From contig JAGGAB010000035.1 in assembly GCA_017889705.1 (NCBI GenBank), positions 1 to 64,000 of the forward strand: DNA of 64,000 nt, given 5' to 3'. The translations under genes and the position numbers were made by a program. This DNA comes from Bacillota bacterium. GTDB lineage: Bacteria > Bacillota > Negativicutes > Sporomusales > Sporomusaceae. Under the pieces are notes generated by a model that did not search any database, was not told where the DNA came from, and saw nothing but the letters and a program-made list of their open reading frames with translations. Numbering within the stretch: position 1 is the stretch's first letter; the number at the start of each line of letters is the position of its first letter. This document shows, in pieces, positions 1 through 64,000 of the stretch.

Positions 1-300
1 CAGAGCTGAAGCTGTGGAGATGGGGACTGTGGAAGTAGTGCAGATAGGAAGAACAGTGGTAGTGCAGACAGCCAGAGCAGAATTTGTGGTGACAGGGATA
101 TCAGAAGTAGTGCAGATCGGAAGGACGGTGGTGGTGCAGACAGCCAGAGCTGAAGCTGTGGAGATAGGGACTGTAGAAGTAGTGCAGATAGGAAGAACAG
201 TGGTAGTGCAGACAGCCAGAGCTGAATTTGTGGTGACCGGGATATCAGAGGTAGTGCAAATTGGAAGGACGGTAGTAGTGCAGACAGCCAGAGCAGAAGC
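1..300. repeat. 72-bp tandem repeat with 144-bp higher-order period
   Basis: The marker GCAGACAGCCAGAGC recurs at 64, 136, 208 and 280 and is cut at the left edge, giving an exact 72-bp (24-codon) period. Units alternate between two versions, so the full period is 144 bp. Third-position differences between copies show that the protein sequence is conserved. Confidence 0.9.
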
Positions 301-417
301 TGCGGTAATCTCTAAATTGCCGGAAGAATCAGTTTGTAGAGGATTATTTGTGTTACTACCGTAAATTTGCACTTTTAATTGTTGGGCTTGGTCTTGAAAG
401 ATTTTAAAGTTGGCCAC
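1..417 (-). CDS. Cys/Thr-rich 24-residue-repeat protein (partial, runs off the left edge)
   Basis: An open frame runs leftward from GTG at 417-415 to base 1 without a stop. A strong ribosome site (AAGGGGGAAAT) lies just upstream of the GTG. The N-terminus reads about VANFKIFQDQAQQLKVQIYG, a short domain of about 40 residues that resembles the DUF6385 family from memory only. It is followed by 24-residue repeats of two alternating forms, CTTTVLPICTTSDIPVTT and CTTTVLPICTTSTVPIST, each then ending in (N/A)SALAV. The repeat is Cys-, Thr- and Ser-rich and could be a cross-linked or O-glycosylated surface fibre; that is inference. The divergent glycosyltransferase operon and a sigma-K-like promoter upstream fit a spore-surface role. 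The repeat also leaves a spurious open frame on the opposite strand. The C-terminus is outside the window. Confidence 0.75.
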   Translation of the reverse strand, partial: MANFKIFQDQAQQLKVQIYGSNTNNPLQTDSSGNLEITAASALAVCTTTVLPICTTSDIPVTTNSALAVCTTTVLPICTTSTVPISTASALAVCTTTVLPICTTSDIPVTTNSALAVCTTTVLPICTTSTVPISTASAL

Positions 418-508
418 TTATTATTTCCCCCTTAGTTGAGTTTGGGTTTCAGCAAAGTCGGTTCCATGAGAGAAGTTGACATAATGTTACAATATCTATC
501 TCATGATA

Positions 509-536
509 TAGTCTATGATGCTTAACATCTAAAGGT
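509..536 (-). promoter_or_regulatory. Candidate sigma-K promoter for the repeat-protein gene
   Basis: On the minus strand AC (536-535) is followed after 17 nt by CATAGACTA (517-509), matching the sigma-K pattern AC-N16/17-CATAnnnTA. It lies about 90 nt upstream of the GTG start at 417. Experimental support is absent. Confidence 0.5.
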
Positions 537-596
537 TAGTAATATAGACATAAAAAACATGATGCTTTTTAAATAACCTAGTATATGCCCTCACGC

Positions 597-624
597 ACAA
601 TATTGTCAGGTCGAACATATAGTA
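597..624 (+). promoter_or_regulatory. Candidate sigma-K promoter for the first glycosyltransferase operon
   Basis: AC at 597-598, a 17-nt spacer and CATATAGTA at 616-624 match the sigma-K pattern. It sits about 30 nt upstream of the ATG at 653, back-to-back with a similar minus-strand element. Confidence 0.5.
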
Positions 625-652
625 AAGGGGACATATATTCGGGGGTGGAAAA

Positions 653-2623
653 ATGCCTGCAATTAGCCTATGCATGATTGTTCGCGATGAAGAAAAATCG
701 ATTGCTAAATGCTTAACCAGTGTTAAGGAAATAGCGAATGAGATCATTGTTGTGGATACAGGTTCTAACGATGACACAAAAAAAATAGCCACCAGTTTTG
801 GCGCTAAGGTAATAGACTTTGATTGGAATGGTAGTTTTGCAGATGCCCGCAATGCATCCATTGAAGCTGCAAAAGGCGATTGGGTGCTGTTTCTTGATGC
901 CGATGAATATCTGGATATTGCCACCCATGAGGCGTTGCGTAAAGCAGTGACGCATGGTGACGTAGAAGGCTACTATATACCTATTGTTAATTTTTTTGGC
1001 AATGAACAGCAGCCGGAACAGTGTAAAGAACTACTGTTCCGTTTGTTTCGTAATCGCAGGGAATACAGATTCCGGGGGATTATTCATGAACAAGTGCTAA
1101 ATTCAATTTTGGAGAAAGATCGTAATGCCAAGATTGATATCGCCCATGATGTTACCATCTATCATTATGGATACTTGGACAGTCAGATTCGGGAAAAAGA
1201 TAAGATAAACCGCAATCTGAAAATTCTGGAGCAGCAGATTAAGGATTTCCCTGAAGATCGATATGTGCAATATCAATATGGCTTGGATCTTTATCGGGCT
1301 GAGCGCTATGGCGAATCTATCGAAATGCTGAAAAAGTCATTGGCAGGTCTTAAACCCGGTGGATCGGCGGGAATGTATTATCCTAAGTTAATCAGATTGC
1401 TGATTATGGCTCATTATCAGGCCCACAGATATGAAGAGGCAATAGAATATGTTAAATATGGCGTGTCTCTATATCCGGATTATGCAGACTTATATCATTA
1501 TGGTGGATTGTGTTCCTACGAGCTTAGGGATTATGGCACAGGTTTTGAGTATTTTAAAAGGGCTACGGCTTTAGGAGAACAGCCTTATATATATGGATCT
1601 TATCCCGGCGTAAGAGGGTTTCGAAGTTATTTCTACTTGGGAAAAATTTGCGAAGAATTTGAGCGCGCGGAAGAAGCTTTAGGGCACTACTTGGCAGCAT
1701 TCCGCGCGAACCCTTCTTTTCATATTGCGTTAGCGCAAATAATTCGGATTTTGGTGAAAGGCGAGGAAAAAAAGGACATCAGGATTGCTCTTGCAAATTT
1801 GTGTGATTGTTGTACAGCCGATGCCAATTTCCTGGTAGGAGGCATGTTGTTTAACGAACGATGCTATGAAATTGCGGGGGAGTATTTCGAGGCTGCGGTA
1901 GAACGGGGATTGAAGACAGCCGAGTTTGATATCTGGCGGGCTATGTGTTTTGTGCAGCAGGATAAATATACGGAAGCTTTACAATTGCTTGACCAATATA
2001 TAAATGACCGGGAACAACAGGTAAAAGTAATGGTTACCAAGACTATTCTTTTTTGGTTTCAGGACGATGTTTTTAATGTTAGAGGTATTACCGACAGTCT
2101 GATCCAATTGGGTCTGGATGAGGACTTTTTGGCGATAGTTAGGCTGTTAAGATCAGAGGATATAGGTCTTGTAAACATAAGGGCGGACTCATCAGAACTG
2201 TTTTTTGATATTTTACTGAGAGCTATGGATCATGGCAACGTTAAAAAGGTGGATGGCATTTTAGCTAAGATGCAGGAGGAATGGATAAAGATGTCTGCCT
2301 GCAGGCTTATGCAGATGTATCTTAGGTATAACCAACTTGATGAAGCAGAGCGATATGGACGTATATGTTTAGATACTACTCCAGACGATTTTGATGTACT
2401 TGTATGTATGGGTGAAATAAAAACTAAAAAAGCAGAGTTTTGGGAAGCCGCAGAATATTACCGGGCTGCTGCTAGTTTGGCTCCGTATAGACCTAAGGCC
2501 TACATTAACTTATTGAAAGTGTATGATGAACTTAGTTTGGAAGCTTTAAAAAATGCAGCAGAGAAACACCCTGACATAGAATTATTCAAAACTATGCTGG
2601 CACAGGAGGCGGCTAGGCAATGA
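653..2623 (+). CDS. Family 2 glycosyltransferase with TPR-like repeats
   Basis: 656 residues, ATG preceded by a GGGGGTGG ribosome site. Residues 1-170 form a GT-A (family 2) domain with the nucleotide-sugar motif DTGSNDDT near 35-42 and the metal-binding LDADEYL near residue 85, followed by the subfamily signature RGIIHEQV. The remaining ~450 residues are helical and TPR-like (for example EEAIEYVKYGVSLYPDYADLY). No membrane segment or signal peptide is seen, so it probably acts in the cytoplasm. It is first of four overlapping genes and belongs to a paralogous triplet with the next two. The acceptor is unknown; the divergent repeat protein is an obvious candidate, by context only. Confidence 0.85.
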   Translation: MPAISLCMIVRDEEKSIAKCLTSVKEIANEIIVVDTGSNDDTKKIATSFGAKVIDFDWNGSFADARNASIEAAKGDWVLFLDADEYLDIATHEALRKAVTHGDVEGYYIPIVNFFGNEQQPEQCKELLFRLFRNRREYRFRGIIHEQVLNSILEKDRNAKIDIAHDVTIYHYGYLDSQIREKDKINRNLKILEQQIKDFPEDRYVQYQYGLDLYRAERYGESIEMLKKSLAGLKPGGSAGMYYPKLIRLLIMAHYQAHRYEEAIEYVKYGVSLYPDYADLYHYGGLCSYELRDYGTGFEYFKRATALGEQPYIYGSYPGVRGFRSYFYLGKICEEFERAEEALGHYLAAFRANPSFHIALAQIIRILVKGEEKKDIRIALANLCDCCTADANFLVGGMLFNERCYEIAGEYFEAAVERGLKTAEFDIWRAMCFVQQDKYTEALQLLDQYINDREQQVKVMVTKTILFWFQDDVFNVRGITDSLIQLGLDEDFLAIVRLLRSEDIGLVNIRADSSELFFDILLRAMDHGNVKKVDGILAKMQEEWIKMSACRLMQMYLRYNQLDEAERYGRICLDTTPDDFDVLVCMGEIKTKKAEFWEAAEYYRAAASLAPYRPKAYINLLKVYDELSLEALKNAAEKHPDIELFKTMLAQEAARQ

Positions 2624-4368
2624 CCGGGCTAATTAGTGTTGCTATGATTGTTAAGGATGAGGAAGCTATGCTGGAAGCCTGTTTGGATAGTGTGAAGGAA
2701 ATCGCGGATGAGCTTGTTATTGTGGATACAGGTTCTGTTGATAAGACCATAGAGATAGCAAAAAGCTACACTGATAAGGTCTATTGTTTTTTGTGGCAAG
2801 GGGATTTTAGTGCTGCCCGTAATTTTGCTATTAACCAATGCAATTGTGAGTGGGTTCTGTCTATAGATGCTGACGAACGAATAGAGGTCAGGCAAGAGTA
2901 TTTGCGGGAACTAATTACGAATACAACCAAAGAGGCCTTTATGTTGCCACTTAAAAACTTTAGCGGCCCCGGCGATAGTGATTTCAACATAATTAGTGTA
3001 TTACGACTGTTCCGCAATTTGCCGCAATACCGTTATATAGGGAAAATACACGAACAGATTAGAATTGCAAACCAGGAAGCGGTTGGTTTTAGCGATTATC
3101 CGGTTATCAGTCATAGCTATATCGAACCGCGGCGCCGCCAGGAAAAACGTTGGCGTAATTTGCATATGTTGACAGCCCAGTTACAGGATGAACCCCAAAA
3201 TGAAGCCTATATTAAGTACTATTTGGGTTGTGAATGGCTGGGATTGGGCCGGTATCAACAGGCTGCCGAATGTTTTCGTTGGGCCTATGAACAACTGGAT
3301 AAGAATCACATATTTTTTCGGTCAAGTGCTGTGCGCAATCTGGTTGCTTGCTTACGGTTTTTGGGGAAGCTGAAGGAAGCGTTAGCGATTTGTATGAGGG
3401 AAACGGCGGTATATCCGGAATATACCGATTTGTTTTTTGATGGCGGCGTCGTGTTGGAACAAATGAATGAATATGAGGCGGCACGGCGGTGGTTTGAGGC
3501 TGCCGTTTCCTTAAAAACGCCGCCTACTGTGTACTGGCACTGCAACGGCACCGAAACCTTTTTAGCGCAATATCATTTGGGACATTGCTGCCAGATATTA
3601 GGGAGGTCCAAGGAAGCAGAACAATGGTATGAACAGGCACTTGCGGCTAATCCAAAATTTATTTATCCGTTGTATGGACTATATATGGTGTTGATAACTA
3701 AGAAGAGCTGTGAGGAAATTATCGACTACTTCCTACACCGAGGATATTTGGCAGGTGAAGAAGGAATGCAGGCACTGGGGGCACTCCTCTTTACTAGCGG
3801 ACGACCTGACTTAGCGGTAAATGTGTGTAATCAACAAGCAAACGCAAGAATTTATTCCGGCGATCTGATTAAGTATTACCTGTATAGCAGCGATGCTAAA
3901 CAGGCTTTAGCCATAATTGATGAGCTTCAGACCGGGCAAGAACTATATGATATGGTAGTTAGGAAGCTGGAAATACTTTGCTATACTTTCCTGCATGATT
4001 TTGATACAGCTAAGGCTAAGTGTCTGGCTATGTGGCATTACCAGACGATGCGGGCTGATGCGCTGGCTTTGCTGACGCTTGTTAAAAGATTAGCAGGACA
4101 GCGACTGAATTTCAGCGAAAAATACCAACCCGTTTTGATTGAGAACTTGCTTGAGATAATTGCTGACTGTGCGCATGCGTGCGGAGAATTTTCGGGTATC
4201 TTTACGCAGGCAGCCAAATGTTGTGCGGAAATCTTGAGTGATTCAGAGCTGGGAAGCCGGGCTTTGCTTAATTTCTGGCAGGGTGAGAGAAAGGGTATAG
4301 AGATGCTGCTTGATGTAAGGTATAAAAGTGCGCGGGGTTTATATGTATGGAAAAAGGATGGTTGTTGA
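2620..4368 (+). CDS. Family 2 glycosyltransferase with TPR-like repeats (second paralogue)
   Basis: 582 residues; its ATG overlaps the preceding stop as ATGA, so translation is probably coupled. The catalytic domain shows DTGSVDKT near residue 36, IDADERI near 86 and the signature YIGKIHEQI near 140. Helical TPR-like repeats follow (for example RYQQAAECFRWAYEQL). It is the same architecture as both neighbours but diverged along its whole length, which suggests different sugar or acceptor specificity. The substrate cannot be read from the sequence. Confidence 0.85.
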   Translation: MTGLISVAMIVKDEEAMLEACLDSVKEIADELVIVDTGSVDKTIEIAKSYTDKVYCFLWQGDFSAARNFAINQCNCEWVLSIDADERIEVRQEYLRELITNTTKEAFMLPLKNFSGPGDSDFNIISVLRLFRNLPQYRYIGKIHEQIRIANQEAVGFSDYPVISHSYIEPRRRQEKRWRNLHMLTAQLQDEPQNEAYIKYYLGCEWLGLGRYQQAAECFRWAYEQLDKNHIFFRSSAVRNLVACLRFLGKLKEALAICMRETAVYPEYTDLFFDGGVVLEQMNEYEAARRWFEAAVSLKTPPTVYWHCNGTETFLAQYHLGHCCQILGRSKEAEQWYEQALAANPKFIYPLYGLYMVLITKKSCEEIIDYFLHRGYLAGEEGMQALGALLFTSGRPDLAVNVCNQQANARIYSGDLIKYYLYSSDAKQALAIIDELQTGQELYDMVVRKLEILCYTFLHDFDTAKAKCLAMWHYQTMRADALALLTLVKRLAGQRLNFSEKYQPVLIENLLEIIADCAHACGEFSGIFTQAAKCCAEILSDSELGSRALLNFWQGERKGIEMLLDVRYKSARGLYVWKKDGC

Positions 4369-5795
4369 CAGTTTGTCTTATTGCAAAAAATGAGGAACAT
4401 TGTTTGGGAGCGTGTCTTAACAGCATTAAAGCTTGGGCAGATCAAATTGTAGTTGTTGATACTGGTTCAACCGATAATACGGTGGAGGTTGCCAGCTATT
4501 ATGGGGCTCAAGTCGAATATTTTTCCTGGGAAGATGACTTTGCTGCAGCGCGAAATTACAGCTTGCAATTCGCAGTAGGTGATTGGATCTTGGTATTGGA
4601 TGCCGACGAATATATCGAAGGAAACCTAGAGATGCTGTCAGATCTTGTTGCGAAAGACTATGAAGGCTACTATCTTACAATAAAAAGCCCCTTGGGAATC
4701 GGTGTTGAGAGCGAGGATCATGTGGTACGATTTTTTCGAAACGGTCGCGGGTATACATTTCGCGGAGCCATTCATGAGCAGATAGCATCTAGTATAGAAG
4801 AACATAAGGGCAAGGCGGCGATTGGCTTTTCCCATATTATTGTCAAACACAGGGGCTATGTTCCAGAAGAAATTCTACGTAAACAGAAGGGGAATCGAAA
4901 CAGCCGAATCATTAAAAAACAGTTGGAAAAACGACAAGAGGATACTTTTATGCTATATAGTCTTGGTATTGAGCTTGTTCAACAGGCACAGTACGAAGAA
5001 GCATATAATGCAGCTATGAAAGCGCTGCATTATATGACTGGGGAGGAAGGGTACTTCAGGGAAGTAATACTGCTTGCGCTAATGTCAAGCTTCAAAAAGG
5101 GCAACTATGGCGAAGCAGAAGAAGAGTTATTTGTAAAGGCGCTTAGCATGCTGCCCGAGGATGGTGATATAGCGTTTTTAGCAGGATTGCGTCAAGCATT
5201 ATTGGGAGATTATCATCAGGCAGGGGAGTTGTTTCTCAAAGAAGGCTGCAATACTGTCCTTGTGCCTGCTCACCTCATTCATGCAATCCTTGGCGAGCTT
5301 TTCTTTAAGCAGGGTTTATGGTCGGAGGCAAGTGGCTATTTTAAGCGGTCATTGGAAAAAATGCCGTCCTTGTATAGCGTGGTAAGGCTGATTGAAATTA
5401 TGAATCAGGGGCAGACCGATGTTGATAAGGCACTGGCTGATGCTATGGACGGGCATTTTATTAAATTGGCACAGGAAGCTGTGCAAGAAGAGGATTATTA
5501 TGCGGCGGCTGTTATTTGTCTTGTTGCCGTTGCTAAAGATATACAAAACTTTGATCAATGCGATACCTTATATCAATTGCTCATAAAGCAAGCAAGCGGT
5601 ATGCCAGTAAGCGGTAAGGAATATTTGAATATTTTGTACCAACAAATCGAGATATGCAAGGCTGTTTTAGCAACCGATAAAAAGTGTCTGATAGTATATG
5701 GTTATCTGGCAAAGGCAGTAACTAAGAGTCTGGATATGTGGTTAGCCTTGTGGCCTGAACATAATGTGAAAAACATTTGGGAGTGTTGTTTGTGA
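4347..5795 (+). CDS. Family 2 glycosyltransferase with TPR-like repeats (third paralogue)
   Basis: 482 residues, starting inside the 3' end of the previous gene (22-bp overlap). The GT-A domain carries DTGSTDNT near residue 36, LDADEYI near 84 and FRGAIHEQI near 135, then a shorter helical repeat region (AQYEEAYNAAMKALHYM, GNYGEAEEELFVKAL). It ends in a GTGA overlap with the next gene. It is probably part of one cytoplasmic glycosylation set with its paralogues; donor and acceptor are unknown. Confidence 0.85.
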   Translation: MEKGWLLTVCLIAKNEEHCLGACLNSIKAWADQIVVVDTGSTDNTVEVASYYGAQVEYFSWEDDFAAARNYSLQFAVGDWILVLDADEYIEGNLEMLSDLVAKDYEGYYLTIKSPLGIGVESEDHVVRFFRNGRGYTFRGAIHEQIASSIEEHKGKAAIGFSHIIVKHRGYVPEEILRKQKGNRNSRIIKKQLEKRQEDTFMLYSLGIELVQQAQYEEAYNAAMKALHYMTGEEGYFREVILLALMSSFKKGNYGEAEEELFVKALSMLPEDGDIAFLAGLRQALLGDYHQAGELFLKEGCNTVLVPAHLIHAILGELFFKQGLWSEASGYFKRSLEKMPSLYSVVRLIEIMNQGQTDVDKALADAMDGHFIKLAQEAVQEEDYYAAAVICLVAVAKDIQNFDQCDTLYQLLIKQASGMPVSGKEYLNILYQQIEICKAVLATDKKCLIVYGYLAKAVTKSLDMWLALWPEHNVKNIWECCL

Positions 5796-7297
5796 TTAAG
5801 GTAGTCATTGGCAGTCCGGTGAAGCAGAAACCTGCAATTTTAGAGCAGTTTCTACAGTCACTGGACACTCTGGACAGTCAAGGGCTGGCGATAGAATACG
5901 TATTCGTAGATGATAACGAAACAACAAGCAGTCTGTTGTGTGACTTTGCCGGAAAACATGCTAATACTCTGATTATTAGAGGAGATAATCCCTTAACATA
6001 TTTTTGTAATGAGGAAACCCACTGTTGGCGGGAAAATCTCATTTGGAAAGTAGCTGCCTATAAAGACGAAATCATTGAATATGCGTTGCGAACAGGAGCC
6101 GATTATTTATTCCTTGTTGATTCTGATTTGTATTTGCAGCCACAAACACTTAAGCATCTAATTGGATTGAAAAAGGATATCGTGTCTGAAGTTTTTTGGA
6201 CTAAATGGACCCAGGAACTCACTGCTTTACCGCAGGTTTGGGTAGGCGATCAGTACAGACTGTTTTCTGTGGCACGCGGGGAACAGCTTAGTGAGAATGA
6301 ACAAGCGGCAAAAACAGAAGAATTTATTACCATGCTCAAAACTTCCGGTGTTTATAAGGTGGGCGGTCTGGGAGCCTGTACGCTGATCAGCCGTTATGCA
6401 CTTGAGAAAGGTGTAAGTTTTAAAGAAATTTATAACCTTGGTTTTATTGGGGAAGACAGGCATTTTTGTCTACGGGCGGTGGCCTTGGGTTTTGAACTTT
6501 ATGCAGACACCTGGTATCCGCCGTTTCATATCTATCGGGAATCTGAATTAGCAGATTTAGTTGAGTATAAGGCTAACGTAAAGAATAACGCAAATCGTCC
6601 TAAACTAACGGTGGGTATGTTGGTGAGAAATGAAAGCGGGCGGTATTTAGAACGGGTTTTGCAGCAAATTACCCAATATGCGGATGAAATAGTGGTTTTG
6701 GATGATGCGAGTACAGACGATACTGTTGCCATCTGCCGCAAACAACTTGCAAATGTACCGCATCGTATTGTTGAAAATAAAACCAGTAAATTTGGTAACG
6801 AAATAGAACTGCGTAAAGCGCTATGGGACTTGGCTGTAAGTACTCAGCCGGATTGGATCATGATTTTGGATGCCGATGAAATATTTGAAGCGAAAGCCAT
6901 CAGTAGCATTAGGGAATTACTAAAAGATGACAGCGTGGATGTGATTTATTTTCGCTTATATGATATGTGGAATGAAAATAGCTTACGGGAAGACGAGTAT
7001 TGGGCCGCCCATTTGGTATACCGGACATTTTTGGTAAGGCTCCGTTTCGGTTACGACTATAAGTGGCAGGAGAAGCCGCTGCACTGCGGCAGATTCCCGG
7101 TAAATATTGCTGGCCTTCCAGGCAAACAAAGTCAATTACGCTTACAGCATTTTGGATGGGCTCGTCCGGAAGACAGGATTGCAAAATACTTCAGGTACAA
7201 ACAGTTAGACCCTGCGGCTAAATACGGAATTGCCGAACAGTACCTTTCCATTCTTGATCCTAAGCCTAATTTAATACCTTGGCGGGATGACGACTAG
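5792..7297 (+). CDS. Two-domain glycosyltransferase
   Basis: 501 residues from GTG 5792, which overlaps the previous stop (GTGA) and has GGGAG upstream; a TTG at 5777 is possible but lacks a ribosome site. The N-terminal half (about 1-250) looks like a divergent glycosyltransferase fold with VDSDLYL near residue 112. The C-terminal half starts at KLTVGMLVRNES and has a second family 2 domain with DDASTDDT and LDADEIF. Two GT-A domains in one chain suggest two successive transfers or a chain-extending enzyme. It is last in the four-gene set and is followed by a clear terminator. Confidence 0.8.
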   Translation: MIKVVIGSPVKQKPAILEQFLQSLDTLDSQGLAIEYVFVDDNETTSSLLCDFAGKHANTLIIRGDNPLTYFCNEETHCWRENLIWKVAAYKDEIIEYALRTGADYLFLVDSDLYLQPQTLKHLIGLKKDIVSEVFWTKWTQELTALPQVWVGDQYRLFSVARGEQLSENEQAAKTEEFITMLKTSGVYKVGGLGACTLISRYALEKGVSFKEIYNLGFIGEDRHFCLRAVALGFELYADTWYPPFHIYRESELADLVEYKANVKNNANRPKLTVGMLVRNESGRYLERVLQQITQYADEIVVLDDASTDDTVAICRKQLANVPHRIVENKTSKFGNEIELRKALWDLAVSTQPDWIMILDADEIFEAKAISSIRELLKDDSVDVIYFRLYDMWNENSLREDEYWAAHLVYRTFLVRLRFGYDYKWQEKPLHCGRFPVNIAGLPGKQSQLRLQHFGWARPEDRIAKYFRYKQLDPAAKYGIAEQYLSILDPKPNLIPWRDDD

Positions 7298-7305
7298 GTC
7301 TTTAC

Positions 7306-7340
7306 ATGCTAAACAAGGAGAATGCTTTGTTTAGCATTTT
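7306..7340 (+). terminator. Rho-independent terminator after the glycosyltransferase operon
   Basis: An 11-bp stem ATGCTAAACAA / TTGTTTAGCAT (7306-7316 with 7327-7337) with a 10-nt loop is followed by TTTTAT, just after the stop at 7297. Confidence 0.85.
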
Positions 7341-7361
7341 TATATTTATCCGATGACTAAC

Positions 7362-7461
7362 CCGTTCTAATACTCCCGTCCTTTGTAGCGGGAGTAAAGA
7401 ACGGCTAAGTCCCTGGATAATTCGACTAAGATTCAGGTGGGGTTAAAACCTCAGCTGAATC
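7362..7461. repeat. Double-hairpin repeat element (copy 1)
   Basis: Hairpin 1 (7362-7404) has arms CCGTTCT..TACTCCCG and CGGGAGTA..AGAACGG. Hairpin 2 (7430-7461) has arms GATTCAG and CTGAATC plus inner pairs. The first hairpin recurs as a perfect 20-bp stem at 12630-12677. No coding capacity. It may be a non-autonomous mobile or REP-like element. Confidence 0.6.
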
Positions 7462-7664
7462 AAGTCTCATTTATACAGCAGACTAATATATATCGATTGC
7501 GTTGGTGGAAGAAAGACGCAGAAGGATTGAAAGGTAATTTGGTGAATAACAATTTACAAATAGTACTTAATTAAATGATATGATACACGGGTTCAGAGAA
7601 AGGGGCTATTGCAATTCAATTGAATACAAGTGGACGGAATGTCCTTTTGTCATGACATAAAAGG

Positions 7665-7845
7665 ACCAAAAAGTCTAGGCCTGAAGCCTACAAAAGCTGA
7701 AAAGCCGGGCGGTATTCCTAAAATTCGTAAACTCGCTGCGCTCAAACAGTACGAATTTCTTAACGGAATACCACCCAGCTTTTCTCCTGCGGAACGCTTT
7801 TTCCGGCAATGGCCAAGGGTTACGGGAGTTACGAGGGTTGCCGTA
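7665..7845 (+). repeat. Dispersed palindromic repeat (family 2, copy 1)
   Basis: This 180-bp non-coding stretch between the glycosyltransferase operon and the arginase gene is matched in inverted orientation at 57100-57345. Shared blocks include AAAAAGTCTAGGC, GCGCTCAAACAGTACG and CTTTTCTCCTGCGGAACG. Internally AAAAGCCGGGCGGTATTCC pairs with GGAATACCACCCAGCTTTT (7699-7782). The open frame across it (7630-7911) is not credible as a gene. Confidence 0.75.
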
Positions 7846-7907
7846 GACAGTACGGAGGTACCGCGACAGCCCCTTTTAAGCGGTTCGGAGCAGAATAAGG
7901 GGGAAAT

Positions 7908-8801
7908 ATGAGAAAAGTTACAATAATTGGTGTGCCAATGTGGCTTGGACAAACGCACTTTGGCACACATTTAGGACCTGATGCCATCAGGTCGGCTGGT
8001 TTGATAGAGCAATTGCAGTTAAGCCATAGTGAGGTAGTTGATGCCGGAAATTTACCAATAAATATTGAAATAGATGTAGTTTGTAGCTCGAATAGCTGCA
8101 TTGTCCGCAACCTCGAGGGCGTTTGCGCCGGTGTAAGTCGTTTGGCGGAAAAGGTTGCACAAACTGTTAAGGACAGGCGATTTCCCCTTATTTTGGGCGG
8201 GGATCATAGTAGTTCCATTGGCTCGTTGAACGGTCTTTCCCGGCATTATCGCAATCTGGGCGTCATTTGGTATGATGCCCATGCTGACAGTAATACACCG
8301 GAGACTTCACCCAGCGGCAATGCTCAGGGTATGCCACTGGCTGCCAGCCTTGGTCTAGGCCATCCTGACTTGATTGAGATTGGCGGCTACCGCCATAAAG
8401 TTAAGGCTGAGAATGTTGTGTTAATTGGTATTCGCGACATCGATCCGGGAGAAAAACAGCTTATTCAGGAAAAGCAGATAAAGACCTTTACCGCAGAAGA
8501 CGTACATCGATTGGGGATAAGCGCGGTAATGGAAGAGACCATTGCCTATCTGGGCAGGCAATGTGATGGTATCCATTTGAGTTTTGATATGGATGTAATT
8601 GATCCAAGCGAAGCTTGCGGTGTAGGAACACCGGTTGCCGGCGGAATCTCTATGGATAGCAACCTGCAAGCAATGAACATTCTGGCGCAGAGCAAGGTAA
8701 TCACATCAGCTGATTTTGTTGAACTTAATCCTTTGCTGGATAAAGATAACCAAACAGCCAAGGCGGCAGTTGCGTTAATACAAGCTTTGCTTACAGATTA
8801 G
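7908..8801 (+). CDS. rocF: Arginase (ureohydrolase family)
   Basis: 297 residues, ATG with a strong site AAGGGGGAAAT. Arginase hydrolyses L-arginine to ornithine and urea in the cytoplasm with a binuclear Mn centre. The metal ligands are all visible: GGDHS near residue 97, DAHADSNT near 122 and SFDMDVIDP near 222. SGNAQGMPLA fits the arginase substrate loop better than that of agmatinase, so arginase is preferred over agmatinase or formiminoglutamase. It is monocistronic: repeats lie upstream, and its last 11 bp overlap the convergent beta-lactamase gene. Confidence 0.85.
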   Translation: MRKVTIIGVPMWLGQTHFGTHLGPDAIRSAGLIEQLQLSHSEVVDAGNLPINIEIDVVCSSNSCIVRNLEGVCAGVSRLAEKVAQTVKDRRFPLILGGDHSSSIGSLNGLSRHYRNLGVIWYDAHADSNTPETSPSGNAQGMPLAASLGLGHPDLIEIGGYRHKVKAENVVLIGIRDIDPGEKQLIQEKQIKTFTAEDVHRLGISAVMEETIAYLGRQCDGIHLSFDMDVIDPSEACGVGTPVAGGISMDSNLQAMNILAQSKVITSADFVELNPLLDKDNQTAKAAVALIQALLTD

Positions 8802-9609
8802 CCGCAGGCAATATACCAAGGTCTTTGGCAATTTGCTTGCTAATTTCCCTGGCCTTGCCGCCTATCGCCCCATCTTCTGCTTCGATGTTAGTGGCAAAAA
8901 TGTACCGATGCCCCTGGTTGTCGATGCAGCCGACAAACCAGCCTAAAATCCATTTTCCATCCTGAAAGCCGGAACCTGTTTTGCCCATGAGCTTAACACC
9001 GTTAGTGTCAGATAGGGTGATATTCTTTGTTACTGCTGCCTGGGTTTCAGGCGAGAAAGGCAGTTCGTTGGAATAGAGTTTGTTGAGGAGGTTAACCTGT
9101 TCCATAGCTGAAATTTGCAATGAAGAGCGCAGCCAGAAGGTTGTCAGTCCGCCAGATATGTCATGGTTGCCATAATTGATTTTATTGAGGTAGCCCTGCA
9201 TGCGTTCTTGCCCAATACGGGAGGCAAGCTCCTGGAAGTACCAGACCACTGACTCTTTGGTGGCAGATGCCAGCGTATGGTCATGGTTCCAATAGGGAAA
9301 AGGATAATTGGTGCCATTCCATTTGAGGAGGGTATATACATCTTCATGGTCAAGTACGCCGGTTTCCAGGCCGATGAGGGAGTTGTAAATCTTAAAGGTT
9401 GAGCAGGGTGACAATTGTTTCTGACTTTGCGGCTCATTATAAATGATATAAGTATCATTGGTCTGGTCATACATAACAAAAGTACCGGTAAATCCTTCGA
9501 AGTATTTTGCTAAGTCGTCACGTATAGTGACTTCAGCTGCATTGGCAGAGGTAAGGACAAAACTGAGAACCATAACACACAAGGTAAGTATGAGTAATCT
9601 TTTCTTCAT
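8791..9609 (-). CDS. Class D (OXA-type) beta-lactamase
   Basis: 272 residues from ATG 9609, preceded by AGGAGG; a longer frame to 9717 lacks a ribosome site and would bury the signal peptide. Residues 1-24 are a Sec signal peptide (KKRLLILTL..., likely cut after ANA). Class D serine beta-lactamase motifs are in order: active-site STFK, SVV (SxV), YGN and KTGS, plus the class-typical WYFQELA. It would hydrolyse beta-lactams outside the cytoplasmic membrane. It lies downstream of and co-directional with the FHA regulator, but a strong hairpin separates them, so it is probably transcribed on its own. Confidence 0.9.
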   Translation of the reverse strand: MKKRLLILTLCVMVLSFVLTSANAAEVTIRDDLAKYFEGFTGTFVMYDQTNDTYIIYNEPQSQKQLSPCSTFKIYNSLIGLETGVLDHEDVYTLLKWNGTNYPFPYWNHDHTLASATKESVVWYFQELASRIGQERMQGYLNKINYGNHDISGGLTTFWLRSSLQISAMEQVNLLNKLYSNELPFSPETQAAVTKNITLSDTNGVKLMGKTGSGFQDGKWILGWFVGCIDNQGHRYIFATNIEAEDGAIGGKAREISKQIAKDLGILPAANL

Positions 9610-9697
9610 GCGAGCATTCCTCCTAAGTTTTCTTATGATGTAAGTATATTCCAATTTGGTAGGAAATAAAATGACGGTTTCCTGATAAAACCATGAT

Positions 9698-9751
9698 AAA
9701 GAAGCCACGACTTGCACCGAGCTAACGCTCGGCGCAAGTCGTGGCTTCTTT
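9698..9751. terminator. Long perfect hairpin, probable terminator overlapping the FHA gene 3' end
   Basis: An 18-bp arm AAAGAAGCCACGACTTGC (9698-9715) pairs with 9734-9751, and an inner CCGAGC/GCTCGG stem closes on TAAC. The stop codon of the minus-strand FHA gene (9722-9724) lies in the loop region, so its last ten or so codons are part of the hairpin. The minus-strand T-tract is short. Confidence 0.65.
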
Positions 9752-10417
9752 AATTTCTAAAATACATCCCTGACCGCGCCGCGTTTTTAACAGGCTGCGG
9801 TAGATGCCGAATTTGCGGCGCAGGCGGTATACAATAGCATTGATTTCGTCCAAGCCTACATCAGGTTCATTATTGTTAAGCACCGGGCGTTCTGGCCAGA
9901 CAGTTGCAGAGATGGCTGTATAGCTAACGAGTTTGCTGCGGTTATGATACAGTAATTCCAGCAAACACCATTCCTTAACCGATAACGGGATTTCCTGTTT
10001 GTTTATAGATAGGATCTTGTTGGTTGTGTCGATAATAACCGGTACGTCAGCCGGGGAAGGCTGGGTATTTTTTAATGACCGCGTGTTTTCAAAATCCAGT
10101 GTTTTTTCTAGTTCCGGTGCAATTGCGAAACGAAGCAGCACGATGCTCGTTGCCAGCGTGATTTTATCTCCGTGATGTAAGGGGTAAGGAAGACCGGGTT
10201 CTAATGGCTGGTCATTGAGCCATGTTCCGTGTTTGCTGCCTAAATCCGATATTGACCAAGTTCCATCAAGCTGAGTAATTGAGCAGTGCTTGCGGGATAT
10301 AAGTAAGCTGTCAAATGAAATATCGGGTTTGAACAAGTTGGTAGCCCGGCCTAAGCTTACTTCGCTTTGCAACAATGGAAAGCACATCCCTTTTTCATAC
10401 GGGATATCACTTTCCAC
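9722..10417 (-). CDS. FHA domain plus winged-helix (OmpR-type) regulator
   Basis: 231 residues from GTG 10417. Residues about 1-95 are a forkhead-associated phosphothreonine-binding domain (SLGRATN, ISRKHCSI, SKHGTWLND). Residues about 130-225 resemble an OmpR/PhoB C-terminal DNA-binding domain (LSVKEWCLLELLYHN, VYRLRRKFG, TRRGQGCIL). There is no receiver domain, so the likely input is a Thr-phosphorylated partner. The GTG start has no ribosome site and clips the first FHA strand; the frame continues to 10472, and an AGAAGGTGAT site at 10460-10469 sits before an in-frame ATA at 10454-10456. The true start may therefore be about 13 codons upstream. The target is unknown; the beta-lactamase gene is next. 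Confidence 0.75.
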   Translation of the reverse strand: MESDIPYEKGMCFPLLQSEVSLGRATNLFKPDISFDSLLISRKHCSITQLDGTWSISDLGSKHGTWLNDQPLEPGLPYPLHHGDKITLATSIVLLRFAIAPELEKTLDFENTRSLKNTQPSPADVPVIIDTTNKILSINKQEIPLSVKEWCLLELLYHNRSKLVSYTAISATVWPERPVLNNNEPDVGLDEINAIVYRLRRKFGIYRSLLKTRRGQGCILEIKEATTCAER

Positions 10418-10706
10418 TATTAATCGGGCAAAAGAGGAGTTGTTTTGTATTAGTATAAGATCACCTTCTTATCCTATAATAGTACTTTTAATGTATACCA
10501 ACTGATTTGTGAATGCAACTGATTTCAGAATATCCACCCAGAAGTCAGCTTGATTTTTTATACAGTAAGGGCTGAGCTTAAATCCAGCACTCGAACGGTT
10601 TGTACCCGCTGGATTAGATAAGTTGGTTGTGGCGAACAGTAACATTTAAGCAACTGTCTTAATATTATGTAATGTCAGATGAATTATAAGTAAAGGAGGT
10701 GACTTT
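10418..10706. other. Intergenic region between the FHA gene and the Cys-rich gene
   Basis: It contains the 5' region of the FHA gene and the leader of the downstream Cys-rich gene. A small hairpin AATCCAGC / GCTGGATT lies near 10580-10617. No further open frame or confident promoter is seen. Confidence 0.5.
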
Positions 10707-10898
10707 GTGCACTATTGCATAAAATGCAAGCAGGAAGACCATTGCAAGCAAGATAACCATTGCAAGCCGGTAGGGTGTGAGTGCTGCAAATGCCCTGTTT
10801 GTGGTAGATGCCTAAAATGTCATGAATGTGGTAGATGCTTAAAATGCCCCGGATGTGGAAGATGTATCTATTGCTGTAACCGTGAATTTGACAAATAA
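10707..10898 (+). CDS. Cys-rich miniprotein with CGRCLKC repeats
   Basis: 63 residues with 18 cysteines, GTG start behind an excellent AAAGGAGGTGA site. The first part is Lys/His/Cys-rich. The second has three repeats of the form CxxCGRCLKC spaced 10 residues apart (CPVCGRCLKC, CHECGRCLKC, CPGCGRCIYC). This resembles zinc-ribbon-like or metal-binding miniproteins, or a disulfide-cross-linked coat component. Its position next to SPOCS-domain genes favours a spore role, by inference. No family is recognised with certainty. Confidence 0.7.
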   Translation: MHYCIKCKQEDHCKQDNHCKPVGCECCKCPVCGRCLKCHECGRCLKCPGCGRCIYCCNREFDK

Positions 10899-10906
10899 TG
10901 ATTAGT

Positions 10907-10939
10907 GCTGGGCATTTTTATAATGTACCAGCTTTTTTT
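10907..10939 (+). terminator. Probable terminator after the Cys-rich gene
   Basis: GCTGG (10907-10911) pairs with CCAGC (10928-10932), followed by seven T. The stem is short and the loop large. The repeat immediately downstream carries a second terminator-like hairpin. Confidence 0.5.
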
Positions 10940-11034
10940 ACCCTAACAGAAAGTATAACTTTCTTAAAAGCAGGATAAGAGCAACATCGGCTTCCGCCGT
11001 CGCTAAAAGCTTGGCGCAAGCCGTGTTTTCTTTA
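10939..11034 (+). repeat. Dispersed repeat (family 3, copy 1)
   Basis: The block beginning CCCTAACAGAAAGTATAAC and ending GCAAGCCGTGTTTTCTTTAT recurs at 21300-21393 in the same orientation. It contains the palindrome AGAAAGTATAACTTTCT. It ends in a CGGCTT..GCC / GGC..AAGCCG hairpin with a T-rich tail, so it may act as a terminator module. Confidence 0.7.
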
Positions 11035-11172
11035 TTATCACGCGATATTACAAAACATAAGAATTTTAATTAATAGCTTGCGTTAGAGTAGCATAAACCA
11101 TCCTAAAACCATAAAATATAACGTCTAAGGAGATTGCAGTCTATTATTAGAAAAAATAAGGAGGAAACATAA

Positions 11173-11832
11173 ATGAGTGGTGATTTTGTAGAGGTGTCTG
11201 GCATTACCCCAAGCTCACATTTCCCCAAATGCCCGCCCAATCATCCTTGCACTCAATTTTGTGAAATCGACAAATTATTTATACCTTGTCCCAATCCTGG
11301 TATTGACGCAATACGGGAGGTATGTGTAAACGTAATTGTGTGTGCAACAAAAGAAATATGTACACCGTTAGGGAGAAAATTGGTTATTGACGGCAAAAAA
11401 CAAATAAAGGTGAATTTTACAGCTGATGATCCTTGCAAGTCAGTACATTCTGCCGTGTTTGATATTCCCTTTTGTGCGTTTATCCTGTTAGGCGAGATTA
11501 AACATGAAGTAATACAGGTTTGCACAGCAATAGAAGATATTACCGTAAAATTACTGGATTGCAGATGTTTAACAGTCACCAGTATTATTTTTATTTGCCC
11601 GGTATTTAAAAAAGAGGCAAGCAGCTTTCCGCATAATCAATGTGAATGTCATGAGCCGTGCAAACCCCAAAACGAGTGTTTCGATACCTGTAATCACCAT
11701 ATTCCTTATGAGAATTGCTGTATTGGACAAGGCCAGTCCACACAAAAAAAATACCAGTCCGGCACAAAGTGTACTAGTTGTGGTTCTCAGCATATAATGC
11801 GTTCCGATCATCGTTATTATTATGGAAAATAA
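11173..11832 (+). CDS. SPOCS-domain (DUF3794) protein with Cys-rich tail
   Basis: 219 residues, ATG after AAGGAGGAAAC. Residues about 35-150 fit the SPOCS/DUF3794 pattern (LFIPCPNPGID, GRKLVIDGKKQIKV, SVHSAVFDIPFCAFILL), a beta-rich domain known from spore coat proteins such as SafA partners and spore-cortex assembly factors. The tail (about 155-219) is rich in Cys and His (CECHEPC, CTSCGSQH). It is probably structural in the spore coat rather than an enzyme. It is followed after 36 nt by a second SPOCS-type gene. A CATAAAATA -10-like element lies at 11110-11118, but without a good -35. Confidence 0.75.
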   Translation: MSGDFVEVSGITPSSHFPKCPPNHPCTQFCEIDKLFIPCPNPGIDAIREVCVNVIVCATKEICTPLGRKLVIDGKKQIKVNFTADDPCKSVHSAVFDIPFCAFILLGEIKHEVIQVCTAIEDITVKLLDCRCLTVTSIIFICPVFKKEASSFPHNQCECHEPCKPQNECFDTCNHHIPYENCCIGQGQSTQKKYQSGTKCTSCGSQHIMRSDHRYYYGK

Positions 11833-11868
11833 AACGGTTTTTACAAATTTAAAAAGGAGGTGATCTAT

Positions 11869-12564
11869 ATGGGGCGCGCCCGTACTCAATTATCGGTAAA
11901 TGGCAAGCTCTGCATTCCCTTAAATAAGCCCAAGGTTGCGACTATACTTCGGGTAACAACAACGCCGGTTATTGACAAAACCGTGGTAGGTCACAGGGTG
12001 GTTATTTTTATCGGGCATATACGTGTTTGTATGGAGTATGCTGCCTATGTTCCGGCGGAGACGCAGCCTATTCACTTTGTGTCGTTTGCATTACCTTTTA
12101 AGGCAATTGTGAATTATCGCAGAGCCCGCCCGGGGCTAAGGGCCTATGTTAAAACAAAAGTGCTATTTCAGGAATTTCACTTACTCGATCCAAACACTAT
12201 CAAAAAAATGATAGTGTTACAGCTCAAAATACGCAAAATGGGCCGCATAAAAAAATGGCCGCCGGTATGCTGTTTGCCATCAGGGGAGGGATGTCAACCT
12301 GTCCATCCGGTTTCTCAGCCATATCTGCAATCAAGCTGCTGTGGAACACAGATACTTGGTCAATCTGGGGAAAAAACCTATAATCCTGTTGACTGTAAGC
12401 AAGAAGTGATATTTCCAGTCTGTGAAGAAGAGCCGGATAACCTTAGCTTCACAAATAAGTCGTATCATAATGACGTCAGCAGAGACTTAGACCTATACGG
12501 TAAAGTTTATCTGCCTACCTCTATCCAACCACTCGCTGTTGCGGGTGCAGCCAGAGGCATGTGA
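11869..12564 (+). CDS. SPOCS-domain (DUF3794) protein
   Basis: 231 residues from ATG 11869, well spaced from AAAAGGAGGTGAT; an in-frame GTG at 11860 lies inside that site and is rejected. The N-terminal ~130 residues resemble the short SPOCS type (LCIPLNKPKVATILRV, QPIHFVSFALPFKAIV). The Cys- and Pro-containing tail has no recognisable domain. It is the closest in-window relative of the protein at 14965-15459. Probably co-transcribed with the gene at 11173. Confidence 0.7.
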   Translation: MGRARTQLSVNGKLCIPLNKPKVATILRVTTTPVIDKTVVGHRVVIFIGHIRVCMEYAAYVPAETQPIHFVSFALPFKAIVNYRRARPGLRAYVKTKVLFQEFHLLDPNTIKKMIVLQLKIRKMGRIKKWPPVCCLPSGEGCQPVHPVSQPYLQSSCCGTQILGQSGEKTYNPVDCKQEVIFPVCEEEPDNLSFTNKSYHNDVSRDLDLYGKVYLPTSIQPLAVAGAARGM

Positions 12565-12629
12565 AATTTTTAATTACAGACAAATTAAGAATTAACGGGT
12601 AAGATCAATCCTGGCTGCTTTTGCATAAT

Positions 12630-12677
12630 AACCGTTCTAAGACTCCCACCTCCATAAGTGGGAGTCTTAGAACGGTT
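12630..12677. repeat. Perfect 20-bp hairpin (double-hairpin family, copy 2)
   Basis: AACCGTTCTAAGACTCCCAC (12630-12649) pairs perfectly with 12658-12677 around an 8-nt loop. There is no T-tract, so it is not a standard terminator. The sequence matches hairpin 1 at 7362-7404. Confidence 0.65.
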
Positions 12678-12761
12678 CAGTTATCGGATAAAGTTAAGCG
12701 GGCTAGCGTAAGGTTTGTCCGATATCCATGCTGGCATCCATAAGAGTTTTCCTCAAACTCT

Positions 12762-12796
12762 ATTGTTTGGCCGAAGTAGTATATCGGCCAAACAAT
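12762..12796. other. Perfect 13-bp inverted repeat, function unknown
   Basis: ATTGTTTGGCCGA (12762-12774) pairs with 12784-12796, loop 9 nt. It lies downstream of the minus-strand SPOCS gene at 12877. Neither side has a T-tract, so a terminator role is uncertain. Confidence 0.4.
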
Positions 12797-12876
12797 TTGA
12801 GCTGTACTCTTGGGAAACCATCTTTGATAAAGCCGGAAAATTACAGTCAGATCAGCATGTAATACATCAGCTTCTT

Positions 12877-13398
12877 TTAAATGGGAATGGCTTGCAAAAA
12901 CAAAGTCACATTTTTAAATATTTCCCGGCAGTTAAAAGGCATTGCGAAAACGTCTTCAACACAGGTTTCAACGCAAAATTGCTGATCCAAAGGTGTGTCG
13001 CAGGCCAATACAATAAATGCTGAGAAGGGGACAGTGAAATGTGCAAAATGAACAGGTTGATTACAAAGGGCCGCCGTATAAACCACCTTTTGTTTTAAAA
13101 TGCCTTCCACAATCAGTTTTTTGCCTGTTAATCGTAAGCCTTCGCGATTAACAATTGGCTGGTGGCACTCTCCGGCCGGTGTTTTCACAATCTTTATGGA
13201 CTTGATTTGTACATCAATAAAAACTTTGTCGATCTTTTCAACATCTGGTTTGCTATAAGGTAATTGCAAAACCTCCGGTATGGATATTTGCGTCCATTGA
13301 CCAAGATCACACTTATTCAGGCCTAACGAAACTTGATTCGCATCACATAAGCCTATTACTTCAACGGCATTTTGTTCCAGGCAGGGGCATGTTTTCAT
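12877..13398 (-). CDS. SPOCS-domain (DUF3794) protein
   Basis: 173 residues covering essentially one SPOCS domain: WTQISIPEVLQLPYSKPD near the start, GKKLIVEGILKQKVVY in the middle and VHFAHFTVPFSAFIVL near the end. An N-terminal CPCLEQN adds cysteines. It is last of three co-directional SPOCS genes (25-nt gap to the next upstream), which share a sigma-K-like promoter at 14691-14718. Its likely role is spore coat or exosporium structure. Confidence 0.8.
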   Translation of the reverse strand: MKTCPCLEQNAVEVIGLCDANQVSLGLNKCDLGQWTQISIPEVLQLPYSKPDVEKIDKVFIDVQIKSIKIVKTPAGECHQPIVNREGLRLTGKKLIVEGILKQKVVYTAALCNQPVHFAHFTVPFSAFIVLACDTPLDQQFCVETCVEDVFAMPFNCREIFKNVTLFLQAIPI

Positions 13399-13423
13399 AA
13401 CTGAATATCCCTCCTCATAAATC

Positions 13424-14053
13424 CTATATGCAAATTTCCGGCGATATAACAGGTAATGCCCTGATTACTAAGGTTACATTTTTAAATATTTGTCTTGGCG
13501 TAATTTCTGCCACATAAATATCTTCAATACAGGCATCAATTTTAAATTTTCTTGTCGGCGGATCATCCGGTGCCAGAATAATAAATGCCGAGAAGGGAAC
13601 GTCAAAATGCGCGGCATGAACGCTTTGTTCTTCTACTGCAGCCGCATACACAATTTTTTGTTGCAGAACTCCTTCCACAACGAGTTTTCTGCCGGTCAAA
13701 TTGGTGCATTCCTCATTGGTAAAAACCATGCAGTCATCACCTGGTGTGCGAATAACCTGCTGCGAAATAATCTCTATTGAAGCAGAAATACTGATTATCT
13801 GCTCAATATCAGGTTTTTGACAAGGAATACACAGTACTTCCGGAATAAATAACTGTGTCCATCTTCTGATACAGCCGAAATCCAAAAATTTTTCCAATTG
13901 TTCTTTAGGACATACGCCGTTAATGATTACCATTTGATCCGGTTGTTCACAGTCGCTAGGTGAAGGTCTTTCAAAATTACCGGCAATGCTGCATTCAACA
14001 TTGCCAATGGTTACCTTACACTCGTTATGGCAATCGATATTGCAATTACGCAT
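13424..14053 (-). CDS. SPOCS-domain (DUF3794) protein, Cys-rich N-terminus
   Basis: 209 residues. About 60 N-terminal residues contain several Cys (NCNIDCHNECK). The SPOCS domain follows with WTQLFIPEVLCIPCQKPDIE, GRKLVVEGVLQQKIVYAA and VHAAHFDVPFSAFIIL. It ends with the family-typical IFKNVTLVIRALP. It is the middle gene of a three-gene minus-strand unit (34-nt gap upstream). Cysteines may cross-link in the coat, by inference. Confidence 0.8.
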   Translation of the reverse strand: MRNCNIDCHNECKVTIGNVECSIAGNFERPSPSDCEQPDQMVIINGVCPKEQLEKFLDFGCIRRWTQLFIPEVLCIPCQKPDIEQIISISASIEIISQQVIRTPGDDCMVFTNEECTNLTGRKLVVEGVLQQKIVYAAAVEEQSVHAAHFDVPFSAFIILAPDDPPTRKFKIDACIEDIYVAEITPRQIFKNVTLVIRALPVISPEICI

Positions 14054-14087
14054 TTTCGTTCCTCCTTTGTTTTAGGCGCTGAGGGCT

Positions 14088-14633
14088 TTAATATTCATCC
14101 ATTGTTGTCGGAACAGCCTGTAAAAATAGCAGGACGTTTTTAAATACTCGTCGTTTCCCAACTTCCTGAACAAACACATCTTCAACACAAGGATTAACTT
14201 GATAGTTGATATATAAGGAATCAATCTTTTTGTCGCTGCAGGTACATTCATTTACAATCCTTACATACTTCGGGATGACAATAAAAGCTGAAAATGGTAC
14301 TACGAAATGAGCAGAGTGAACCGGCTGATTAGGGAAGTCGGCGGTATATGTGATTGACTGGCAAAGTACGCCTTCGATTATGAGTTTTCTGCCTGTTAAT
14401 ATTTTATTCTCAAAATTTGGTGCCTTTTCTGTACTGGGGGTTACTATAACTTTTGTTCGGACGATTTTTGCACCAACGTTTGCTGAAATGATTTGTTCGA
14501 TATCAGGCTTTTCTCTGGGGAGAATCAAATTTTCAGGAATTGAAATTTCTGTCCAACTATCGTTATCATGTAATTCAATTGTGCTGACATCGCAAATTCC
14601 GGCAATATTGATTAAACTGCTATCCACTTCCAT
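14088..14633 (-). CDS. SPOCS-domain (DUF3794) protein
   Basis: 181 residues, start preceded by AAGGAGGAATG. The single SPOCS domain shows WTEISIPENLILPREKPDIE, GRKLIIEGVLCQSITY and VHSAHFVVPFSAFIVI, ending in RRVFKNVLLFLQAVP. It is first in the three-gene minus-strand unit and lies just downstream of a promoter matching the sigma-K pattern. It is probably a structural coat component. Confidence 0.8.
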   Translation of the reverse strand: MEVDSSLINIAGICDVSTIELHDNDSWTEISIPENLILPREKPDIEQIISANVGAKIVRTKVIVTPSTEKAPNFENKILTGRKLIIEGVLCQSITYTADFPNQPVHSAHFVVPFSAFIVIPKYVRIVNECTCSDKKIDSLYINYQVNPCVEDVFVQEVGKRRVFKNVLLFLQAVPTTMDEY

Positions 14634-14690
14634 TCCTCCTTGTTATTTTGGGTTTGGATTAGGCTGTATAAAAGAACTGATCTTCTAAGT

Positions 14691-14718
14691 TATTATATGT
14701 TGCGAATTCAGCAGTGGT
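14691..14718 (-). promoter_or_regulatory. Candidate sigma-K promoter for the three SPOCS genes
   Basis: Minus strand: AC at 14718-14717, 17-nt spacer, CATATAATA at 14699-14691. It is the same pattern and spacing as four other elements in the window. Confidence 0.55.
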
Positions 14719-14914
14719 TCCAGAAAATAGTGACATAATACTAAAATGGCTGAGGGAAAGTAAAGTATTTCGGCTTATTGTACATGATAGGATAAAAACA
14801 TAACTATTTGAACATTTCAACTGCAGTGCAGGCGACGTTCAAACACGCCTGCATAAAGTCGACGTTTATCTGAGGTAGCTTGCGATGGCCTAAGTAGCAG
14901 AATCTATTTTGTAT

Positions 14915-14923
14915 CATAAACTA
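14915..14923 (+). promoter_or_regulatory. Sigma-K-like -10 element upstream of the SPOCS gene at 14965
   Basis: CATAAACTA matches CATAnnnTA about 40 nt upstream of the ATG. The -35 position has AG, not AC, so support is weaker than for the other elements. Confidence 0.3.
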
Positions 14924-14964
14924 GTAGTAAATAATGAAAGTATGCTAGTGAGGAGGGTTCAGCG

Positions 14965-15459
14965 ATGAGTCGGAGACATCATCGAAAAAGTACGCAGCTA
15001 GCCCTGAATGATACCTTGTTACTTCCCTGCGATAAACCTGATATCGAATGCATATTGCGCGCGACGGTAACCCCGTCCTTTGAAAAAGTAATGGCGGCAG
15101 ACCGGAGACTGATTTTTTCCGGGGACATACTTATCCATGTCGAATATGTGGCCTGCGTTCCGGACGGCTCGCAGCCGATACATTTTGTTTCCTTAAAAAA
15201 ACCTTTTGATGGCATGATTAGTCATCGGTATGCCTGTAAAGGCATGCATGCTCAACTAAAAGGGGTGGTGGAAATTTTTGAATTCCAGGTTATAAATCCG
15301 CGAAGCATTAGACTCTCACTGAATCTGCTGGTGTATTCCGTTAGATTTGCACATGAATCCAGACCTTTGCCCCCTCACATCGGCGTGCCCTGTAATAATT
15401 TGTATGGCAACGATCAGCTGCGAGGGTTGCTGACAGCAGACGCTGCTTTGCAGGAATGA
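14965..15459 (+). CDS. SPOCS-domain (DUF3794) protein, short type
   Basis: 164 residues, ATG after GAGGAGGGTTC. It shows LLLPCDKPDIECILRATV, RRLIFSGDILIHVEYVA and QPIHFVSLKKPFDGMI, and is most like the protein at 11869-12564. It lacks the long Cys-rich tail. It stands alone on the plus strand and converges on a glycosyltransferase unit, with a shared terminator between. A spore coat role is inferred from family and context. Confidence 0.75.
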   Translation: MSRRHHRKSTQLALNDTLLLPCDKPDIECILRATVTPSFEKVMAADRRLIFSGDILIHVEYVACVPDGSQPIHFVSLKKPFDGMISHRYACKGMHAQLKGVVEIFEFQVINPRSIRLSLNLLVYSVRFAHESRPLPPHIGVPCNNLYGNDQLRGLLTADAALQE

Positions 15460-15510
15460 ACCCACAATACATAGATAAGGTAGTGTCTAGAGTACGGAGC
15501 TTGCCGGCGC

Positions 15511-15564
15511 AAAAGCATAAAAGGCCATCACCTGAAAAGGTTGATGATAGCCTTTTATGCTTTT
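15511..15564. terminator. Bidirectional terminator between convergent genes
   Basis: AAAAGCATAAAAGGC (15511-15525) pairs with GCCTTTTATGCTTTT (15550-15564), and CATCA/TGATG pairs inside. A-rich and T-rich flanks can serve both strands. Confidence 0.85.
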
Positions 15565-15588
15565 GACTGTTTGGATAAAACCAGCCGC

Positions 15589-16689
15589 TCAGTCCATAAT
15601 TAAATTCTTTAAGAATGCCCGGTTATGGTGAATCATGGGATCATCCGGAATAAAAGTTCCGGCTATTTCATTATGTTTACTGGCAAGTTTATACTGGCCG
15701 GCACGGGAGTAACATACACAAAGCTGAAGGTGCGGCAGCCAGGTCTGGCACACATTGTTCACCAAGCCCCAGGCGTCATTGGGACACTCGGCTGCTGACG
15801 CCAACTTATACCAAAATATTGCCTGGTTCAATTGATTGTTATTAAGATGATAAAAACCAAGACGACAGCAAAAATCTGCTCTGGGGATGTCAAACTTAAA
15901 GGACATGTATATATATTTGAGCATATTTTCAACATCATTCAGACTGCTAAAACAGTCGGCTAATTTGCCGCAGGCGCCGATTGTGTCTTCGACCCAGCCG
16001 CCTTTTGCAGCTAGATATTGCTGATAATATTCAATAGCACGGTTATACAGCTTGTGGTCAAATAATTCATTAGCGAAATAGTATAAATCCCGCGGAGAAA
16101 ACTGTTCTCCCTTTTGTTGGCGTTCTTCATAGATTTTCAGATTTCTCTCAGAATCGTGACTGAGCGGCAAGTGCGTGACTGCAATTGGAGAATCGAGGGC
16201 TTTGCCGTATACTTCCAGATATTCATGCACTGGACCAATCCAGAGAAAATTTTTTTTGCGCTTAACAAGACGATTTCGGCGTCGTTGAAAAATGACTTTG
16301 CCATACTGATCAAAGCCCAAATTATAAAGCATGCTGACAACATCTATATCATGGTCAAGCGTTGACTTCAACTTGATGAGAAAATTTTGATCCTGTGGCA
16401 AGAAAACGTCATCAGCATCTAACCACAGAATGAATTCCTGCGTCGCCTGGGTAAAAGCAAAATTACGGGCGGCTGCAAAATCATTAATCCATGTAAAATC
16501 AAACACTTTGTCAGTGAATTTTCTAACGATATTTTTGGTATTGTCAGTTGAGCCTGTATCCACAATTATGATTTCATCAACAATTCCTTCTGTTGAACGC
16601 AAACAGCGTTCAATGGTTTGCTCTTCATTTTTAACAATCATGCACAGACTTATTGTAATCGGTGTTTGTGGCTTACCTTTCTCTGACAT
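15589..16689 (-). CDS. Family 2 glycosyltransferase with helical repeats
   Basis: 366 residues from ATG 16689, which is correctly spaced from GGAGG; an ATG two codons earlier abuts that site. The GT-A domain shows SLCMIVKNEEQ, DTGSTDNT and LDADDVF, with IGPVHEYLE in place of the HEQ signature of the genes at 653-5795. The C-terminal half has TPR-like repeats (YNRAIEYYQQYLAAKG). It is third in a unit with GDP-mannose dehydratase and another transferase, behind a sigma-K-like promoter. The substrate is unknown. Confidence 0.85.
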   Translation of the reverse strand: MSEKGKPQTPITISLCMIVKNEEQTIERCLRSTEGIVDEIIIVDTGSTDNTKNIVRKFTDKVFDFTWINDFAAARNFAFTQATQEFILWLDADDVFLPQDQNFLIKLKSTLDHDIDVVSMLYNLGFDQYGKVIFQRRRNRLVKRKKNFLWIGPVHEYLEVYGKALDSPIAVTHLPLSHDSERNLKIYEERQQKGEQFSPRDLYYFANELFDHKLYNRAIEYYQQYLAAKGGWVEDTIGACGKLADCFSSLNDVENMLKYIYMSFKFDIPRADFCCRLGFYHLNNNQLNQAIFWYKLASAAECPNDAWGLVNNVCQTWLPHLQLCVCYSRAGQYKLASKHNEIAGTFIPDDPMIHHNRAFLKNLIMD

Positions 16690-16719
16690 ATCCATCCTCC
16701 TGCAGGCTGGTAATTAGGT

Positions 16720-17481
16720 TCATATTGTGATATTCAGTGCTTTAAAAGCTTCTTCTGTATCACAAAAGGTAAGTTTGCCATAATAACGGCGATTGTCAAT
16801 ATATTGGGGTATACCTGCCTTTCTAAGCGTATCGCTGAATATTACATAGTCATAACGATTACTGCCGTCAATGTAATTAACACAATCCAAAACCTCATTG
16901 CGCACTAAGTAGGTGCAGTGGATTACTTCCACTTCGATTAATCCTCTGATATGCTGGTAAAGAATTTCAAAATACTGCGGTGCATGCCGGTAATACCCAT
17001 TTTCGTCAGTAACAAAATGATAATTGGCATAAAAAGCCAGTGGATTATCAGCAAGCCTCAGTAACGGCCCAATGACCGGCAAGCCGGTATTAAGCAAGGT
17101 TTCTACTGTTTCCGGGACAATAAAATTATCGCAATCTGCCACAAAGTAATGGGAATTCTTCTTTTTGGCCCAGGCTACTGATTCTTGACGTATCTGTGTC
17201 AACACATTGAGGCGGACGGTATTCCATTCATGGGGCTGATAGTTCTGTACCGGTGCTGCAACATCTGTGGCGTCAAAATAAATTTCTGAATACCTGTCCC
17301 GGACTTTTTCGACCCACTGCGCAAGTATGGCAGCAGTATTATCGTTGTTGTTGTTTGTTCGGATATAGAGCTTAATCAGCGAAGACGGGTAGGTTTGGTT
17401 TTCGACGAGGCTTAGATAAAGCGGCAGAACATGAGCTTTATCTTTGGCAAGAATGGCAATGGTAATATATTCTGGTTTCAT
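16720..17481 (-). CDS. Glycosyltransferase-like protein (GT-A fold)
   Basis: 254 residues from ATG 17481; a GTG five codons upstream abuts the AAGGAG site. The N-terminus ITIAILAKDKAHVLPLYL and the DCDNF motif near residue 118 suggest a GT-A fold nucleotide-sugar enzyme related to Anp1-like or family 2 transferases. The rest is not recognised. It lies between the GDP-mannose dehydratase gene (8-nt gap) and a family 2 transferase gene, so GDP-6-deoxy sugars could be donors; that is inference. Confidence 0.65.
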   Translation of the reverse strand: MKPEYITIAILAKDKAHVLPLYLSLVENQTYPSSLIKLYIRTNNNNDNTAAILAQWVEKVRDRYSEIYFDATDVAAPVQNYQPHEWNTVRLNVLTQIRQESVAWAKKKNSHYFVADCDNFIVPETVETLLNTGLPVIGPLLRLADNPLAFYANYHFVTDENGYYRHAPQYFEILYQHIRGLIEVEVIHCTYLVRNEVLDCVNYIDGSNRYDYVIFSDTLRKAGIPQYIDNRRYYGKLTFCDTEEAFKALNITI

Positions 17482-17504
17482 TATATGAAAGTACACTCCT
17501 TACT

Positions 17505-18521
<1,017 letters not shown>

Positions 18522-18538
18522 TCACATGCCGTATGTGG

Positions 18539-18566
18539 TATTGTATGCGCGTAATTGGCCAGTGGT
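18539..18566 (-). promoter_or_regulatory. Candidate sigma-K promoter for the gmd unit
   Basis: Minus strand: AC at 18566-18565, 17-nt spacer, CATACAATA at 18547-18539. The -10 also fits the sigma-E form CATACAnT, but the -35 fits sigma-K better. Confidence 0.55.
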
Positions 18567-18647
18567 GACAGTGGACAGCGATAATAGCGGGTGGTTTACA
18601 TAGACGTCACCTGTTCCAATCGCTATATGGCAGCTTCAATAAAATAA

Positions 18648-18680
18648 GAGGTTCTCACCCTAAGATGAGAACCTCGTTAA
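18648..18680 (-). terminator. Terminator after the BclA-like gene
   Basis: GAGGTTCTCA pairs with TGAGAACCTC (18648-18657 with 18666-18675). On the minus strand it is followed by a T-rich TTATTTTATT. It lies about 35 nt past the stop at 18710. Confidence 0.8.
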
Positions 18681-18709
18681 ACTTTTTAAAGTAACGGTAA
18701 TTTTAGCGG

Positions 18710-20461
18710 CTAATTATCGATCAGTTTGAACAAGCGTAAAGCAGCAGAGACTACGGTAGTTGAATCTGCAGAAATATACAAGGTGTCAGTACCTGTGCCG
18801 ATATTTCTAAGTGTTATGATTGAGCCGTCATTGGCCTCTATGATTCCAAAGCCTTGCACCGGATTTTGAACATTGGCTCCATTTGGATCAATACCGGAAG
18901 TTGTTTGGATAATTTCGCTGCCATCAACAGTAATGGCATAAGCTGCGCCAAAATTGCCGCCTGCCGAAAGTACCGAGACTGAAAAATCAACAGCGTAAAA
19001 GCCGCCGTCAACAATCGTTATCTGCGCAGCATCGCCTGAAGTTGGCCAGGTTATGCCGCTCGTGGAGAAGCCAGAATCGAATTCAAGGTCTTCATCACTA
19101 GCAACAGTTCCATCGGTTAGTCTCCAGAAATTACCGTATTCAATAAAGCTTGCGCCGGTTAGGCCGGTAGCCCCAGTAAGGCCGGTAGCACCAGTTAAGC
19201 CAGTAGCACCAGTTAAGCCGGTAGCCCCAGTGAGGCCAGTAGCCCCAGTGAGGCCAGTAGCACCAGTGAGGCCGGTAGCCCCAGTAAGACCAGTAGCGCC
19301 AGTAAGACCAATAGCCCCAGTAAGACCAGTAGCGCCAGTGAGACCGGTAGCTCCAGTTAAGCCGGTAGCCCCAGTAAGGCCAGTAGCACCAGTCAAGCCA
19401 GTAGCCCCAGTAAGACCAGTAGCGCCAGTTAAGCCAGTAGCCCCAGTAAGGCCAGTAGCACCAAGGCCAGTAGCACCAGTAAGGCCGGTGGCACCAGTTA
19501 AGCCAGTAGCGCCAGTAAGGCCGGTAGCACCAGTAAGGCCGGTAGCACCAGTTAATCCGGTAGCACCAGTAAGGCCGGTAGCAGCCCCAGTTAAGCCGGT
19601 AGCGCCAGTAAGGCCGGTAGCCCCAGTAAGGCCAGTAGCCCCAGTTAAGCCGGTAGCAGCCCCGGTTAAGCCAGTAGCCCCAGTGAGGCCGGTAGCCCCA
19701 GTAAGGCCGGTAGCCCCAGTTAAGCCAGTAGCCCCAGTAAGGCCAGTAGCCCCGGTTAGGCCGGTAGCCCCAGTAAGGCCGGTAGCACCAGTAAGGCCAG
19801 TAGCGCCAGTAAGGCCGGTAGCACCAGTTAAGCCAGTAGCCCCAGTAAGGCCAGTAGCGCCAGTAAGGCCAGTAGCACCAGTTAAGCCGGTAGCACCAGT
19901 GAGACCAGTAGCGCCAGTTAAGCCGGCAGCGCCAGTAAGGCCGGTAGCCCCAGTTAAGCCGGTAGCCCCCGTAAGACCGGTAGCACCAGTAGCCCCAGTC
20001 AGACCCGTAGCGCCAGTACCCCCGGTAGCACCGGTAGGACCTAATACATCAGGCACTTGAACGATTACCAAGGAAGCTTTAACAGGTACCAGTGGTGAGT
20101 ACGTTACTACACTTGGTGTTTGGTTTACTAAGCTTAATGTTACCGAGGCTGGAACTTCAATCAGTGCAAAACCGACAACTTCACCTGTTTTCAAGGGGGA
20201 ATCTCCGGGAATTTCCTGATCAAGAGATGTTACTATGGAAAAAGTAATACCATTGGGAATGGGGCCTCCAACTCCTGCTGTTTGTGTGGTAACAAACCAG
20301 TTGATAAGATATCTTCCAGGTTGGGATATAGTTATTTCGTCTGTTGCCGGATTATAGACTACAGCTCCGGAAGAAAATACTGTATTATCAAATTCTACAT
20401 TCGCACCCGGATTGATTGTGCCGGTTGCTCGCCTTTCTATTTGAAGACCTACGGTACTCAA
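18710..20461 (-). CDS. BclA-like collagen-repeat spore surface protein with two flanking globular domains
   Basis: 583 residues, TTG start with AGGGAGGGGATT upstream. Residues 1-139 form a beta-rich domain ([34 protein letters not shown]). About 300 residues of collagen-like Gly-X-Y follow, almost all GLTGAT. Residues about 440-583 are a second beta-rich domain ([31 protein letters not shown]) like BclA C-terminal, TNF/C1q-type trimerisation heads. Three register breaks occur: two GLTGAAT insertions and one GLGAT deletion. There is no signal peptide, as is usual for spore-surface proteins made in the mother cell. Thr in the repeats is a typical O-glycosylation site in BclA. The opposite-strand frame through the repeat is an artefact. 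Confidence 0.85.
19147..20043 (-). repeat. 18-bp tandem repeat array encoding GLTGAT
   Basis: About 50 near-identical 18-bp units, with variation mainly at third codon positions. Length changes are likely by slippage. Irregular units lie near 19460, 19580 and 19655. Confidence 0.9.
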
Positions 20462-20519
20462 ATATAATCCCCTCCCTACATGTGCACTGAAAAGTATTCA
20501 AACTTCCTGTGCAATATTT

Positions 20520-21203
20520 TTAGATTGATACATTAATAATGGTTAGATCTGCTTTTACTGGAGTTGCACCAAAGAATATTGTGCTGTCAGTGTCATTAAT
20601 AAGAGCCAAAGTAACGGGGGCTGCTGCAACAGAGATTAGGGCATTGCCGCTTACTTCACCTGTCACGATAGGACTGGAACCTTTGATGTTATCGCCGGCA
20701 CTACTTACAATCGCAAAGGTTGGAACTAAGTCTGTTCCGTCTACCAGACCGTCTGTTGATACCCACCAATTAATATAGAATACGCCTGTTTGCGTAATCG
20801 TTATTGTACCTAGTAGATAGGAAATAGTGTCTGATTGGTCGCTGACAATAGTATCAAAAATGATTGGCGCCCCTTCTGCGACAGATTGGGCATCTGGATT
20901 TTGCAATTGAATCTGAAGTCCGCGTAATTGAGTTGGCAGACCGGCGCCGGTAGCTCCGGTAACACCGGTTGCGCCGGTAGCCCCAGTAGCTCCAGTAGCT
21001 CCAGTAGCTCCAGTAGCTCCAGTAGCTCCAGTTGCGCCAGTGGCCCCGGTATGACCCTTCGGTACACAAGAACCACATACTTTAGTAACATGGTCTTGTG
21101 GTGAGTCATAGTGATGGTGGTGGCAATGACGGGAAGAAGGTTCTTTTTTGTATTCTTTTACCTCTAAAGGTCCGAATACCTTAATAGTATCTGATTGATC
21201 CAT
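20520..21203 (-). CDS. Collagen-like protein with His-rich N-terminus and BclA-type globular domain
   Basis: 227 residues, ATG with AAAGGAGAAT upstream. Residues 1-50 are charged and His/Cys-rich ([13 protein letters not shown]). About 11 GAT-type Gly-X-Y triplets follow ([10 protein letters not shown]...), then a C-terminal beta-rich domain ([29 protein letters not shown]) clearly homologous to the N-terminal domain of the downstream BclA-like protein. The downstream gene starts 58 nt after this one, so they are probably one transcript from the sigma-K-like promoter at 21242-21269. Likely a spore-surface or basal-layer protein; the His cluster could bind metal. Confidence 0.8.
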
Positions 21204-21241
21204 AATATTCTCCTTTCTGCCAAATAGAGTACACTACATGA

Positions 21242-21269
21242 TATATTATGATGAGTTATGTTTATTAGT
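21242..21269 (-). promoter_or_regulatory. Candidate sigma-K promoter for the collagen-like genes
   Basis: Minus strand: AC at 21269-21268, 17-nt spacer, CATAATATA at 21250-21242, about 40 nt upstream of the ATG. Confidence 0.55.
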
Positions 21270-21299
21270 GACTTGGTAATAAAGGGATTTTTATTTTTT

Positions 21300-21393
21300 T
21301 TCCCTAACAGAAAGTATAACTTTCTTAAGAACAGGATAAGGGCAACATCGACCTGCACTTTCGCGCAAGCTCGCGCAAGCCGTGTTTTCTTTA
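21300..21393 (+). repeat. Dispersed repeat (family 3, copy 2)
   Basis: It matches 10939-11034 over the blocks CCCTAACAGAAAGTATAACT, CAGGATAAG and CGCAAGCCGTGTTTTCTTTAT. The internal hairpin arms differ between copies. Confidence 0.7.
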
Positions 21394-21411
21394 TAAGGGC
21401 GGTCTGCATAG

Positions 21412-21451
21412 TCAAAAACAGGAAGGGCTGACAATGTTGTCAGTCCTTCCT
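21412..21451 (-). terminator. Strong hairpin with minus-strand T-tract
   Basis: A 15-bp stem with one G.T pair (21420-21434 with 21437-21451) and a 2-nt loop; on the minus strand it is followed by GTTTTTG. It may insulate the collagen-like genes from antisense reading of the glycosyltransferase operon. Confidence 0.45.
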
Positions 21452-21566
21452 GCATAAGAAGCAGCTATAAAAGGAAGTTGCAATGCAAAGGTTTCAAGCA
21501 TATAAGTAGAAAGATAACGAAAAGTTTCATGGCTTAACACCAACAAACTCAGAAGGAGACGTTAAT

Positions 21567-23882
21567 GTGGGGGATGAACTGAGTGTTACCGGTGATAGCA
21601 TTCTAACTGCAAGTAATGACAGACCGGTAGCTGAAGCGCAAACTGCGTTGCCGCAGGCAATAACAAGTATTATTATCATCATGTGCAACAAGCTTGTTTA
21701 TAATAAGCTCTGTATCGAAAGCATCAGACAATATACAAAAGCCGGGTCGTATGAATTAATCGTTGTGGATAACAACTCCACAGACGGCACATGCGAATGG
21801 CTTCAGAGCCAGCACGACTTAAAGCTGATTAAGAATAATGCTAATCTTGGTTTCCCAGCAGCCTGCAACCAAGGGATTAAGGTGGCTGTTGGCAACGGTA
21901 TTCTTTTGTTGAACAATGATGCCATTGTAACGCCCAACTGGTTGGTTAATCTAAATAAATGCCTGTTCAGTTCAATTGATATTGGGGCGGTTGGGGCTGT
22001 AACCAATGCTTGTTCAAACTTTCAAAGCATTCCCTGTGAGTATGCCAGCAGAAAGGAAATGCTAACCTTTGCTAAGGAAATGAACCTGTCTAATCCCGAG
22101 CGTTGGGAGAACAGAACCCGGCTTGTGGGGTATTGTATGTTAATTAAGGCAGAAGTGGTAAATAAAATCGGCTTTTTGGAGGAAGCCTTTTCACCTGGGA
22201 ATTTTGAAGATGACGATTATTGTTTGCGGATTAGAAAGGCCGGTTACCGTTTGGTTTTATGCAGAGATACGTTTATTCATCATTTTGGCAGTGTGTCTTT
22301 CGGTGAACAGGCAACTCTATTCAATAATCTTCTGGAAGTGAATAAACAAAAATTTATCGCCAAATGGGGAGTAGCTCCGCATATTGCCGCGCCTTATGAA
22401 TTAACTCGCGACCTAAGTGTCAGGAAGTGGTTTATTTATCAGCATGAATTGAGTTTTTATGAACACTGGCTGGAAAATACGCGAAGAAAGTTTTTTTCAA
22501 TTGTGGAGCAGGCAGAGTTTGCAGTGCTGGCTGGCAAAATTGAGAGCGCTCTCGTATTGGCAAAACAGGCAGCTGATTATGCTTATCATGCTTATCCGGG
22601 CTTTTTTATTTCACACCGGCTAGAGCAGATTCTCCGCGAAGCTGCCAAAAAAATAAGTAAGCAGGCCGGAACACCTATTGCTAATATACCAATGAAAAAC
22701 AAAGGAAAAAGAAATGTACTGCATGTTTTGAGCCAAGGCTACTCGTCCGGTCAGCATACCAGAATGTGCGAACGCTGGATATCTATGGATGTATCTTCAG
22801 TTCATTCGCTGTTAGTTACATTAAATAGTACTACTACGCCGGCCTGGTTAAAAGATGCTGTGGTTCATTCAGGCGGGTGGTATAACGCCCTTGATTTTCC
22901 TAATCTTAGTTTGTGCCAAAAAGCCAAAGTGGTACGTGATGCTGCGGCAATATGGGCTGATTTAGTGGTTTTACACATACATCCCCATGATCCCATTGCA
23001 CCGGTGGCCTTTGGTGTTGCCGGCGGACCGCCGGTTGTGTTTTCTAATCATGCTGATCACGCGTTTAGCATAGGAACGACTGCGGCTGATATAGTAGCCG
23101 ACTACAGAACCTGCGGTCAGCAGATAACAATCGAACGCAGAAACAGGAAGAGTTCGTTTTTATTACCGCTGCCACTGAAAGGTTTACGAAATCTTTCAGA
23201 TAAGCAAGCGGCAAAAAAAGAGCTGGCAGTAGGAGAAGACAGAATTGTTTTTTTTACGGTTGCCGCGCCATACCAAATGGTAGCGTGTGGAGAATACAAT
23301 TTTGTGTATTTGCTTAAAGAACTGGTCAACAGACACCAAAATATTGAGATTTTGGTGGTAGGGCCTTCTGATATTGGCGAATGGACACAGCTTAAAGATG
23401 AGAGCGCTGGACGTATCCGGGCTTTTGGTTATCGGCAGGATTTGAATTTGTTCTATAGTGCAGCAGATGTATACCTGGATTCCGTACCGCTAGGATCGCT
23501 GGAAGAGGCCCTGGAAGCCGGAGGTTTAGGAATTCCGGTTGTTGGCCTGGCTGCCGATATAGCCACCCATTTTAGCGGTGATATAGTGCCAGATAGTATA
23601 AAAACTCACGGCAATAGCATATCGGAGTTTTTTCAGATGGCAGATAAAATGATTCATGAATCGAGTTTCCGGCTTAGCCAGGGGAAGCGGTTGCAGACGG
23701 CAATTCAGGCAACCCACTATTTATGCTGGCCTGAACAGTTAGCTACGTTGTATTCGCTTCTGCCCAGCCAACATCAGCCTGCAGAGGTTCCAGACAATAG
23801 CGAGCAAAAGTATGATTATCGGGATGTCATTTTAGCTTGCTTTCAACATAAAGCCGGATTAAGTCACACCTGCTTCGGTTAG
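21567..23882 (+). CDS. Bifunctional glycosyltransferase (family 2 plus GT-B domain)
   Basis: 771 residues, GTG start spaced 6-8 nt from AGAAGGAGA. Residues about 30-280 are a family 2 rhamnosyltransferase-type domain (VVDNNSTDGT, NLGFPAACNQG, LLNNDAIVTP, FEDDDYCLR). A helical linker follows. Residues about 390-750 are a GT-B domain of glycosyltransferase group 1 type (NVLHVLSQGYSSGQH near the start, SLEEALEAGGLGIPVVG near the end). Two transferase folds in one chain suggest consecutive sugar additions. It is first gene of a long co-directional glycan set to 34963. GDP/dTDP-sugar donors made by neighbouring genes are plausible. Confidence 0.82.
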   Translation: MGDELSVTGDSILTASNDRPVAEAQTALPQAITSIIIIMCNKLVYNKLCIESIRQYTKAGSYELIVVDNNSTDGTCEWLQSQHDLKLIKNNANLGFPAACNQGIKVAVGNGILLLNNDAIVTPNWLVNLNKCLFSSIDIGAVGAVTNACSNFQSIPCEYASRKEMLTFAKEMNLSNPERWENRTRLVGYCMLIKAEVVNKIGFLEEAFSPGNFEDDDYCLRIRKAGYRLVLCRDTFIHHFGSVSFGEQATLFNNLLEVNKQKFIAKWGVAPHIAAPYELTRDLSVRKWFIYQHELSFYEHWLENTRRKFFSIVEQAEFAVLAGKIESALVLAKQAADYAYHAYPGFFISHRLEQILREAAKKISKQAGTPIANIPMKNKGKRNVLHVLSQGYSSGQHTRMCERWISMDVSSVHSLLVTLNSTTTPAWLKDAVVHSGGWYNALDFPNLSLCQKAKVVRDAAAIWADLVVLHIHPHDPIAPVAFGVAGGPPVVFSNHADHAFSIGTTAADIVADYRTCGQQITIERRNRKSSFLLPLPLKGLRNLSDKQAAKKELAVGEDRIVFFTVAAPYQMVACGEYNFVYLLKELVNRHQNIEILVVGPSDIGEWTQLKDESAGRIRAFGYRQDLNLFYSAADVYLDSVPLGSLEEALEAGGLGIPVVGLAADIATHFSGDIVPDSIKTHGNSISEFFQMADKMIHESSFRLSQGKRLQTAIQATHYLCWPEQLATLYSLLPSQHQPAEVPDNSEQKYDYRDVILACFQHKAGLSHTCFG

Positions 23883-23935
23883 GTTGGGGAAGGTAACTAA
23901 ATAATGTGCTGAAGAGGCTAGTCCTGGAGGAACTA

Positions 23936-26584
23936 ATGAATATAAAGAAAATCTGTTTTGTAACCTGCGTCAATGATGACGCCTTATACCGGAAATGCCT
24001 TTTTCATATTAATAATCTTGCGCTTCCCGATGGCTTTGAACTTGAAACACGCTGCATCAGGAATGCCCGCTCTATTACCAGTGGCTTCAATGAAGTCATG
24101 CGCCAGACAGATGCCAAATATAAAGTTTATTTGCATCAAGATGTTTTCATCATTAATAAACACTTTATTTCAGATGTCATAAGTATTTTTCAAGATGATC
24201 AGATTGGAATGATCGGAGTTGCCGGTTGTGCCAGAATTCCTGCAAGCGGAATTTGGTGGGAGTCAGACTGTAATTTTGGCAAAGTCTATGACAGCCATAC
24301 TGGGACAATGCAGCAACTGGCTTTTCAGGAAGTGGAAGGAGAGTACCAGGAAGTTCAGTGTATTGATGGTTTAATTATGGTTTCGCAGTATGATATAGCA
24401 TGGCGGGAAGATATTTTTACTGGCTGGCATTTTTACGACGCATCACAGTGTATGGAATTTCTTCGTGTCGGCTATAAAATTGTAATTCCCAGGCAGCACG
24501 GGCCGTGGTGCATTCACGATTGCGAAACTGTAAACGTAAATAATGGGTATTGGCAGTTTTGCCAAGTGTTTCTGTCTGAATATGCTCATGACATAGCTGC
24601 AGTTTATACAGAGACCAATATTGACGACAGGCCGGTAATTGCTGTGGGGGTGCTTACGTACAATCATGAAAAATATATTAGGCAGTGTCTTGAGGGAATA
24701 GTGCTGCAAACTGGAAATTTTAAACTGCGGGTAGTCATATGTGATGATAATTCAAACGATAAAACAACGGAAATAATCGAGCATTTTATGAGGCAACAGG
24801 TAGCAGGCCCAATCAGTTTTACGGTAATCAAAAACCCCAATAATATCGGAATCACAAAAAACCTTGGTCAATGTGTGCGGTTATGTGAAGGCGCAGATTA
24901 TTTTGCTTTCTGTGAAGGCGATGATTATTGGACTGCCAGTGATAAATTACAGACACAAATGAATTATTTAATAAATAATCCGCAGTGTTCACTTTGTTTT
25001 AACAGTATAGTATTTTATTATGAAAGCGAAAACCGCTTTGAACCATACCAAGAGCATCAAGAGCGCCCGGAAACCGTTTTTATGACCAAAGAACTGGTAA
25101 CCTGCAATTTTATTGGCAATTTTTCCTGCTGTTTTTACAATGCAAAATATATTAAGTTGTTAAGAAACGAGCTGTTTGATAACCTGTTCACGGTGGACTG
25201 GATGTTTAATATAGTCTATTCCGAGTTTGGAAATATTGGTTATATTAAACGTCCGATGAGTGTTTACCGGAAACATGGTAGTGGCAGCTGGTCATCACAA
25301 GAGCTATATGAACAAAACAGGAGACTAATCAGGTATATCGATGAATATAACGCGTTCTTACAATTTAGATATGACGCCCAGTTCACTGGATATCGCAATA
25401 AATGCGTATTTAACATAGGGGGCGAAGAATTTAAACTGGCAATAATCGATGATGTTTTTCCCCATCCGCTCAGCGGGTTTCGATACCAGGAATTTCTTAG
25501 TTATTTACAGACTTTTGTCTCTGTAAAGATAGTTACGTCAGGAGTCTCGTTACCATGTTTAGGCGGTCAAACGGCTGCTGAATTGCTGGTCAATTTCAAA
25601 AAAGAGTATCCAAAATTTGCGGCAAATGTAGAAGAATATGAACCTGCCAGTTTTACTACTATCAAATGTAATATGTTCTATTTTGTGTTTTTGTCGAATG
25701 CTTATAATTATGTTAATTTAGCTGAGAGCAGACAAGTACCGTTTGTTTTTACCTTGTATCCGGGTGGCGCTTTTGCCTTTAATAATCCAACTTCTGATGC
25801 TATGCTGCGGCGGGTGGTGTGTTCGCCCTATTTTAAAAGTGTCATTGTCACCCAAAAGGTTGTTTGTGATTATCTACTTGAGAAGAAGTTTTGTAAACCT
25901 GAGCAAATGGAGTATGTTTTTGGAGTAGTGACGCCGTTAACGCGGTTGGAACAAGAATATAATTCCAAAATGCACTTTGGTTTTGAAAAAGATAGCTTAG
26001 ACATTTGCTTTGTTGCCCACAAATATACCCTGTATGGTGAAGATAAAGGCTATGATGTTTTTATTGCAACAGCAAAATTACTTTGCAGCCAATACGCTAA
26101 TGTCAATTTTCATGTAGTAGGAAATTTTAATGAGCAGACCATCGACGTTTCCGTCATAAAGGACAGGATAACCTTTTATGGTGTTCAGGAGCAAGCGTGG
26201 TTTGACGGATTTTACCGGGATAAGGACATGATACTTTCCCCAAATATTCCGGGTAAGGTCTTCGAGGGGGCTTTTGACGGGTTTCCGACCGCAAGTTGTA
26301 TAGATGCCGGAATTAGAAAGGTGGCCATCTTTGCTACTGATCCATTGCACATGAATAATGGATATTTTTCTAACGGGGAAGAAATTGTTATTGTTGAACA
26401 TGAAGCAGCTAAAATCGCTGAGAAAATTTCATATTATTATGATAATCCCTGTAAGCTCAGAAGTATTTGCGAAAATGGCTGCAGCCGGATAAAAGATATT
26501 TATAGTTATGATAAGCAGATCCGACCGCGTATTGAGTTATTAACTAAAGTATTGTCAGGTGACAATGTTGAGAAGCAGCACTGA
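23936..26584 (+). CDS. Three-domain glycosyltransferase (two GT-A, one GT-B)
   Basis: 882 residues from ATG 23936, which follows CTGGAGG; the GTG ten codons upstream has no site. Residues 1-210 resemble the StrF-type GT-A domain (VYLHQDVFI, GMIGVAGCARIP). Residues 235-480 are a family 2 domain (VGVLTYNHEKYIRQCLEG, CDDNSNDKTTEI, CEGDDYWT). Residues 530-880 look like a GT-B transferase (FVAHKYTLYGEDKGYDVF, MILSPNIPGKVFEGAFDGFP). A protein with three transferase modules may build an oligosaccharide unit. It is followed by a strong terminator, so the sugar-nucleotide genes downstream form a separate unit. Confidence 0.8.
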   Translation: MNIKKICFVTCVNDDALYRKCLFHINNLALPDGFELETRCIRNARSITSGFNEVMRQTDAKYKVYLHQDVFIINKHFISDVISIFQDDQIGMIGVAGCARIPASGIWWESDCNFGKVYDSHTGTMQQLAFQEVEGEYQEVQCIDGLIMVSQYDIAWREDIFTGWHFYDASQCMEFLRVGYKIVIPRQHGPWCIHDCETVNVNNGYWQFCQVFLSEYAHDIAAVYTETNIDDRPVIAVGVLTYNHEKYIRQCLEGIVLQTGNFKLRVVICDDNSNDKTTEIIEHFMRQQVAGPISFTVIKNPNNIGITKNLGQCVRLCEGADYFAFCEGDDYWTASDKLQTQMNYLINNPQCSLCFNSIVFYYESENRFEPYQEHQERPETVFMTKELVTCNFIGNFSCCFYNAKYIKLLRNELFDNLFTVDWMFNIVYSEFGNIGYIKRPMSVYRKHGSGSWSSQELYEQNRRLIRYIDEYNAFLQFRYDAQFTGYRNKCVFNIGGEEFKLAIIDDVFPHPLSGFRYQEFLSYLQTFVSVKIVTSGVSLPCLGGQTAAELLVNFKKEYPKFAANVEEYEPASFTTIKCNMFYFVFLSNAYNYVNLAESRQVPFVFTLYPGGAFAFNNPTSDAMLRRVVCSPYFKSVIVTQKVVCDYLLEKKFCKPEQMEYVFGVVTPLTRLEQEYNSKMHFGFEKDSLDICFVAHKYTLYGEDKGYDVFIATAKLLCSQYANVNFHVVGNFNEQTIDVSVIKDRITFYGVQEQAWFDGFYRDKDMILSPNIPGKVFEGAFDGFPTASCIDAGIRKVAIFATDPLHMNNGYFSNGEEIVIVEHEAAKIAEKISYYYDNPCKLRSICENGCSRIKDIYSYDKQIRPRIELLTKVLSGDNVEKQH

Positions 26585-26645
26585 AAAAAGTCCAGTTATG
26601 ATGACCGGGAGCTAAGCTCAAGTCAGCATAACCGGACTTTTGTTA
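26585..26645 (+). terminator. Terminator after the large glycosyltransferase gene
   Basis: AAAGTCCAGTTATG (26587-26600) pairs with CATAACCGGACTTT (26627-26640), one mismatch, followed by TTGTTATTC. Confidence 0.8.
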
Positions 26646-26775
26646 TTCTTCAGAGATAAGGGCAATACCAGCTTGGGTAGTGCACTGGCGTGGTATCTAG
26701 CACATTTTAGTTACAGAAGAATATTATACAAAAGTGGGGCAGTGCTGGAACCTTAGTCTTATAGGGAAGGGGTGT

Positions 26776-27900
26776 TTGGTAATAATAAAAAGTTTTAAAG
26801 ACCCTATAATGGTTGCCAAAGCTTTTTTGCCACCTATTGACGAATATAAGCACAAGATCGAGCAAATATGGGAAAGTAACTGGTTAACAAATTGCGGAGT
26901 GCTTCATAACGAGTTTGAAGAAAAACTGAGCCGCTATCTTCATGTAGCTAATTCAACACTTTTTAGCAATGGGCACTTAGCCTTAGAAGCAGCCATCAAA
27001 GCCCTTGAGCTGACAGGTGAGGTTATTACGACGCCTTTTACTTTTGCATCAACCACACATGCCCTGGTTAATTGTGGCTTAACTCCTGTTTTTTGCGATA
27101 TTGATTTAGAAACTTGCACGATTGATGCAACTAAGCTTGAAGCGCTGATTACCGAAAAGACCTCAGCTGTGCTTCCGGTCCATGTTTTTGGCTATCCCTG
27201 CGATGTTTATGCTATCGAAAGAGTGGCAAAAAAGTATGGTCTGAAAGTAATCTATGATGCCGCCCATGTTTTTGGCGTGGAAGTGGGGGGCAGAGGCATT
27301 GGAACTTTCGGGGATGTGACCATGTTTTCACTACATGCGACTAAGGTTTTTCATTCGATTGAGGGCGGGATTTTAACGTATGATAATAATTTATTAACAA
27401 GAGAGTTTCATTTATTAAGAAACTTTGGGATAACCGGCCCTGATGTAGTAGAGTCGCCTGGAATAAATGCCAAGATGAATGAATTTCAGGCAGCAATGGG
27501 CTTGGTCAACCTGCCATATATTGATGAGGAAATAGCTAAAAGAAGGACAATAGCCCTCGCTTATAGAGCTGGCCTAAGAGCGATTCCCGGCATTATTTAT
27601 CTTGAAGACAATCCGGGAGTCAAACATAATTATTCATACTTTCCTATTGTTGTACAGGAAGAGGAGTATGGTCTGACAAGAAATGCAGTACACGAAAAAC
27701 TTCAGTCCTATAACATTTTTACGCGCAAATATTTTTATCCATTAACAATAGATTACCCATGCTATAGGGGAAAGTTTCCAGGTAAGTTAACCAATGCCCG
27801 ATATATTGCTGAAAGAGTGTTAACCTTACCCATGTATGGACAATTGACACTGGCTGACGTAAACACCATCTGTGAAATTATCAAAGAAATCCGGAACTAA
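26776..27900 (+). CDS. DegT/DnrJ/EryC1-type sugar aminotransferase
   Basis: 374 residues from TTG 26776, after GGGAAGGGG; the frame runs 14 codons further up without a site. It is a PLP enzyme that transfers an amino group to a keto-sugar nucleotide. Visible features are SNGHLALEAAIKAL (PLP phosphate site), YDAAHVFG and the Schiff-base lysine in SLHATKVFHSIEGG. It resembles VioA/FdtB/Per-type enzymes. With the acyltransferase next door and rfbB downstream it could make dTDP-4-amino-4,6-dideoxyglucose. GDP-perosamine from the gmd product is an alternative. The exact substrate cannot be settled from the sequence. Confidence 0.87.
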   Translation: MVIIKSFKDPIMVAKAFLPPIDEYKHKIEQIWESNWLTNCGVLHNEFEEKLSRYLHVANSTLFSNGHLALEAAIKALELTGEVITTPFTFASTTHALVNCGLTPVFCDIDLETCTIDATKLEALITEKTSAVLPVHVFGYPCDVYAIERVAKKYGLKVIYDAAHVFGVEVGGRGIGTFGDVTMFSLHATKVFHSIEGGILTYDNNLLTREFHLLRNFGITGPDVVESPGINAKMNEFQAAMGLVNLPYIDEEIAKRRTIALAYRAGLRAIPGIIYLEDNPGVKHNYSYFPIVVQEEEYGLTRNAVHEKLQSYNIFTRKYFYPLTIDYPCYRGKFPGKLTNARYIAERVLTLPMYGQLTLADVNTICEIIKEIRN

Positions 27901-27969
27901 TGCTTTAGCATAAAGCTCACAATACTTTTAGCATGACCACGGAAAGAGAAAATTCCCTGCTGGCTGAGT

Positions 27970-28656
27970 TTGGATGACAAAGGGGGTATTTTTATTAAAA
28001 ATAATGTAGTTGTGGTTGGTTCGGGTGGTCATGCCAAAGTTATAATCGACATAATTGAGAAACAGGATAGTTTCTCAATTATTGGGTTGATTGACGGATT
28101 TAGAAAGCCGGGAACTGAAATTTACGGGTACAAAGTGCTGGGTGGTGAAGCGATATTAGCAACTGCCGATTATAAAGATATTACTCATGGAATTGTCGCA
28201 ATCGGTGATAATTGGGTGCGAAGCAGAGTGGCAACTACAATCAAGCAGTTGAAGCCGGATTGTAGTTTTATAAAAGCAATTCATCCGTCTGCCAACCTTG
28301 CCAGAGACGTTATAATTGGCGAAGGTACTGCAGTAATGGCGGGAGCTATCATAAACAGTGGTACAGTAATTGGGAGTCACTGTATTATCAACACTAATGC
28401 TTCTGTAGAGCATGATAATACTCTGGGAAGCTTTGTTGCAATTGCGCCAGGGGCTGTTACCGGTGGCAATGTAACAATAGGAGATTTTTCCACTGTGGGG
28501 CTGGGAGCTAAGGTTATTCATAAAATTGCCATTGGTACCCATAGTTTAATTGGCGCCGGCGCGGTTGTTATTGAAGATATAGGAAATCAGGCAGTGTGGT
28601 ATGGTATTCCGGCAAGGCTGGCAAGAAAAAGAGCTGTGGATGAAAGCTACCTTTAA
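27970..28656 (+). CDS. NeuD/PglD/VioB-type sugar O/N-acyltransferase
   Basis: 228 residues from TTG 27970. The N-terminal ~75 residues form a Rossmann-like sugar-binding part (VVVVGSGGHAKVIIDII); the C-terminal part is a left-handed beta-helix of hexapeptide repeats (VIIGEGTAVMAGAIINSG, NASVEHDN with the catalytic His, IGAGAVV). The family N-acylates 4-amino sugars on nucleotide carriers using acyl-CoA. The TTG start has no ribosome site, while AAAGGGGGT (27979-27987) sits 7 nt before an in-frame ATT at 27994. That ATT would give the family-typical N-terminus MKNNVVVVGSGGHAK, so it may be a rare ATT start. The gene follows the aminotransferase, a canonical pairing. Confidence 0.85.
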   Translation: MDDKGGIFIKNNVVVVGSGGHAKVIIDIIEKQDSFSIIGLIDGFRKPGTEIYGYKVLGGEAILATADYKDITHGIVAIGDNWVRSRVATTIKQLKPDCSFIKAIHPSANLARDVIIGEGTAVMAGAIINSGTVIGSHCIINTNASVEHDNTLGSFVAIAPGAVTGGNVTIGDFSTVGLGAKVIHKIAIGTHSLIGAGAVVIEDIGNQAVWYGIPARLARKRAVDESYL

Positions 28657-28685
28657 AGCCAGTCTCGGAATATTGGGGGTAAAAA

Positions 28686-29621
28686 ATGAATCTAGATAAA
28701 AGTGTTCCATTAGTCAGCATATTAATTCCGGCTTATAATCAAACAGTATTTTTGGAAAAAGCGCTTGGCAGCGCTTTACAGCAGGATTACCCTAATTGCG
28801 AAATCGTTATCTGCGATGACAGTACTACCGGTGATGTAAAGCTGCTGGTTGAACAGTTCCGGCAAAACTACGACAAAATTAGCTATTATAACAATAACGG
28901 ACCATTAGGCGGCAGAGGTATTTTTAATTATAAAAAATGTTTTGAGGTATGCCAGGGACAATATATCAGTTATTTATCGCATGATGATCTTTATATGTCC
29001 AATAAGGTAAGCAGTATGATTCACTATCTTACAGATGATGCCAATATCAAACTAGTCACATCTTATCGCAAACTAATTGATTCTGCAGATAATATCTTTC
29101 AGGATATTGATATAAACCGGCCACTTTTTGATGTAACAACAAGAGTTGCCGGCAAGGATATGGGCAGGTTTATTTTAAGAAATATATTCAATGTAATTGG
29201 GGAACCGACAACAACACTATTCCGCAAAGCGGATATTGATGGGGAATTGCTTGAATATAAGGGATATCAACTCCGGTGTCTCATTGATGTGGGCATATGG
29301 CTGAAGCTGCTTGCAAAAGGTGATTTGCTATATATCCGGGAACCTCTTAGCCAGTTCAGGCTTCATTCAGAACAAAACTCCTGCAACAAAGATTTAGAGG
29401 TGCTGGGGAGAATTGACTGGTACAAATTAATTACTTTGTCATATAAAGATAACGTATTTCTGTCTGACGAAGACTATAAAGCTGCTATAGCGGCCTGGGT
29501 TGGGAGTGTTTATAAGTTATACCCGCAGCCGGAAAGGTTCAAGGCAATATTAGAAAATGAGAATTTGTATGCTGAGCTTATGGAGTGTTATACAGAAGCT
29601 TTTGCAAATATTTTTAAATGA
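28686..29621 (+). CDS. Family 2 glycosyltransferase
   Basis: 311 residues, ATG after TTGGGGGTA. A single GT-A domain with VSILIPAYNQ, CDDSTTGDV and a YLSHDDLYM metal motif near residue 100. The C-terminal ~100 residues are helical. There is no membrane helix, so it is a soluble enzyme at the membrane or in the cytosol. It sits between the amino-sugar genes and rfbB and probably uses a product of one of those pathways; the specificity is unknown. Confidence 0.85.
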   Translation: MNLDKSVPLVSILIPAYNQTVFLEKALGSALQQDYPNCEIVICDDSTTGDVKLLVEQFRQNYDKISYYNNNGPLGGRGIFNYKKCFEVCQGQYISYLSHDDLYMSNKVSSMIHYLTDDANIKLVTSYRKLIDSADNIFQDIDINRPLFDVTTRVAGKDMGRFILRNIFNVIGEPTTTLFRKADIDGELLEYKGYQLRCLIDVGIWLKLLAKGDLLYIREPLSQFRLHSEQNSCNKDLEVLGRIDWYKLITLSYKDNVFLSDEDYKAAIAAWVGSVYKLYPQPERFKAILENENLYAELMECYTEAFANIFK

Positions 29622-29725
29622 CAGAGAAGACAGGAAAATATGGTCGTATATCTATATCAGCCTCTGGGGATGCATGGTTTCCGCGTGTGTAACCAGCAGG
29701 CCAATGCTAAGTAGATGGAGGTAGT

Positions 29726-30745
29726 TTGTTGCAAACAATATTAATTACTGGTGGGGCGGGTTTTATTGGCAGTAATTTTGTGCATTATCTGTTAACAAAC
29801 AGTAATTGTAGGATTATCAACCTCGACAAATTAAGTTATGCAGGGAATTTATCCAATTTGATAGCTGTGCTGCAGCATCCACGCCATTTTTTTGTTAAGG
29901 GAGAAATAGCGGATCGGTCGCTGCTAGCCCAATTATTAGAACAATACCGGCCAGAGTGGATTGTGCATTTTGCAGCCGAATCTCATGTTGACCGCTCTAT
30001 TAACAATCCAGACGTGTTTATCCAAACAAATATTGTGGGAACTTTTGTATTGCTTGAGTGTGTCCGCGAATATTGGTCCAGGCAAAACTTAGCGACAAAA
30101 GAAGCTTTTCGTTTTTTGCAGATATCGACTGATGAGGTATATGGTTCTTTAGGGACAGAAGGTTATTTTACGGAAGAGTCAAGGTATGCGCCTAACTCAC
30201 CGTATTCTGCTTCAAAGGCCGCCGCAGACCATTTGGCGCGGGCGTATTTTCATACTTATGGTTTACCAATCTTAATTACGAATTGTTCGAATAACTACGG
30301 ACCATATCAATACCCGGAAAAGCTTATTCCACTAATGATACTCAGGGCACTCCACGGCCAGCCGCTGCCTGTATATGGAGATGGCAGTAATGTTAGGGAT
30401 TGGCTCTTCGTACTAGATCATTGCAGTGCCCTTCTAAATGTTTTGAAACAAGGACAACCAGGAGAAGTCTACAATATCGGTGGTAATAATGAGAAGACAA
30501 ATCTGCAGGTAGTTCAGGCGATCTGTGATTTGCTTGATAAAATACGGCCCTGCCAGCATGGCGGCAGTTATCACCAATATATTTCGTTTGTTGGCGACCG
30601 TCCAGGTCATGATTACCGCTATGCTATAGATTCCTCCAAGCTGCAAGGAAGGCTGGGCTGGATTCCGCAAGAGTCCTTTGAAACCGGATTGGAAAAAACC
30701 ATAACATGGTATTTGGCTAATCAGGATTGGTGCGCAAATGCCTGA
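29726..30745 (+). CDS. rfbB: dTDP-glucose 4,6-dehydratase
   Basis: 339 residues, an extended SDR making dTDP-4-keto-6-deoxyglucose, the branch point for L-rhamnose and amino sugars. It has GGAGFIGSNFVHYL (NAD site), ISTDEVYGSLG (catalytic Asp-Glu) and the YSASKAAAD YxxxK. Two consecutive TTG codons (29726, 29729) are possible starts; the second is better spaced from GGAGG. The 3' end runs into the next gene's region. In contrast to many rfb operons, rfbB is split from rfbA-C-D by two other genes. Confidence 0.93.
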   Translation: MLQTILITGGAGFIGSNFVHYLLTNSNCRIINLDKLSYAGNLSNLIAVLQHPRHFFVKGEIADRSLLAQLLEQYRPEWIVHFAAESHVDRSINNPDVFIQTNIVGTFVLLECVREYWSRQNLATKEAFRFLQISTDEVYGSLGTEGYFTEESRYAPNSPYSASKAAADHLARAYFHTYGLPILITNCSNNYGPYQYPEKLIPLMILRALHGQPLPVYGDGSNVRDWLFVLDHCSALLNVLKQGQPGEVYNIGGNNEKTNLQVVQAICDLLDKIRPCQHGGSYHQYISFVGDRPGHDYRYAIDSSKLQGRLGWIPQESFETGLEKTITWYLANQDWCANA

Positions 30746-30776
30746 AACAACTGAGGCACAGAGGGAGGCAGCGAGC

Positions 30777-31850
30777 ATGACTACTGCTTGTTCCAAAAAA
30801 ATATTTTCTATTAGTATGGTTAAGAATGAAGCGGATATTATTGAGTCCTTTGTCAGATATCATGCAAAAATCTTTGACGGTTTAGTAATTTTAGACAATA
30901 AAAGCAATGATAATACACTGGCAATACTGAAACAACTGCAGCAAGAGGGCTTGCCATTGTTTGTTTTAGAAGATGCCAATGGAGATTATTATCAGTCCAA
31001 AAAAATGACAAAGTTACTATATGACACAATGGAAAAATATAGTCCTGACATTGTTATGCCGCTGGATGCAGATGAATTTTTAACTTCGGTGGGCTCAATA
31101 AATCCCCGGGAAATACTGCAGCAGCTTGACGCAGAAACCATTTACCATGTAAAATGGAGAACTTATATTCAGAAAGCGTCAGACAGCAGCGGCGAGTTGT
31201 TTGTTCCCAAAAGGTTAGAGTATGCGCGCGAGGATTCCCACGAAACCTTTTCCAAAATTATTGTAAATACCGCTCATGTAAAAAAAGGTCACCTTGCTTT
31301 GGAAGTAGGCTCGCACAATTATAAAAGTCCGAATATAACAGAAAGCTACAGGAAGATTTTGCATGAGGGCATGCGGTTAGCCCATTTTCCTGTTCGCTCT
31401 GTTGCACAGTTAAAAACAAAAATTCTTATTGGCTGGATAAATTCATTAGCCAGGCATGACAGGCAGATTGGGCAGGGGTTTCATCGGCAGTATCTATTTG
31501 ACAAAATCGTTAACAATCAGGAGATTTCTGCGGAAATGCTAGAAACCATTTCCAAGACTTATGATATGGGACATAATCAGGATGCAGATATTAAGACAGT
31601 CTTTAAGCCGATAGATCTTTCTTGGTGCCAGGAAATTGAAATTAAGTATGCAGAGCTTGCCCAGGTGGATTATTTAAAAAGTACTCTTAAAAATGCGGCA
31701 GCTCTGGCTTCTAACTTTGCAAAAATGCGTGCAAATGTTGTGACAAATCTGGAATTTATACGTATTTTGGCTGAAGCGTTGCAACAACATGGACTACAGA
31801 CAGAAGCCCAGTTATGTTTAAAAATAATAAGTGATTTCGAGGGCGGATGA
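30777..31850 (+). CDS. Glycosyltransferase family 2-like protein (PF13704 type)
   Basis: 357 residues from ATG 30777, after AGGGAGG; an in-frame ATG at 30738 would overlap rfbB and lacks a good site. It opens with KKIFSISMVKNEADIIES and has LDNKSNDNT and MPLDADEFL near residue 100, typical of the short GT-A 'Glyco_tranf_2_4' family. The C-terminal part is helical. It overlaps the methyltransferase gene by 4 bp. The acceptor is unknown. Confidence 0.8.
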   Translation: MTTACSKKIFSISMVKNEADIIESFVRYHAKIFDGLVILDNKSNDNTLAILKQLQQEGLPLFVLEDANGDYYQSKKMTKLLYDTMEKYSPDIVMPLDADEFLTSVGSINPREILQQLDAETIYHVKWRTYIQKASDSSGELFVPKRLEYAREDSHETFSKIIVNTAHVKKGHLALEVGSHNYKSPNITESYRKILHEGMRLAHFPVRSVAQLKTKILIGWINSLARHDRQIGQGFHRQYLFDKIVNNQEISAEMLETISKTYDMGHNQDADIKTVFKPIDLSWCQEIEIKYAELAQVDYLKSTLKNAAALASNFAKMRANVVTNLEFIRILAEALQQHGLQTEAQLCLKIISDFEGG

Positions 31851-32566
31851 ATCATGGACAATTGCAAAAACAGGCAGGGGAAGTATTGCCAATGAATTCA
31901 GGGGCAGTGTATAGTTCGGACTTTTATAAAAATCAGATGAATGGCTCGCTAGCATCTGCAAACAGTATCGTGCCATTATTGATAGAATATGTAAATCCCA
32001 AAAGCGTTGTTGATGTTGGATGCGGAGTCGGTACCTGGCTTTCGGTGTTTGAAAAATGCGGAGTAGAGATTTTGGGGTTAGACGGTGAATATGTTAACAA
32101 AAACCTGCTGTGTATCGCCGCAGATTGCTTTGTGCCAACAAATTTAGAACAGGTAATCGCGTGTGATCAGGTATTTGATTTGGCAATTTCCTTGGAGGTA
32201 GCCGAGCATTTAAGCGAAAGTAGAGCTCCGTCCTTTATACAAGAACTTACAAGTTTAAGTCCGGTTGTGGTTTTTTCCGCTGCTATTCCTAAACAAGGTG
32301 GAGTAAACCACATTAATGAGAAATGGCAAAGCTATTGGGTAAATTTATTCGGACAATATAGATATCTTCCTATTGATTGCATACGGCCAAGGGTATGGAA
32401 TTGCAGTGATATTAAGTTTTGGTATCGACAGAATATAATTCTGTTTTGTGATAAAACAAAGCTTATTGATTATCCCAAACTGCTTCAGGTTTTTCGCTAT
32501 ACACAAGAATATCAGTGTTATGATCTGGTTCATCCGGAATTGTTTTCCTCACTGGGAGCAAGGTAA
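31847..32566 (+). CDS. Class I SAM-dependent methyltransferase
   Basis: 239 residues. SAM-binding motif VVDVGCGVGTWL near residue 62, acidic motif GLDGEYV near 85, and LAISLEVAEHL after it. It overlaps the preceding gene (ATGA); an alternative ATG lies at 31892. In a glycan cluster it probably O-methylates a sugar. That would parallel the 2-O-methyl group of anthrose or 3-O-methyl-rhamnose on BclA; this is inference. Confidence 0.82.
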   Translation: MNHGQLQKQAGEVLPMNSGAVYSSDFYKNQMNGSLASANSIVPLLIEYVNPKSVVDVGCGVGTWLSVFEKCGVEILGLDGEYVNKNLLCIAADCFVPTNLEQVIACDQVFDLAISLEVAEHLSESRAPSFIQELTSLSPVVVFSAAIPKQGGVNHINEKWQSYWVNLFGQYRYLPIDCIRPRVWNCSDIKFWYRQNIILFCDKTKLIDYPKLLQVFRYTQEYQCYDLVHPELFSSLGAR

Positions 32567-32673
32567 TCACATTTGGACAAAATGCACCATATACTTTTGC
32601 ATAACTTCTTAGCTGCCAACTCTGTTCTTAATATACCCATAATAAATGATTAAGAAGGCTGGGAGTGGGTGAC

Positions 32674-33567
32674 ATGATAGAAAAAGGAATTATCTTGGCC
32701 GGTGGTTCAGGTACTCGGTTGTATCCTATGACTAAGGTAGTAAATAAACAGCTTATGCCTGTTTATGATAAACCAATGATCTACTATCCCTTATCGACCC
32801 TTATGCTGGCGGGAATTTTAAATATACAAGTGATTTCAACACCACAGGATTTGCCGCTGTATCAAAAACTTCTTCAGGATGGCTCGCAATGGGGATTAAA
32901 TATTTGTTATGCGTCTCAGGCACGGCCAGAGGGGATTGCCCAGGCTTTGCTTGTTGGCCAGAATTTTATAAACAACCAGGGGTGTGCATTAGTCCTGGGG
33001 GATAATATATTTTACGGTATCGGTCTTGCTAAAAAACTACGGCAAGCGGTCGGCAAAAGTAAGGGGGCAACTGTCTTTGGGTATTGGGTTAGTAACCCGG
33101 AGCAATATGGTGTAGTGGAATTTGATAACAGAGGCAATGCTGTCAGCCTTGAAGAAAAGCCCCAACAGCCTAAGTCAAATTATGCGGTTACCGGGTTATA
33201 TTTTTATGATCATCAAGTTGTTGACATGGCAAAGAATCTCAAACCGAGTGCCAGGGGTGAACTGGAGATTACTGATATTAATCGCATGTATCTTAATCAG
33301 GGTCAGCTGCAGGTTGAACGCCTGGGACAAAGCTATGCATGGCTTGATACGGGTACACAGAGATCACTCCTTCAGGCAGCAAATTTTATTGAAACAATTG
33401 AGCAAAGGCAAGGATTAAAAATTGCGTGTCCGGAAGAGATTGCCTTCCGCTTGGGCTATATTTCGGCACAACAGTTGGAGGAAATAGCCAACAATTACTG
33501 CAATAGTGCCTACGGCAAGTACTTATTGCATCTCGTGGTGGAGGCAGCGGCGAATGAGATGTTATGA
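32674..33567 (+). CDS. rfbA: Glucose-1-phosphate thymidylyltransferase
   Basis: 297 residues from ATG 32674, preceded by GGGAGTGGGTG; a GTG three codons upstream lies inside that site. It makes dTDP-glucose from dTTP and glucose 1-phosphate. Signature [13 protein letters not shown], then [15 protein letters not shown], and GDNIFYG for the metal/nucleotide site; typical family length. It overlaps rfbC by 14 bp. Confidence 0.95.
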
Positions 33568-34111
33568 TACAGCTTTGCAGGGTGTAAAAATTATTGAACC
33601 AAAACGGTATGAGGATTGCCGCGGATTTTTTATGGAAGCTTGGAATGCTAACCAATATGCGCAATGGGGAATTACAGCAAACTTTGTACAGGATAATCTG
33701 TCTTTGTCAACAAAAGGAGTTTTGCGGGGACTTCATTATCAGCAACCTAAGCCGCAGGGAAAATTGGTATATGCGCTGCAAGGAGAAGTGTTTGATGTAG
33801 CCGTCGATATAAGGTATGGTTCGCCTTCTTTCGGACACTGGGTAGGAGTAGTGTTATCGGCACAAAACAGGCGGCAAATGTATATTCCTGAAGGATTTGC
33901 CCATGGATTTTGCGTATTAAGCGACGAAGCATTATTTGTTTATAAATGTACAGACTTCTATTTGACTTCAGGTCAGCAAGGTATTTGTTGGAATGACTCA
34001 GATATAAGTATTGAGTGGCCGGTCAGTGAACCTATATTATCAGATAAGGATAAAAAGCACCAAAAGCTCAGAGATATAGCGGTCAACAGCCTACCTATAT
34101 ATGAAGGATGA
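33554..34111 (+). CDS. rfbC: dTDP-4-dehydrorhamnose 3,5-epimerase
   Basis: 185 residues from ATG 33554 (GGAGG nearby); the frame extends 16 codons upstream without a site. A cupin-fold epimerase. It shows [17 protein letters not shown] with the catalytic His, [14 protein letters not shown], and [16 protein letters not shown]. It acts between RfbB and RfbD. Start and stop overlaps with its neighbours indicate one operon. Confidence 0.94.
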
Positions 34112-34123
34112 GCAGGTGATAGT

Positions 34124-34963
34124 GTGAAGATTATTGTTACCGGCGGCACCGGCCAATTGGGGCGGGCTTTTGCCGTTTTGGCAGATTCGTTTGAAGGCCA
34201 GATAGTTACCTTGAGTTCACGCGAGATGGATGTTACTATTCCCTGCCAGGTTAACGATCGCTTTAATCAAATACGGCCAGATGTCGTAGTTCATGCTGGC
34301 GCCTTTACTGCAGTTGATGCGGCAGAAGCATCACCAATGCAGGCTTTCAAGATTAATGTGGTTGGTACTCGTAACATTGCGGCAGCTTGTTTAAACTATA
34401 ACAGCAAAATGGTATATCTCAGTTCTGATTACGTTTTTGATGGGAACCAAAGCCACCCGTATACTGAATTTGACCGGCCTAATCCGATAAACGTGTATGG
34501 TAGCAGTAAATTGGAAGGCGAATTAATCGCTTCCAGGATCTGCCCGAAACTCTTTGTTATAAGGACTTCCTGGTTGTATGGAGATGGACGCAACTTTGTT
34601 CGCACTATTTTGAAGTTGGCTCAAGAGAGAGAATATTTAACTGTCGTTAATGATCAAATAGGAACACCTACCTATACGGCAGATTTAGTACAAAGCATTA
34701 TGTCAATTGTCGAAACCGATGGATTTGGTACTTATCATATGTCAAACAATGGTTATTGTACCTGGTACGATTTTGCAAAGGAAATTGTAAGGCTTGCTGG
34801 TTTGGCTACACCGGTACAACCGGTACGTTCAGACGAATTTGCCGCACCTGCCTTGCGGCCTCATTATTCAGTATTACGTAACTATATGTTAGAGCTCAGT
34901 GTGGGAGATAAGTTCCGTTCTTGGCAGGAGGCACTTGCTGAATATATAAAAAAAGGTAAATGA
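34124..34963 (+). CDS. rfbD: dTDP-4-dehydrorhamnose reductase
   Basis: 279 residues, GTG start. It completes dTDP-L-rhamnose synthesis using NAD(P)H. Motifs: VTGGTGQLGRAF (nucleotide), HAGAFTAVDAAE, YLSSDYVFDG and INVYGSSKLEGE (YxxxK). It is the last gene of the operon; a strong terminator follows at 34963. Confidence 0.94.
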   Translation: MKIIVTGGTGQLGRAFAVLADSFEGQIVTLSSREMDVTIPCQVNDRFNQIRPDVVVHAGAFTAVDAAEASPMQAFKINVVGTRNIAAACLNYNSKMVYLSSDYVFDGNQSHPYTEFDRPNPINVYGSSKLEGELIASRICPKLFVIRTSWLYGDGRNFVRTILKLAQEREYLTVVNDQIGTPTYTADLVQSIMSIVETDGFGTYHMSNNGYCTWYDFAKEIVRLAGLATPVQPVRSDEFAAPALRPHYSVLRNYMLELSVGDKFRSWQEALAEYIKKGK

Positions 34964-35025
34964 AAGCAATCGGCTTTTTAGGAACCATTAAAGGAATTTT
35001 TCCTAAAAAAAGTCGATTGCTTTTT
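34963..35025 (+). terminator. Terminator after rfbD
   Basis: AAAGCAATCG-GCTTTTTAGG pairs with CCTAAAAAAAGTCGATTGCTTT, followed by TTTTGT. The T-tract overlaps the -35 of the promoter for the small RNA candidate. Confidence 0.85.
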
Positions 35026-35045
35026 GTATACACAACTGTTATAAT
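35017..35045 (+). promoter_or_regulatory. Sigma-A promoter of a candidate small RNA
   Basis: TTGCTT (35017-35022), 17-nt spacer, perfect TATAAT (35040-35045). No open frame follows before the terminator at 35135. Confidence 0.6.
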
Positions 35046-35051
35046 TAATAA

Positions 35052-35190
35052 GTGAATAAAGTATACATAGCCGCTCAGTGGCTGAATGAACAATATGTTC
35101 GGGGTCTGTCACTGGCCGAGTCGAGTATACCGTGAAAAAAGCCTAGCAGGGAATTTTGGTTAATCTAAAATTACCTGCTGGGCTTTTTCA
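35052..35190 (+). ncRNA. Candidate orphan structured small RNA (~140 nt)
   Basis: A sigma-A promoter predicts a start near 35052 and a strong terminator ends it at about 35188. Between them GTATAC (35061-35066) can pair with GTATAC (35125-35130), CAGTG with CACTG, and GAAC with GTTC, giving a closed multi-stem domain. No coding frame. It matches no RNA family I can name. It could instead be an untranslated 3' region of cbiO on the opposite strand, but the promoter favours a plus-strand RNA. Confidence 0.5.
35135..35188. terminator. Bidirectional terminator between the small RNA and cbiO
   Basis: AAAAAAGCCTAGCAGGGAATTTT pairs with AAAATTACCTGCTGGGCTTTTT with minor wobble; long A and T flanks allow both strands to terminate. 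Confidence 0.85.
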
Positions 35191-35255
35191 TTTTTGTGAT
35201 GCAGTTGTGGACAAATAAATCCAAACAAGGTCCTCATTTAGTCCAGTATATGGGT

Positions 35256-36011
35256 TTAGTCTTGCCGCTGACAAATTGGACAGCCCTGCATGCGAAAGGG
35301 CTTTTCCAAATGAGCTTTATTGAGTAGCTCCTCATTACTAAAGATGTCCAAAGTCGGGCCGTCAGCGATAATAGTGCCTTCGCTTAACACCACTGTACGA
35401 GCACAGAGATCTACTACCAGATCTAAGTCGTGGGTGGCAATAATCTTGGTATGCTCGAAGGTTTTTAAGAGGTTGATAAGCTGGCGGCGTGAAAACGGGT
35501 CAAGACCGGCAGTGGGTTCGTCCATAACCAGTATGCATGGGTCCATTGCCAGGACAGAGGCAATGGCTACCGAGCGTTTTTGGCCGCCTGACAAGCGGTA
35601 AGGAGTGCGATCTTTCAGATGAAGTGCGCCTACGGTGGTTAAGGCGGCTGTTACCCGTGCGTCTACCTCTTCGGGGGGGAGTCCTAAATTTAACGGGCCA
35701 AAGGCAACATCATCATAGACTGTGGGCATAAATAGCTGGTCATCTGAGTTTTGAAAGACCATACCAACTGCGCGGCGGACATGGGGTAAAGTCGTTTTGG
35801 TGACCGGATAACCGCCGATGTTGATAGAACCACTTGTAGGGAAAAGGACGCCAATGAGATGGGAAAGCAAGGTAGTTTTGCCAGAGCCATTGGCTCCTAC
35901 GATAGCTACTGATTCACCGTGGGTGATGCGGACTGACAGGCCACGCAGGGCTTCGGTCTGGTCGGGATAGGTGTAAGTAATGTCTTTTAGTTCAACAATA
36001 TGATGGCTCAT
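35256..36011 (-). CDS. cbiO: ECF-type cobalt/nickel transporter, ATP-binding subunit
   Basis: 251 residues, an ABC ATPase. Walker A GANGSGKTTL near residue 37, Q-loop VFQNSDDQLFMPT, signature LSGGQKR near 135 and Walker B ILVMDEPTAGLD near 158, followed by the switch His in ATHDLDL. It energises the CbiM-CbiQ importer. The start overlaps the cbiQ stop by one base (TAATG). Its last residues CPICQRQD contain two Cys. Confidence 0.92.
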   Translation of the reverse strand: MSHHIVELKDITYTYPDQTEALRGLSVRITHGESVAIVGANGSGKTTLLSHLIGVLFPTSGSINIGGYPVTKTTLPHVRRAVGMVFQNSDDQLFMPTVYDDVAFGPLNLGLPPEEVDARVTAALTTVGALHLKDRTPYRLSGGQKRSVAIASVLAMDPCILVMDEPTAGLDPFSRRQLINLLKTFEHTKIIATHDLDLVVDLCARTVVLSEGTIIADGPTLDIFSNEELLNKAHLEKPFRMQGCPICQRQD

Positions 36012-36820
36012 TAGTTAACCCCCACAAGCAATTTGCCTAATAGTTCTGGAACGTTAAAGAAGCGAATAAGTAGAAAAAAGATTAGCCAGCAGGCAAGATA
36101 GCCAATGTCGGTGGAGGTAAGAGTGCTGGTGCGCCGCAATCGTACTTCGCCATCAAACCCACGGCAGAGCATGGATTGATAAATACGGTTGGCCCGGTCA
36201 ATCGAGCGAATAAGGAGTTGCCCCAAAAGTGAACCCCAAGCCCGGAACTGGACTCCTTCTCCATGGAAGGAACGTAAGCTGTAGGCGGTTATGGTGCGGA
36301 TAAATTCCTCTACTAAAACATGTAAATAGCGATACATAAATAACAATTGGATGACAATAATCCTGGGTACACCGATTTTGAGAAGTGCCGCACCAATGGC
36401 GTCAATTCCGGTGGTTGCCACTAAAATCAGTGCTGTAGTGATGGTCAGGCATAATCTGATAGTAATGGAAAAAAAGGAGACCCAGCCGCCGGTTATTACC
36501 ACAGAACCAATCTTCATGATGGGCGTATGGTCAAACAGCGGATTAAATATACCAATGAAGAGAATAAACGGCGCTACAACTAACAGGCGCTTCAGTATGG
36601 GGGCGGTTGGCAGATTGCCTAAGGAAAATAAAATAACCGGAAAAAGAAAAAACGGAAAAAGACCGGTAATTTCATATTTGGAGAAAGAAGTAACTGCAAT
36701 AATAAAACTTAAGGTAGTAATGAGTTTTGCACAGGGATTAAGGTGATGAATAAAAGTGCTTTGCGTGGAAAGGGCATCAAGATAGCGCAGGTCTATCCAA
36801 TTGGCTTCAACTTTTAGCAT
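36011..36820 (-). CDS. cbiQ: ECF-type cobalt/nickel transporter, transmembrane subunit
   Basis: 269 residues with about five to six hydrophobic segments. The cytoplasmic coupling motif SMLCRGFDGE near residue 220 is the Ala-Arg-Gly-type signature of CbiQ/EcfT. It links the ATPase CbiO to the substrate-binding CbiM. Middle gene of the unit, 84 nt after cbiM. Cobalt versus nickel cannot be separated from this subunit. Confidence 0.9.
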   Translation of the reverse strand: MLKVEANWIDLRYLDALSTQSTFIHHLNPCAKLITTLSFIIAVTSFSKYEITGLFPFFLFPVILFSLGNLPTAPILKRLLVVAPFILFIGIFNPLFDHTPIMKIGSVVITGGWVSFFSITIRLCLTITTALILVATTGIDAIGAALLKIGVPRIIVIQLLFMYRYLHVLVEEFIRTITAYSLRSFHGEGVQFRAWGSLLGQLLIRSIDRANRIYQSMLCRGFDGEVRLRRTSTLTSTDIGYLACWLIFFLLIRFFNVPELLGKLLVGVN

Positions 36821-36904
36821 AAATCAACCTCTTTTATATATAACTAGATAGGGGTGCGCTAGTATGCCGGCTTGCCTCGTACCTTTTACACCACGCCTAA
36901 AAAA

Positions 36905-37945
36905 CTAACCTCTGCTGGTTAAATGTCGCAAACCTTTACCGATGGAGAAGGCCAGAGCTAGGGTTAAGAGCGAGCCTGCGATGCCAGCAAAGGAGGTGCC
37001 GGTGTCAACTGACGGCCAAGCTGCTTTTTCCTGGTCGGTGCTAGCAGTCGCAGCCGGTTCTTCGGGTTTGCTAAAGTTATAGTCTGGCAAAAACGCTGTT
37101 TTTGCTTGTATTTCGGCAAAAAAACCATGAATTCCTTCCGGGGCTTTTAACTCGTCTTCACCGGTTACACTGGCAATAGACCACTCCAGTCCGTCCGGGT
37201 CAGAAGAAGCAAACCAGCTTAAGGCACCACCGATAACCAAAGCGGCAATAAAGAGTGTAAGTACTACCCTTTTGATGGAAATTGTGCCAAAAGGTTGTCC
37301 GGCAGCGGTTTTTTGCAAAATCTCAGGTGCTTCCTTTTTAATAAACAGGACGACAGCAGCGATTACCAGCCCTTCAACAAGTCCGATAGCTAAATGAATA
37401 GGCTGCATTAGCAGAACAAAGGTAGCAAAGGGAAGTTCCGAAATTCCTGAGAAAAGGGTTTCCAGTACAACTCCAAAGGCTCCTAATTGTAAGCCAATAA
37501 CTGCGGCCAGCACCGAACCCAGGAAGAGACGGCCCTGTGAAGGATTAGTGCCGGTCAGTGGTTTGTAAATAAAGGGATAAGCAACGAAACAGGTTAAAAA
37601 GCCCATATTAAAAATATTGCAGCCAAGGGCCAAGATGCCGCCGTCAGCAAAGAATAAGGACTGAATGGTTAAAATCGAAGCAATAGTTAGAAAGGCTGCC
37701 TGCGGACCTAATAAGATGGCAAGCAGCAGGCCTCCGCCTAAATGGCCGCTGGAACCTGTGCCAGGTATAGTGAAATTAATCATTTGGGCGGCAAAGACAA
37801 AGGCTCCTAAGACGCCCATAAGAGGGATTTTGCGATCATCAAGGTTGGTTTGTACTTTTTTTGCAGCGTAAGCCGCGATACCTGCGGATGCTGCCCACAT
37901 TGCCCCGCCAACAGCCGGGGAAATAAGTGCGTCTGCCATATGCAT
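36905..37945 (-). CDS. cbiM: Cobalt/nickel transporter CbiM with fused CbiN/PDGLE domain
   Basis: 346 residues. The start ATG-CAT-ATG gives MHMADALI; the N-terminal Met-His is the metal-binding site of CbiM/NikM proteins, so this start is firm. About seven membrane helices follow to residue 220 (GTGSSGHLGGGLL loop). The C-terminal ~100 residues hold a membrane helix and the PDGLEW motif of PDGLE/CbiN-like domains, then a final helix, so CbiM and CbiN functions are fused. The heme/corrinoid operon nearby suggests cobalt for B12, by inference. A terminator-type attenuator lies in its leader. Confidence 0.9.
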   Translation of the reverse strand: MHMADALISPAVGGAMWAASAGIAAYAAKKVQTNLDDRKIPLMGVLGAFVFAAQMINFTIPGTGSSGHLGGGLLLAILLGPQAAFLTIASILTIQSLFFADGGILALGCNIFNMGFLTCFVAYPFIYKPLTGTNPSQGRLFLGSVLAAVIGLQLGAFGVVLETLFSGISELPFATFVLLMQPIHLAIGLVEGLVIAAVVLFIKKEAPEILQKTAAGQPFGTISIKRVVLTLFIAALVIGGALSWFASSDPDGLEWSIASVTGEDELKAPEGIHGFFAEIQAKTAFLPDYNFSKPEEPAATASTDQEKAAWPSVDTGTSFAGIAGSLLTLALAFSIGKGLRHLTSRG

Positions 37946-38215
37946 AATGTAATCACTCCTAGAAATATTAATTTCGCAAGGACTCCGGACAAAAAAAGAC
38001 TACTAAGAAACCCCAGCCATTGCTGCTGAGAAGAGACTTTCGTAGCCTTGGTCGTCAGTATATCCTTGTGTAAGGAAAATGATTCACAGGTTCTTCAGAA
38101 CGCGGGTATCTTCATGACACACTGCATTGTGAATAATTTCATATATTAAGATACTTCGCTGCAGATTTGGTTATTCCTGCTAAACAGTTAAATTTTTTTG
38201 AATTTTTACATTACG
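37946..38215 (-). promoter_or_regulatory. Long structured leader of cbiM, candidate riboswitch
   Basis: About 200 nt of non-coding leader. It contains several pairings and ends in an intrinsic terminator ~35 nt before the cbiM ribosome site (CTAGGAGTG). No B12 box or adenosylcobalamin aptamer core was recognised. The sensor could be a metal or corrinoid; it is unidentified. Confidence 0.5.
37991..38045 (-). terminator. Attenuator terminator in the cbiM leader
   Basis: On the minus strand CTAC-GAAA pairs with TTTC..GTAG, and TCTCAGC with GCTGGGG, followed by CTTTTTTTG. Its position between promoter and gene is typical of transcriptional riboswitches. Confidence 0.65.
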
Positions 38216-38306
38216 TTATACTAGATACTTCCAGAAAGGCGATTCGATGGTATAATAGGTAATGGCAGAAAAAATAGTATATTGTTTCCGGAGGCTATTA
38301 TATATT

Positions 38307-39320
38307 ATGAAGGTGTTAAGTCGCATACTAATAAGTAGTTTGCTGGTGTGCTCACTGCTCATCAGCGCAGGCTGCTCAACAGGCACCCTGTTTGCCGCGA
38401 AACCGTACAAAGAAACGCAGTTTTTGATGGATACCATTATTGAAATAACGGCATACGGCAATAATAATGAAGTCGCTGTTAAGGCAGCCTTTGATGAGTT
38501 CAGACGTATTAACGGACTGACAAACAAATTTGATGCCAGTAGCCAGGTGTCTAAGGTTAACCAGGCGGCAGGCAAAGAAAAGGTGCAGGTAGACCCTGAG
38601 GTTATTACCATGCTTAAGCTGGCGCGCAGTCGGGCTGAGCAGCTAAATGGCGCGCTTGATGTAAGTATTGGGGCGATTACTGAGTTATGGGGTGTGGGGC
38701 ATAAAGGCGAATTTGTGCCTAGTCAGGCTGCGATTGAAGCTTTATTGCCGCTAGTTAACTATGAGCTTATTGAGATTGATGACAAAGCTAATACGGTGTT
38801 TTTGCCGAAACTAGGCATGCGGATTGATTTGGGGGCTGTTGCTAAAGGCTATGCCAACCGGAAAGCAATTGATGCCTTAAAAGCGCGAGGGATTAAATCG
38901 GCATTGGTGAATGCAGGCGGTGATGTCCGGATTATCGGCAAACGTCAGGATAACCAGCCTTGGCGTATTGGGGTGCAGGACCCGCGTAACTCGGAAGGCA
39001 TAGCTGCTAAACTGGCGATGACTGAATGGGATGTATTGGAGACATCTGGCGACTATCAGCGGTTTTTTGTCAAAGACGGCGTGAGGTATTCTCATATCAT
39101 TGATCCGCGTACCGGGTATCAGCCGCGCGAACTGGCCAGCGTTACCATTGTAGCGAAATCCGATAATTATGTTGATCTGTTAAGTACGGCCATGTTTGTG
39201 CTGGGTGTCGAAAAAGGCCAGCAATTACTTAAACAGTATCCGGGGACAGAAGCTATTTTTATCACGACCGATGGAAAAAAAATAGTTTCCCCCGGACTGG
39301 AAGGGAAAATAGAGTTTTAG
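38307..39320 (+). CDS. apbE: FAD:protein FMN transferase (ApbE) lipoprotein
   Basis: 337 residues from ATG 38307; the frame extends 15 codons further with no ribosome site. The signal peptide ends in a lipobox (LLISAGCS), so it is anchored outside the cytoplasmic membrane. ApbE attaches FMN to Thr in Rnf/Nqr subunits. It has GALDVSIGAITELW, DLGAVAKGYA and VNAGGDVR, typical of the FAD and Mg sites, and HIIDPRTGYQ. Acetogenic relatives use an Rnf complex, which is a possible substrate. Confidence 0.92.
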   Translation: MKVLSRILISSLLVCSLLISAGCSTGTLFAAKPYKETQFLMDTIIEITAYGNNNEVAVKAAFDEFRRINGLTNKFDASSQVSKVNQAAGKEKVQVDPEVITMLKLARSRAEQLNGALDVSIGAITELWGVGHKGEFVPSQAAIEALLPLVNYELIEIDDKANTVFLPKLGMRIDLGAVAKGYANRKAIDALKARGIKSALVNAGGDVRIIGKRQDNQPWRIGVQDPRNSEGIAAKLAMTEWDVLETSGDYQRFFVKDGVRYSHIIDPRTGYQPRELASVTIVAKSDNYVDLLSTAMFVLGVEKGQQLLKQYPGTEAIFITTDGKKIVSPGLEGKIEF

Positions 39321-39335
39321 TGATGAGGTGAAGTT

Positions 39336-39992
39336 ATGGATACTCATACTGTGAAACGGGCACTGGCCGGAGCGCTCCCCAGTCATTCAGGCAAAATTGC
39401 CAACGCAGAAGATTATTTACAAGCGGCTGTTACCATACCGCTTATTGATATAGCAGGACAACCGTCGATTTTGTTTGAAGTGCGCTCAGGTAAACTAAAC
39501 TGGCAGCCAGGGGAGATTTGTTTCCCAGGCGGACGTATTGAAAGCCGTGACGACACGCCATTGGATGCTGCTTTGCGGGAGACAGTGGAAGAGCTTGGGG
39601 TAACAAGAGAAGAAATTGTGGCTTTAGGGGCAATGGATTTAGTAGTCAGTCCTATTGGTGTGATGTTATATCCTTTTGTTGTACATCTAGCGACCGAGAG
39701 GGCGTTTGTACCCAATGTTGATGAAGTTGCCGAAGTATTTACTGTGCCACTAAGCTTTTTGCTTGCTGCCAAGCCGCAGACCGCATTTATGGAAACCGCT
39801 ACCCGTCCGCTAGAGGGTTTTCCTTATGAATTGCTGCCGCCGGAGTATCCACAGGGGTATCGGCGGCGAGCCAAATATCCGGTGCTGTTTTATCAGTATA
39901 ATAACTATGTTATCTGGGGCATAACGGCAAGAGTCTTGGCGGCATTTATTTCGCTTTGTCAGGACAGGGTAAGCGGGTATCCTTTATTATGA
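39336..39992 (+). CDS. Nudix hydrolase, probable CoA pyrophosphatase (NudL-like)
   Basis: 218 residues. Nudix box FPGGRIESRDDTPLDAALRE followed by TVEELGV. The spacing after CFPGG resembles the CoA diphosphatase group, which splits CoA into 3',5'-ADP and 4'-phosphopantetheine. The usual glutamate at box position 7 is replaced by Asp, as in some NudL members. It follows apbE by 15 nt and overlaps the next kinase gene by 4 bp (ATGA). It could act on another nucleotide diphosphate. Confidence 0.8.
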   Translation: MDTHTVKRALAGALPSHSGKIANAEDYLQAAVTIPLIDIAGQPSILFEVRSGKLNWQPGEICFPGGRIESRDDTPLDAALRETVEELGVTREEIVALGAMDLVVSPIGVMLYPFVVHLATERAFVPNVDEVAEVFTVPLSFLLAAKPQTAFMETATRPLEGFPYELLPPEYPQGYRRRAKYPVLFYQYNNYVIWGITARVLAAFISLCQDRVSGYPLL

Positions 39993-41245
39993 TACCTCAT
40001 GTTGTTTTACTGGTAAGTATCACAGGACTCTTGTTTACTTATCCGTTTGACGGATATTTTCGTTTCACACTGAGTGTGGTAGTATTAGCTACACTGCTAC
40101 TATATTTTCAAAAACTGCCGGTTGCCCGGGTTACGATTTTATCCGGGGTACTGGTGCTGCTCTTGCGTACAGCCCTTAAATACCCGTTTATTGGTGATAC
40201 GATGTATAACGCGTTTATACATAATTTGCCGTCTTTTGGCTATTATCTGGCATACGGGAGTTTATTTATCCTACTTAAAGTACGCGATTATACTAATAAT
40301 ATTCCGGCGCTTATTCTGCTCTTGGGGCTTTGTGACATTACCAGTAACTGCGTGGAACTGATCATTCGCTGGGAGCTTGTAGGCCGCAGTCTGGAAAGCA
40401 TTTTGCCGCCGCTGGTGGGCGTGGGCATTGGTCGCGCTGTATTAATCGTAGTTGGTTATTTCTTGCTTAAACGGTATCGCGATTTTGTGTTAGCAGAAGA
40501 TTATGCGGCTCGCTATGCCGAATTAATATTTATTATTGCCAAGCTAAAGTCTGAATTGTTTTACTTAAAAAAGTCGTCAGCCGACATTGAATTAGTTATG
40601 GAAAAAGGGTATACCCTGTATCAAAACCTGAATGAGGTTTATCCAGGAGAGTTAGCGAAAGAAGATTCACCGGCTGCACGGGCGCTGGCGATTGCCCGGG
40701 ATATTCATGAAGTAAAAAAAGATTATTATCGTGTTACCCGAGGTATTGAGGAGATTCTTGACATAGCAGTGAGCGAGGGCGGGTTGCCGCTACTCGAATT
40801 TTTCCATATTGTTGAGCAAAATACTAAGCGGTATATCAGCGGCCTGGACAAGCCGGTAACCGTTACCTTTGATTATGATGGTGACGTAGTTACTGACAAA
40901 TATTACTCGATTGTATCGATCTTGAATAATCTAATTATCAATGCCGTGGAAGCTGCCTTGCCTACCGGCGTTATCGCCGTAAGCGGCAAATGCAGCAATG
41001 GTAAACTGGTACTGGTGGTTGCCGATAATGGCCCCGGCATTGCGCCAGAAGAAACCGAGCTGGTATTTGCTCCCGGTTATTCTACCAAGTTTTCGGAAGT
41101 AACCGGACAAATGTCAACAGGCTTGGGGCTTAGTCATGTTAAGAATTTGACAGAACTGTTGGGCGGTGAAATAACACTGATTTCGCAGCCGGGGAAGACA
41201 GTATTTACTGTGTTACTGCCGCTTAGTAATTTGAACAGAACGTAA
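39989..41245 (+). CDS. Sensor histidine kinase, GlnK/DcuS-like
   Basis: 418 residues from ATG 39989, overlapping the previous stop; a TTG at 39956 is less likely. Six or more hydrophobic N-terminal helices (to about residue 170) form an integral-membrane input. The dimerisation His is in IARDIHEVKKDY; the ATPase domain has the N box NNLIINAVEA, G1 DNGPGI and G2 STGLGLSH. It resembles the Bacillus GlnK/YcbA type. Its partner regulator follows after 48 nt and an amino-acid symporter lies downstream, as in the YcbA-YcbB system. The signal is probably glutamine, glutamate or a dicarboxylate. Confidence 0.87.
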   Translation: MIPHVVLLVSITGLLFTYPFDGYFRFTLSVVVLATLLLYFQKLPVARVTILSGVLVLLLRTALKYPFIGDTMYNAFIHNLPSFGYYLAYGSLFILLKVRDYTNNIPALILLLGLCDITSNCVELIIRWELVGRSLESILPPLVGVGIGRAVLIVVGYFLLKRYRDFVLAEDYAARYAELIFIIAKLKSELFYLKKSSADIELVMEKGYTLYQNLNEVYPGELAKEDSPAARALAIARDIHEVKKDYYRVTRGIEEILDIAVSEGGLPLLEFFHIVEQNTKRYISGLDKPVTVTFDYDGDVVTDKYYSIVSILNNLIINAVEAALPTGVIAVSGKCSNGKLVLVVADNGPGIAPEETELVFAPGYSTKFSEVTGQMSTGLGLSHVKNLTELLGGEITLISQPGKTVFTVLLPLSNLNRT

Positions 41246-41293
41246 TAGCCTGTAGGATTGTGTAGTATGGTAATCGTAGATAGGGGTGCGTAC

Positions 41294-42154
41294 ATGCGGT
41301 TTGTTATTATTGAAGACGATATAAGTGTCCGGAAAATTATCAGCAATATCATTGATAAATATAATTTGGGAACTGTTGTGAGCGAATGCGGTGATGGGCT
41401 TCAGGCTGAGGCCATTGTTGCCGACTATGCTCCTGATGTGGCTTTAGTTGACTTATTATTACCAGGACAGGATGGGGTAGAACTCATTCGCAAACTTAAG
41501 GCAAGAGGCGTGGCAAGCTCCTTTATTATGATTTCGGAAAGCAGCAGCCAGCCGATGATTACCAAGGCATACGAGACCGGGATTGATTTTTATATCCACA
41601 AACCGGTTAATGTTCTTGAAATTACCTCAGTGATCCGTAAAGTGGAGGAAAGCAGGCGACTGCGGGCGGTAATGTCGCTGATTTCGCAAACCACCGCCCG
41701 GTATGGCAGCCCTGCCTCTCAGCAGGTTGAGCAGCAGGATAATGGTAAACGCAACCGGACGAACAAGATCCTTTCCGAGTTGGGAATAATCAGTGAAGCA
41801 GGGGCAAAGAACATTCAGCAGTTAATGCAATTGGTCGAAAACCGGCTGCGCAGTGGACAGGATCAGACCTACCAACTGCATGAGTTGTATCAGGAGCTGT
41901 CAGTATCCATTGAACAGGATGTTAAAACTATCGAACAACGGGTACGGCGTGCTATTGCCAAAGCCATGCAGAATGTAGCGACAATGGGTGTTGAGGATTA
42001 CCATAATGACATCTTTGCGGTATATAGTGGAGCCTTGTTTGATTTTAAGGAAATCAGGCAAGAGATGGCCGCTATCCAAGGTAAGAGTTCCTATCGCGGC
42101 AAAGTCAACATCAAAAAGTTCCTGGAAGGCTTGCTGTTTTTAACGGCAGATTAA
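41294..42154 (+). CDS. Response regulator of the GlnL/YcbB family
   Basis: 286 residues from ATG 41294 after GATAGGGGTG; the frame extends 12 codons upstream. The receiver domain (1-120) has IIEDDIS, the phospho-Asp in VDLLLPGQDG and HKPVN (Lys). The remaining ~160 residues fit the YcbB DNA-binding domain (LHELYQELSVSIEQDVKTIE, RVRRAIAKAM), without an OmpR or NarL helix. It probably controls the downstream symporter gene. Confidence 0.87.
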   Translation: MRFVIIEDDISVRKIISNIIDKYNLGTVVSECGDGLQAEAIVADYAPDVALVDLLLPGQDGVELIRKLKARGVASSFIMISESSSQPMITKAYETGIDFYIHKPVNVLEITSVIRKVEESRRLRAVMSLISQTTARYGSPASQQVEQQDNGKRNRTNKILSELGIISEAGAKNIQQLMQLVENRLRSGQDQTYQLHELYQELSVSIEQDVKTIEQRVRRAIAKAMQNVATMGVEDYHNDIFAVYSGALFDFKEIRQEMAAIQGKSSYRGKVNIKKFLEGLLFLTAD

Positions 42155-42308
42155 AATAATTGAAACAGCTTGCATTTTGTATTTTGTATACTTGTTAACC
42201 GAAGGTGAAATTTATCGTCTGTTTTTGTAGTTTTTTATAGTGGCCTGTTTACACTAAATTCAGAAAGCTTGGTCAATATAGAAAATGCAAAGAGGGGGGT
42301 AAATTTTT

Positions 42309-43571
42309 ATGTCTCAAGCAGTTGAGAAACCCAAAAAGGGTATAGGTTTGACAACACAGATTTTTCTCGGTCTTATTCTCGGTGTAATTTTTGGTTATGT
42401 TTTCCCTAAATATGCTGTTGAACTTAAACCAATTGGTGACATGTTTATCCGGATGATCAAGATGATTGTTGTGCCGTTAGTATTCAGCTCCTTGGTTATG
42501 GGGATTGCAGGTACCGGCGATTTCAAAAAACTGGGTCGCCTAGGTGTAAAATCAATTCTTTGGTTTGAACTTGCAACAACGCTTGCTTTAATTGTTGGGT
42601 TGCTTGTTGTTAACGTATTCCAGCCTGGTGTAGGTGTGAATGTTGTTGGCGCTGATGCTGGCGCTGCCGCTACTGCCGCTAAAAAGACCATTGACATGAC
42701 ACAGATGCTGGTAAATATTGTTCCGACTAACGTTGTTGACGCAATGGCCCGCGGTGATATGCTCCAAATTATTGTATTCTCCACTTTCTTCGGTGTAGCA
42801 GCCGCTGCTATGGGTGCCAAAGGCAAACCGGCAGTAGATATGTGTATTAGCGTAGCCGAAATCATGTTCAAATTCACCTTCTATGTAATGAAATTAGCAC
42901 CTATCGGCGTATTTGCCCTGATTGCTTTTACTGTTGGTAAATTCGGTTTGGGTATGCTGATTCCGTTGGCTAAACTTATTGGTTCTCTGTATTTTGCCTT
43001 AATTTTCTTTATTGCTATCATTGTGGCCGGTGCCACTTTGGTTTTACGTGTAAACTTCTTCCACCTGATTCGCGCTTTGAAAGAGCCAATGCTGATTGGG
43101 TTCTCGACCGCTTCCAGTGAAGCTGCCTTGCCGCTTGCTATGGAAAAGCTGGAGAAATTCGGTGTGCCTAAGCATATTGTTACTTTCGTACTGCCTACAG
43201 GTTATACATTTAACCTAGACGGCTCGACGCTCTACAGTGCGCTGGCAGTTGTGTTTATTGCGCAAGTATATGGTGTGCCGTTTGATTTATCCCAGCAAAT
43301 TCTCATGGTTATTACCCTGATGTTGTCCACTAAAGGAATTGCCGCTGTACCTGGTGCTTCGCTCATCGTTATTGCCGGTACTGCCGCAGCCTTCGGCCTG
43401 CCTGTTGAAGGCATTGGTATTATCATGGGTGTTGACCGTATTCTGGATATGGCCCGTACTGTATGTAACCTTACCGGTAACTGTATTGCCGCTGTTGTTG
43501 TTGCCCGTTGGGAAAAAGAACTTCCTGACGAAGTGCTGCAAGTGGCTTATGCTCAAAGTTACGAAGATTAA
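42309..43571 (+). CDS. Sodium/proton:glutamate or C4-dicarboxylate symporter (DAACS family)
   Basis: 420 residues, about eight membrane helices plus two re-entrant loops. Signatures are GFSTASSEAALPLAM (serine-rich re-entrant loop), YTFNLDGSTLY and MGVDRILDMARTVCNLTGN, all typical of GltP/DctA. ATG preceded by AGAGGGGGGTAA. GltP versus DctA cannot be decided with certainty, and gene context points to amino-acid or dicarboxylate sensing by the preceding kinase pair. A terminator follows at once. Confidence 0.9.
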   Translation: MSQAVEKPKKGIGLTTQIFLGLILGVIFGYVFPKYAVELKPIGDMFIRMIKMIVVPLVFSSLVMGIAGTGDFKKLGRLGVKSILWFELATTLALIVGLLVVNVFQPGVGVNVVGADAGAAATAAKKTIDMTQMLVNIVPTNVVDAMARGDMLQIIVFSTFFGVAAAAMGAKGKPAVDMCISVAEIMFKFTFYVMKLAPIGVFALIAFTVGKFGLGMLIPLAKLIGSLYFALIFFIAIIVAGATLVLRVNFFHLIRALKEPMLIGFSTASSEAALPLAMEKLEKFGVPKHIVTFVLPTGYTFNLDGSTLYSALAVVFIAQVYGVPFDLSQQILMVITLMLSTKGIAAVPGASLIVIAGTAAAFGLPVEGIGIIMGVDRILDMARTVCNLTGNCIAAVVVARWEKELPDEVLQVAYAQSYED

Positions 43572-43577
43572 TAAGTT

Positions 43578-43605
43578 AAGGACTGCCTCGCGGCAGTCCT
43601 TTTAT
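43578..43605 (+). terminator. Terminator after the symporter gene
   Basis: AAGGACTGCC (43578-43587) pairs with GGCAGTCCTT (43592-43601), followed by TTATCTTG. Confidence 0.85.
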
Positions 43606-43628
43606 CTTGTACATATATATTGTTGATT

Positions 43629-43668
43629 AAGGTCTTACATAGTGTAGTCTATGTAAGATCTTTTTGTT
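43629..43668 (+). terminator. Second terminator-like hairpin
   Basis: AAGGTCTTACATAG (43629-43642) pairs with CTATGTAAGATCTT (43649-43662), 14 bp with one G.T pair and a 6-nt loop, followed by TTTGTTTT. It lies 24 nt after the first terminator. Confidence 0.7.
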
Positions 43669-43699
43669 TTTTGTCCCTGTATAGGTTGCTGTAATTCTA

Positions 43700-43866
43700 T
43701 GAGGCGGTGAAGGCATAGGTAAATATAGCGGGGAATATGGGTTTGCCGCTTCCGATGAAGCTTTTACAGCATCAATGGCAGTGGCGATATTTTCTTTACA
43801 GCCATAGATAATGCAGTAGCTAAATCACGTGGTGCAGCATAGGATACATTGATCAAAGACTATTGA
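43700..43866 (+). pseudogene. Possible decayed gene fragment
   Basis: Translation in one frame gives GGEGIGKYSGEYGFAASDEA and continues to TAG at about 43806; a second frame then reads AIDNAVAKSRGAA before another stop. The even codon-like composition suggests remains of a frameshifted gene. No family recognised. Confidence 0.25.
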
Positions 43867-43892
43867 AAGTTAAGTGGAAGGAGGGAAATAAT

Positions 43893-44015
43893 ATGGGTTT
43901 TGGTTTTGGCGGCTGTGGTGGTCATGGTAGAGGTGGAAATTCGTGGATTGTGATAATCATAATCATAATATTACTATTCTGCTGCTTTAATGAAGATGAC
44001 AGCTGCAGCATTTAA
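43893..44015 (+). CDS. YjcZ-like Gly-rich, single-membrane-helix miniprotein
   Basis: 40 residues, ATG after GGAAGGAGGGAAATA. The N-terminus MGFGFGGCGGHGRGGN is Gly-rich. It is followed by one very hydrophobic helix (SWIVIIIIIILLFCC) and a short acidic tail with Cys (NEDDSCSI). This layout matches the YjcZ/SscA group of tiny spore-associated proteins. Upstream at 43838 is CATAGGATA, a sigma-K-like -10 without a clear -35. A terminator follows at 44033. Short length limits certainty, but the ribosome site is strong. Confidence 0.75.
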   Translation: MGFGFGGCGGHGRGGNSWIVIIIIIILLFCCFNEDDSCSI

Positions 44016-44032
44016 TTAAGCTAATACTTATA

Positions 44033-44070
44033 GATAAGCCGGTGCCTATAGCGGCCCGGCTTATCAATTT
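44033..44070 (+). terminator. Terminator after the YjcZ-like gene
   Basis: GATAAGCCGG (44033-44042) pairs with CCGGCTTATC (44056-44065), followed by AATTTG. The T-tract is short. Confidence 0.6.
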
Positions 44071-44179
44071 GTCTGATGACTATTCTTCAAAGTCGGCATT
44101 TATCAGGCATAAGAACCGTTACCCAGTTAATACTAAGGTTGATGCAAATCTACAATAAATAACGGAAAGGGTGACAGTT

Positions 44180-45286
44180 TTGCGCGTTAATGCATATGGC
44201 AAGATAATTACATCTGTTCTGCTCATTCTCTTTGTATGTGCTGCTGTTTTGGCAGGCGGTTGCGGTACAGCCAAGAACCCTGCACCTAAGCAGCTGCCTG
44301 GTGATCAGGCTAAGCAAGCAAGTCCCGGTGCGCCCGGCAATGTGGCTATGCCGCCACGACTGGTTATCGGATATTATGAGAATCCCTGGCCGGGGACACC
44401 TGACCAGACCGGCTCTTTTCCCAGCATGAAAGCTCATGCCAAAAGCATGTCGGCAGTTGGCCCTTTCTGGTACAGAGCTACTGCCGACGGTTCACTGGAA
44501 GCTAAGGACAGTCAGCTCGTATATGATACGGCTCGGCAACTGGGGCTAAAAATGTATCCGCTGGTGACTAATAAAACTGGTGCTACTGACGCTGTGCTGG
44601 GTGATCCGGCCACCCGTACCAAGGTAACCGACAGTATTGTTAAGATGGTTCAGGAAAAAGCCTATGATGGCATTAACATTGATTTTGAGTTGTTGCCGCC
44701 TAAGCACAAAGACAATCTGACAGCCTTTATGGCCGAACTCTACCCCAAAATGAAAGCTATTAATAAGCAGGTTATTATCTCGGTATTTCCCCGGGTTGAA
44801 GTGGCAGAAGACGTATCAGGAGCGTATGACTATCCGCAACTGGCTGCCAATGCTGATTTTCTGCAGATTATGACCTATGACAACCACTGGGCTACCTCGG
44901 AACCAGGGGCGATTGCGCCGGTTGAATGGTATGAAAAAAATATTAAGTACGCCATTGAGCAATGCGGCGGCCCGCATAAGGTTATCATCGGCGTCAGCGC
45001 CTATGGCTATGACTGGGTTGGTAAAAAAGGGGAAACCGTGAAGTATGTTGATGCCATTGTACTAGCTGAAAAGCATGGTGCGAAAATTAATTATGACGAC
45101 AAAGCACAGGCTCCGTGGTTTAAGTACAAAGACCATGAAGTTTGGTTTGAAAATGACAAAAGTACGGCTGCTAAATTGGACATTGTGGCAAAATATAATC
45201 CTGCCGGTATCGCTGTCTGGCGCTTAGGGCAGGAACAGCCTGAAATCTGGGGAATAATTGACAAAAAGTTTCCTAAAGGGCAATAG
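44180..45286 (+). CDS. GH18-family glycosidase lipoprotein
   Basis: 368 residues from TTG 44180, spaced 9 nt from AAAGGG; a GTG at 44171 abuts that site. A lipobox (LAGGC) ends the signal peptide, so it is membrane-anchored. The GH18 catalytic motif DGINIDFELL supplies the acid Glu, and MTYDNHWA fits the substrate strand. It resembles the YaaH/SleL/YdhD catalytic domains that act on spore cortex or N-acetylglucosamine polymers, but there are no LysM repeats. It could be a cell-wall hydrolase in vegetative cells or at germination. Confidence 0.85.
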   Translation: MRVNAYGKIITSVLLILFVCAAVLAGGCGTAKNPAPKQLPGDQAKQASPGAPGNVAMPPRLVIGYYENPWPGTPDQTGSFPSMKAHAKSMSAVGPFWYRATADGSLEAKDSQLVYDTARQLGLKMYPLVTNKTGATDAVLGDPATRTKVTDSIVKMVQEKAYDGINIDFELLPPKHKDNLTAFMAELYPKMKAINKQVIISVFPRVEVAEDVSGAYDYPQLAANADFLQIMTYDNHWATSEPGAIAPVEWYEKNIKYAIEQCGGPHKVIIGVSAYGYDWVGKKGETVKYVDAIVLAEKHGAKINYDDKAQAPWFKYKDHEVWFENDKSTAAKLDIVAKYNPAGIAVWRLGQEQPEIWGIIDKKFPKGQ

Positions 45287-45314
45287 AATCAGGCAAAACC
45301 GTCCGAAAAACTTC

Positions 45315-45380
45315 TTGACGTAAAACTGCATAATTTGCTATACTTCAAGACAAGCCCCCGTGCCGAGGGGGCTTGTCTTG
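45315..45380 (+). promoter_or_regulatory. Sigma-A promoter with start-site hairpin upstream of the LCP gene
   Basis: TTGACG (45315-45320), 18-nt spacer, TATACT (45339-45344). A 14-bp perfect hairpin CAAGACAAGCCCCC / GGGGGCTTGTCTTG (45346-45359 with 45367-45380) begins right after the -10. There is little T-tract, so a 5' stem is more likely than a terminator. Confidence 0.6.
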
Positions 45381-45429
45381 TTATGTACCAATATTTGCTG
45401 TAAAAGGACGACGAAAGGGTGATTGTTCT

Positions 45430-46806
45430 ATGGCATCACGCCTCGAAAAACGCATGAAAGATCAGCGCAAAGTCCGGAAAACCCGGCTTTTGCTTATATT
45501 AACCTGTTTGCTTTTATTTATAACGGTAGCCGGTGCTACTTATTACTGGGCAACCGGCGGGACCTTCCAAAAAGCCCGGCGGGCTGGTGCGGAAGTTGTC
45601 GGTTTGCCGCACAAGGTAAATATTTTGGTAATGGGTGTTGATGAACGCAGTGACGATGTGGGGCGTTCAGATACAATGATGGTAGTGACAGTAGATACTT
45701 CGACCAAACAAGTATCGCTGCTATCTATTCCACGTGATACCAGGGTTAAGATTCCCGGACTTGGCTGGGATAAAATCAACCATGCTTTTGCCAATGGCGG
45801 ACATAAGCTCTCCTTAAAGACAGTTGAGGATTTGCTGGGAATTCCTATGGATTATTATGTTCTCATTAACTTTGCGGCTTTTAATAAAATCGTCGATGCT
45901 GTCGGTGGCGTAACCATCGACGTCGAGAAACGCATGTATTACGAAGATCCCTATGATAATCTGATTATTGACCTGGATCCGGGTGAACAGAAACTTGACG
46001 GACGTACTGCCATTAAATATGTGCGTTACCGGGATGAAGAAGGCGATATTGGTCGGATTAGCCGCCAGCAAAAATTTATCAAAGCAATGCTGAGCGAAGT
46101 GGCCAGTCCCTTTATACTGCCACGGGTGCCGAGCATCATCAGGGAAGTTAATGCGGCGGTTACTACTGATATGACAACCGCTGATATGCTTAAACTGGCA
46201 AAACTCCTCAATGATGCCAGCAAAACAGGCTTGAAGGCCGCTATGGTACCTGGTAAACCCGCGTATATTGATGATGTTAGCTACTGGTTGCCTGATATTA
46301 GTGAGCTTAGAGCCTATGTGGCGGCATCGCAGGGAATGACGGCAGATGATAAATATTTTGCCGAAGTCAAAACTACTGCCAGCCAGTATGAACGTTCTAT
46401 TCCTAAGGAAATGAAAATTATTGAGCAGCCCAAGAAAATTGAGGATACTAAGGACGCCAAAAAGACCGATCCTAAGGCGGCCGATAAAACAACAACCACC
46501 GATAAAACCAAAGCCACTGACTCCAAAACAGCCACTAATACTAAACTGCAGTTTGAGGTAGTTAATGCCAGCGGCGTTAATGGCGCCGGCGAGAAAATGG
46601 CTACCAGTCTCAGAGGGCAGGGCTATAGTGTTGTCAGTGTATCAACCTCAAGCTCTACTAACAAAAACACGCTGGTTGTGGCCAACAGTCGGGGAGCCAG
46701 CGATAAATTAACCGGGTTGCCATTTAACTATGCGCTGCAAATTAATAATGACAGTAGCCGCCCCAATGTGGTGAGGGTAATAGTCGGCAAAGATTATACA
46801 AATTAA
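45430..46806 (+). CDS. LytR-CpsA-Psr (LCP) family cell-wall ligase
   Basis: 458 residues from ATG 45430 after AAAGGGTGAT; the frame extends 19 codons upstream. An N-terminal cytoplasmic stretch and one membrane helix (LLLILTCLLLFITVAG) are followed by the LCP domain (LVMGVDERSDDVGRSDTMMV, SIPRDTRV, INHAFANGG, RYRDEEGDIGR). A charged Lys/Thr linker precedes a C-terminal LytR_C domain (FEVVNASGVNGAG). LCP enzymes attach polyisoprenyl-linked glycopolymers to peptidoglycan or proteins outside the membrane. The substrate is unknown here. Confidence 0.9.
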   Translation: MASRLEKRMKDQRKVRKTRLLLILTCLLLFITVAGATYYWATGGTFQKARRAGAEVVGLPHKVNILVMGVDERSDDVGRSDTMMVVTVDTSTKQVSLLSIPRDTRVKIPGLGWDKINHAFANGGHKLSLKTVEDLLGIPMDYYVLINFAAFNKIVDAVGGVTIDVEKRMYYEDPYDNLIIDLDPGEQKLDGRTAIKYVRYRDEEGDIGRISRQQKFIKAMLSEVASPFILPRVPSIIREVNAAVTTDMTTADMLKLAKLLNDASKTGLKAAMVPGKPAYIDDVSYWLPDISELRAYVAASQGMTADDKYFAEVKTTASQYERSIPKEMKIIEQPKKIEDTKDAKKTDPKAADKTTTTDKTKATDSKTATNTKLQFEVVNASGVNGAGEKMATSLRGQGYSVVSVSTSSSTNKNTLVVANSRGASDKLTGLPFNYALQINNDSSRPNVVRVIVGKDYTN

Positions 46807-46831
46807 AAAAATGTTGCTGGGATAATACGGT

Positions 46832-46876
46832 AAATAGCTTGTCTTCTGTATTTGCGGAAGGCAGGCTATTTTTTTG
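46832..46876 (+). terminator. Terminator after the LCP gene
   Basis: AAATAGCTTGTCTTC pairs with GAAGGCAGGCTATTT around a 10-nt loop, followed by TTTTTTGC. Confidence 0.8.
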
Positions 46877-46935
46877 CAATTAAGGGATACTATAACAGAC
46901 TGTCAGGCATTACTCTACTAAAAAGGTGACAAGAT

Positions 46936-48750
46936 ATGTGGGATGAAAAAAGCCGCCGCATCAGGATATTGGCTGTGATTATCATCGGAATTATTGGCGT
47001 TCTGATTTTACGGCTGGTATGGATGCAACTATTTCAGGGCGGTCAATATAAAAAGATCGCAGACCTCAACCGTACCAGACAAATTGTGGCGCTGGCACCG
47101 CGCGGTACCATATATGACCGGAACGGCGCAGTTTTGGTGACAAGCAGGCCAAGCTTTGCGGTATCCATTATTCCCAGCGAATATAATCAGACCCGGGAGA
47201 CTACCGCATTGTTAGCAGGAATTACCGGAGTTGCTGCTGATGACATTACTAAATTGCTGGGGGCCAGTGCGGATTTTCCGTACACGCCGGTGCCTGTCAA
47301 ACGGGATATTGATGCTGCGGCTATTGCCAAAATTGAAGAACGGCAGGATTATCTGCCAGGTGTGATCATTGAAGCTATTCCGATCAGGCACTATGTTTAC
47401 AAAGAATTGGCTGCCCATGTGCTGGGTTTTATCGGTAGTATCAGCGAGAAAGAATATGCAGAGCGAAAAAAACAGGGATATCGTCCTAATGATCTAATCG
47501 GCAAAGACGGCGTGGAGGCTGTGTGGGAAACCGCCTTGCGCGGCAAAGATGGGGCGAAGCAGGTAGAGATAAATGCAGTCGGAGAAGAAACAAGGCCACT
47601 GGGTGACCGGCCGTCAGTGCCGGGGCTGGGACTAGTACTGACTCTTGACGCTAATTTACAAAAAGCTGCCGAAGAAGCTTTGGCGGCGCAGGTATCTGCC
47701 AGTCGCTCACTGGGGGCGCCGGCCAAAGGCGGCGCCGTGGTTATGCTTGATGTTAAGACTGGAGGCTTGCTCGTTATGGCCAGCAATCCGGCTTTTGACC
47801 CTAACCAATTTGCCGGAGGCATTAGCAGTCGGGAGTGGAATCAGCTTATTGGTAATCCCAATACCCCGCTTACTAATCGCGTTATACAAAATGTGTATCC
47901 GCCGGCATCGGTTTTCAAAATTGTTACGGCTGCTGCCGCTTTGGATATGAATAAAACAACAGCACAGGAAATATTTGAAGACAAGGGTGTATATGTCTTA
48001 AACGGCTGGAGTTTTTATGGTTGGGATACCAAAGGGCTTGGAAAATTAAATATTGCAGATGCGTTAGCCTGGTCAAGTGATCCGGTTTTTTATGAATTGG
48101 GCAATCGTTTGGGAGTAGACAATCTGGCATCATACGCGCTGACGTTTGGCTATGGGCAAATTACCGGCATTAGCTTAGCCGGCGAGGAAAAGGGCTTAGT
48201 GCCAACTCAGGATTGGAAACAGGCTGCTTATGGGGAGCCCTGGTATCCTGGTGAAACGCTGATTGCGGCCATCGGTCAGGGTTATTATCTGGCAACGCCG
48301 CTGCAGCAAGCCCAACTGGCTATGGCAGTTGCCAACAGCGGTATTGTCTATAAGCCAATGCTTGTCGACAAAGTGTTAACAACAGACGGCAGGGTTGCCC
48401 AGAATTTCGAACCGGAAATATCCAGGACGGTATACCTTACGTCTGAGGTGTGGGAGCTTATCCGTCAAGGCATGCAGGCAGTTACGACAAGGGGGACAGG
48501 GGCGGCCGTTTTCCAGGGCTTTGCCCAAAGTGTTGCCGGCAAATCAGGTTCTGCCGAAACCGGACGCGGGACTACTCATTCCTGGTTTGTCTGTTATGCG
48601 CCGGCAGACAATCCCCAGATTGCTATGGCGGTATTTGTAGAGGATGGCGGCGAGGGGTCAATGGCGGCTGCGCCTGTCACCCGGCGCGTGCTGGAAGCGT
48701 ATTTTGGTTTGGCTGCAAAACCCCTGCCGCCGGTAACGAGAACCGACTAA
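46936..48750 (+). CDS. mrdA: Class B penicillin-binding protein (PBP2/MrdA type)
   Basis: 604 residues with an N-terminal membrane anchor, then the dimerisation domain (PRGTIYDRNG). The transpeptidase domain has SVFK (acyl-serine), SSD (the SxN-equivalent, as in MrdA) and GKSGSAET (KSG). It would cross-link peptidoglycan during elongation. The gene stands alone between a terminator and the tetrapyrrole operon. There is no adjacent rodA. A sporulation PBP2 homologue is the alternative. Confidence 0.9.
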   Translation: MWDEKSRRIRILAVIIIGIIGVLILRLVWMQLFQGGQYKKIADLNRTRQIVALAPRGTIYDRNGAVLVTSRPSFAVSIIPSEYNQTRETTALLAGITGVAADDITKLLGASADFPYTPVPVKRDIDAAAIAKIEERQDYLPGVIIEAIPIRHYVYKELAAHVLGFIGSISEKEYAERKKQGYRPNDLIGKDGVEAVWETALRGKDGAKQVEINAVGEETRPLGDRPSVPGLGLVLTLDANLQKAAEEALAAQVSASRSLGAPAKGGAVVMLDVKTGGLLVMASNPAFDPNQFAGGISSREWNQLIGNPNTPLTNRVIQNVYPPASVFKIVTAAAALDMNKTTAQEIFEDKGVYVLNGWSFYGWDTKGLGKLNIADALAWSSDPVFYELGNRLGVDNLASYALTFGYGQITGISLAGEEKGLVPTQDWKQAAYGEPWYPGETLIAAIGQGYYLATPLQQAQLAMAVANSGIVYKPMLVDKVLTTDGRVAQNFEPEISRTVYLTSEVWELIRQGMQAVTTRGTGAAVFQGFAQSVAGKSGSAETGRGTTHSWFVCYAPADNPQIAMAVFVEDGGEGSMAAAPVTRRVLEAYFGLAAKPLPPVTRTD

Positions 48751-48867
48751 AACAATATGAGAAATAATTCTTTTATTTTATTTGTGATATAAAGGAAAAC
48801 GACTGTTTGACCACGAATTATAGTAAAATATTTGTGGTATCAATAACTGATCCGGGACGTGAAATAA

Positions 48868-49512
48868 ATGGAGTTATACCCCATCAACCTCAAACTTACC
48901 GGGCGCAGGTGCGCGGTTATCGGCGGCGGTGCAGTGGCTGAACGCAAGGTTCGGGCACTATTATCAGCCGGCGCTGAGGTAAGCGTGTATAGCCCGGAGT
49001 TGACCGCTGGGCTTAGTGAACTTAGGCAAGCAGGTTGTTTGGTATGGGTGCCGCGCGCGTATGAGTCCGGAACGTTAGATGATTTTTTTTTGGTTTTCTG
49101 CGCGACAAATGATTCGCAAATCAATCGTCAGGCAGCGGTGGAGGCTAAAGCTACGGGTGCTTTGGTCAATATTGCCGATGCGCCTGACTTATCTGATTTT
49201 TATGTGCCTGCCCATGTTGTTCATGGGGAATTGTTGCTTACTGTATCAACAGGGGGCGGTAGTCCGGCTCTTGCCCGGCGTCTGAAAGATGAGCTTGCAG
49301 CCAAATACGGACCGGAATACGGACGCTATCTGGCACTTGTTGCCAAGCTTAGAACTGAATTGAAAGAACGCCTGGCAACTTCCAAGGAACGGGAAACCTT
49401 TTGGCGAGAGGCCATTGACCAGGAGACGCTTGACTTGCTGAAACAGGGCAAGTTTTGTGAAGCAGAGGAGAGAATGCGAAATGCAGCTTGTGGTACTGGG
49501 TCTGAATCATAG
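48868..49512 (+). CDS. sirC: Precorrin-2 dehydrogenase/sirohydrochlorin ferrochelatase-like protein
   Basis: 214 residues, like the N-terminal part of CysG or Met8: YPINLKLTGRRCAVIGGGAVAERK (NAD-binding fold), NIADAPDLSDFYVPA and STGGGSPALARRLKDEL. It oxidises precorrin-2 to sirohydrochlorin, and perhaps inserts Fe or Co. It is first in the tetrapyrrole operon and overlaps hemA by 32 bp. The short tail after residue 170 is helical. Confidence 0.87.
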   Translation: MELYPINLKLTGRRCAVIGGGAVAERKVRALLSAGAEVSVYSPELTAGLSELRQAGCLVWVPRAYESGTLDDFFLVFCATNDSQINRQAAVEAKATGALVNIADAPDLSDFYVPAHVVHGELLLTVSTGGGSPALARRLKDELAAKYGPEYGRYLALVAKLRTELKERLATSKERETFWREAIDQETLDLLKQGKFCEAEERMRNAACGTGSES

Positions 49513-50830
49513 AACGGCCCCGGTAGAAGTACGAGAGTGCTTCTCTTTTTCAGAAGAACAAATTAAGGCCGCCTATAAGCGCCTTTATGAATATGATGAT
49601 ATTCGTGAGTGCGTTATTTTGTCGACCTGCAACCGGACAGAAATGTATGCGGTAGTGGAAGAGGCTGATGACGCTCTTGCCGTTATGCAGGAATTTCTTG
49701 ATCATATGGCACCTAATGTGCTTGCCGAGACAAATTATGATTATTTGTTTTATTATCAGCAAGAGGAATGTATCCGGCATTTATTCCGGGTAAGTGCCAG
49801 TCTGGATTCGTTAGTGCTGGGCGAGGGTCAGATCCTCAGCCAGGTAAAGTCGGCTTATGCCATTGCCAGAATTGCCGGCAGCACAAGCACTGTGCTTAAT
49901 ACTTTATTTAACCGGGCTATTGCTGTCGGCAAAAAAGTGCGTACAAGCACCAGGATTGCCTATAATGCCGTATCTGTCAGCTATGCAGCTGTTGAACTGG
50001 CGAAAAGAGTGCTGGGGGATTTGTCGGCTTCCAATGTATTAGTGCTTGGTGCCGGTGAAATGAGCGAACTGACAGCCCGGCATCTGGTAGCCAATGGTGT
50101 TAAGACTGTCTTTGTATCTAATCGGAATTATGAGCGGGCTGCTGCCTTGGCTGACAAGTTCCGGGGGGTTGCCGTACCGTTTGAGAACTTTTTGAAATGT
50201 GCGGTTGAAGCTGATATTGTAATTACCTCTACCGGGGCGCCGCATTATATTATTCAGGCCTGGGATGTTGCCCACCTTATGCCCAAACGTCAGGGCCGGC
50301 CGATTTTCTTCATTGATATTGCTGTGCCGCGCGATATTGAGCCCGAGGTAGGTGCGATTGCCGGTGTTACTCTTTATAATATTGATGATTTAGAAGCAGT
50401 GGTGGAATCCAACCTGCGGGAACGCGAACTCGAAGCCATTGAAGCCGAAAAATTAATTAGTGAGGAAATGGACGGTATTATTGACCGTTTTCGCTATTTG
50501 TCTTATCAACCGACCCTGGCCCAACTGACAGATAAAGCTGAACGCATTCGTCAGCGTGAAATAAAGCGGGCTATGGCCAAGTTGCCTGAAGCAACGCCAG
50601 AAGAGCGCCGTGTGCTGGAAAATATGTCTAAAATGATTGTAAGAAAATTGCTCCGTGATCCTATTGTTCGCCTAAATGAAGCAGCCGGTACCGAAAAAGA
50701 ACATTATTATCAGGATGCGCTGCGCAAAATGTTTAAGCTGGACATTGCACTGGAAGTGGATAGAGAAGAGCAGCTAGGAGAGGAACGAGACAGTGAAACG
50801 AAACCTTGTCATCGGTACGCGCGCCAGTAA
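49481..50830 (+). CDS. hemA: Glutamyl-tRNA reductase
   Basis: 449 residues from ATG 49481 (AGGAGAG site); the frame extends 8 codons up. It makes glutamate-1-semialdehyde from Glu-tRNA. The catalytic Cys is in STCNRTE near residue 50; GEGQILSQVKSAY and LGAGEMSELTARHL (NADPH) are present, and the C-terminal dimerisation helices are complete. Its start lies inside sirC and its end overlaps hemC by 38 bp, so the operon is very tightly packed. Confidence 0.95.
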   Translation: MQLVVLGLNHRTAPVEVRECFSFSEEQIKAAYKRLYEYDDIRECVILSTCNRTEMYAVVEEADDALAVMQEFLDHMAPNVLAETNYDYLFYYQQEECIRHLFRVSASLDSLVLGEGQILSQVKSAYAIARIAGSTSTVLNTLFNRAIAVGKKVRTSTRIAYNAVSVSYAAVELAKRVLGDLSASNVLVLGAGEMSELTARHLVANGVKTVFVSNRNYERAAALADKFRGVAVPFENFLKCAVEADIVITSTGAPHYIIQAWDVAHLMPKRQGRPIFFIDIAVPRDIEPEVGAIAGVTLYNIDDLEAVVESNLRERELEAIEAEKLISEEMDGIIDRFRYLSYQPTLAQLTDKAERIRQREIKRAMAKLPEATPEERRVLENMSKMIVRKLLRDPIVRLNEAAGTEKEHYYQDALRKMFKLDIALEVDREEQLGEERDSETKPCHRYARQ

Positions 50831-51722
50831 ACTTGCTTTGTGGCAGGCTAATCATGTGGCCGCCTGTTTGCGGGAGCGTTATCCCGATATGGAGATAGAA
50901 CTAAAAAATATGGTGACTACCGGCGACAAAATTCTGGATGTACCGCTGGCTAAAATCGGCGGCAAGGGCCTCTTTACCAAGGAACTTGAAGTTGCCATGT
51001 TAAGCGGAGAAATTGACCTGGCTGTACACAGCCTCAAAGATATGCCGACAGAACTGCCGGAAGGGTTGATACTGGCGGCGGTTACTGAGCGGGTTGATCC
51101 GGGGGATGCCTTAATCAGTCCGGAATACCAAACACTTGATAAGTTGCCGGTAAATGCCCGGGTTGGTACTTCCAGCCTCCGGCGCAAAGCACAGCTTTTA
51201 CATGCCCGTCCTGATCTTGACATTGTTGATTTGCGCGGCAATCTGGATACCAGGCTGAAAAAGCTGATAACCGAGAAACTCGATGCCATTTTGCTGGCTG
51301 TTGCTGGCCTGAGGCGTTTGGGCTGGGACGAACATATTACCCAGGTATTGCCCCAAAATATTTGTCTGCCGGCTGTTGGTCAAGGGGCTTTGGCTATTGA
51401 AGCACGGCAAAATGATACTGATACCCTGGAATTATTGGCGTTTTTAAATCACGAACCAACCCGTCAAGCGACATTGGCTGAGCGTGCTTTTCTGGCTGAA
51501 GTTGAGGGGGGCTGCCAAATCCCAATTGGGGTTTATGCGCAGGTAACCGACCCCAATATGCTCCAGGTACAGGCGGTAATTATGTCGCCTGACGGCAAAG
51601 CAGTTGTTAGGGAGACTGCCAGCGGCCAGACAGGTGAGGCGGCTGAGTTAGGGCGTACACTGGCTGTCTGCATGCTGGAAAATGGCGGCCGTGAGATATT
51701 GGCAAAATTGTATGAAGGTTAA
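50793..51722 (+). CDS. hemC: Porphobilinogen deaminase (hydroxymethylbilane synthase)
   Basis: 309 residues, GTG start with GGAGAGG upstream inside the hemA 3' end. It polymerises four porphobilinogens into hydroxymethylbilane. VIGTRASKLALWQA, HSLKDMPTELP and the dipyrromethane-cofactor Cys in EGGCQIPIG are all present. An 87-nt gap with a stem-loop separates it from the next gene. Confidence 0.96.
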   Translation: MKRNLVIGTRASKLALWQANHVAACLRERYPDMEIELKNMVTTGDKILDVPLAKIGGKGLFTKELEVAMLSGEIDLAVHSLKDMPTELPEGLILAAVTERVDPGDALISPEYQTLDKLPVNARVGTSSLRRKAQLLHARPDLDIVDLRGNLDTRLKKLITEKLDAILLAVAGLRRLGWDEHITQVLPQNICLPAVGQGALAIEARQNDTDTLELLAFLNHEPTRQATLAERAFLAEVEGGCQIPIGVYAQVTDPNMLQVQAVIMSPDGKAVVRETASGQTGEAAELGRTLAVCMLENGGREILAKLYEG

Positions 51723-51727
51723 CAAAA

Positions 51728-51800
51728 GCTGAGATTGTTGTACGTGCTGCAGTGATGCCGGATTGGCGTAAGTCACTGCAAGCGCGGGAAGCAATCTCGC
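51728..51800 (+). other. Stem-loop between hemC and the cobA-hemD fusion
   Basis: GAGATTG pairs with CAATCTC and the inner GCAGTGA with TCACTGC. There is no T-tract. It could tune processing or translation between the two halves of the operon. Confidence 0.45.
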
Positions 51801-51827
51801 TTTCAACTATTGAGAGGAGGATATTCG

Positions 51828-53345
51828 ATGAAACAGGGAATTGTCTATTTAGTTGGCGCAGGTCCCGGGGATTACGGGCTGATTAGCGTAAAAGCAATAG
51901 AGTGTATTAAACAGGCAGATACCATCGTGTATGACCGCCTGGCTGACGATCATTTACTGGATAATGCCCGGTCTGATGTTGAACTAGTTTATGTAGGTAA
52001 AGCCTCCAGTGACCATACTATGCGGCAGGAGGATATTAACCAACTGCTGGTTGATAAGGCTCTGGAGAACAAAACCGTTGTCCGTCTCAAGGGCGGCGAT
52101 CCTTTTGTGTTTGGGCGCGGGGGGGAAGAAGCACTGAAATTGCTGGAGTATAACATCCCTTTTGAGGTGGTTCCCGGAATCACCTCGGCAATTTCAGTGC
52201 CGGCCTATGCCGGTATCCCGGTAACCCATAGGGGTATCGCCACTTCCTTTGCCGTGATTACCGGACATGAAGATCCGACAAAAACCGAGTCCAATATGAA
52301 ATGGGATAAGTTGGCGACTGCGGTGGATACGCTGGTGTTTCTCATGGGAGTGGAGAACTTACCGCATATTACCAGTAAATTGATTGAACATGGCCGTTCG
52401 GCTGACACACCGGCTGCTGTTATTCGTTGGGGCACCAAACCTGAGCAGGAAGTGTTGGTAACAACGGTTGGTAAGGCTGCTGGGGACGTTGCTGCCAGGA
52501 ACTTAAAACCACCGGCTATTTTCATTGTTGGCGAAGTTGTTACTCTGCGCGAAAAACTGGCATGGTTTGATAATAAACTGCTGTTTGGCAAAAAAATACT
52601 GGTTACTCGGGCGCGCGAGCAGGCTAGCGTGTTGACAGACGGTTTGAAGAAACTTGGTGCCGACTGTATTGAGGCGCCGGCTATCAAGATTGTGCCGCCT
52701 GAGAGTTATGAGCCGCTTGATGAAGCTATTGCCGGCCTTAGTCAATATCACTGGCTGATTTTTACCAGCGTTAATGGCGTTGAACATTTCTTTAATCGCA
52801 TGACGGCCGCCGGACTTGATACCAGAGCCATTTCAGCCAAAGTGGCCGCAATTGGTTCTCAAACCGCCGCTAGGTTAAAAAATTATGGCATTATTGCCGA
52901 TATTGTTCCTGCAGAGTTCAGGGCCGAGGGGATTATTGAAGCCTTGGCCGATTATATAAAACCCGGCATGAAGATCTTGATTCCCCGGGCGCTCATCGCG
53001 CGGGATATTTTGCCGGAAAAACTGACTGAGTTAGGTGCCGGGGTCAATGTTGTGCCGGCCTATCGCACAATTGCTGGCGATACCAATGGGCAAGAACTGG
53101 CTGCTAAATTGGAACAAGGAGAGATTGAACTAGTCACCTTTACCAGTTCGTCAACCGTAACTAACTTATTGGATTTATTAGGGAAAAATGGGGTGCAGCT
53201 TATCACTAAAGCCAAAGTTGCCTGCATTGGTCCGATAACCGCCGACACCTGTATGGAGCATGGCATTAAACCGACAGTCATTGCCGAAGAATATACGATC
53301 AGGGGTTTGATAGAAGTTATTACGGCGCTATATAAGGGGGAATAA
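51828..53345 (+). CDS. cobA-hemD: Fused uroporphyrinogen-III C-methyltransferase/uroporphyrinogen-III synthase
   Basis: 505 residues from ATG 51828 (GAGAGGAGG site). Residues 1-250 are SUMT ([45 protein letters not shown]-like [13 protein letters not shown]). Residues 255-505 are HemD ([36 protein letters not shown]). HemD cyclises hydroxymethylbilane to uroporphyrinogen III, and CobA methylates it to precorrin-2, so the fusion drives flux to siroheme and corrinoids. This fusion is common in Firmicutes anaerobes. Confidence 0.94.
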
Positions 53346-53349
53346 AACC

Positions 53350-54315
53350 ATGTCTATGATTTACCGCCCCCGGCGGCTGCGCGCTACCGGCGGTATCCGG
53401 AGAATGGTACGGGAAAATATTTTAACACCGGCCAATTTGGTTTATCCATTATTCATCGTGCCTGGCACTAATGTTAAAAAAGAAATTCCGTCAATGGTCG
53501 GCGTTTACCACTTGTCACCTGACAAAGCGGTTGAAGCTGCCCGGGAGACCTACGCCGCAGGCATACCGGCTGTGCTGGTATTTGGTTTGCCTGAATATAA
53601 AGATGAGTGCGGCAGCAGTGCCTGGGATATGAACAGTCCGGTGCAACTGGCTATTGCCGCAATCAAGAAGGCTGTACCTGAACTGGTAGTTATCAGTGAT
53701 GTCTGCTTGTGTGAGTACACCAGTCATGGCCATTGCGGTTTGATTCATGGTCATACAGTGGATAACGATTCCACCCTGCCGCTCTTAGCTAAGACTGCGC
53801 TCAGCCATGCTAAAGCCGGAGCTGACATGGTTGCGCCGTCAGATATGATGGATGGCCGGATTGCAGCTATTCGTTCGTTGCTGGATGAATCAGGCTGCAG
53901 CGATGTTAGTATTATGTCTTATGCCGCTAAATACGCTTCGGCTTATTACGGCCCTTTTCGTGAGGCAGCCGATTCGGCACCACAGTTTGGTGATCGGCTG
54001 GCTTATCAGATGGATCCTGCTAATGCCCGGGAAGCTCTTAAGGAAGTAGCTCTTGATATTGAAGAGGGCGCAGATATTGTGATGGTTAAACCGGCACTGG
54101 CCTATCTGGATATTGTCCGCCAGGTTAAGGATGAGTTTTTACTGCCTGTGGCCGCCTACAATGTCAGCGGTGAGTATGCTATGGTTAAGGCTGCTGCCGC
54201 CCAGGGCCTGATTGAAGAACCGCGAATGGTTATGGAAACGTTGACAAGTATGAAACGCGCCGGTGCAGATATTATTATTACTTATCATGCACTTGACGCA
54301 GTAAAATGGTTGTAA
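53350..54315 (+). CDS. hemB: Porphobilinogen synthase (delta-aminolevulinate dehydratase)
   Basis: 321 residues, ATG after AAGGGGGAATAA. It condenses two aminolevulinate to porphobilinogen. It has the Cys-rich zinc site [14 protein letters not shown], the Schiff-base lysine in [14 protein letters not shown] and [10 protein letters not shown]. It follows cobA-hemD by 4 nt. Confidence 0.96.
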
Positions 54316-54417
54316 CCAGTAACATGATTGCCTGCAGGTGATTTGCGGACAATCGTGTTTGGAATTATACATATATACTATGCTGGTGAATAATGAACCT
54401 GAAAGGAGATTTTCAGC

Positions 54418-55731
54418 GTGACATTTAAATTAGACAAAGCAGCGCAGGCTTTTGCCGAAGCCAAACGGTATATTCCTGGAGGTGTCAACAGCCCGGTTCG
54501 TTCGTTCCGGGGAGTTGGCGGGACACCGCCTTTTATTGCCAGAGCAAACGGCAGTCATATTTTTGACATTGACGGTAACGAGTATATTGATTATGTAGGT
54601 TCCTGGGGGCCGATGATTTTGGGCCATGCCCATCCGGAAGTGATGGCAGAGCTCAGGAATGCTATGGAACGCGGTACCAGTTATGGTGCACCTACTTTGC
54701 TGGAAACCGAGCTTGCCAGAATGGTAACTCAGGCTATTCCATCGATACAGCTTGTCCGGTTTGTCAATTCCGGAACAGAGGCTACCATGAGTGTGCTCAG
54801 GCTGGCCAGAGCGTATACCAAGCGCAATAAGATTGTCAAGTTTGCCGGTTGTTACCATGGCCATCATGACAGTCTGCTGGTTAAAGCGGGATCAGGGGCA
54901 ACTACCTTGGGGGTGCCTGACAGCCCGGGCGTACCGGAAAGTATTGCCACCAATACTATAACTGTTGAGTACAATGATGTGGACGGCTTAACTAAGTTGT
55001 TTGAACAACAGGGACAGGAAATTGCGGCTGTTATTATTGAACCTGTTCCCGGCAATATGGGGCTGGTTTTGCCACAGCCAGGTTATCTTGACAAGGTACG
55101 GGCTCTTACTGAGACTTATGGAGCGCTGCTGATTTTTGATGAGGTTATGTCAGGGTTTCGGGTAGCTTACGGCGGTGCCCAGGAAGCTTATAATATCACA
55201 CCTGATCTTACCTGTCTTGGTAAGGTAATTGGCGGCGGCCTGCCGGTCGGCGCCTATGGAGGACGGCGGGATATTATGGAACTTATTGCGCCGGCAGGTC
55301 CTGTATATCAGGCAGGCACACTAAGTGGCAATCCTCTGGCTATGACTGCTGGTATTGCCACCTTGCAGCTAGTGACCCAGGACGCTGATTTCTATGAAAA
55401 GATCACAGCCAAAACGACGGCGCTATGTGATGGCATCCAGGCCAAAGCAAAAGAGTTCGGTTTTAATTATCAGTTTCATCAGGCGGGCTCGATGTTCGGC
55501 ATGTTTTTCAGCGATAAACCGGTTTATGATTATGAAAGTGCCAAACTTTCTAATGCAGCTGCCTTTAACGTTTATTTCCATGCTATGTTGGAACAGGGGA
55601 TTTACCTGGCTCCTTCCCAGTTTGAGGCTGGGTTTATGTCTGCCGCACATACTCAGGAAGATATTAACGCCACCATCTATGCCAGTGGCAAGGCCTTTAA
55701 AAAAGTGGCGGAATACCTTGCAAAAAAATAA
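54418..55731 (+). CDS. hemL: Glutamate-1-semialdehyde 2,1-aminomutase
   Basis: 437 residues, GTG start with AAAGGAGATT. It converts glutamate-1-semialdehyde to 5-aminolevulinate with [21 protein letters not shown], the PLP lysine in [14 protein letters not shown] and [13 protein letters not shown] are present. It is the last gene of the operon; a terminator follows. No genes for late heme steps (hemE, hemN, hemH) are in the window. Confidence 0.96.
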
Positions 55732-55751
55732 TTAATAATAAGCAATATAAA

Positions 55752-55796
55752 CCAACAATCCCTGTGTACAAATTAACGACACAGGGATTGTTTTCA
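55752..55796 (+). terminator. Terminator of the tetrapyrrole operon
   Basis: CAATCCCTGTGT (55756-55767) pairs with ACACAGGGATTG (55779-55790), followed by TTTTC. Confidence 0.9.
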
Positions 55797-55949
55797 TGTG
55801 ACACATTTGGTAAAATTATAGTGAATATTGTGACAAAATTTTATATACTGCCCGCGGAATAAACCTTTTTTTTATATCAAGGATATGCTACTATAATATG
55901 GTATTAATGAGCGTACAAGCTCCCAGTGCTTTAAAGGGGTCTGAGCAGT

Positions 55950-56975
55950 ATGAATGCATTTAAGGACAAGCACATGTCGAAATTGTGGAGTGATCCCGCC
56001 TCACGACTGCAGCTTATTATCAGACAAATGAGCGGCATTGCCGTGTTGTTTGCGACAGCCGCGGCAATTCTTAATAAAGGTCTGTATTGGCAGGTAATCA
56101 TTTGTTTGGCTGGTGTGTACCTGCTTTATAATATGTTTTTGTGCTGGCGTCAGGATAAGCCGCACTTGCAGGAGTTTGTTGTTAATGTAGCGTTGTGTGC
56201 CGGGCTTACTGTAGCCGGAGCGGCTTATAGCAATGTATTATACCAACTGCTTTTGATGCGGATGGTACTTAGGGTAGGGCGCGACCGGGCAATGCGACTG
56301 ACTTTGGTTATTGCCGTGGTGTTTATAGCTGCTCAGCTGGCGGCAGCCCATGTCAATACAGTCGCTTTCTGGCTGGAAATAGTTTATACAGTAATTAGCT
56401 TTGCCATGCTGTCCTTTACTGCTGTTTACATGCGCAATGTAGTAGAACGGCAATTTAAAAATGAGGGGCAGATCGCGGAACTTATGAAAGAAAATGCCCG
56501 TCATTACGAGCTGGCCCATACCGACCAGTTGACAGGTTTGTTAAATCATCGCGCTTATTTGGAAAAGACGGCTACTTTGCCGCAATATGTTTTGTTAATT
56601 GTTGATATTGATCATTTTAAACAGTTGAATGATGCCCACGGGCATCTGTTTGGTGACCATGTCCTGGAAATGGTCGGCAGAATGATACGTATGAGTATTC
56701 GCAGTAAGGATATGGCGTTCCGTTACGGCGGCGAGGAATTTGCGCTGGTCTTGCCGGGGACTTCGCTGGAGCTCGGGCTGAAGATTGCGGAAAGATTGCG
56801 TTTTCAGGTGTCTAACTGCGATTTTATTCATCACGGCCAACATGTTAAAATTACTATTAGTATCGGGGTATCGCACAAGAACCCGGAGATAGCCTGTCAG
56901 GATGCGTTTAACGAGGCCGACAGTGCACTCTATCGGGCTAAGCGCCAGGGCCGTAACCAATGTGCGGTGTATTAA
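55950..56975 (+). CDS. Membrane-bound diguanylate cyclase (GGDEF)
   Basis: 341 residues. About five hydrophobic segments occupy residues 20-165, then a short coiled linker, then a GGDEF domain (TDQLTGLLNHRAYLE, VDIDHFKQLNDAHGH, FRYGGEEFAL, ISIGVS). The GGEEF active site and metal Asp are intact, so it probably makes cyclic di-GMP. There is no RxxD inhibitory site directly before GGEEF. The N-terminal membrane part has no recognised sensor domain; the signal is unknown. Confidence 0.9.
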   Translation: MNAFKDKHMSKLWSDPASRLQLIIRQMSGIAVLFATAAAILNKGLYWQVIICLAGVYLLYNMFLCWRQDKPHLQEFVVNVALCAGLTVAGAAYSNVLYQLLLMRMVLRVGRDRAMRLTLVIAVVFIAAQLAAAHVNTVAFWLEIVYTVISFAMLSFTAVYMRNVVERQFKNEGQIAELMKENARHYELAHTDQLTGLLNHRAYLEKTATLPQYVLLIVDIDHFKQLNDAHGHLFGDHVLEMVGRMIRMSIRSKDMAFRYGGEEFALVLPGTSLELGLKIAERLRFQVSNCDFIHHGQHVKITISIGVSHKNPEIACQDAFNEADSALYRAKRQGRNQCAVY

Positions 56976-57015
56976 GAGAAAAAGAGTATAAGCGGAAGTA
57001 TAACTCAAATCGTAC

Positions 57016-57053
57016 AGGCTGTCGTGCTAACTAATTAGTATGATGGCCTTTTT
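57016..57053 (+). terminator. Terminator after the GGDEF gene
   Basis: AGGCTGTCGTGCTAA pairs with TTAGTATGATGGCCT (with several G.U pairs), followed by TTTTC. Confidence 0.65.
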
Positions 57054-57099
57054 CATGTACTAGAATTATAAGTTTTAGGATGTGATGAAACTACGTATC

Positions 57100-57345
57100 C
57101 CCTCGTAACCCCCGTACTCCCAACGGCCTTTGCCGGAAAAAGCGTTCCGCAGGAGAAAAGCCGGGTGATATTCCGTTAAGCAATCCGTACTGTTTGAGCG
57201 CAGTTTGCGAATTTTAGGAAGAGCACCCGGATTTTCAGGTCCGCGCATTGAAAAGGAGAGTTTATCATACAGCTATGAAAGCAAATCTCTACCGGAACAG
57301 GTTAGCGTATGGAGGCTTCAGGCCTAGACTGGCCTAGACTTTTTG
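57100..57345 (-). repeat. Dispersed palindromic repeat (family 2, copy 2, inverted)
   Basis: In reverse orientation it shares blocks of 13-30 bp with 7665-7845, including AAAAAGTCTAGGC, CTAAAATTCG and CTTTTCTCCTGCGGAACG. It carries an insertion of about 60 bp relative to copy 1. It fills most of the gap between the GGDEF and hcp genes. Confidence 0.75.
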
Positions 57346-57427
57346 GGTACTTTTGGGGGGATGCCAAAAGTACCGTTTGCCCCTTGTATTTCATCGATTA
57401 TATTAATAACGCGAATTAGATTTTCAT

Positions 57428-57478
57428 AAAAAGGGACCATCGCTCGCGATAATTCTATATCGCTCTGGCGACAGTCCC
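57428..57478 (-). terminator. Terminator after hcp
   Basis: On the minus strand GGGAC..TCGC..GCGAT pairs with ATCGC..GTCCC and is followed by TTTTT; it lies just past the hcp stop at 57489. Confidence 0.8.
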
Positions 57479-57488
57479 GTTTTTCGTA

Positions 57489-58787
57489 CTAGCCCAAGAT
57501 AGCTTTCAAATCTTCATCCGGAGTGGTAATGAGTTTGAGACCAAAGTTCTCACTTAACACGTTAAGCACTCCTGGGGTTAAGAAGGCCGGTGCTGAAGGG
57601 CCGATTCGAATGTTTTTGACACCAAGATGCAGCAGGGTAAGCAAGATCGCAACTGCCTTTTGTTCAAACCATGATAAGACAAAGGATAGTGGCAGATCAT
57701 TTACACCGCAGTTAAATACTTTAGCCAGGGCAACAGCCACCTGAATGCCGGAGAAGGCATTATTGCATTGGCCAAGGTCGATCAGGCGGGGAATGCCGTC
57801 AATTGTGCCAAAGTCAAGGTGATTGAAGCGATACTTGCCGCAGGCTACTGTAAGGATAATGCAATCTTGTGGTACTTTTTCAGCCAGTTCGGTGTAGTAG
57901 TTGCGTCCGGGTTTGGCGCCGTCGCAGCCGCCAATCAAGAAGAAACGCTTGATTTTGCCGGCTTTGACTGCATCGACAATTTTGTCGGCAAGGCCAAGGA
58001 TAGCATTATGATGGAAGCCGGTTGTGAGCGTGTAATCTCCGGCTTGTTCCGGTAATTGCGGCAGAGCTTTGGCTTTGGCGATTAGTACGGAGAAGTCGCG
58101 GTCGGCGATATGATTGCCATCCTGCAGACCTGTTACGCTGCGGGTAAAGATCCGGTCAGCATAAGTTTGCCCTGCTGTCAGCGGCATAACACAGTTAGTA
58201 GTAACTAAAATTGCGCCGGGGAAGGCTTCGAATTCTGTGCGCTGGTTCTGCCAGGCAGTACCGTAATTGCCGACAAGGTGTTTATATTTATTGAGTTCGG
58301 GATAAGCATGGCCTGGCAGCATTTCACCATGAGTATAGATGTTGATGCCTGTGTCTTCGGTTTGTTTTAACAGTTCTTCTAAGTCTAAGAGGTCATGACC
58401 GGTTACCAGGATGCCGTGGCCTGCTTTAAAGCCGGTAAATACTTCGGTAGGAACAGGTGAGCCAAAATGCGCGACATGGGCCTTGTCTAACAGTTCCATG
58501 ACTTTGAGGTTGATGTCACCACATTTGAGTACCATTTCAATATGTTTTTCCAGGCTGAAGTTAACATTGGTTAAGGTAAAAAAGAGAGCATCATGCGCAA
58601 AGGCATCTACGGCCTCGTCACGGGCACCAAGCTCACGCGCGTGGTGCGCATAGGCAGCAATCCCTTTGAGACCGAAAATCAGAGTATCCTGCAGGCTGGC
58701 GATGTCCTCATTTTTTCCGCAGACACCAACCTTAGTACATCCGGAACCGCCTGCTGTCTGTTCACATTGATAGCAAAACATACTCAT
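57489..58787 (-). CDS. hcp: Hybrid-cluster protein / hydroxylamine reductase (short class III form)
   Basis: 432 residues, ~110 shorter than class I/II forms, as expected for class III Hcp that lack part of the helical bundle. N-terminal 4Fe-4S ligands are C5, C8, C17 and C23 (C-x2-C-x8-C-x5-C). Hybrid-cluster motifs include HGEMLPGHAYPE, TTNCVMP, IGGCDGAKPGR and VACGKYRF. Hcp reduces NO or hydroxylamine and protects anaerobes from nitrosative stress in the cytoplasm. The promoter has a TATAAT box and a CRP/FNR-type palindrome at -41.5. Two nearby ATG codons share AAGGGGGAT. Confidence 0.93.
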   Translation of the reverse strand: MSMFCYQCEQTAGGSGCTKVGVCGKNEDIASLQDTLIFGLKGIAAYAHHARELGARDEAVDAFAHDALFFTLTNVNFSLEKHIEMVLKCGDINLKVMELLDKAHVAHFGSPVPTEVFTGFKAGHGILVTGHDLLDLEELLKQTEDTGINIYTHGEMLPGHAYPELNKYKHLVGNYGTAWQNQRTEFEAFPGAILVTTNCVMPLTAGQTYADRIFTRSVTGLQDGNHIADRDFSVLIAKAKALPQLPEQAGDYTLTTGFHHNAILGLADKIVDAVKAGKIKRFFLIGGCDGAKPGRNYYTELAEKVPQDCIILTVACGKYRFNHLDFGTIDGIPRLIDLGQCNNAFSGIQVAVALAKVFNCGVNDLPLSFVLSWFEQKAVAILLTLLHLGVKNIRIGPSAPAFLTPGVLNVLSENFGLKLITTPDEDLKAILG

Positions 58788-58821
58788 TATGTATCCCCCT
58801 TGTTATTGAACTTATACTTTT

Positions 58822-58864
58822 ATTATAGGGGGTAAAATTAAGGAGGACTGTGATTCGTATCACA
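58822..58864 (-). promoter_or_regulatory. hcp promoter with class II CRP/FNR-type operator
   Basis: On the minus strand, -10 TATAAT (58827-58822) has no good -35. A perfect TGTGATACGAATCACA palindrome (58864-58849) is centred 29.5 nt before the -10, i.e. at about -41.5, the class II activator position. The wider AGGACTGTGAT arm (58844-58869) forms an 11-bp hairpin that may also terminate the upstream gene. Confidence 0.7.
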
Positions 58865-58879
58865 GTCCTGTATAGTTTT

Positions 58880-61021
58880 TTATTTATTCTCAGTGACCTG
58901 AATGGTTACACTGTCACCGTTTTTGACGAAAGCCGTATATTCTGTGGGCATATTATTTAAAAGCACATTGATTCTGGCTGTAACCGGCAAACTACGCGGA
59001 TCAAAATCGGCAGCTAATAACACATCACTGATCATTGGCTGAAGATCCGGTGCGGAAGTAAAAACAATATTGCTGCCGGTAGGAGCAGGCTGATTAATGT
59101 CGGCATGGAGCCCATCTACCAGTACGGTATAACGGCGGGTAGGAATAATACAAGGTGAGCCGTTAAAGGAAACCTTCATAGCACCTTCAGCAGTATCCTG
59201 GTTAATTCCTAAAATTTCCGCAAGCGTTGGCGGCGGAGCTTGGTGTATTTCGATACTATTACCCGCGGCTATCATGGCAGTAGGGGCGGCCTCTTCCTTG
59301 TCGATAGTGTATTTGGGCCAGATAGTGTATGCGCGCTCAACGCCATTAACCTGATAAACATATTCGGTTTGGGCAAAAGCAAGATTCAACTGGCGTAATG
59401 CTTCGGGAAGCGTGAGCTTTGACGTCGCGCAGATTTCATCGCGATCCTGTAAAATCGAGTCAGGCTTGGCAGGAATGCCATTAATGGTTATTGGCAGTTC
59501 TAGTTGATAATCTTCGCCTTCAACAGTAATGAAGAGTGGCTCAGGTATTTCTACAATATCTTCAAGGCGCGGTGCCGGTGATGTACCGTCAGTACCAAGG
59601 TTTACGGTAACGATATCCTGATCTTGCAAGTCATCTGTTAACCTGGCAGGCTGATTGTTAACCAGAATTTCGCCAGGGCTGCCGTGACTGCCGGCGATAA
59701 ACTGAGTTTTGCTGTTTACCGTAATAGTCAGCCCCATGCCGGGGCGACCACGCAGCGCCCGGATGTCGATGCCGGCCGCAAGTAGTGCATCGGCTACCGT
59801 TAATTTGCTCAAATTGAATAAACGGATGGCCCGGTTATTTAACGTTATATTTATAAAGTTTAGCGTATGGCCGCCAGCCAGCTTCAAAATGCCAAGCGGT
59901 GTAACTGAATCCGGTGTGCAGAGTGTGGCAGGTATGTTGGCAATGCCTTCAATGGAATCCGGGCGGCGAATCGCCACTCTGGCAGGCGGCATGGCAAGTG
60001 CTTCTGCCAGGGTCGCTGGCAGAAGCGGGGTCAGAGCACCACCGCCAACCAACAATACAGCCTGTGGGCATTCTGTGTTAAGGCTCATTATTTCTGAGGC
60101 GATAGCCTGCGCGAGCTCACAAACCTTGGGAGTAATAGCATTAATAATATCCTGAGCGGCAACTTCTTGCTGCATACCTAATACATCGGTAAAGCAGACA
60201 TTTTTAGTAGGATCATCTAATTGACGTTTGACAGATTCGGCAACATTAAAATCCAGCAGGTAGCTTTGGGAGATGGCCTCGGTAATTTCATCACCGGCAA
60301 ACGGAACCATGCCATAGGCAATGACTGAGCCGTCGCGGGTAATAGCAACGTCAGAAGTACCAGCACCTACGTCAATAAGCACCAGGTTAAGGTGACGCAT
60401 GGTGGAGGGGATCAGCACATTAATGGCGGCAATAGGTTCTAGTGTAAGGGTGGCCATTTCTAGTCCTACGGCCTGAATGGCCGATTGCAAGGAGTCAATT
60501 ACCTGGCGGGGCAGGAAAGTTGCAATCGCTTCAATCGAGGAAAGTTTTCCCCGCTGGCCAACAAGGCTTTTTATGCGGGTTCCATCTAAGGTATAGCTGA
60601 TGACGCTATAGCCTACACAGTAATAATCAGTCGGATCGGGGACAGTACCTGAGGAAGCCAGTTCAGCCTGAGCTGTTTGAATAGCGGCTAGTTCAAGAGA
60701 ACGTTCGTCTTCCGGAGTTAGGGCACCGCGGGAGGTGGTATCTAAGTTGGCTGTAACCCTAAGGGTGCACAGCGCACGGCCGGCGGCAGCCACGGCTACC
60801 TTGGTAAGCTTGCCGGTCGAATCTTCCAGGCGGTTTTTTACATTAGCCAGTACTTGGGCTACTTCCCTTACATCGTGAATTTGACCGTCAAGCATGGCAC
60901 GGGTGTGATGCTCTTCCCGGTCTGACGCCAACAGTTTTATTGTGTTATCTTCCATTTCGCCGACAAGGCCGACAACGCTGCGGGTGCCGATATCCAAGGC
61001 AAAGAGGAGTTCTTTATCCAT
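58880..61021 (-). CDS. FtsA/PilM-like actin-fold ATPase with long beta-grasp-like tail
   Basis: 713 residues, about twice the size of ordinary FtsA. The N-terminal ~370 residues carry the actin-fold motifs FALDIGTRSVVGLVG (phosphate 1), LVLIDVGAGTSDVAI (phosphate 2) and VLLVGGGALTPLLP (adenosine). The C-terminal ~340 residues contain repeated 60-80-residue modules ending in ThiS-like patterns (LVNNQPARLTDDLQDQDIV, ITINGIPAKPDSILQDRDEI, YTVLVDGLHADINQ). The usual FtsA C-terminal membrane helix is not obvious. It may assemble with cell-envelope or cytoskeletal partners; function is not known. Monocistronic, divergent from the DegV gene. Confidence 0.75.
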   Translation of the reverse strand: MDKELLFALDIGTRSVVGLVGEMEDNTIKLLASDREEHHTRAMLDGQIHDVREVAQVLANVKNRLEDSTGKLTKVAVAAAGRALCTLRVTANLDTTSRGALTPEDERSLELAAIQTAQAELASSGTVPDPTDYYCVGYSVISYTLDGTRIKSLVGQRGKLSSIEAIATFLPRQVIDSLQSAIQAVGLEMATLTLEPIAAINVLIPSTMRHLNLVLIDVGAGTSDVAITRDGSVIAYGMVPFAGDEITEAISQSYLLDFNVAESVKRQLDDPTKNVCFTDVLGMQQEVAAQDIINAITPKVCELAQAIASEIMSLNTECPQAVLLVGGGALTPLLPATLAEALAMPPARVAIRRPDSIEGIANIPATLCTPDSVTPLGILKLAGGHTLNFINITLNNRAIRLFNLSKLTVADALLAAGIDIRALRGRPGMGLTITVNSKTQFIAGSHGSPGEILVNNQPARLTDDLQDQDIVTVNLGTDGTSPAPRLEDIVEIPEPLFITVEGEDYQLELPITINGIPAKPDSILQDRDEICATSKLTLPEALRQLNLAFAQTEYVYQVNGVERAYTIWPKYTIDKEEAAPTAMIAAGNSIEIHQAPPPTLAEILGINQDTAEGAMKVSFNGSPCIIPTRRYTVLVDGLHADINQPAPTGSNIVFTSAPDLQPMISDVLLAADFDPRSLPVTARINVLLNNMPTEYTAFVKNGDSVTIQVTENK

Positions 61022-61245
61022 AATTGCTCCTTACTTTCAAAAAAATATAATTGTTTTTAATTTCGCCGAATCTTGTCAGGTTTCCTTTTAATTATAATAA
61101 TATTTAGGAATGTTTGCGTATTTTGGCGAATCAGGTAAAGCGTTTGTCTGGCGCAGGCATTTAGGCAAGTAGTGATTTTTTTGTGTATTTGCAGTAATTT
61201 ATTTGGTAAGATATAAGAGAGAGCTGGAGAGAGGAGTTTGCAAGA

Positions 61246-62082
61246 TTGCAAAACATACATATAGTGGTTGACAGTACTGCCAACATACCAACAGAAATGC
61301 TGGCAGCACATGATAATCTTCATGTTGTGCCGCTAAAGGTTATTCTCGGCGAGCATGAGTGGAATGAACCTGAGCTGACTACCACTCATTTGTTCGAAAA
61401 AATCGGGGAACTAAGGGTACATCCCCGGACATCGCAACCGGCACCAGGCGACTTTGCTCAAGTTCTTACCCCGGCTGCTGAAGGTCATCCGGTCATTGTG
61501 ATTTGCCTGTCAGGTGGATTAAGCGGAACTGTTGATGGAGCCAGAGCGGCGGCAAAAGCATATAAAGGCCGGGAAATCTATGTTATTGATTCGTGTACAG
61601 GAGCAATTGGTGTCACGAAAATGGCGGAGAAAGCGCTAGCTATGGCGGCAGCCGGTGAAGAGGCTAAGGTCATTACCGAACACCTGCAGCGTATGGCGGC
61701 AGCAACGCACACCTTGTTTACTGTGGATTCGTTAGAGTATTTGCATAAGGGCGGGCGGATCGGCGGTGCGGCAGCTTTATTTGGCTCTATTCTTCAGATT
61801 AAGCCTATTCTTACTTTGCAGGACGGCAAGGTGCAGGTGCTTGACAAGGTTCGTACCAAGCCGAGAGCTATTGCCCGCATGCTGGATGAGCTTGCCAGGC
61901 ATGATACCTTAGATTACATTGGCGTCGTCGACGGAGGCGAACCCGTTGTGGTCGAGGAAATAATCGATACCATTCGACGCCGGTATCCCGATATTCCTGT
62001 AGCAAAATCTGTTCTTGGTTCGGTCTTAGGGGCGCATTTGGGGCCTAGAATTATCGGACTGATATTTCAAAGCAAGCTGTAA
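61246..62082 (+). CDS. DegV family fatty-acid-binding protein (FakB)
   Basis: 278 residues, TTG start with GGAGAGAGGAG. DegV proteins bind a fatty acid and present its carboxylate to the kinase FakA. N-terminal VVDSTANIP, RTSQPAPGDF, SGGLSGT and the HKGGRIGGAAAL segment are typical. It is followed after 17 nt by its likely partner kinase gene. Confidence 0.9.
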   Translation: MQNIHIVVDSTANIPTEMLAAHDNLHVVPLKVILGEHEWNEPELTTTHLFEKIGELRVHPRTSQPAPGDFAQVLTPAAEGHPVIVICLSGGLSGTVDGARAAAKAYKGREIYVIDSCTGAIGVTKMAEKALAMAAAGEEAKVITEHLQRMAAATHTLFTVDSLEYLHKGGRIGGAAALFGSILQIKPILTLQDGKVQVLDKVRTKPRAIARMLDELARHDTLDYIGVVDGGEPVVVEEIIDTIRRRYPDIPVAKSVLGSVLGAHLGPRIIGLIFQSKL

Positions 62083-62099
62083 GGAAAGGAGATAATACT

Positions 62100-63734
62100 G
62101 TGCAGCCAAGTGTTGATGTAATCGATGGCAAGGATTTTCGCCGCATGATTTCCGGAGCCTACAGCGAGTTTATGCGTGAACACGAATATATAAATAGTAT
62201 GAATGTCTTTCCGGTTCCTGATGGTGATACCGGCACCAATATGCTGCTGACACTAGGGGCGGTAGCCAAAGCCGTAGGCGAAGCTCCTGATGAGGGCATT
62301 GGATCACTGGCGCGGCGGGGGGCGGACAGTGCCATTATGGGCGCCAGAGGCAATTCAGGCGTTATCTTATCCCAACTGCTCAGAGGTATTGCCAGAGGTT
62401 TGTCAGGGAAAGACACGGCGACTTCAGCTGAAGTCGGCAAAGCTTTTCAGTATGGAGTGCTATATGCGTACCGGGCTGTTGCCAGACCGGTGGAAGGCAC
62501 TATTTTGACGGTAGCCAAAGGCATTGCCAAAGGAACTCAGCGAGCGGTGCGGGAACATGCGGTGTTTGCCGATATTTTAAAAGCGGCGATTGCTGCCGGC
62601 CAGGAAGAACTTCGTAAAACGCCGGAACTATTACCGGCGCTCAAAGCGGCCGGAGTGGTTGACGCCGGCGGGCAGGGGCTGATTGTTTTTCTGACAGGCT
62701 GTTTGGAGGGGCTGGAAGGACGGTTTAGCGGGCCGGAGGCCGATTTTGGCCGAACCCTTACGGTAACAGGTATTGACCAGGATATTTCTATTTCTCATCC
62801 ATATTGTACCGAGTTTATTGTGAAAAAATTTGCTGCCAGTTTGAAGGAAGTTAAACGCCAACTTGAGCGAATGGGTGAATCGCTGGTGCTTGCCTTAGGT
62901 GAAAATATTTTAAAAGTACATATTCATACCGCCCACCCGGGGGCTGTGCTGGAATCAGCTATCGCCTGGGGGACGCTTCATGATATCAAAATCGACAACA
63001 TGGCTGACCAGCATCGCACGACAATGGAACTGGAGACTGTTAGGACAAAACTGCCGATTGCCGCCGAGCAGAGCAAGGCTGCACTGGCAATCATCAGTGT
63101 AGCGGCAGGCGACGGGCTGGTTGACATTATGCAGCAGCTTGGCGCCAGCATTATTATTGCCGGCGGACAAACCATGAACCCGCCTGTGGAAGAATTTATT
63201 ACAGCCGTCCATAATGGCCCGGCTGAGCAATATATTATTTTGCCAAATAACAAAAATATTGTTTTGGCGGCGGCGCAGGCCAAAAAACTTTTGGGTGAAA
63301 AGGTGGAGGTTGTGCCCACCACCAATGTGCCGCAGGGCCTTGCCGCCATTTTGGCGTTTGAGCCGGACAGTCCGCTGGCGGCTAATCTTGCGCGCATGAC
63401 CGAAGCGCAAACAACTGTCAGAGCTGGCAGCATTACAACCGCTGTGCGGGACTCCAGTGTTAATGGGCAGCTGGTGCCTGAAGGGTCTTATATTGGCATA
63501 ATTGACGGCAGTGTGGCTGTATGGGCAGAGGAGTTGGCGCAGGTAGTATCGAAACTTGTCAAACAGTTGGCAACATCTGATAGCAGTATGGTCAGCTTGT
63601 ATTATGGCGCCGAACTTACCGGGGAGGAAGCTGAGGAAATAGCAGAGCGGCTTGCCAGGGAGGTTGCCGAGCTTGAAGTAGAGGTGTATTTTGGCGGCCA
63701 ACCGTTATATCCATTTATTGTAAGTGTTGAGTGA
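62100..63734 (+). CDS. DhaL-domain kinase of the FakA/YloV family
   Basis: 544 residues, GTG start with GGAAAGGAGAT. The N-terminal DhaL ATP-binding domain shows VFPVPDGDTGTNMLLTL and MGARGNSGVILSQLLRG. The middle and C-terminal parts match the FakA architecture (GDGLVDIMQQLGASIII, ILPNNKNI). With FakB it phosphorylates fatty acids for phospholipid synthesis. Gene order degV-fakA is the common Firmicutes arrangement. Confidence 0.92.
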   Translation: MQPSVDVIDGKDFRRMISGAYSEFMREHEYINSMNVFPVPDGDTGTNMLLTLGAVAKAVGEAPDEGIGSLARRGADSAIMGARGNSGVILSQLLRGIARGLSGKDTATSAEVGKAFQYGVLYAYRAVARPVEGTILTVAKGIAKGTQRAVREHAVFADILKAAIAAGQEELRKTPELLPALKAAGVVDAGGQGLIVFLTGCLEGLEGRFSGPEADFGRTLTVTGIDQDISISHPYCTEFIVKKFAASLKEVKRQLERMGESLVLALGENILKVHIHTAHPGAVLESAIAWGTLHDIKIDNMADQHRTTMELETVRTKLPIAAEQSKAALAIISVAAGDGLVDIMQQLGASIIIAGGQTMNPPVEEFITAVHNGPAEQYIILPNNKNIVLAAAQAKKLLGEKVEVVPTTNVPQGLAAILAFEPDSPLAANLARMTEAQTTVRAGSITTAVRDSSVNGQLVPEGSYIGIIDGSVAVWAEELAQVVSKLVKQLATSDSSMVSLYYGAELTGEEAEEIAERLAREVAELEVEVYFGGQPLYPFIVSVE

Positions 63735-63796
63735 GTAAACAGGCGCTGATTGGGAGTGGCAAGAGGTGCCTCGTGAAATGAAGGAAGTGGATTGCT

Positions 63797-64000
63797 GTGT
63801 TAAGTTCATTAAGCATTACTGATTTTGCTGCAAAACTGGCTTCAGATGAAGTGCCACCAGGAGGTGGGAGTACGGCGGCTGTTTATGGATTAATGGCTGC
63901 GTCGCTGATCGAGATGGCGATTACGTATTCTCAAAAGCACCAAGAACCAGCACTAACCAGTGGAATTTTCCTGGAAAAGCAGGCTGATTTGGCCAGACTG
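63797..64000 (+). CDS. Formiminotetrahydrofolate cyclodeaminase / methenyl-THF cyclohydrolase-like protein (partial)
   Basis: 68 codons from GTG 63797 to the window end with no stop, preceded by GGAAGTGG. It opens with LSITDFAAKLASDE and has the family-typical PPGGGSTAAVYG loop, followed by a hydrophobic helix. FTCD_C/FchA proteins work on 5,10-methenyl-THF or formimino-THF; in acetogens FchA belongs to the Wood-Ljungdahl pathway. The start is supported, the exact substrate is not. Confidence 0.8.
   Translation, partial: MLSSLSITDFAAKLASDEVPPGGGSTAAVYGLMAASLIEMAITYSQKHQEPALTSGIFLEKQADLARL

Follow-up and report, generated by a model that had tools for sequence, protein, structure and literature searches.

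Five candidate SigK promoters and a predicted spore-surface regulon in a little-studied spore former

The consensus letters used here for Bacillus subtilis SigK promoters follow general background and PMC3789822. In B. subtilis these promoters, which have a short -35 element and a CATA-type -10 element, drive late mother-cell genes (PMC517825). The closest described system is that of C. difficile, where the bclA genes (bclA1-3) are reported as sigma-K-dependent with AC/CATA-type promoters; according to the same source SigE and SigK share a -10 element and differ at -35 (ATA as against AC), the choice between the two depending on whether a single residue of the protein is Gln or Arg (passages of PMC3789822). 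SgtA, which is encoded immediately upstream of bclA3, glycosylates peptides of BclA3, adding O-GlcNAc to Thr of the collagen repeat (PMC7157674). SipL and SpoVID, two coat-morphogenetic proteins, contain SPOCS (DUF3794) domains (PMC6436350, PMC10867305), and skin elements are known in Bacillus and C. difficile (PMC5025042). Probably closer to the present organism, which we take to be Sporomusa-like, a dRNA-seq study of Sporomusa sphaeroides KIAC describes a SigK motif with Bacillus-like spacing, which made up 1.6% of motifs (section of PMC12456013). Literature searches aimed at a sigK skin element in Sporomusa and at sigK promoters in Negativicutes sporulation yielded no paper; the S. sphaeroides study came from a broader search.

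Promoter-like sites in the window and in the genome

The window is the whole stretch of DNA that was analysed, 64 kb in length. An earlier note on it had listed five AC-N17-CATANNNTA sites, and all five are present, with the coordinates and strands given in Table 1. The list was incomplete, as the window holds ten exact matches to the pattern; the extra matches are those at 579 and 38121 (Table 1) and three on the reverse strand, at 5692-5719, 31983-32010 and 43457-43484. Seven of the ten sites are intergenic with the next downstream gene on the same strand, and at these the distance from the -10 element to the called gene start is 37-170 nt; such distances and the split into upstream and inside are approximate because the ORF-based gene caller is crude (the gmd start was called late, at 18428, compared with 18476 in the ORF list). 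The remaining three (5692, 31983 and 43457) are antisense inside genes, and the matches at 579 and 38121 are unconserved, so the claim that the pattern always stands at the 5' end of a unit holds for the five chosen sites and not for the pattern itself.

Table 1. Features of the window, with the evidence for each
Feature	Position	Strand	Evidence
5' part of Thr/Ser-rich repeat-protein gene, cut by contig start	1..417	-	Translation; S+T 32%
Candidate sigma-K-type promoter of repeat-protein (DUF6385-type) gene	509..536	-	Exact pattern; conserved
Extra pattern match	579..606	-	2/8 motif columns invariant in five species
Candidate sigma-K-type promoter of glycosyltransferase operon	597..624	+	Exact pattern; conserved
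Four consecutive GT2 genes (653-2623, 2620-4368, 4347-5795, 5777-7297)	653..7297	+	ORFs overlap; Pfam Glycos_transf_2
Three SipL/SPOCS-domain genes (14088-14633, 13424-14053, 12877-13398)	12877..14633	-	Pfam SipL
Candidate sigma-K-type promoter of SPOCS triplet	14691..14718	-	GGAACCACTG and CATATANTA at N17 kept in 3/3 species
Divergent SPOCS gene	14965..15459	+	Pfam SipL; related non-exact promoter, CATAAACTA conserved, -35 variable
gmd unit: gmd (17505-18476), Anp1-like glycosyltransferase (16720-17496), GT2 (15589-16695)	15589..18476	-	Pfam GDP_Man_Dehyd, Anp1 (match below the Pfam cut-off), Glycos_transf_2
Candidate sigma-K-type promoter of gmd unit	18539..18566	-	Exact pattern; conserved in close orthologue
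Terminator-like hairpin	18648-18675	-	Between collagen unit and gmd-unit promoter
Two collagen-like genes (20520-21203, 18710-20461)	18710..21203	-	Pfam Collagen
Candidate sigma-K-type promoter of collagen-like unit	21242..21269	-	Exact pattern; comparable on related genes
Glycan cluster: glycosyltransferases, DegT aminotransferase, dTDP-rhamnose enzymes	21567-34963		Adjoins collagen-like unit
Pattern match upstream of ApbE	38121..38148	+	Exact pattern; unconserved

The view that so many matches are unlikely by chance was borne out by counting the pattern in random intergenic DNA of matched composition. For the 33 intergenic stretches of the window (6,755 bases) the mean was 0.35 and the maximum 4 in 2000 simulations, compared with 7 observed, and in the real intergenic DNA each of the ten spacings between 12 and 22 other than 17 gave 0-3 matches. 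Dinucleotide shuffles of the whole window (n=100) gave a mean of 2.18 (sd 1.65, maximum 6) against the 10 observed, and the genome's own rate, based on the 140 matches elsewhere, predicts about 1.8 (Poisson 2e-5). A search of the window against Rfam returned nothing at the gathering score.

The spacing was also examined in a 454 kb set made up of the window and 20 stretches picked for collagen-like genes, sigK or sigE with their neighbourhood, and not for the motif. AC was found upstream of a gene-preceding CATANNNTA 18 times at N17 and 6 times at N16, with 1-6 occurrences at every remaining spacing between 10 and 24; this count missed one gmd site of G002 (L048) owing to the crude gene caller. 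Background stretches gave 4 matches at N17 in G007 (400 kb) and 3 in G000 (394 kb), and 0-3 at other spacings. When all surface, sigK/sigE and background stretches are taken together, AC at N17 of CATANNNTA is found at 25 of 103 upstream copies compared with 27 of 499 inside genes (p 5e-8), and among dinucleotides at spacings 12-21 GT at N20 is stronger still (27/103 compared with 27/499), although these p-values are optimistic because paralogous collagen promoters contribute. Together the two dinucleotides give an extended element, and the -35 in this lineage is often GTNAC.

Across the whole genome (5,005,158 bases) the pattern has 150 matches compared with 233 for a reversed control pattern, so it is not abundant overall. 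Of the 140 matches outside the window 91 distinct sites were read: 14 are upstream of a gene, 66 are inside genes (20 sense and 46 antisense) and 11 are otherwise intergenic. A scan of this kind had been named in the earlier note as a test of its reading, and the outcome is divided. Gene starts carry more copies than expected, because upstream sequence makes up about 5.5% of strand positions and about 5 sites would be expected where 14 are observed (binomial 5e-4), but most of the 91 outside copies that were read lie in genes. With only 14 of 91 sites upstream of a gene, the pattern alone is weak genome-wide. The window is exceptional in its upstream share (7/10 compared with 14/91; Fisher 5e-4). 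All 11 of the otherwise intergenic sites are without a called same-strand gene downstream within a short stretch, and they may conceal true promoters. Ten of the 14 outside downstream proteins were compared with Pfam, which identified sigma-70-like, alpha/beta hydrolase, aldehyde dehydrogenase, DUF1450 and rubrerythrin/ferritin-like proteins and gave no match for the other five; no clear surface theme was seen among these 10. The idea that every match to the pattern is a promoter was rejected, given the number of outside sites within genes and the lack of conservation at 579 and 38121.

Conservation at the five units

The kinds of gene named in the earlier note downstream of the five sites are confirmed by Pfam for the GT2-TPR proteins (TPR matches are in the first three of the four GT2 genes), the SipL/SPOCS proteins, gmd and the collagen-like proteins. 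For the repeat gene the identification comes through a relative: its product has 53% identity over the cut length to a G005 protein carrying Pfam DUF6385. DUF6385 was not matched by the truncated sequence on its own, and the name DUF6385 was not met in the literature searched. Four of the five sites are conserved at orthologues, and the collagen site is shared only with related or paralogous genes.

There is an AC-N17-CATATANTA site before the first glycosyltransferase in all eight homologues found (E 1e-60, 12 genomes), which are those of the window, G001, G002, G003, G005, G006, G008 (40% identical) and G011 (41% identical, from another genus). At the divergent repeat gene, CATAGACTA with AC-N17 is kept in five of eight homologues (window, G001, G002, G003 and G005). 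It is absent in G006 and G011 within the stretch read, and the G008 gene has a different N17 site upstream. When the first-named five species (window, G001, G002, G003 and G005) are aligned, both motifs are invariant (8/8 columns each), compared with 5/17 spacer columns at the glycosyltransferase promoter, 8/17 at the repeat gene and 46/151 columns in the remaining intergenic stretch. The extra match at 579 coincides in part with a sigma-70-like match on the same strand, and its variable columns suggest that it is probably due to chance or species-specific. A search of the genome contigs for relatives of the glycosyltransferases returned no relative with one protein as query and 80 loci with an alignment as query; of these, three had the pattern at N17, one at N16 and one each at N10, N15, N21 and N22. 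Outside the family, glycosyltransferase relatives rarely have the exact pattern upstream, and N17 gives no clear signal in the 80 loci.

Homologues of the SPOCS triplet are present in G007 and G008 with gene order preserved. For the divergent SPOCS gene CATAAACTA is kept in 3/3 species, and AC-N16 is present only in G007. At the gmd site AC-N17-CATACANTA is kept in the close G008 orthologue (2/2 close orthologues), and for three more distant gmd homologues there is an N17 site at both of those in G002 and none in G007. The G002 gmd entries and the checks on DUF6385 agree with a sigma-K reading; the G007 gmd gene is the exception.

Of the two collagen-like genes, that at 18710-20461 is a clear Pfam match and that at 20520-21203 scores 26.9 bits, just below the cut-off of 27.2. 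Comparable promoters precede related collagen-like genes, two in G007 (N17) and one in G008 (N16). Overall the N16/17 pattern is found at 7/15 first-of-unit collagen-like genes compared with 22/707 others, and the exact pattern is missing in 8/15; these genes are paralogues and are therefore not independent.

The proposal that one regulon takes in the spore-surface genes is in keeping with the sigma-K-type sites of the five units and does not extend to the adjoining glycan cluster. For this rhamnose/glycosyltransferase cluster there is no sense-strand match to AC-N15 to N18-CATANNNTA anywhere in 21270-35000, so the glycan genes of the window are tied in by the motif only in part. There is no site of the 38121 type upstream of the ApbE homologues of G007 and G008, and comparison of these regions suggests that the ApbE match is probably due to chance.

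Sigma factor identity and competing explanations

Taken together, the data make it very likely that all five sites serve as promoters for SigK, a sigma factor of the mother cell. All five have both the -10 element CATANNNTA and a -35 AC at the sigma-K spacing. The SigE-type -35, an ATA about 15-16 nt from CATA, is found at none of them, and there is no ATA at N14-17 of the five sites. The expected SigE targets look different: spoIVA has ATA-N15-CATATATT in 4/4 cases, with no AC at N15-18, and spoIIIAA has ATA-N15/16-CATATCTA in 6/7, two of the spoIIIAA regions also showing an AC-N17 match past the likely start codon. The promoter of sigK itself has AC-N17-CATA in 9/9 cases, although these sites carry T or G at the last A of the pattern, which counts against the sigma-K reading. 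The proteins fall into the same two groups. GISRSY (Arg) is found in 8/8 SigK proteins that have that region, G000 included, and GISQSY (Gln) in 4/4 SigE proteins, and from our own alignment we take this residue to be the one that would decide between AC and ATA.

Two controls behaved less well. The yabG gene, which in C. difficile is under sigma-K and also under sigma-E (for sigma-E, PMC10681294), has AC-N15-CATA in 6/7 cases and nothing in the seventh, a result against the sigma-K reading. Dipicolinate synthase (dpaA) gave no match over the family cut-off in 4/4 genomes and is therefore unusable as a sigma-K control. The assignment of the sites to the sigma-K type is supported by AC-N17, as opposed to the ATA-N15/16 of the sigma-E controls, and by conservation, and is weakened by the low specificity of the pattern genome-wide.

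The -10 element is common to SigE and SigK (PMC3789822) and SigE is encoded in the genome, so the five sites might instead be sigma-E promoters. We regard this as improbable, because in these genomes the SigE-type controls show ATA-N15/16 and lack a conserved AC-N17 upstream, the reverse of what is seen at the five sites. Still less probable is that the five matches arose by chance in AT-rich intergenic DNA or are vegetative sigma-A promoters. The three matches in genes, the unconserved 579 and 38121, the overlap of 579 with a sigma-70-like match and the presence of TATAAT within CATATAATA all point that way, and for 579 and 38121 this explanation probably holds. For the five, however, the intergenic null (mean 0.35, maximum 4 in 2000) and the conservation of the motifs while their spacers drift argue against it, and no sigma-70-like match on the same strand coincides with any of the four sites of the list that lie within the first 20 kb, the range of that scan.

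A further alternative leaves SigK in place as one layer only, with a putative second mother-cell regulator at adjoining TTATGT boxes setting which units are on. ACATAA/TTATGT is the top-ranked of 2080 hexamers in the flanks of 16 promoters (9/16 compared with 26/255 in the background, p 2e-5), the 16 having been hand-picked from 32 upstream N16/N17 sites with orthologues and doubtful ones excluded. The enrichment is borderline after correction (approximately 0.046) and several of the 16 are paralogous collagen promoters, and we consider a second layer possible but doubtful.

The predicted regulon and its described counterparts

On the SigK reading, RNA polymerase carrying SigK would recognize the -35 AC and the -10 CATANNNTA, 17 nt apart, late in sporulation. 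It would then transcribe five units: the gene for the Thr/Ser-rich repeat protein, the operon of four glycosyltransferase genes, the three genes for SPOCS coat-type proteins, gmd with its glycosyltransferase genes, and the pair of collagen-like genes. The units are best read together as a regulon of the spore surface, predicted to be active in the mother cell at a late stage. We infer that SigK uses these promoters in vivo, that it does so late, and that the products are placed on the spore. The Thr-rich repeats and the gene neighbourhood suggest that the repeat and collagen-like proteins may be glycosylated by the co-expressed enzymes.

In this genome approximately 42.5 kb separate the two halves of sigK, and a serine-recombinase gene lies next to the 5' half. 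The assembled 3' half is without 12 codons, away from the GISRSY region, that are present in seven relatives, which counts against the sigma-K reading. As sigK is split, the regulon should need excision first, as with skin elements. A broader proposal can be put forward only tentatively: an extended form of the sigma-K promoter peculiar to this lineage (GTNAC-N17-CATANNNTA, in many cases accompanied by a TTATGT box at which a second regulator would act) might co-express several glycosyltransferase/acceptor pairs. Among these would be a divergent DUF6385-repeat-protein/glycosyltransferase module whose gene pairing is also found in Desulfotomaculum and Desulfosporosinus, and the entire programme might, in some species, await excision of an element from sigK. 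In this little-studied spore former, a single switch predicted to act in the late mother cell would govern glycosyltransferases, a sugar-nucleotide enzyme and repetitive surface proteins, and the analysis supplies exact promoters and the DUF6385/glycosyltransferase pair as testable candidates.

The five sites resemble those of the B. subtilis sigma-K regulon in their promoter elements, a short -35 and a CATA-type -10, although the spacing of 15 +/- 1 in the B. subtilis logo is counted between longer elements (PMC517825) and does not correspond directly to the N17 used here. The SigK motif of S. sphaeroides counts in favour of the sigma-K reading, and the section of PMC12456013 that describes it names no spore-surface units. 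As in the C. difficile sigma-K regulon, there are collagen-like genes with AC/CATA promoters, and here a gmd-GT2 unit adjoins them, as seen from gene neighbourhood and Pfam. In contrast with C. difficile, such promoters are also found here at gmd, at the operon of four glycosyltransferase genes, at the SPOCS genes and at the repeat gene of DUF6385 type. The predicted arrangement is, by analogy, the known C. difficile-type sigma-K spore-surface regulon, extended here to more units.

Interruption of sigK

In G000, the genome that holds the window, sigK, the gene of the late mother-cell sigma factor proposed to read the window's AC-N17 promoters, is interrupted, its halves lying about 42.5 kb apart. 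The gene was called in eight genomes (loci including L248-L252) and is interrupted in five (G000, G001, G003, G007 and G008) and uninterrupted in G002, G004 and G005, the last of which also carries a displaced remnant of the 3' part. One insertion point lies near position 140 of the family profile, another near position 110, and the four elements examined (those of G000, G001, G003 and G007) all contain serine-recombinase genes (Resolvase, Recombinase, Zn_ribbon). Twelve codons that seven relatives keep are absent from the assembled 3' half in G000 (L005); this gap may be real or may be an assembly fault.

Features located (-, reverse strand)
Feature	Position	Strand
G000 sigK half (loci L050, L051)	C36:65503-65928
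G000 sigK half, 3' (loci L050, L051)	C36:108433-108657
Transpeptidase-domain protein	8791-9717	-
FHA + winged-helix (Trans_reg_C) protein	9722-10417	-
19-nt repeat, copy	10948-10966
19-nt repeat, copy	21309-21327
TTATGT/ACATAA in promoter flank	upstream of 14718
TTATGT/ACATAA in promoter flank	downstream of 509

Promoter flanks and an intergenic repeat

TTATGT/ACATAA is the top-ranked hexamer in the flanks of 16 promoters, several of them paralogous collagen promoters, picked by hand from 32 upstream sites (9/16 vs 26/255 in background). Both copies of the exact 19-nt repeat lie within a longer similar intergenic element, which recurs 5' of a collagen-like gene in the related genome G007. Rfam gave no match anywhere in the window at gathering score. 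A collagen-like open frame given as 6799 residues was seen in G008 (contig C1, ~4481751-4502000).

Neighbouring genes and the divergent pair elsewhere

The transpeptidase-domain and FHA genes sit between the window's glycosyltransferase operon and its SPOCS genes. Three loci (L256, L257 and L258), from Desulfotomaculum copahuensis, a Clostridia bacterium and Desulfosporosinus lacus, pair the glycosyltransferase gene with a divergent DUF6385 repeat-protein gene; AC-N16/17 is absent at the glycosyltransferase there.
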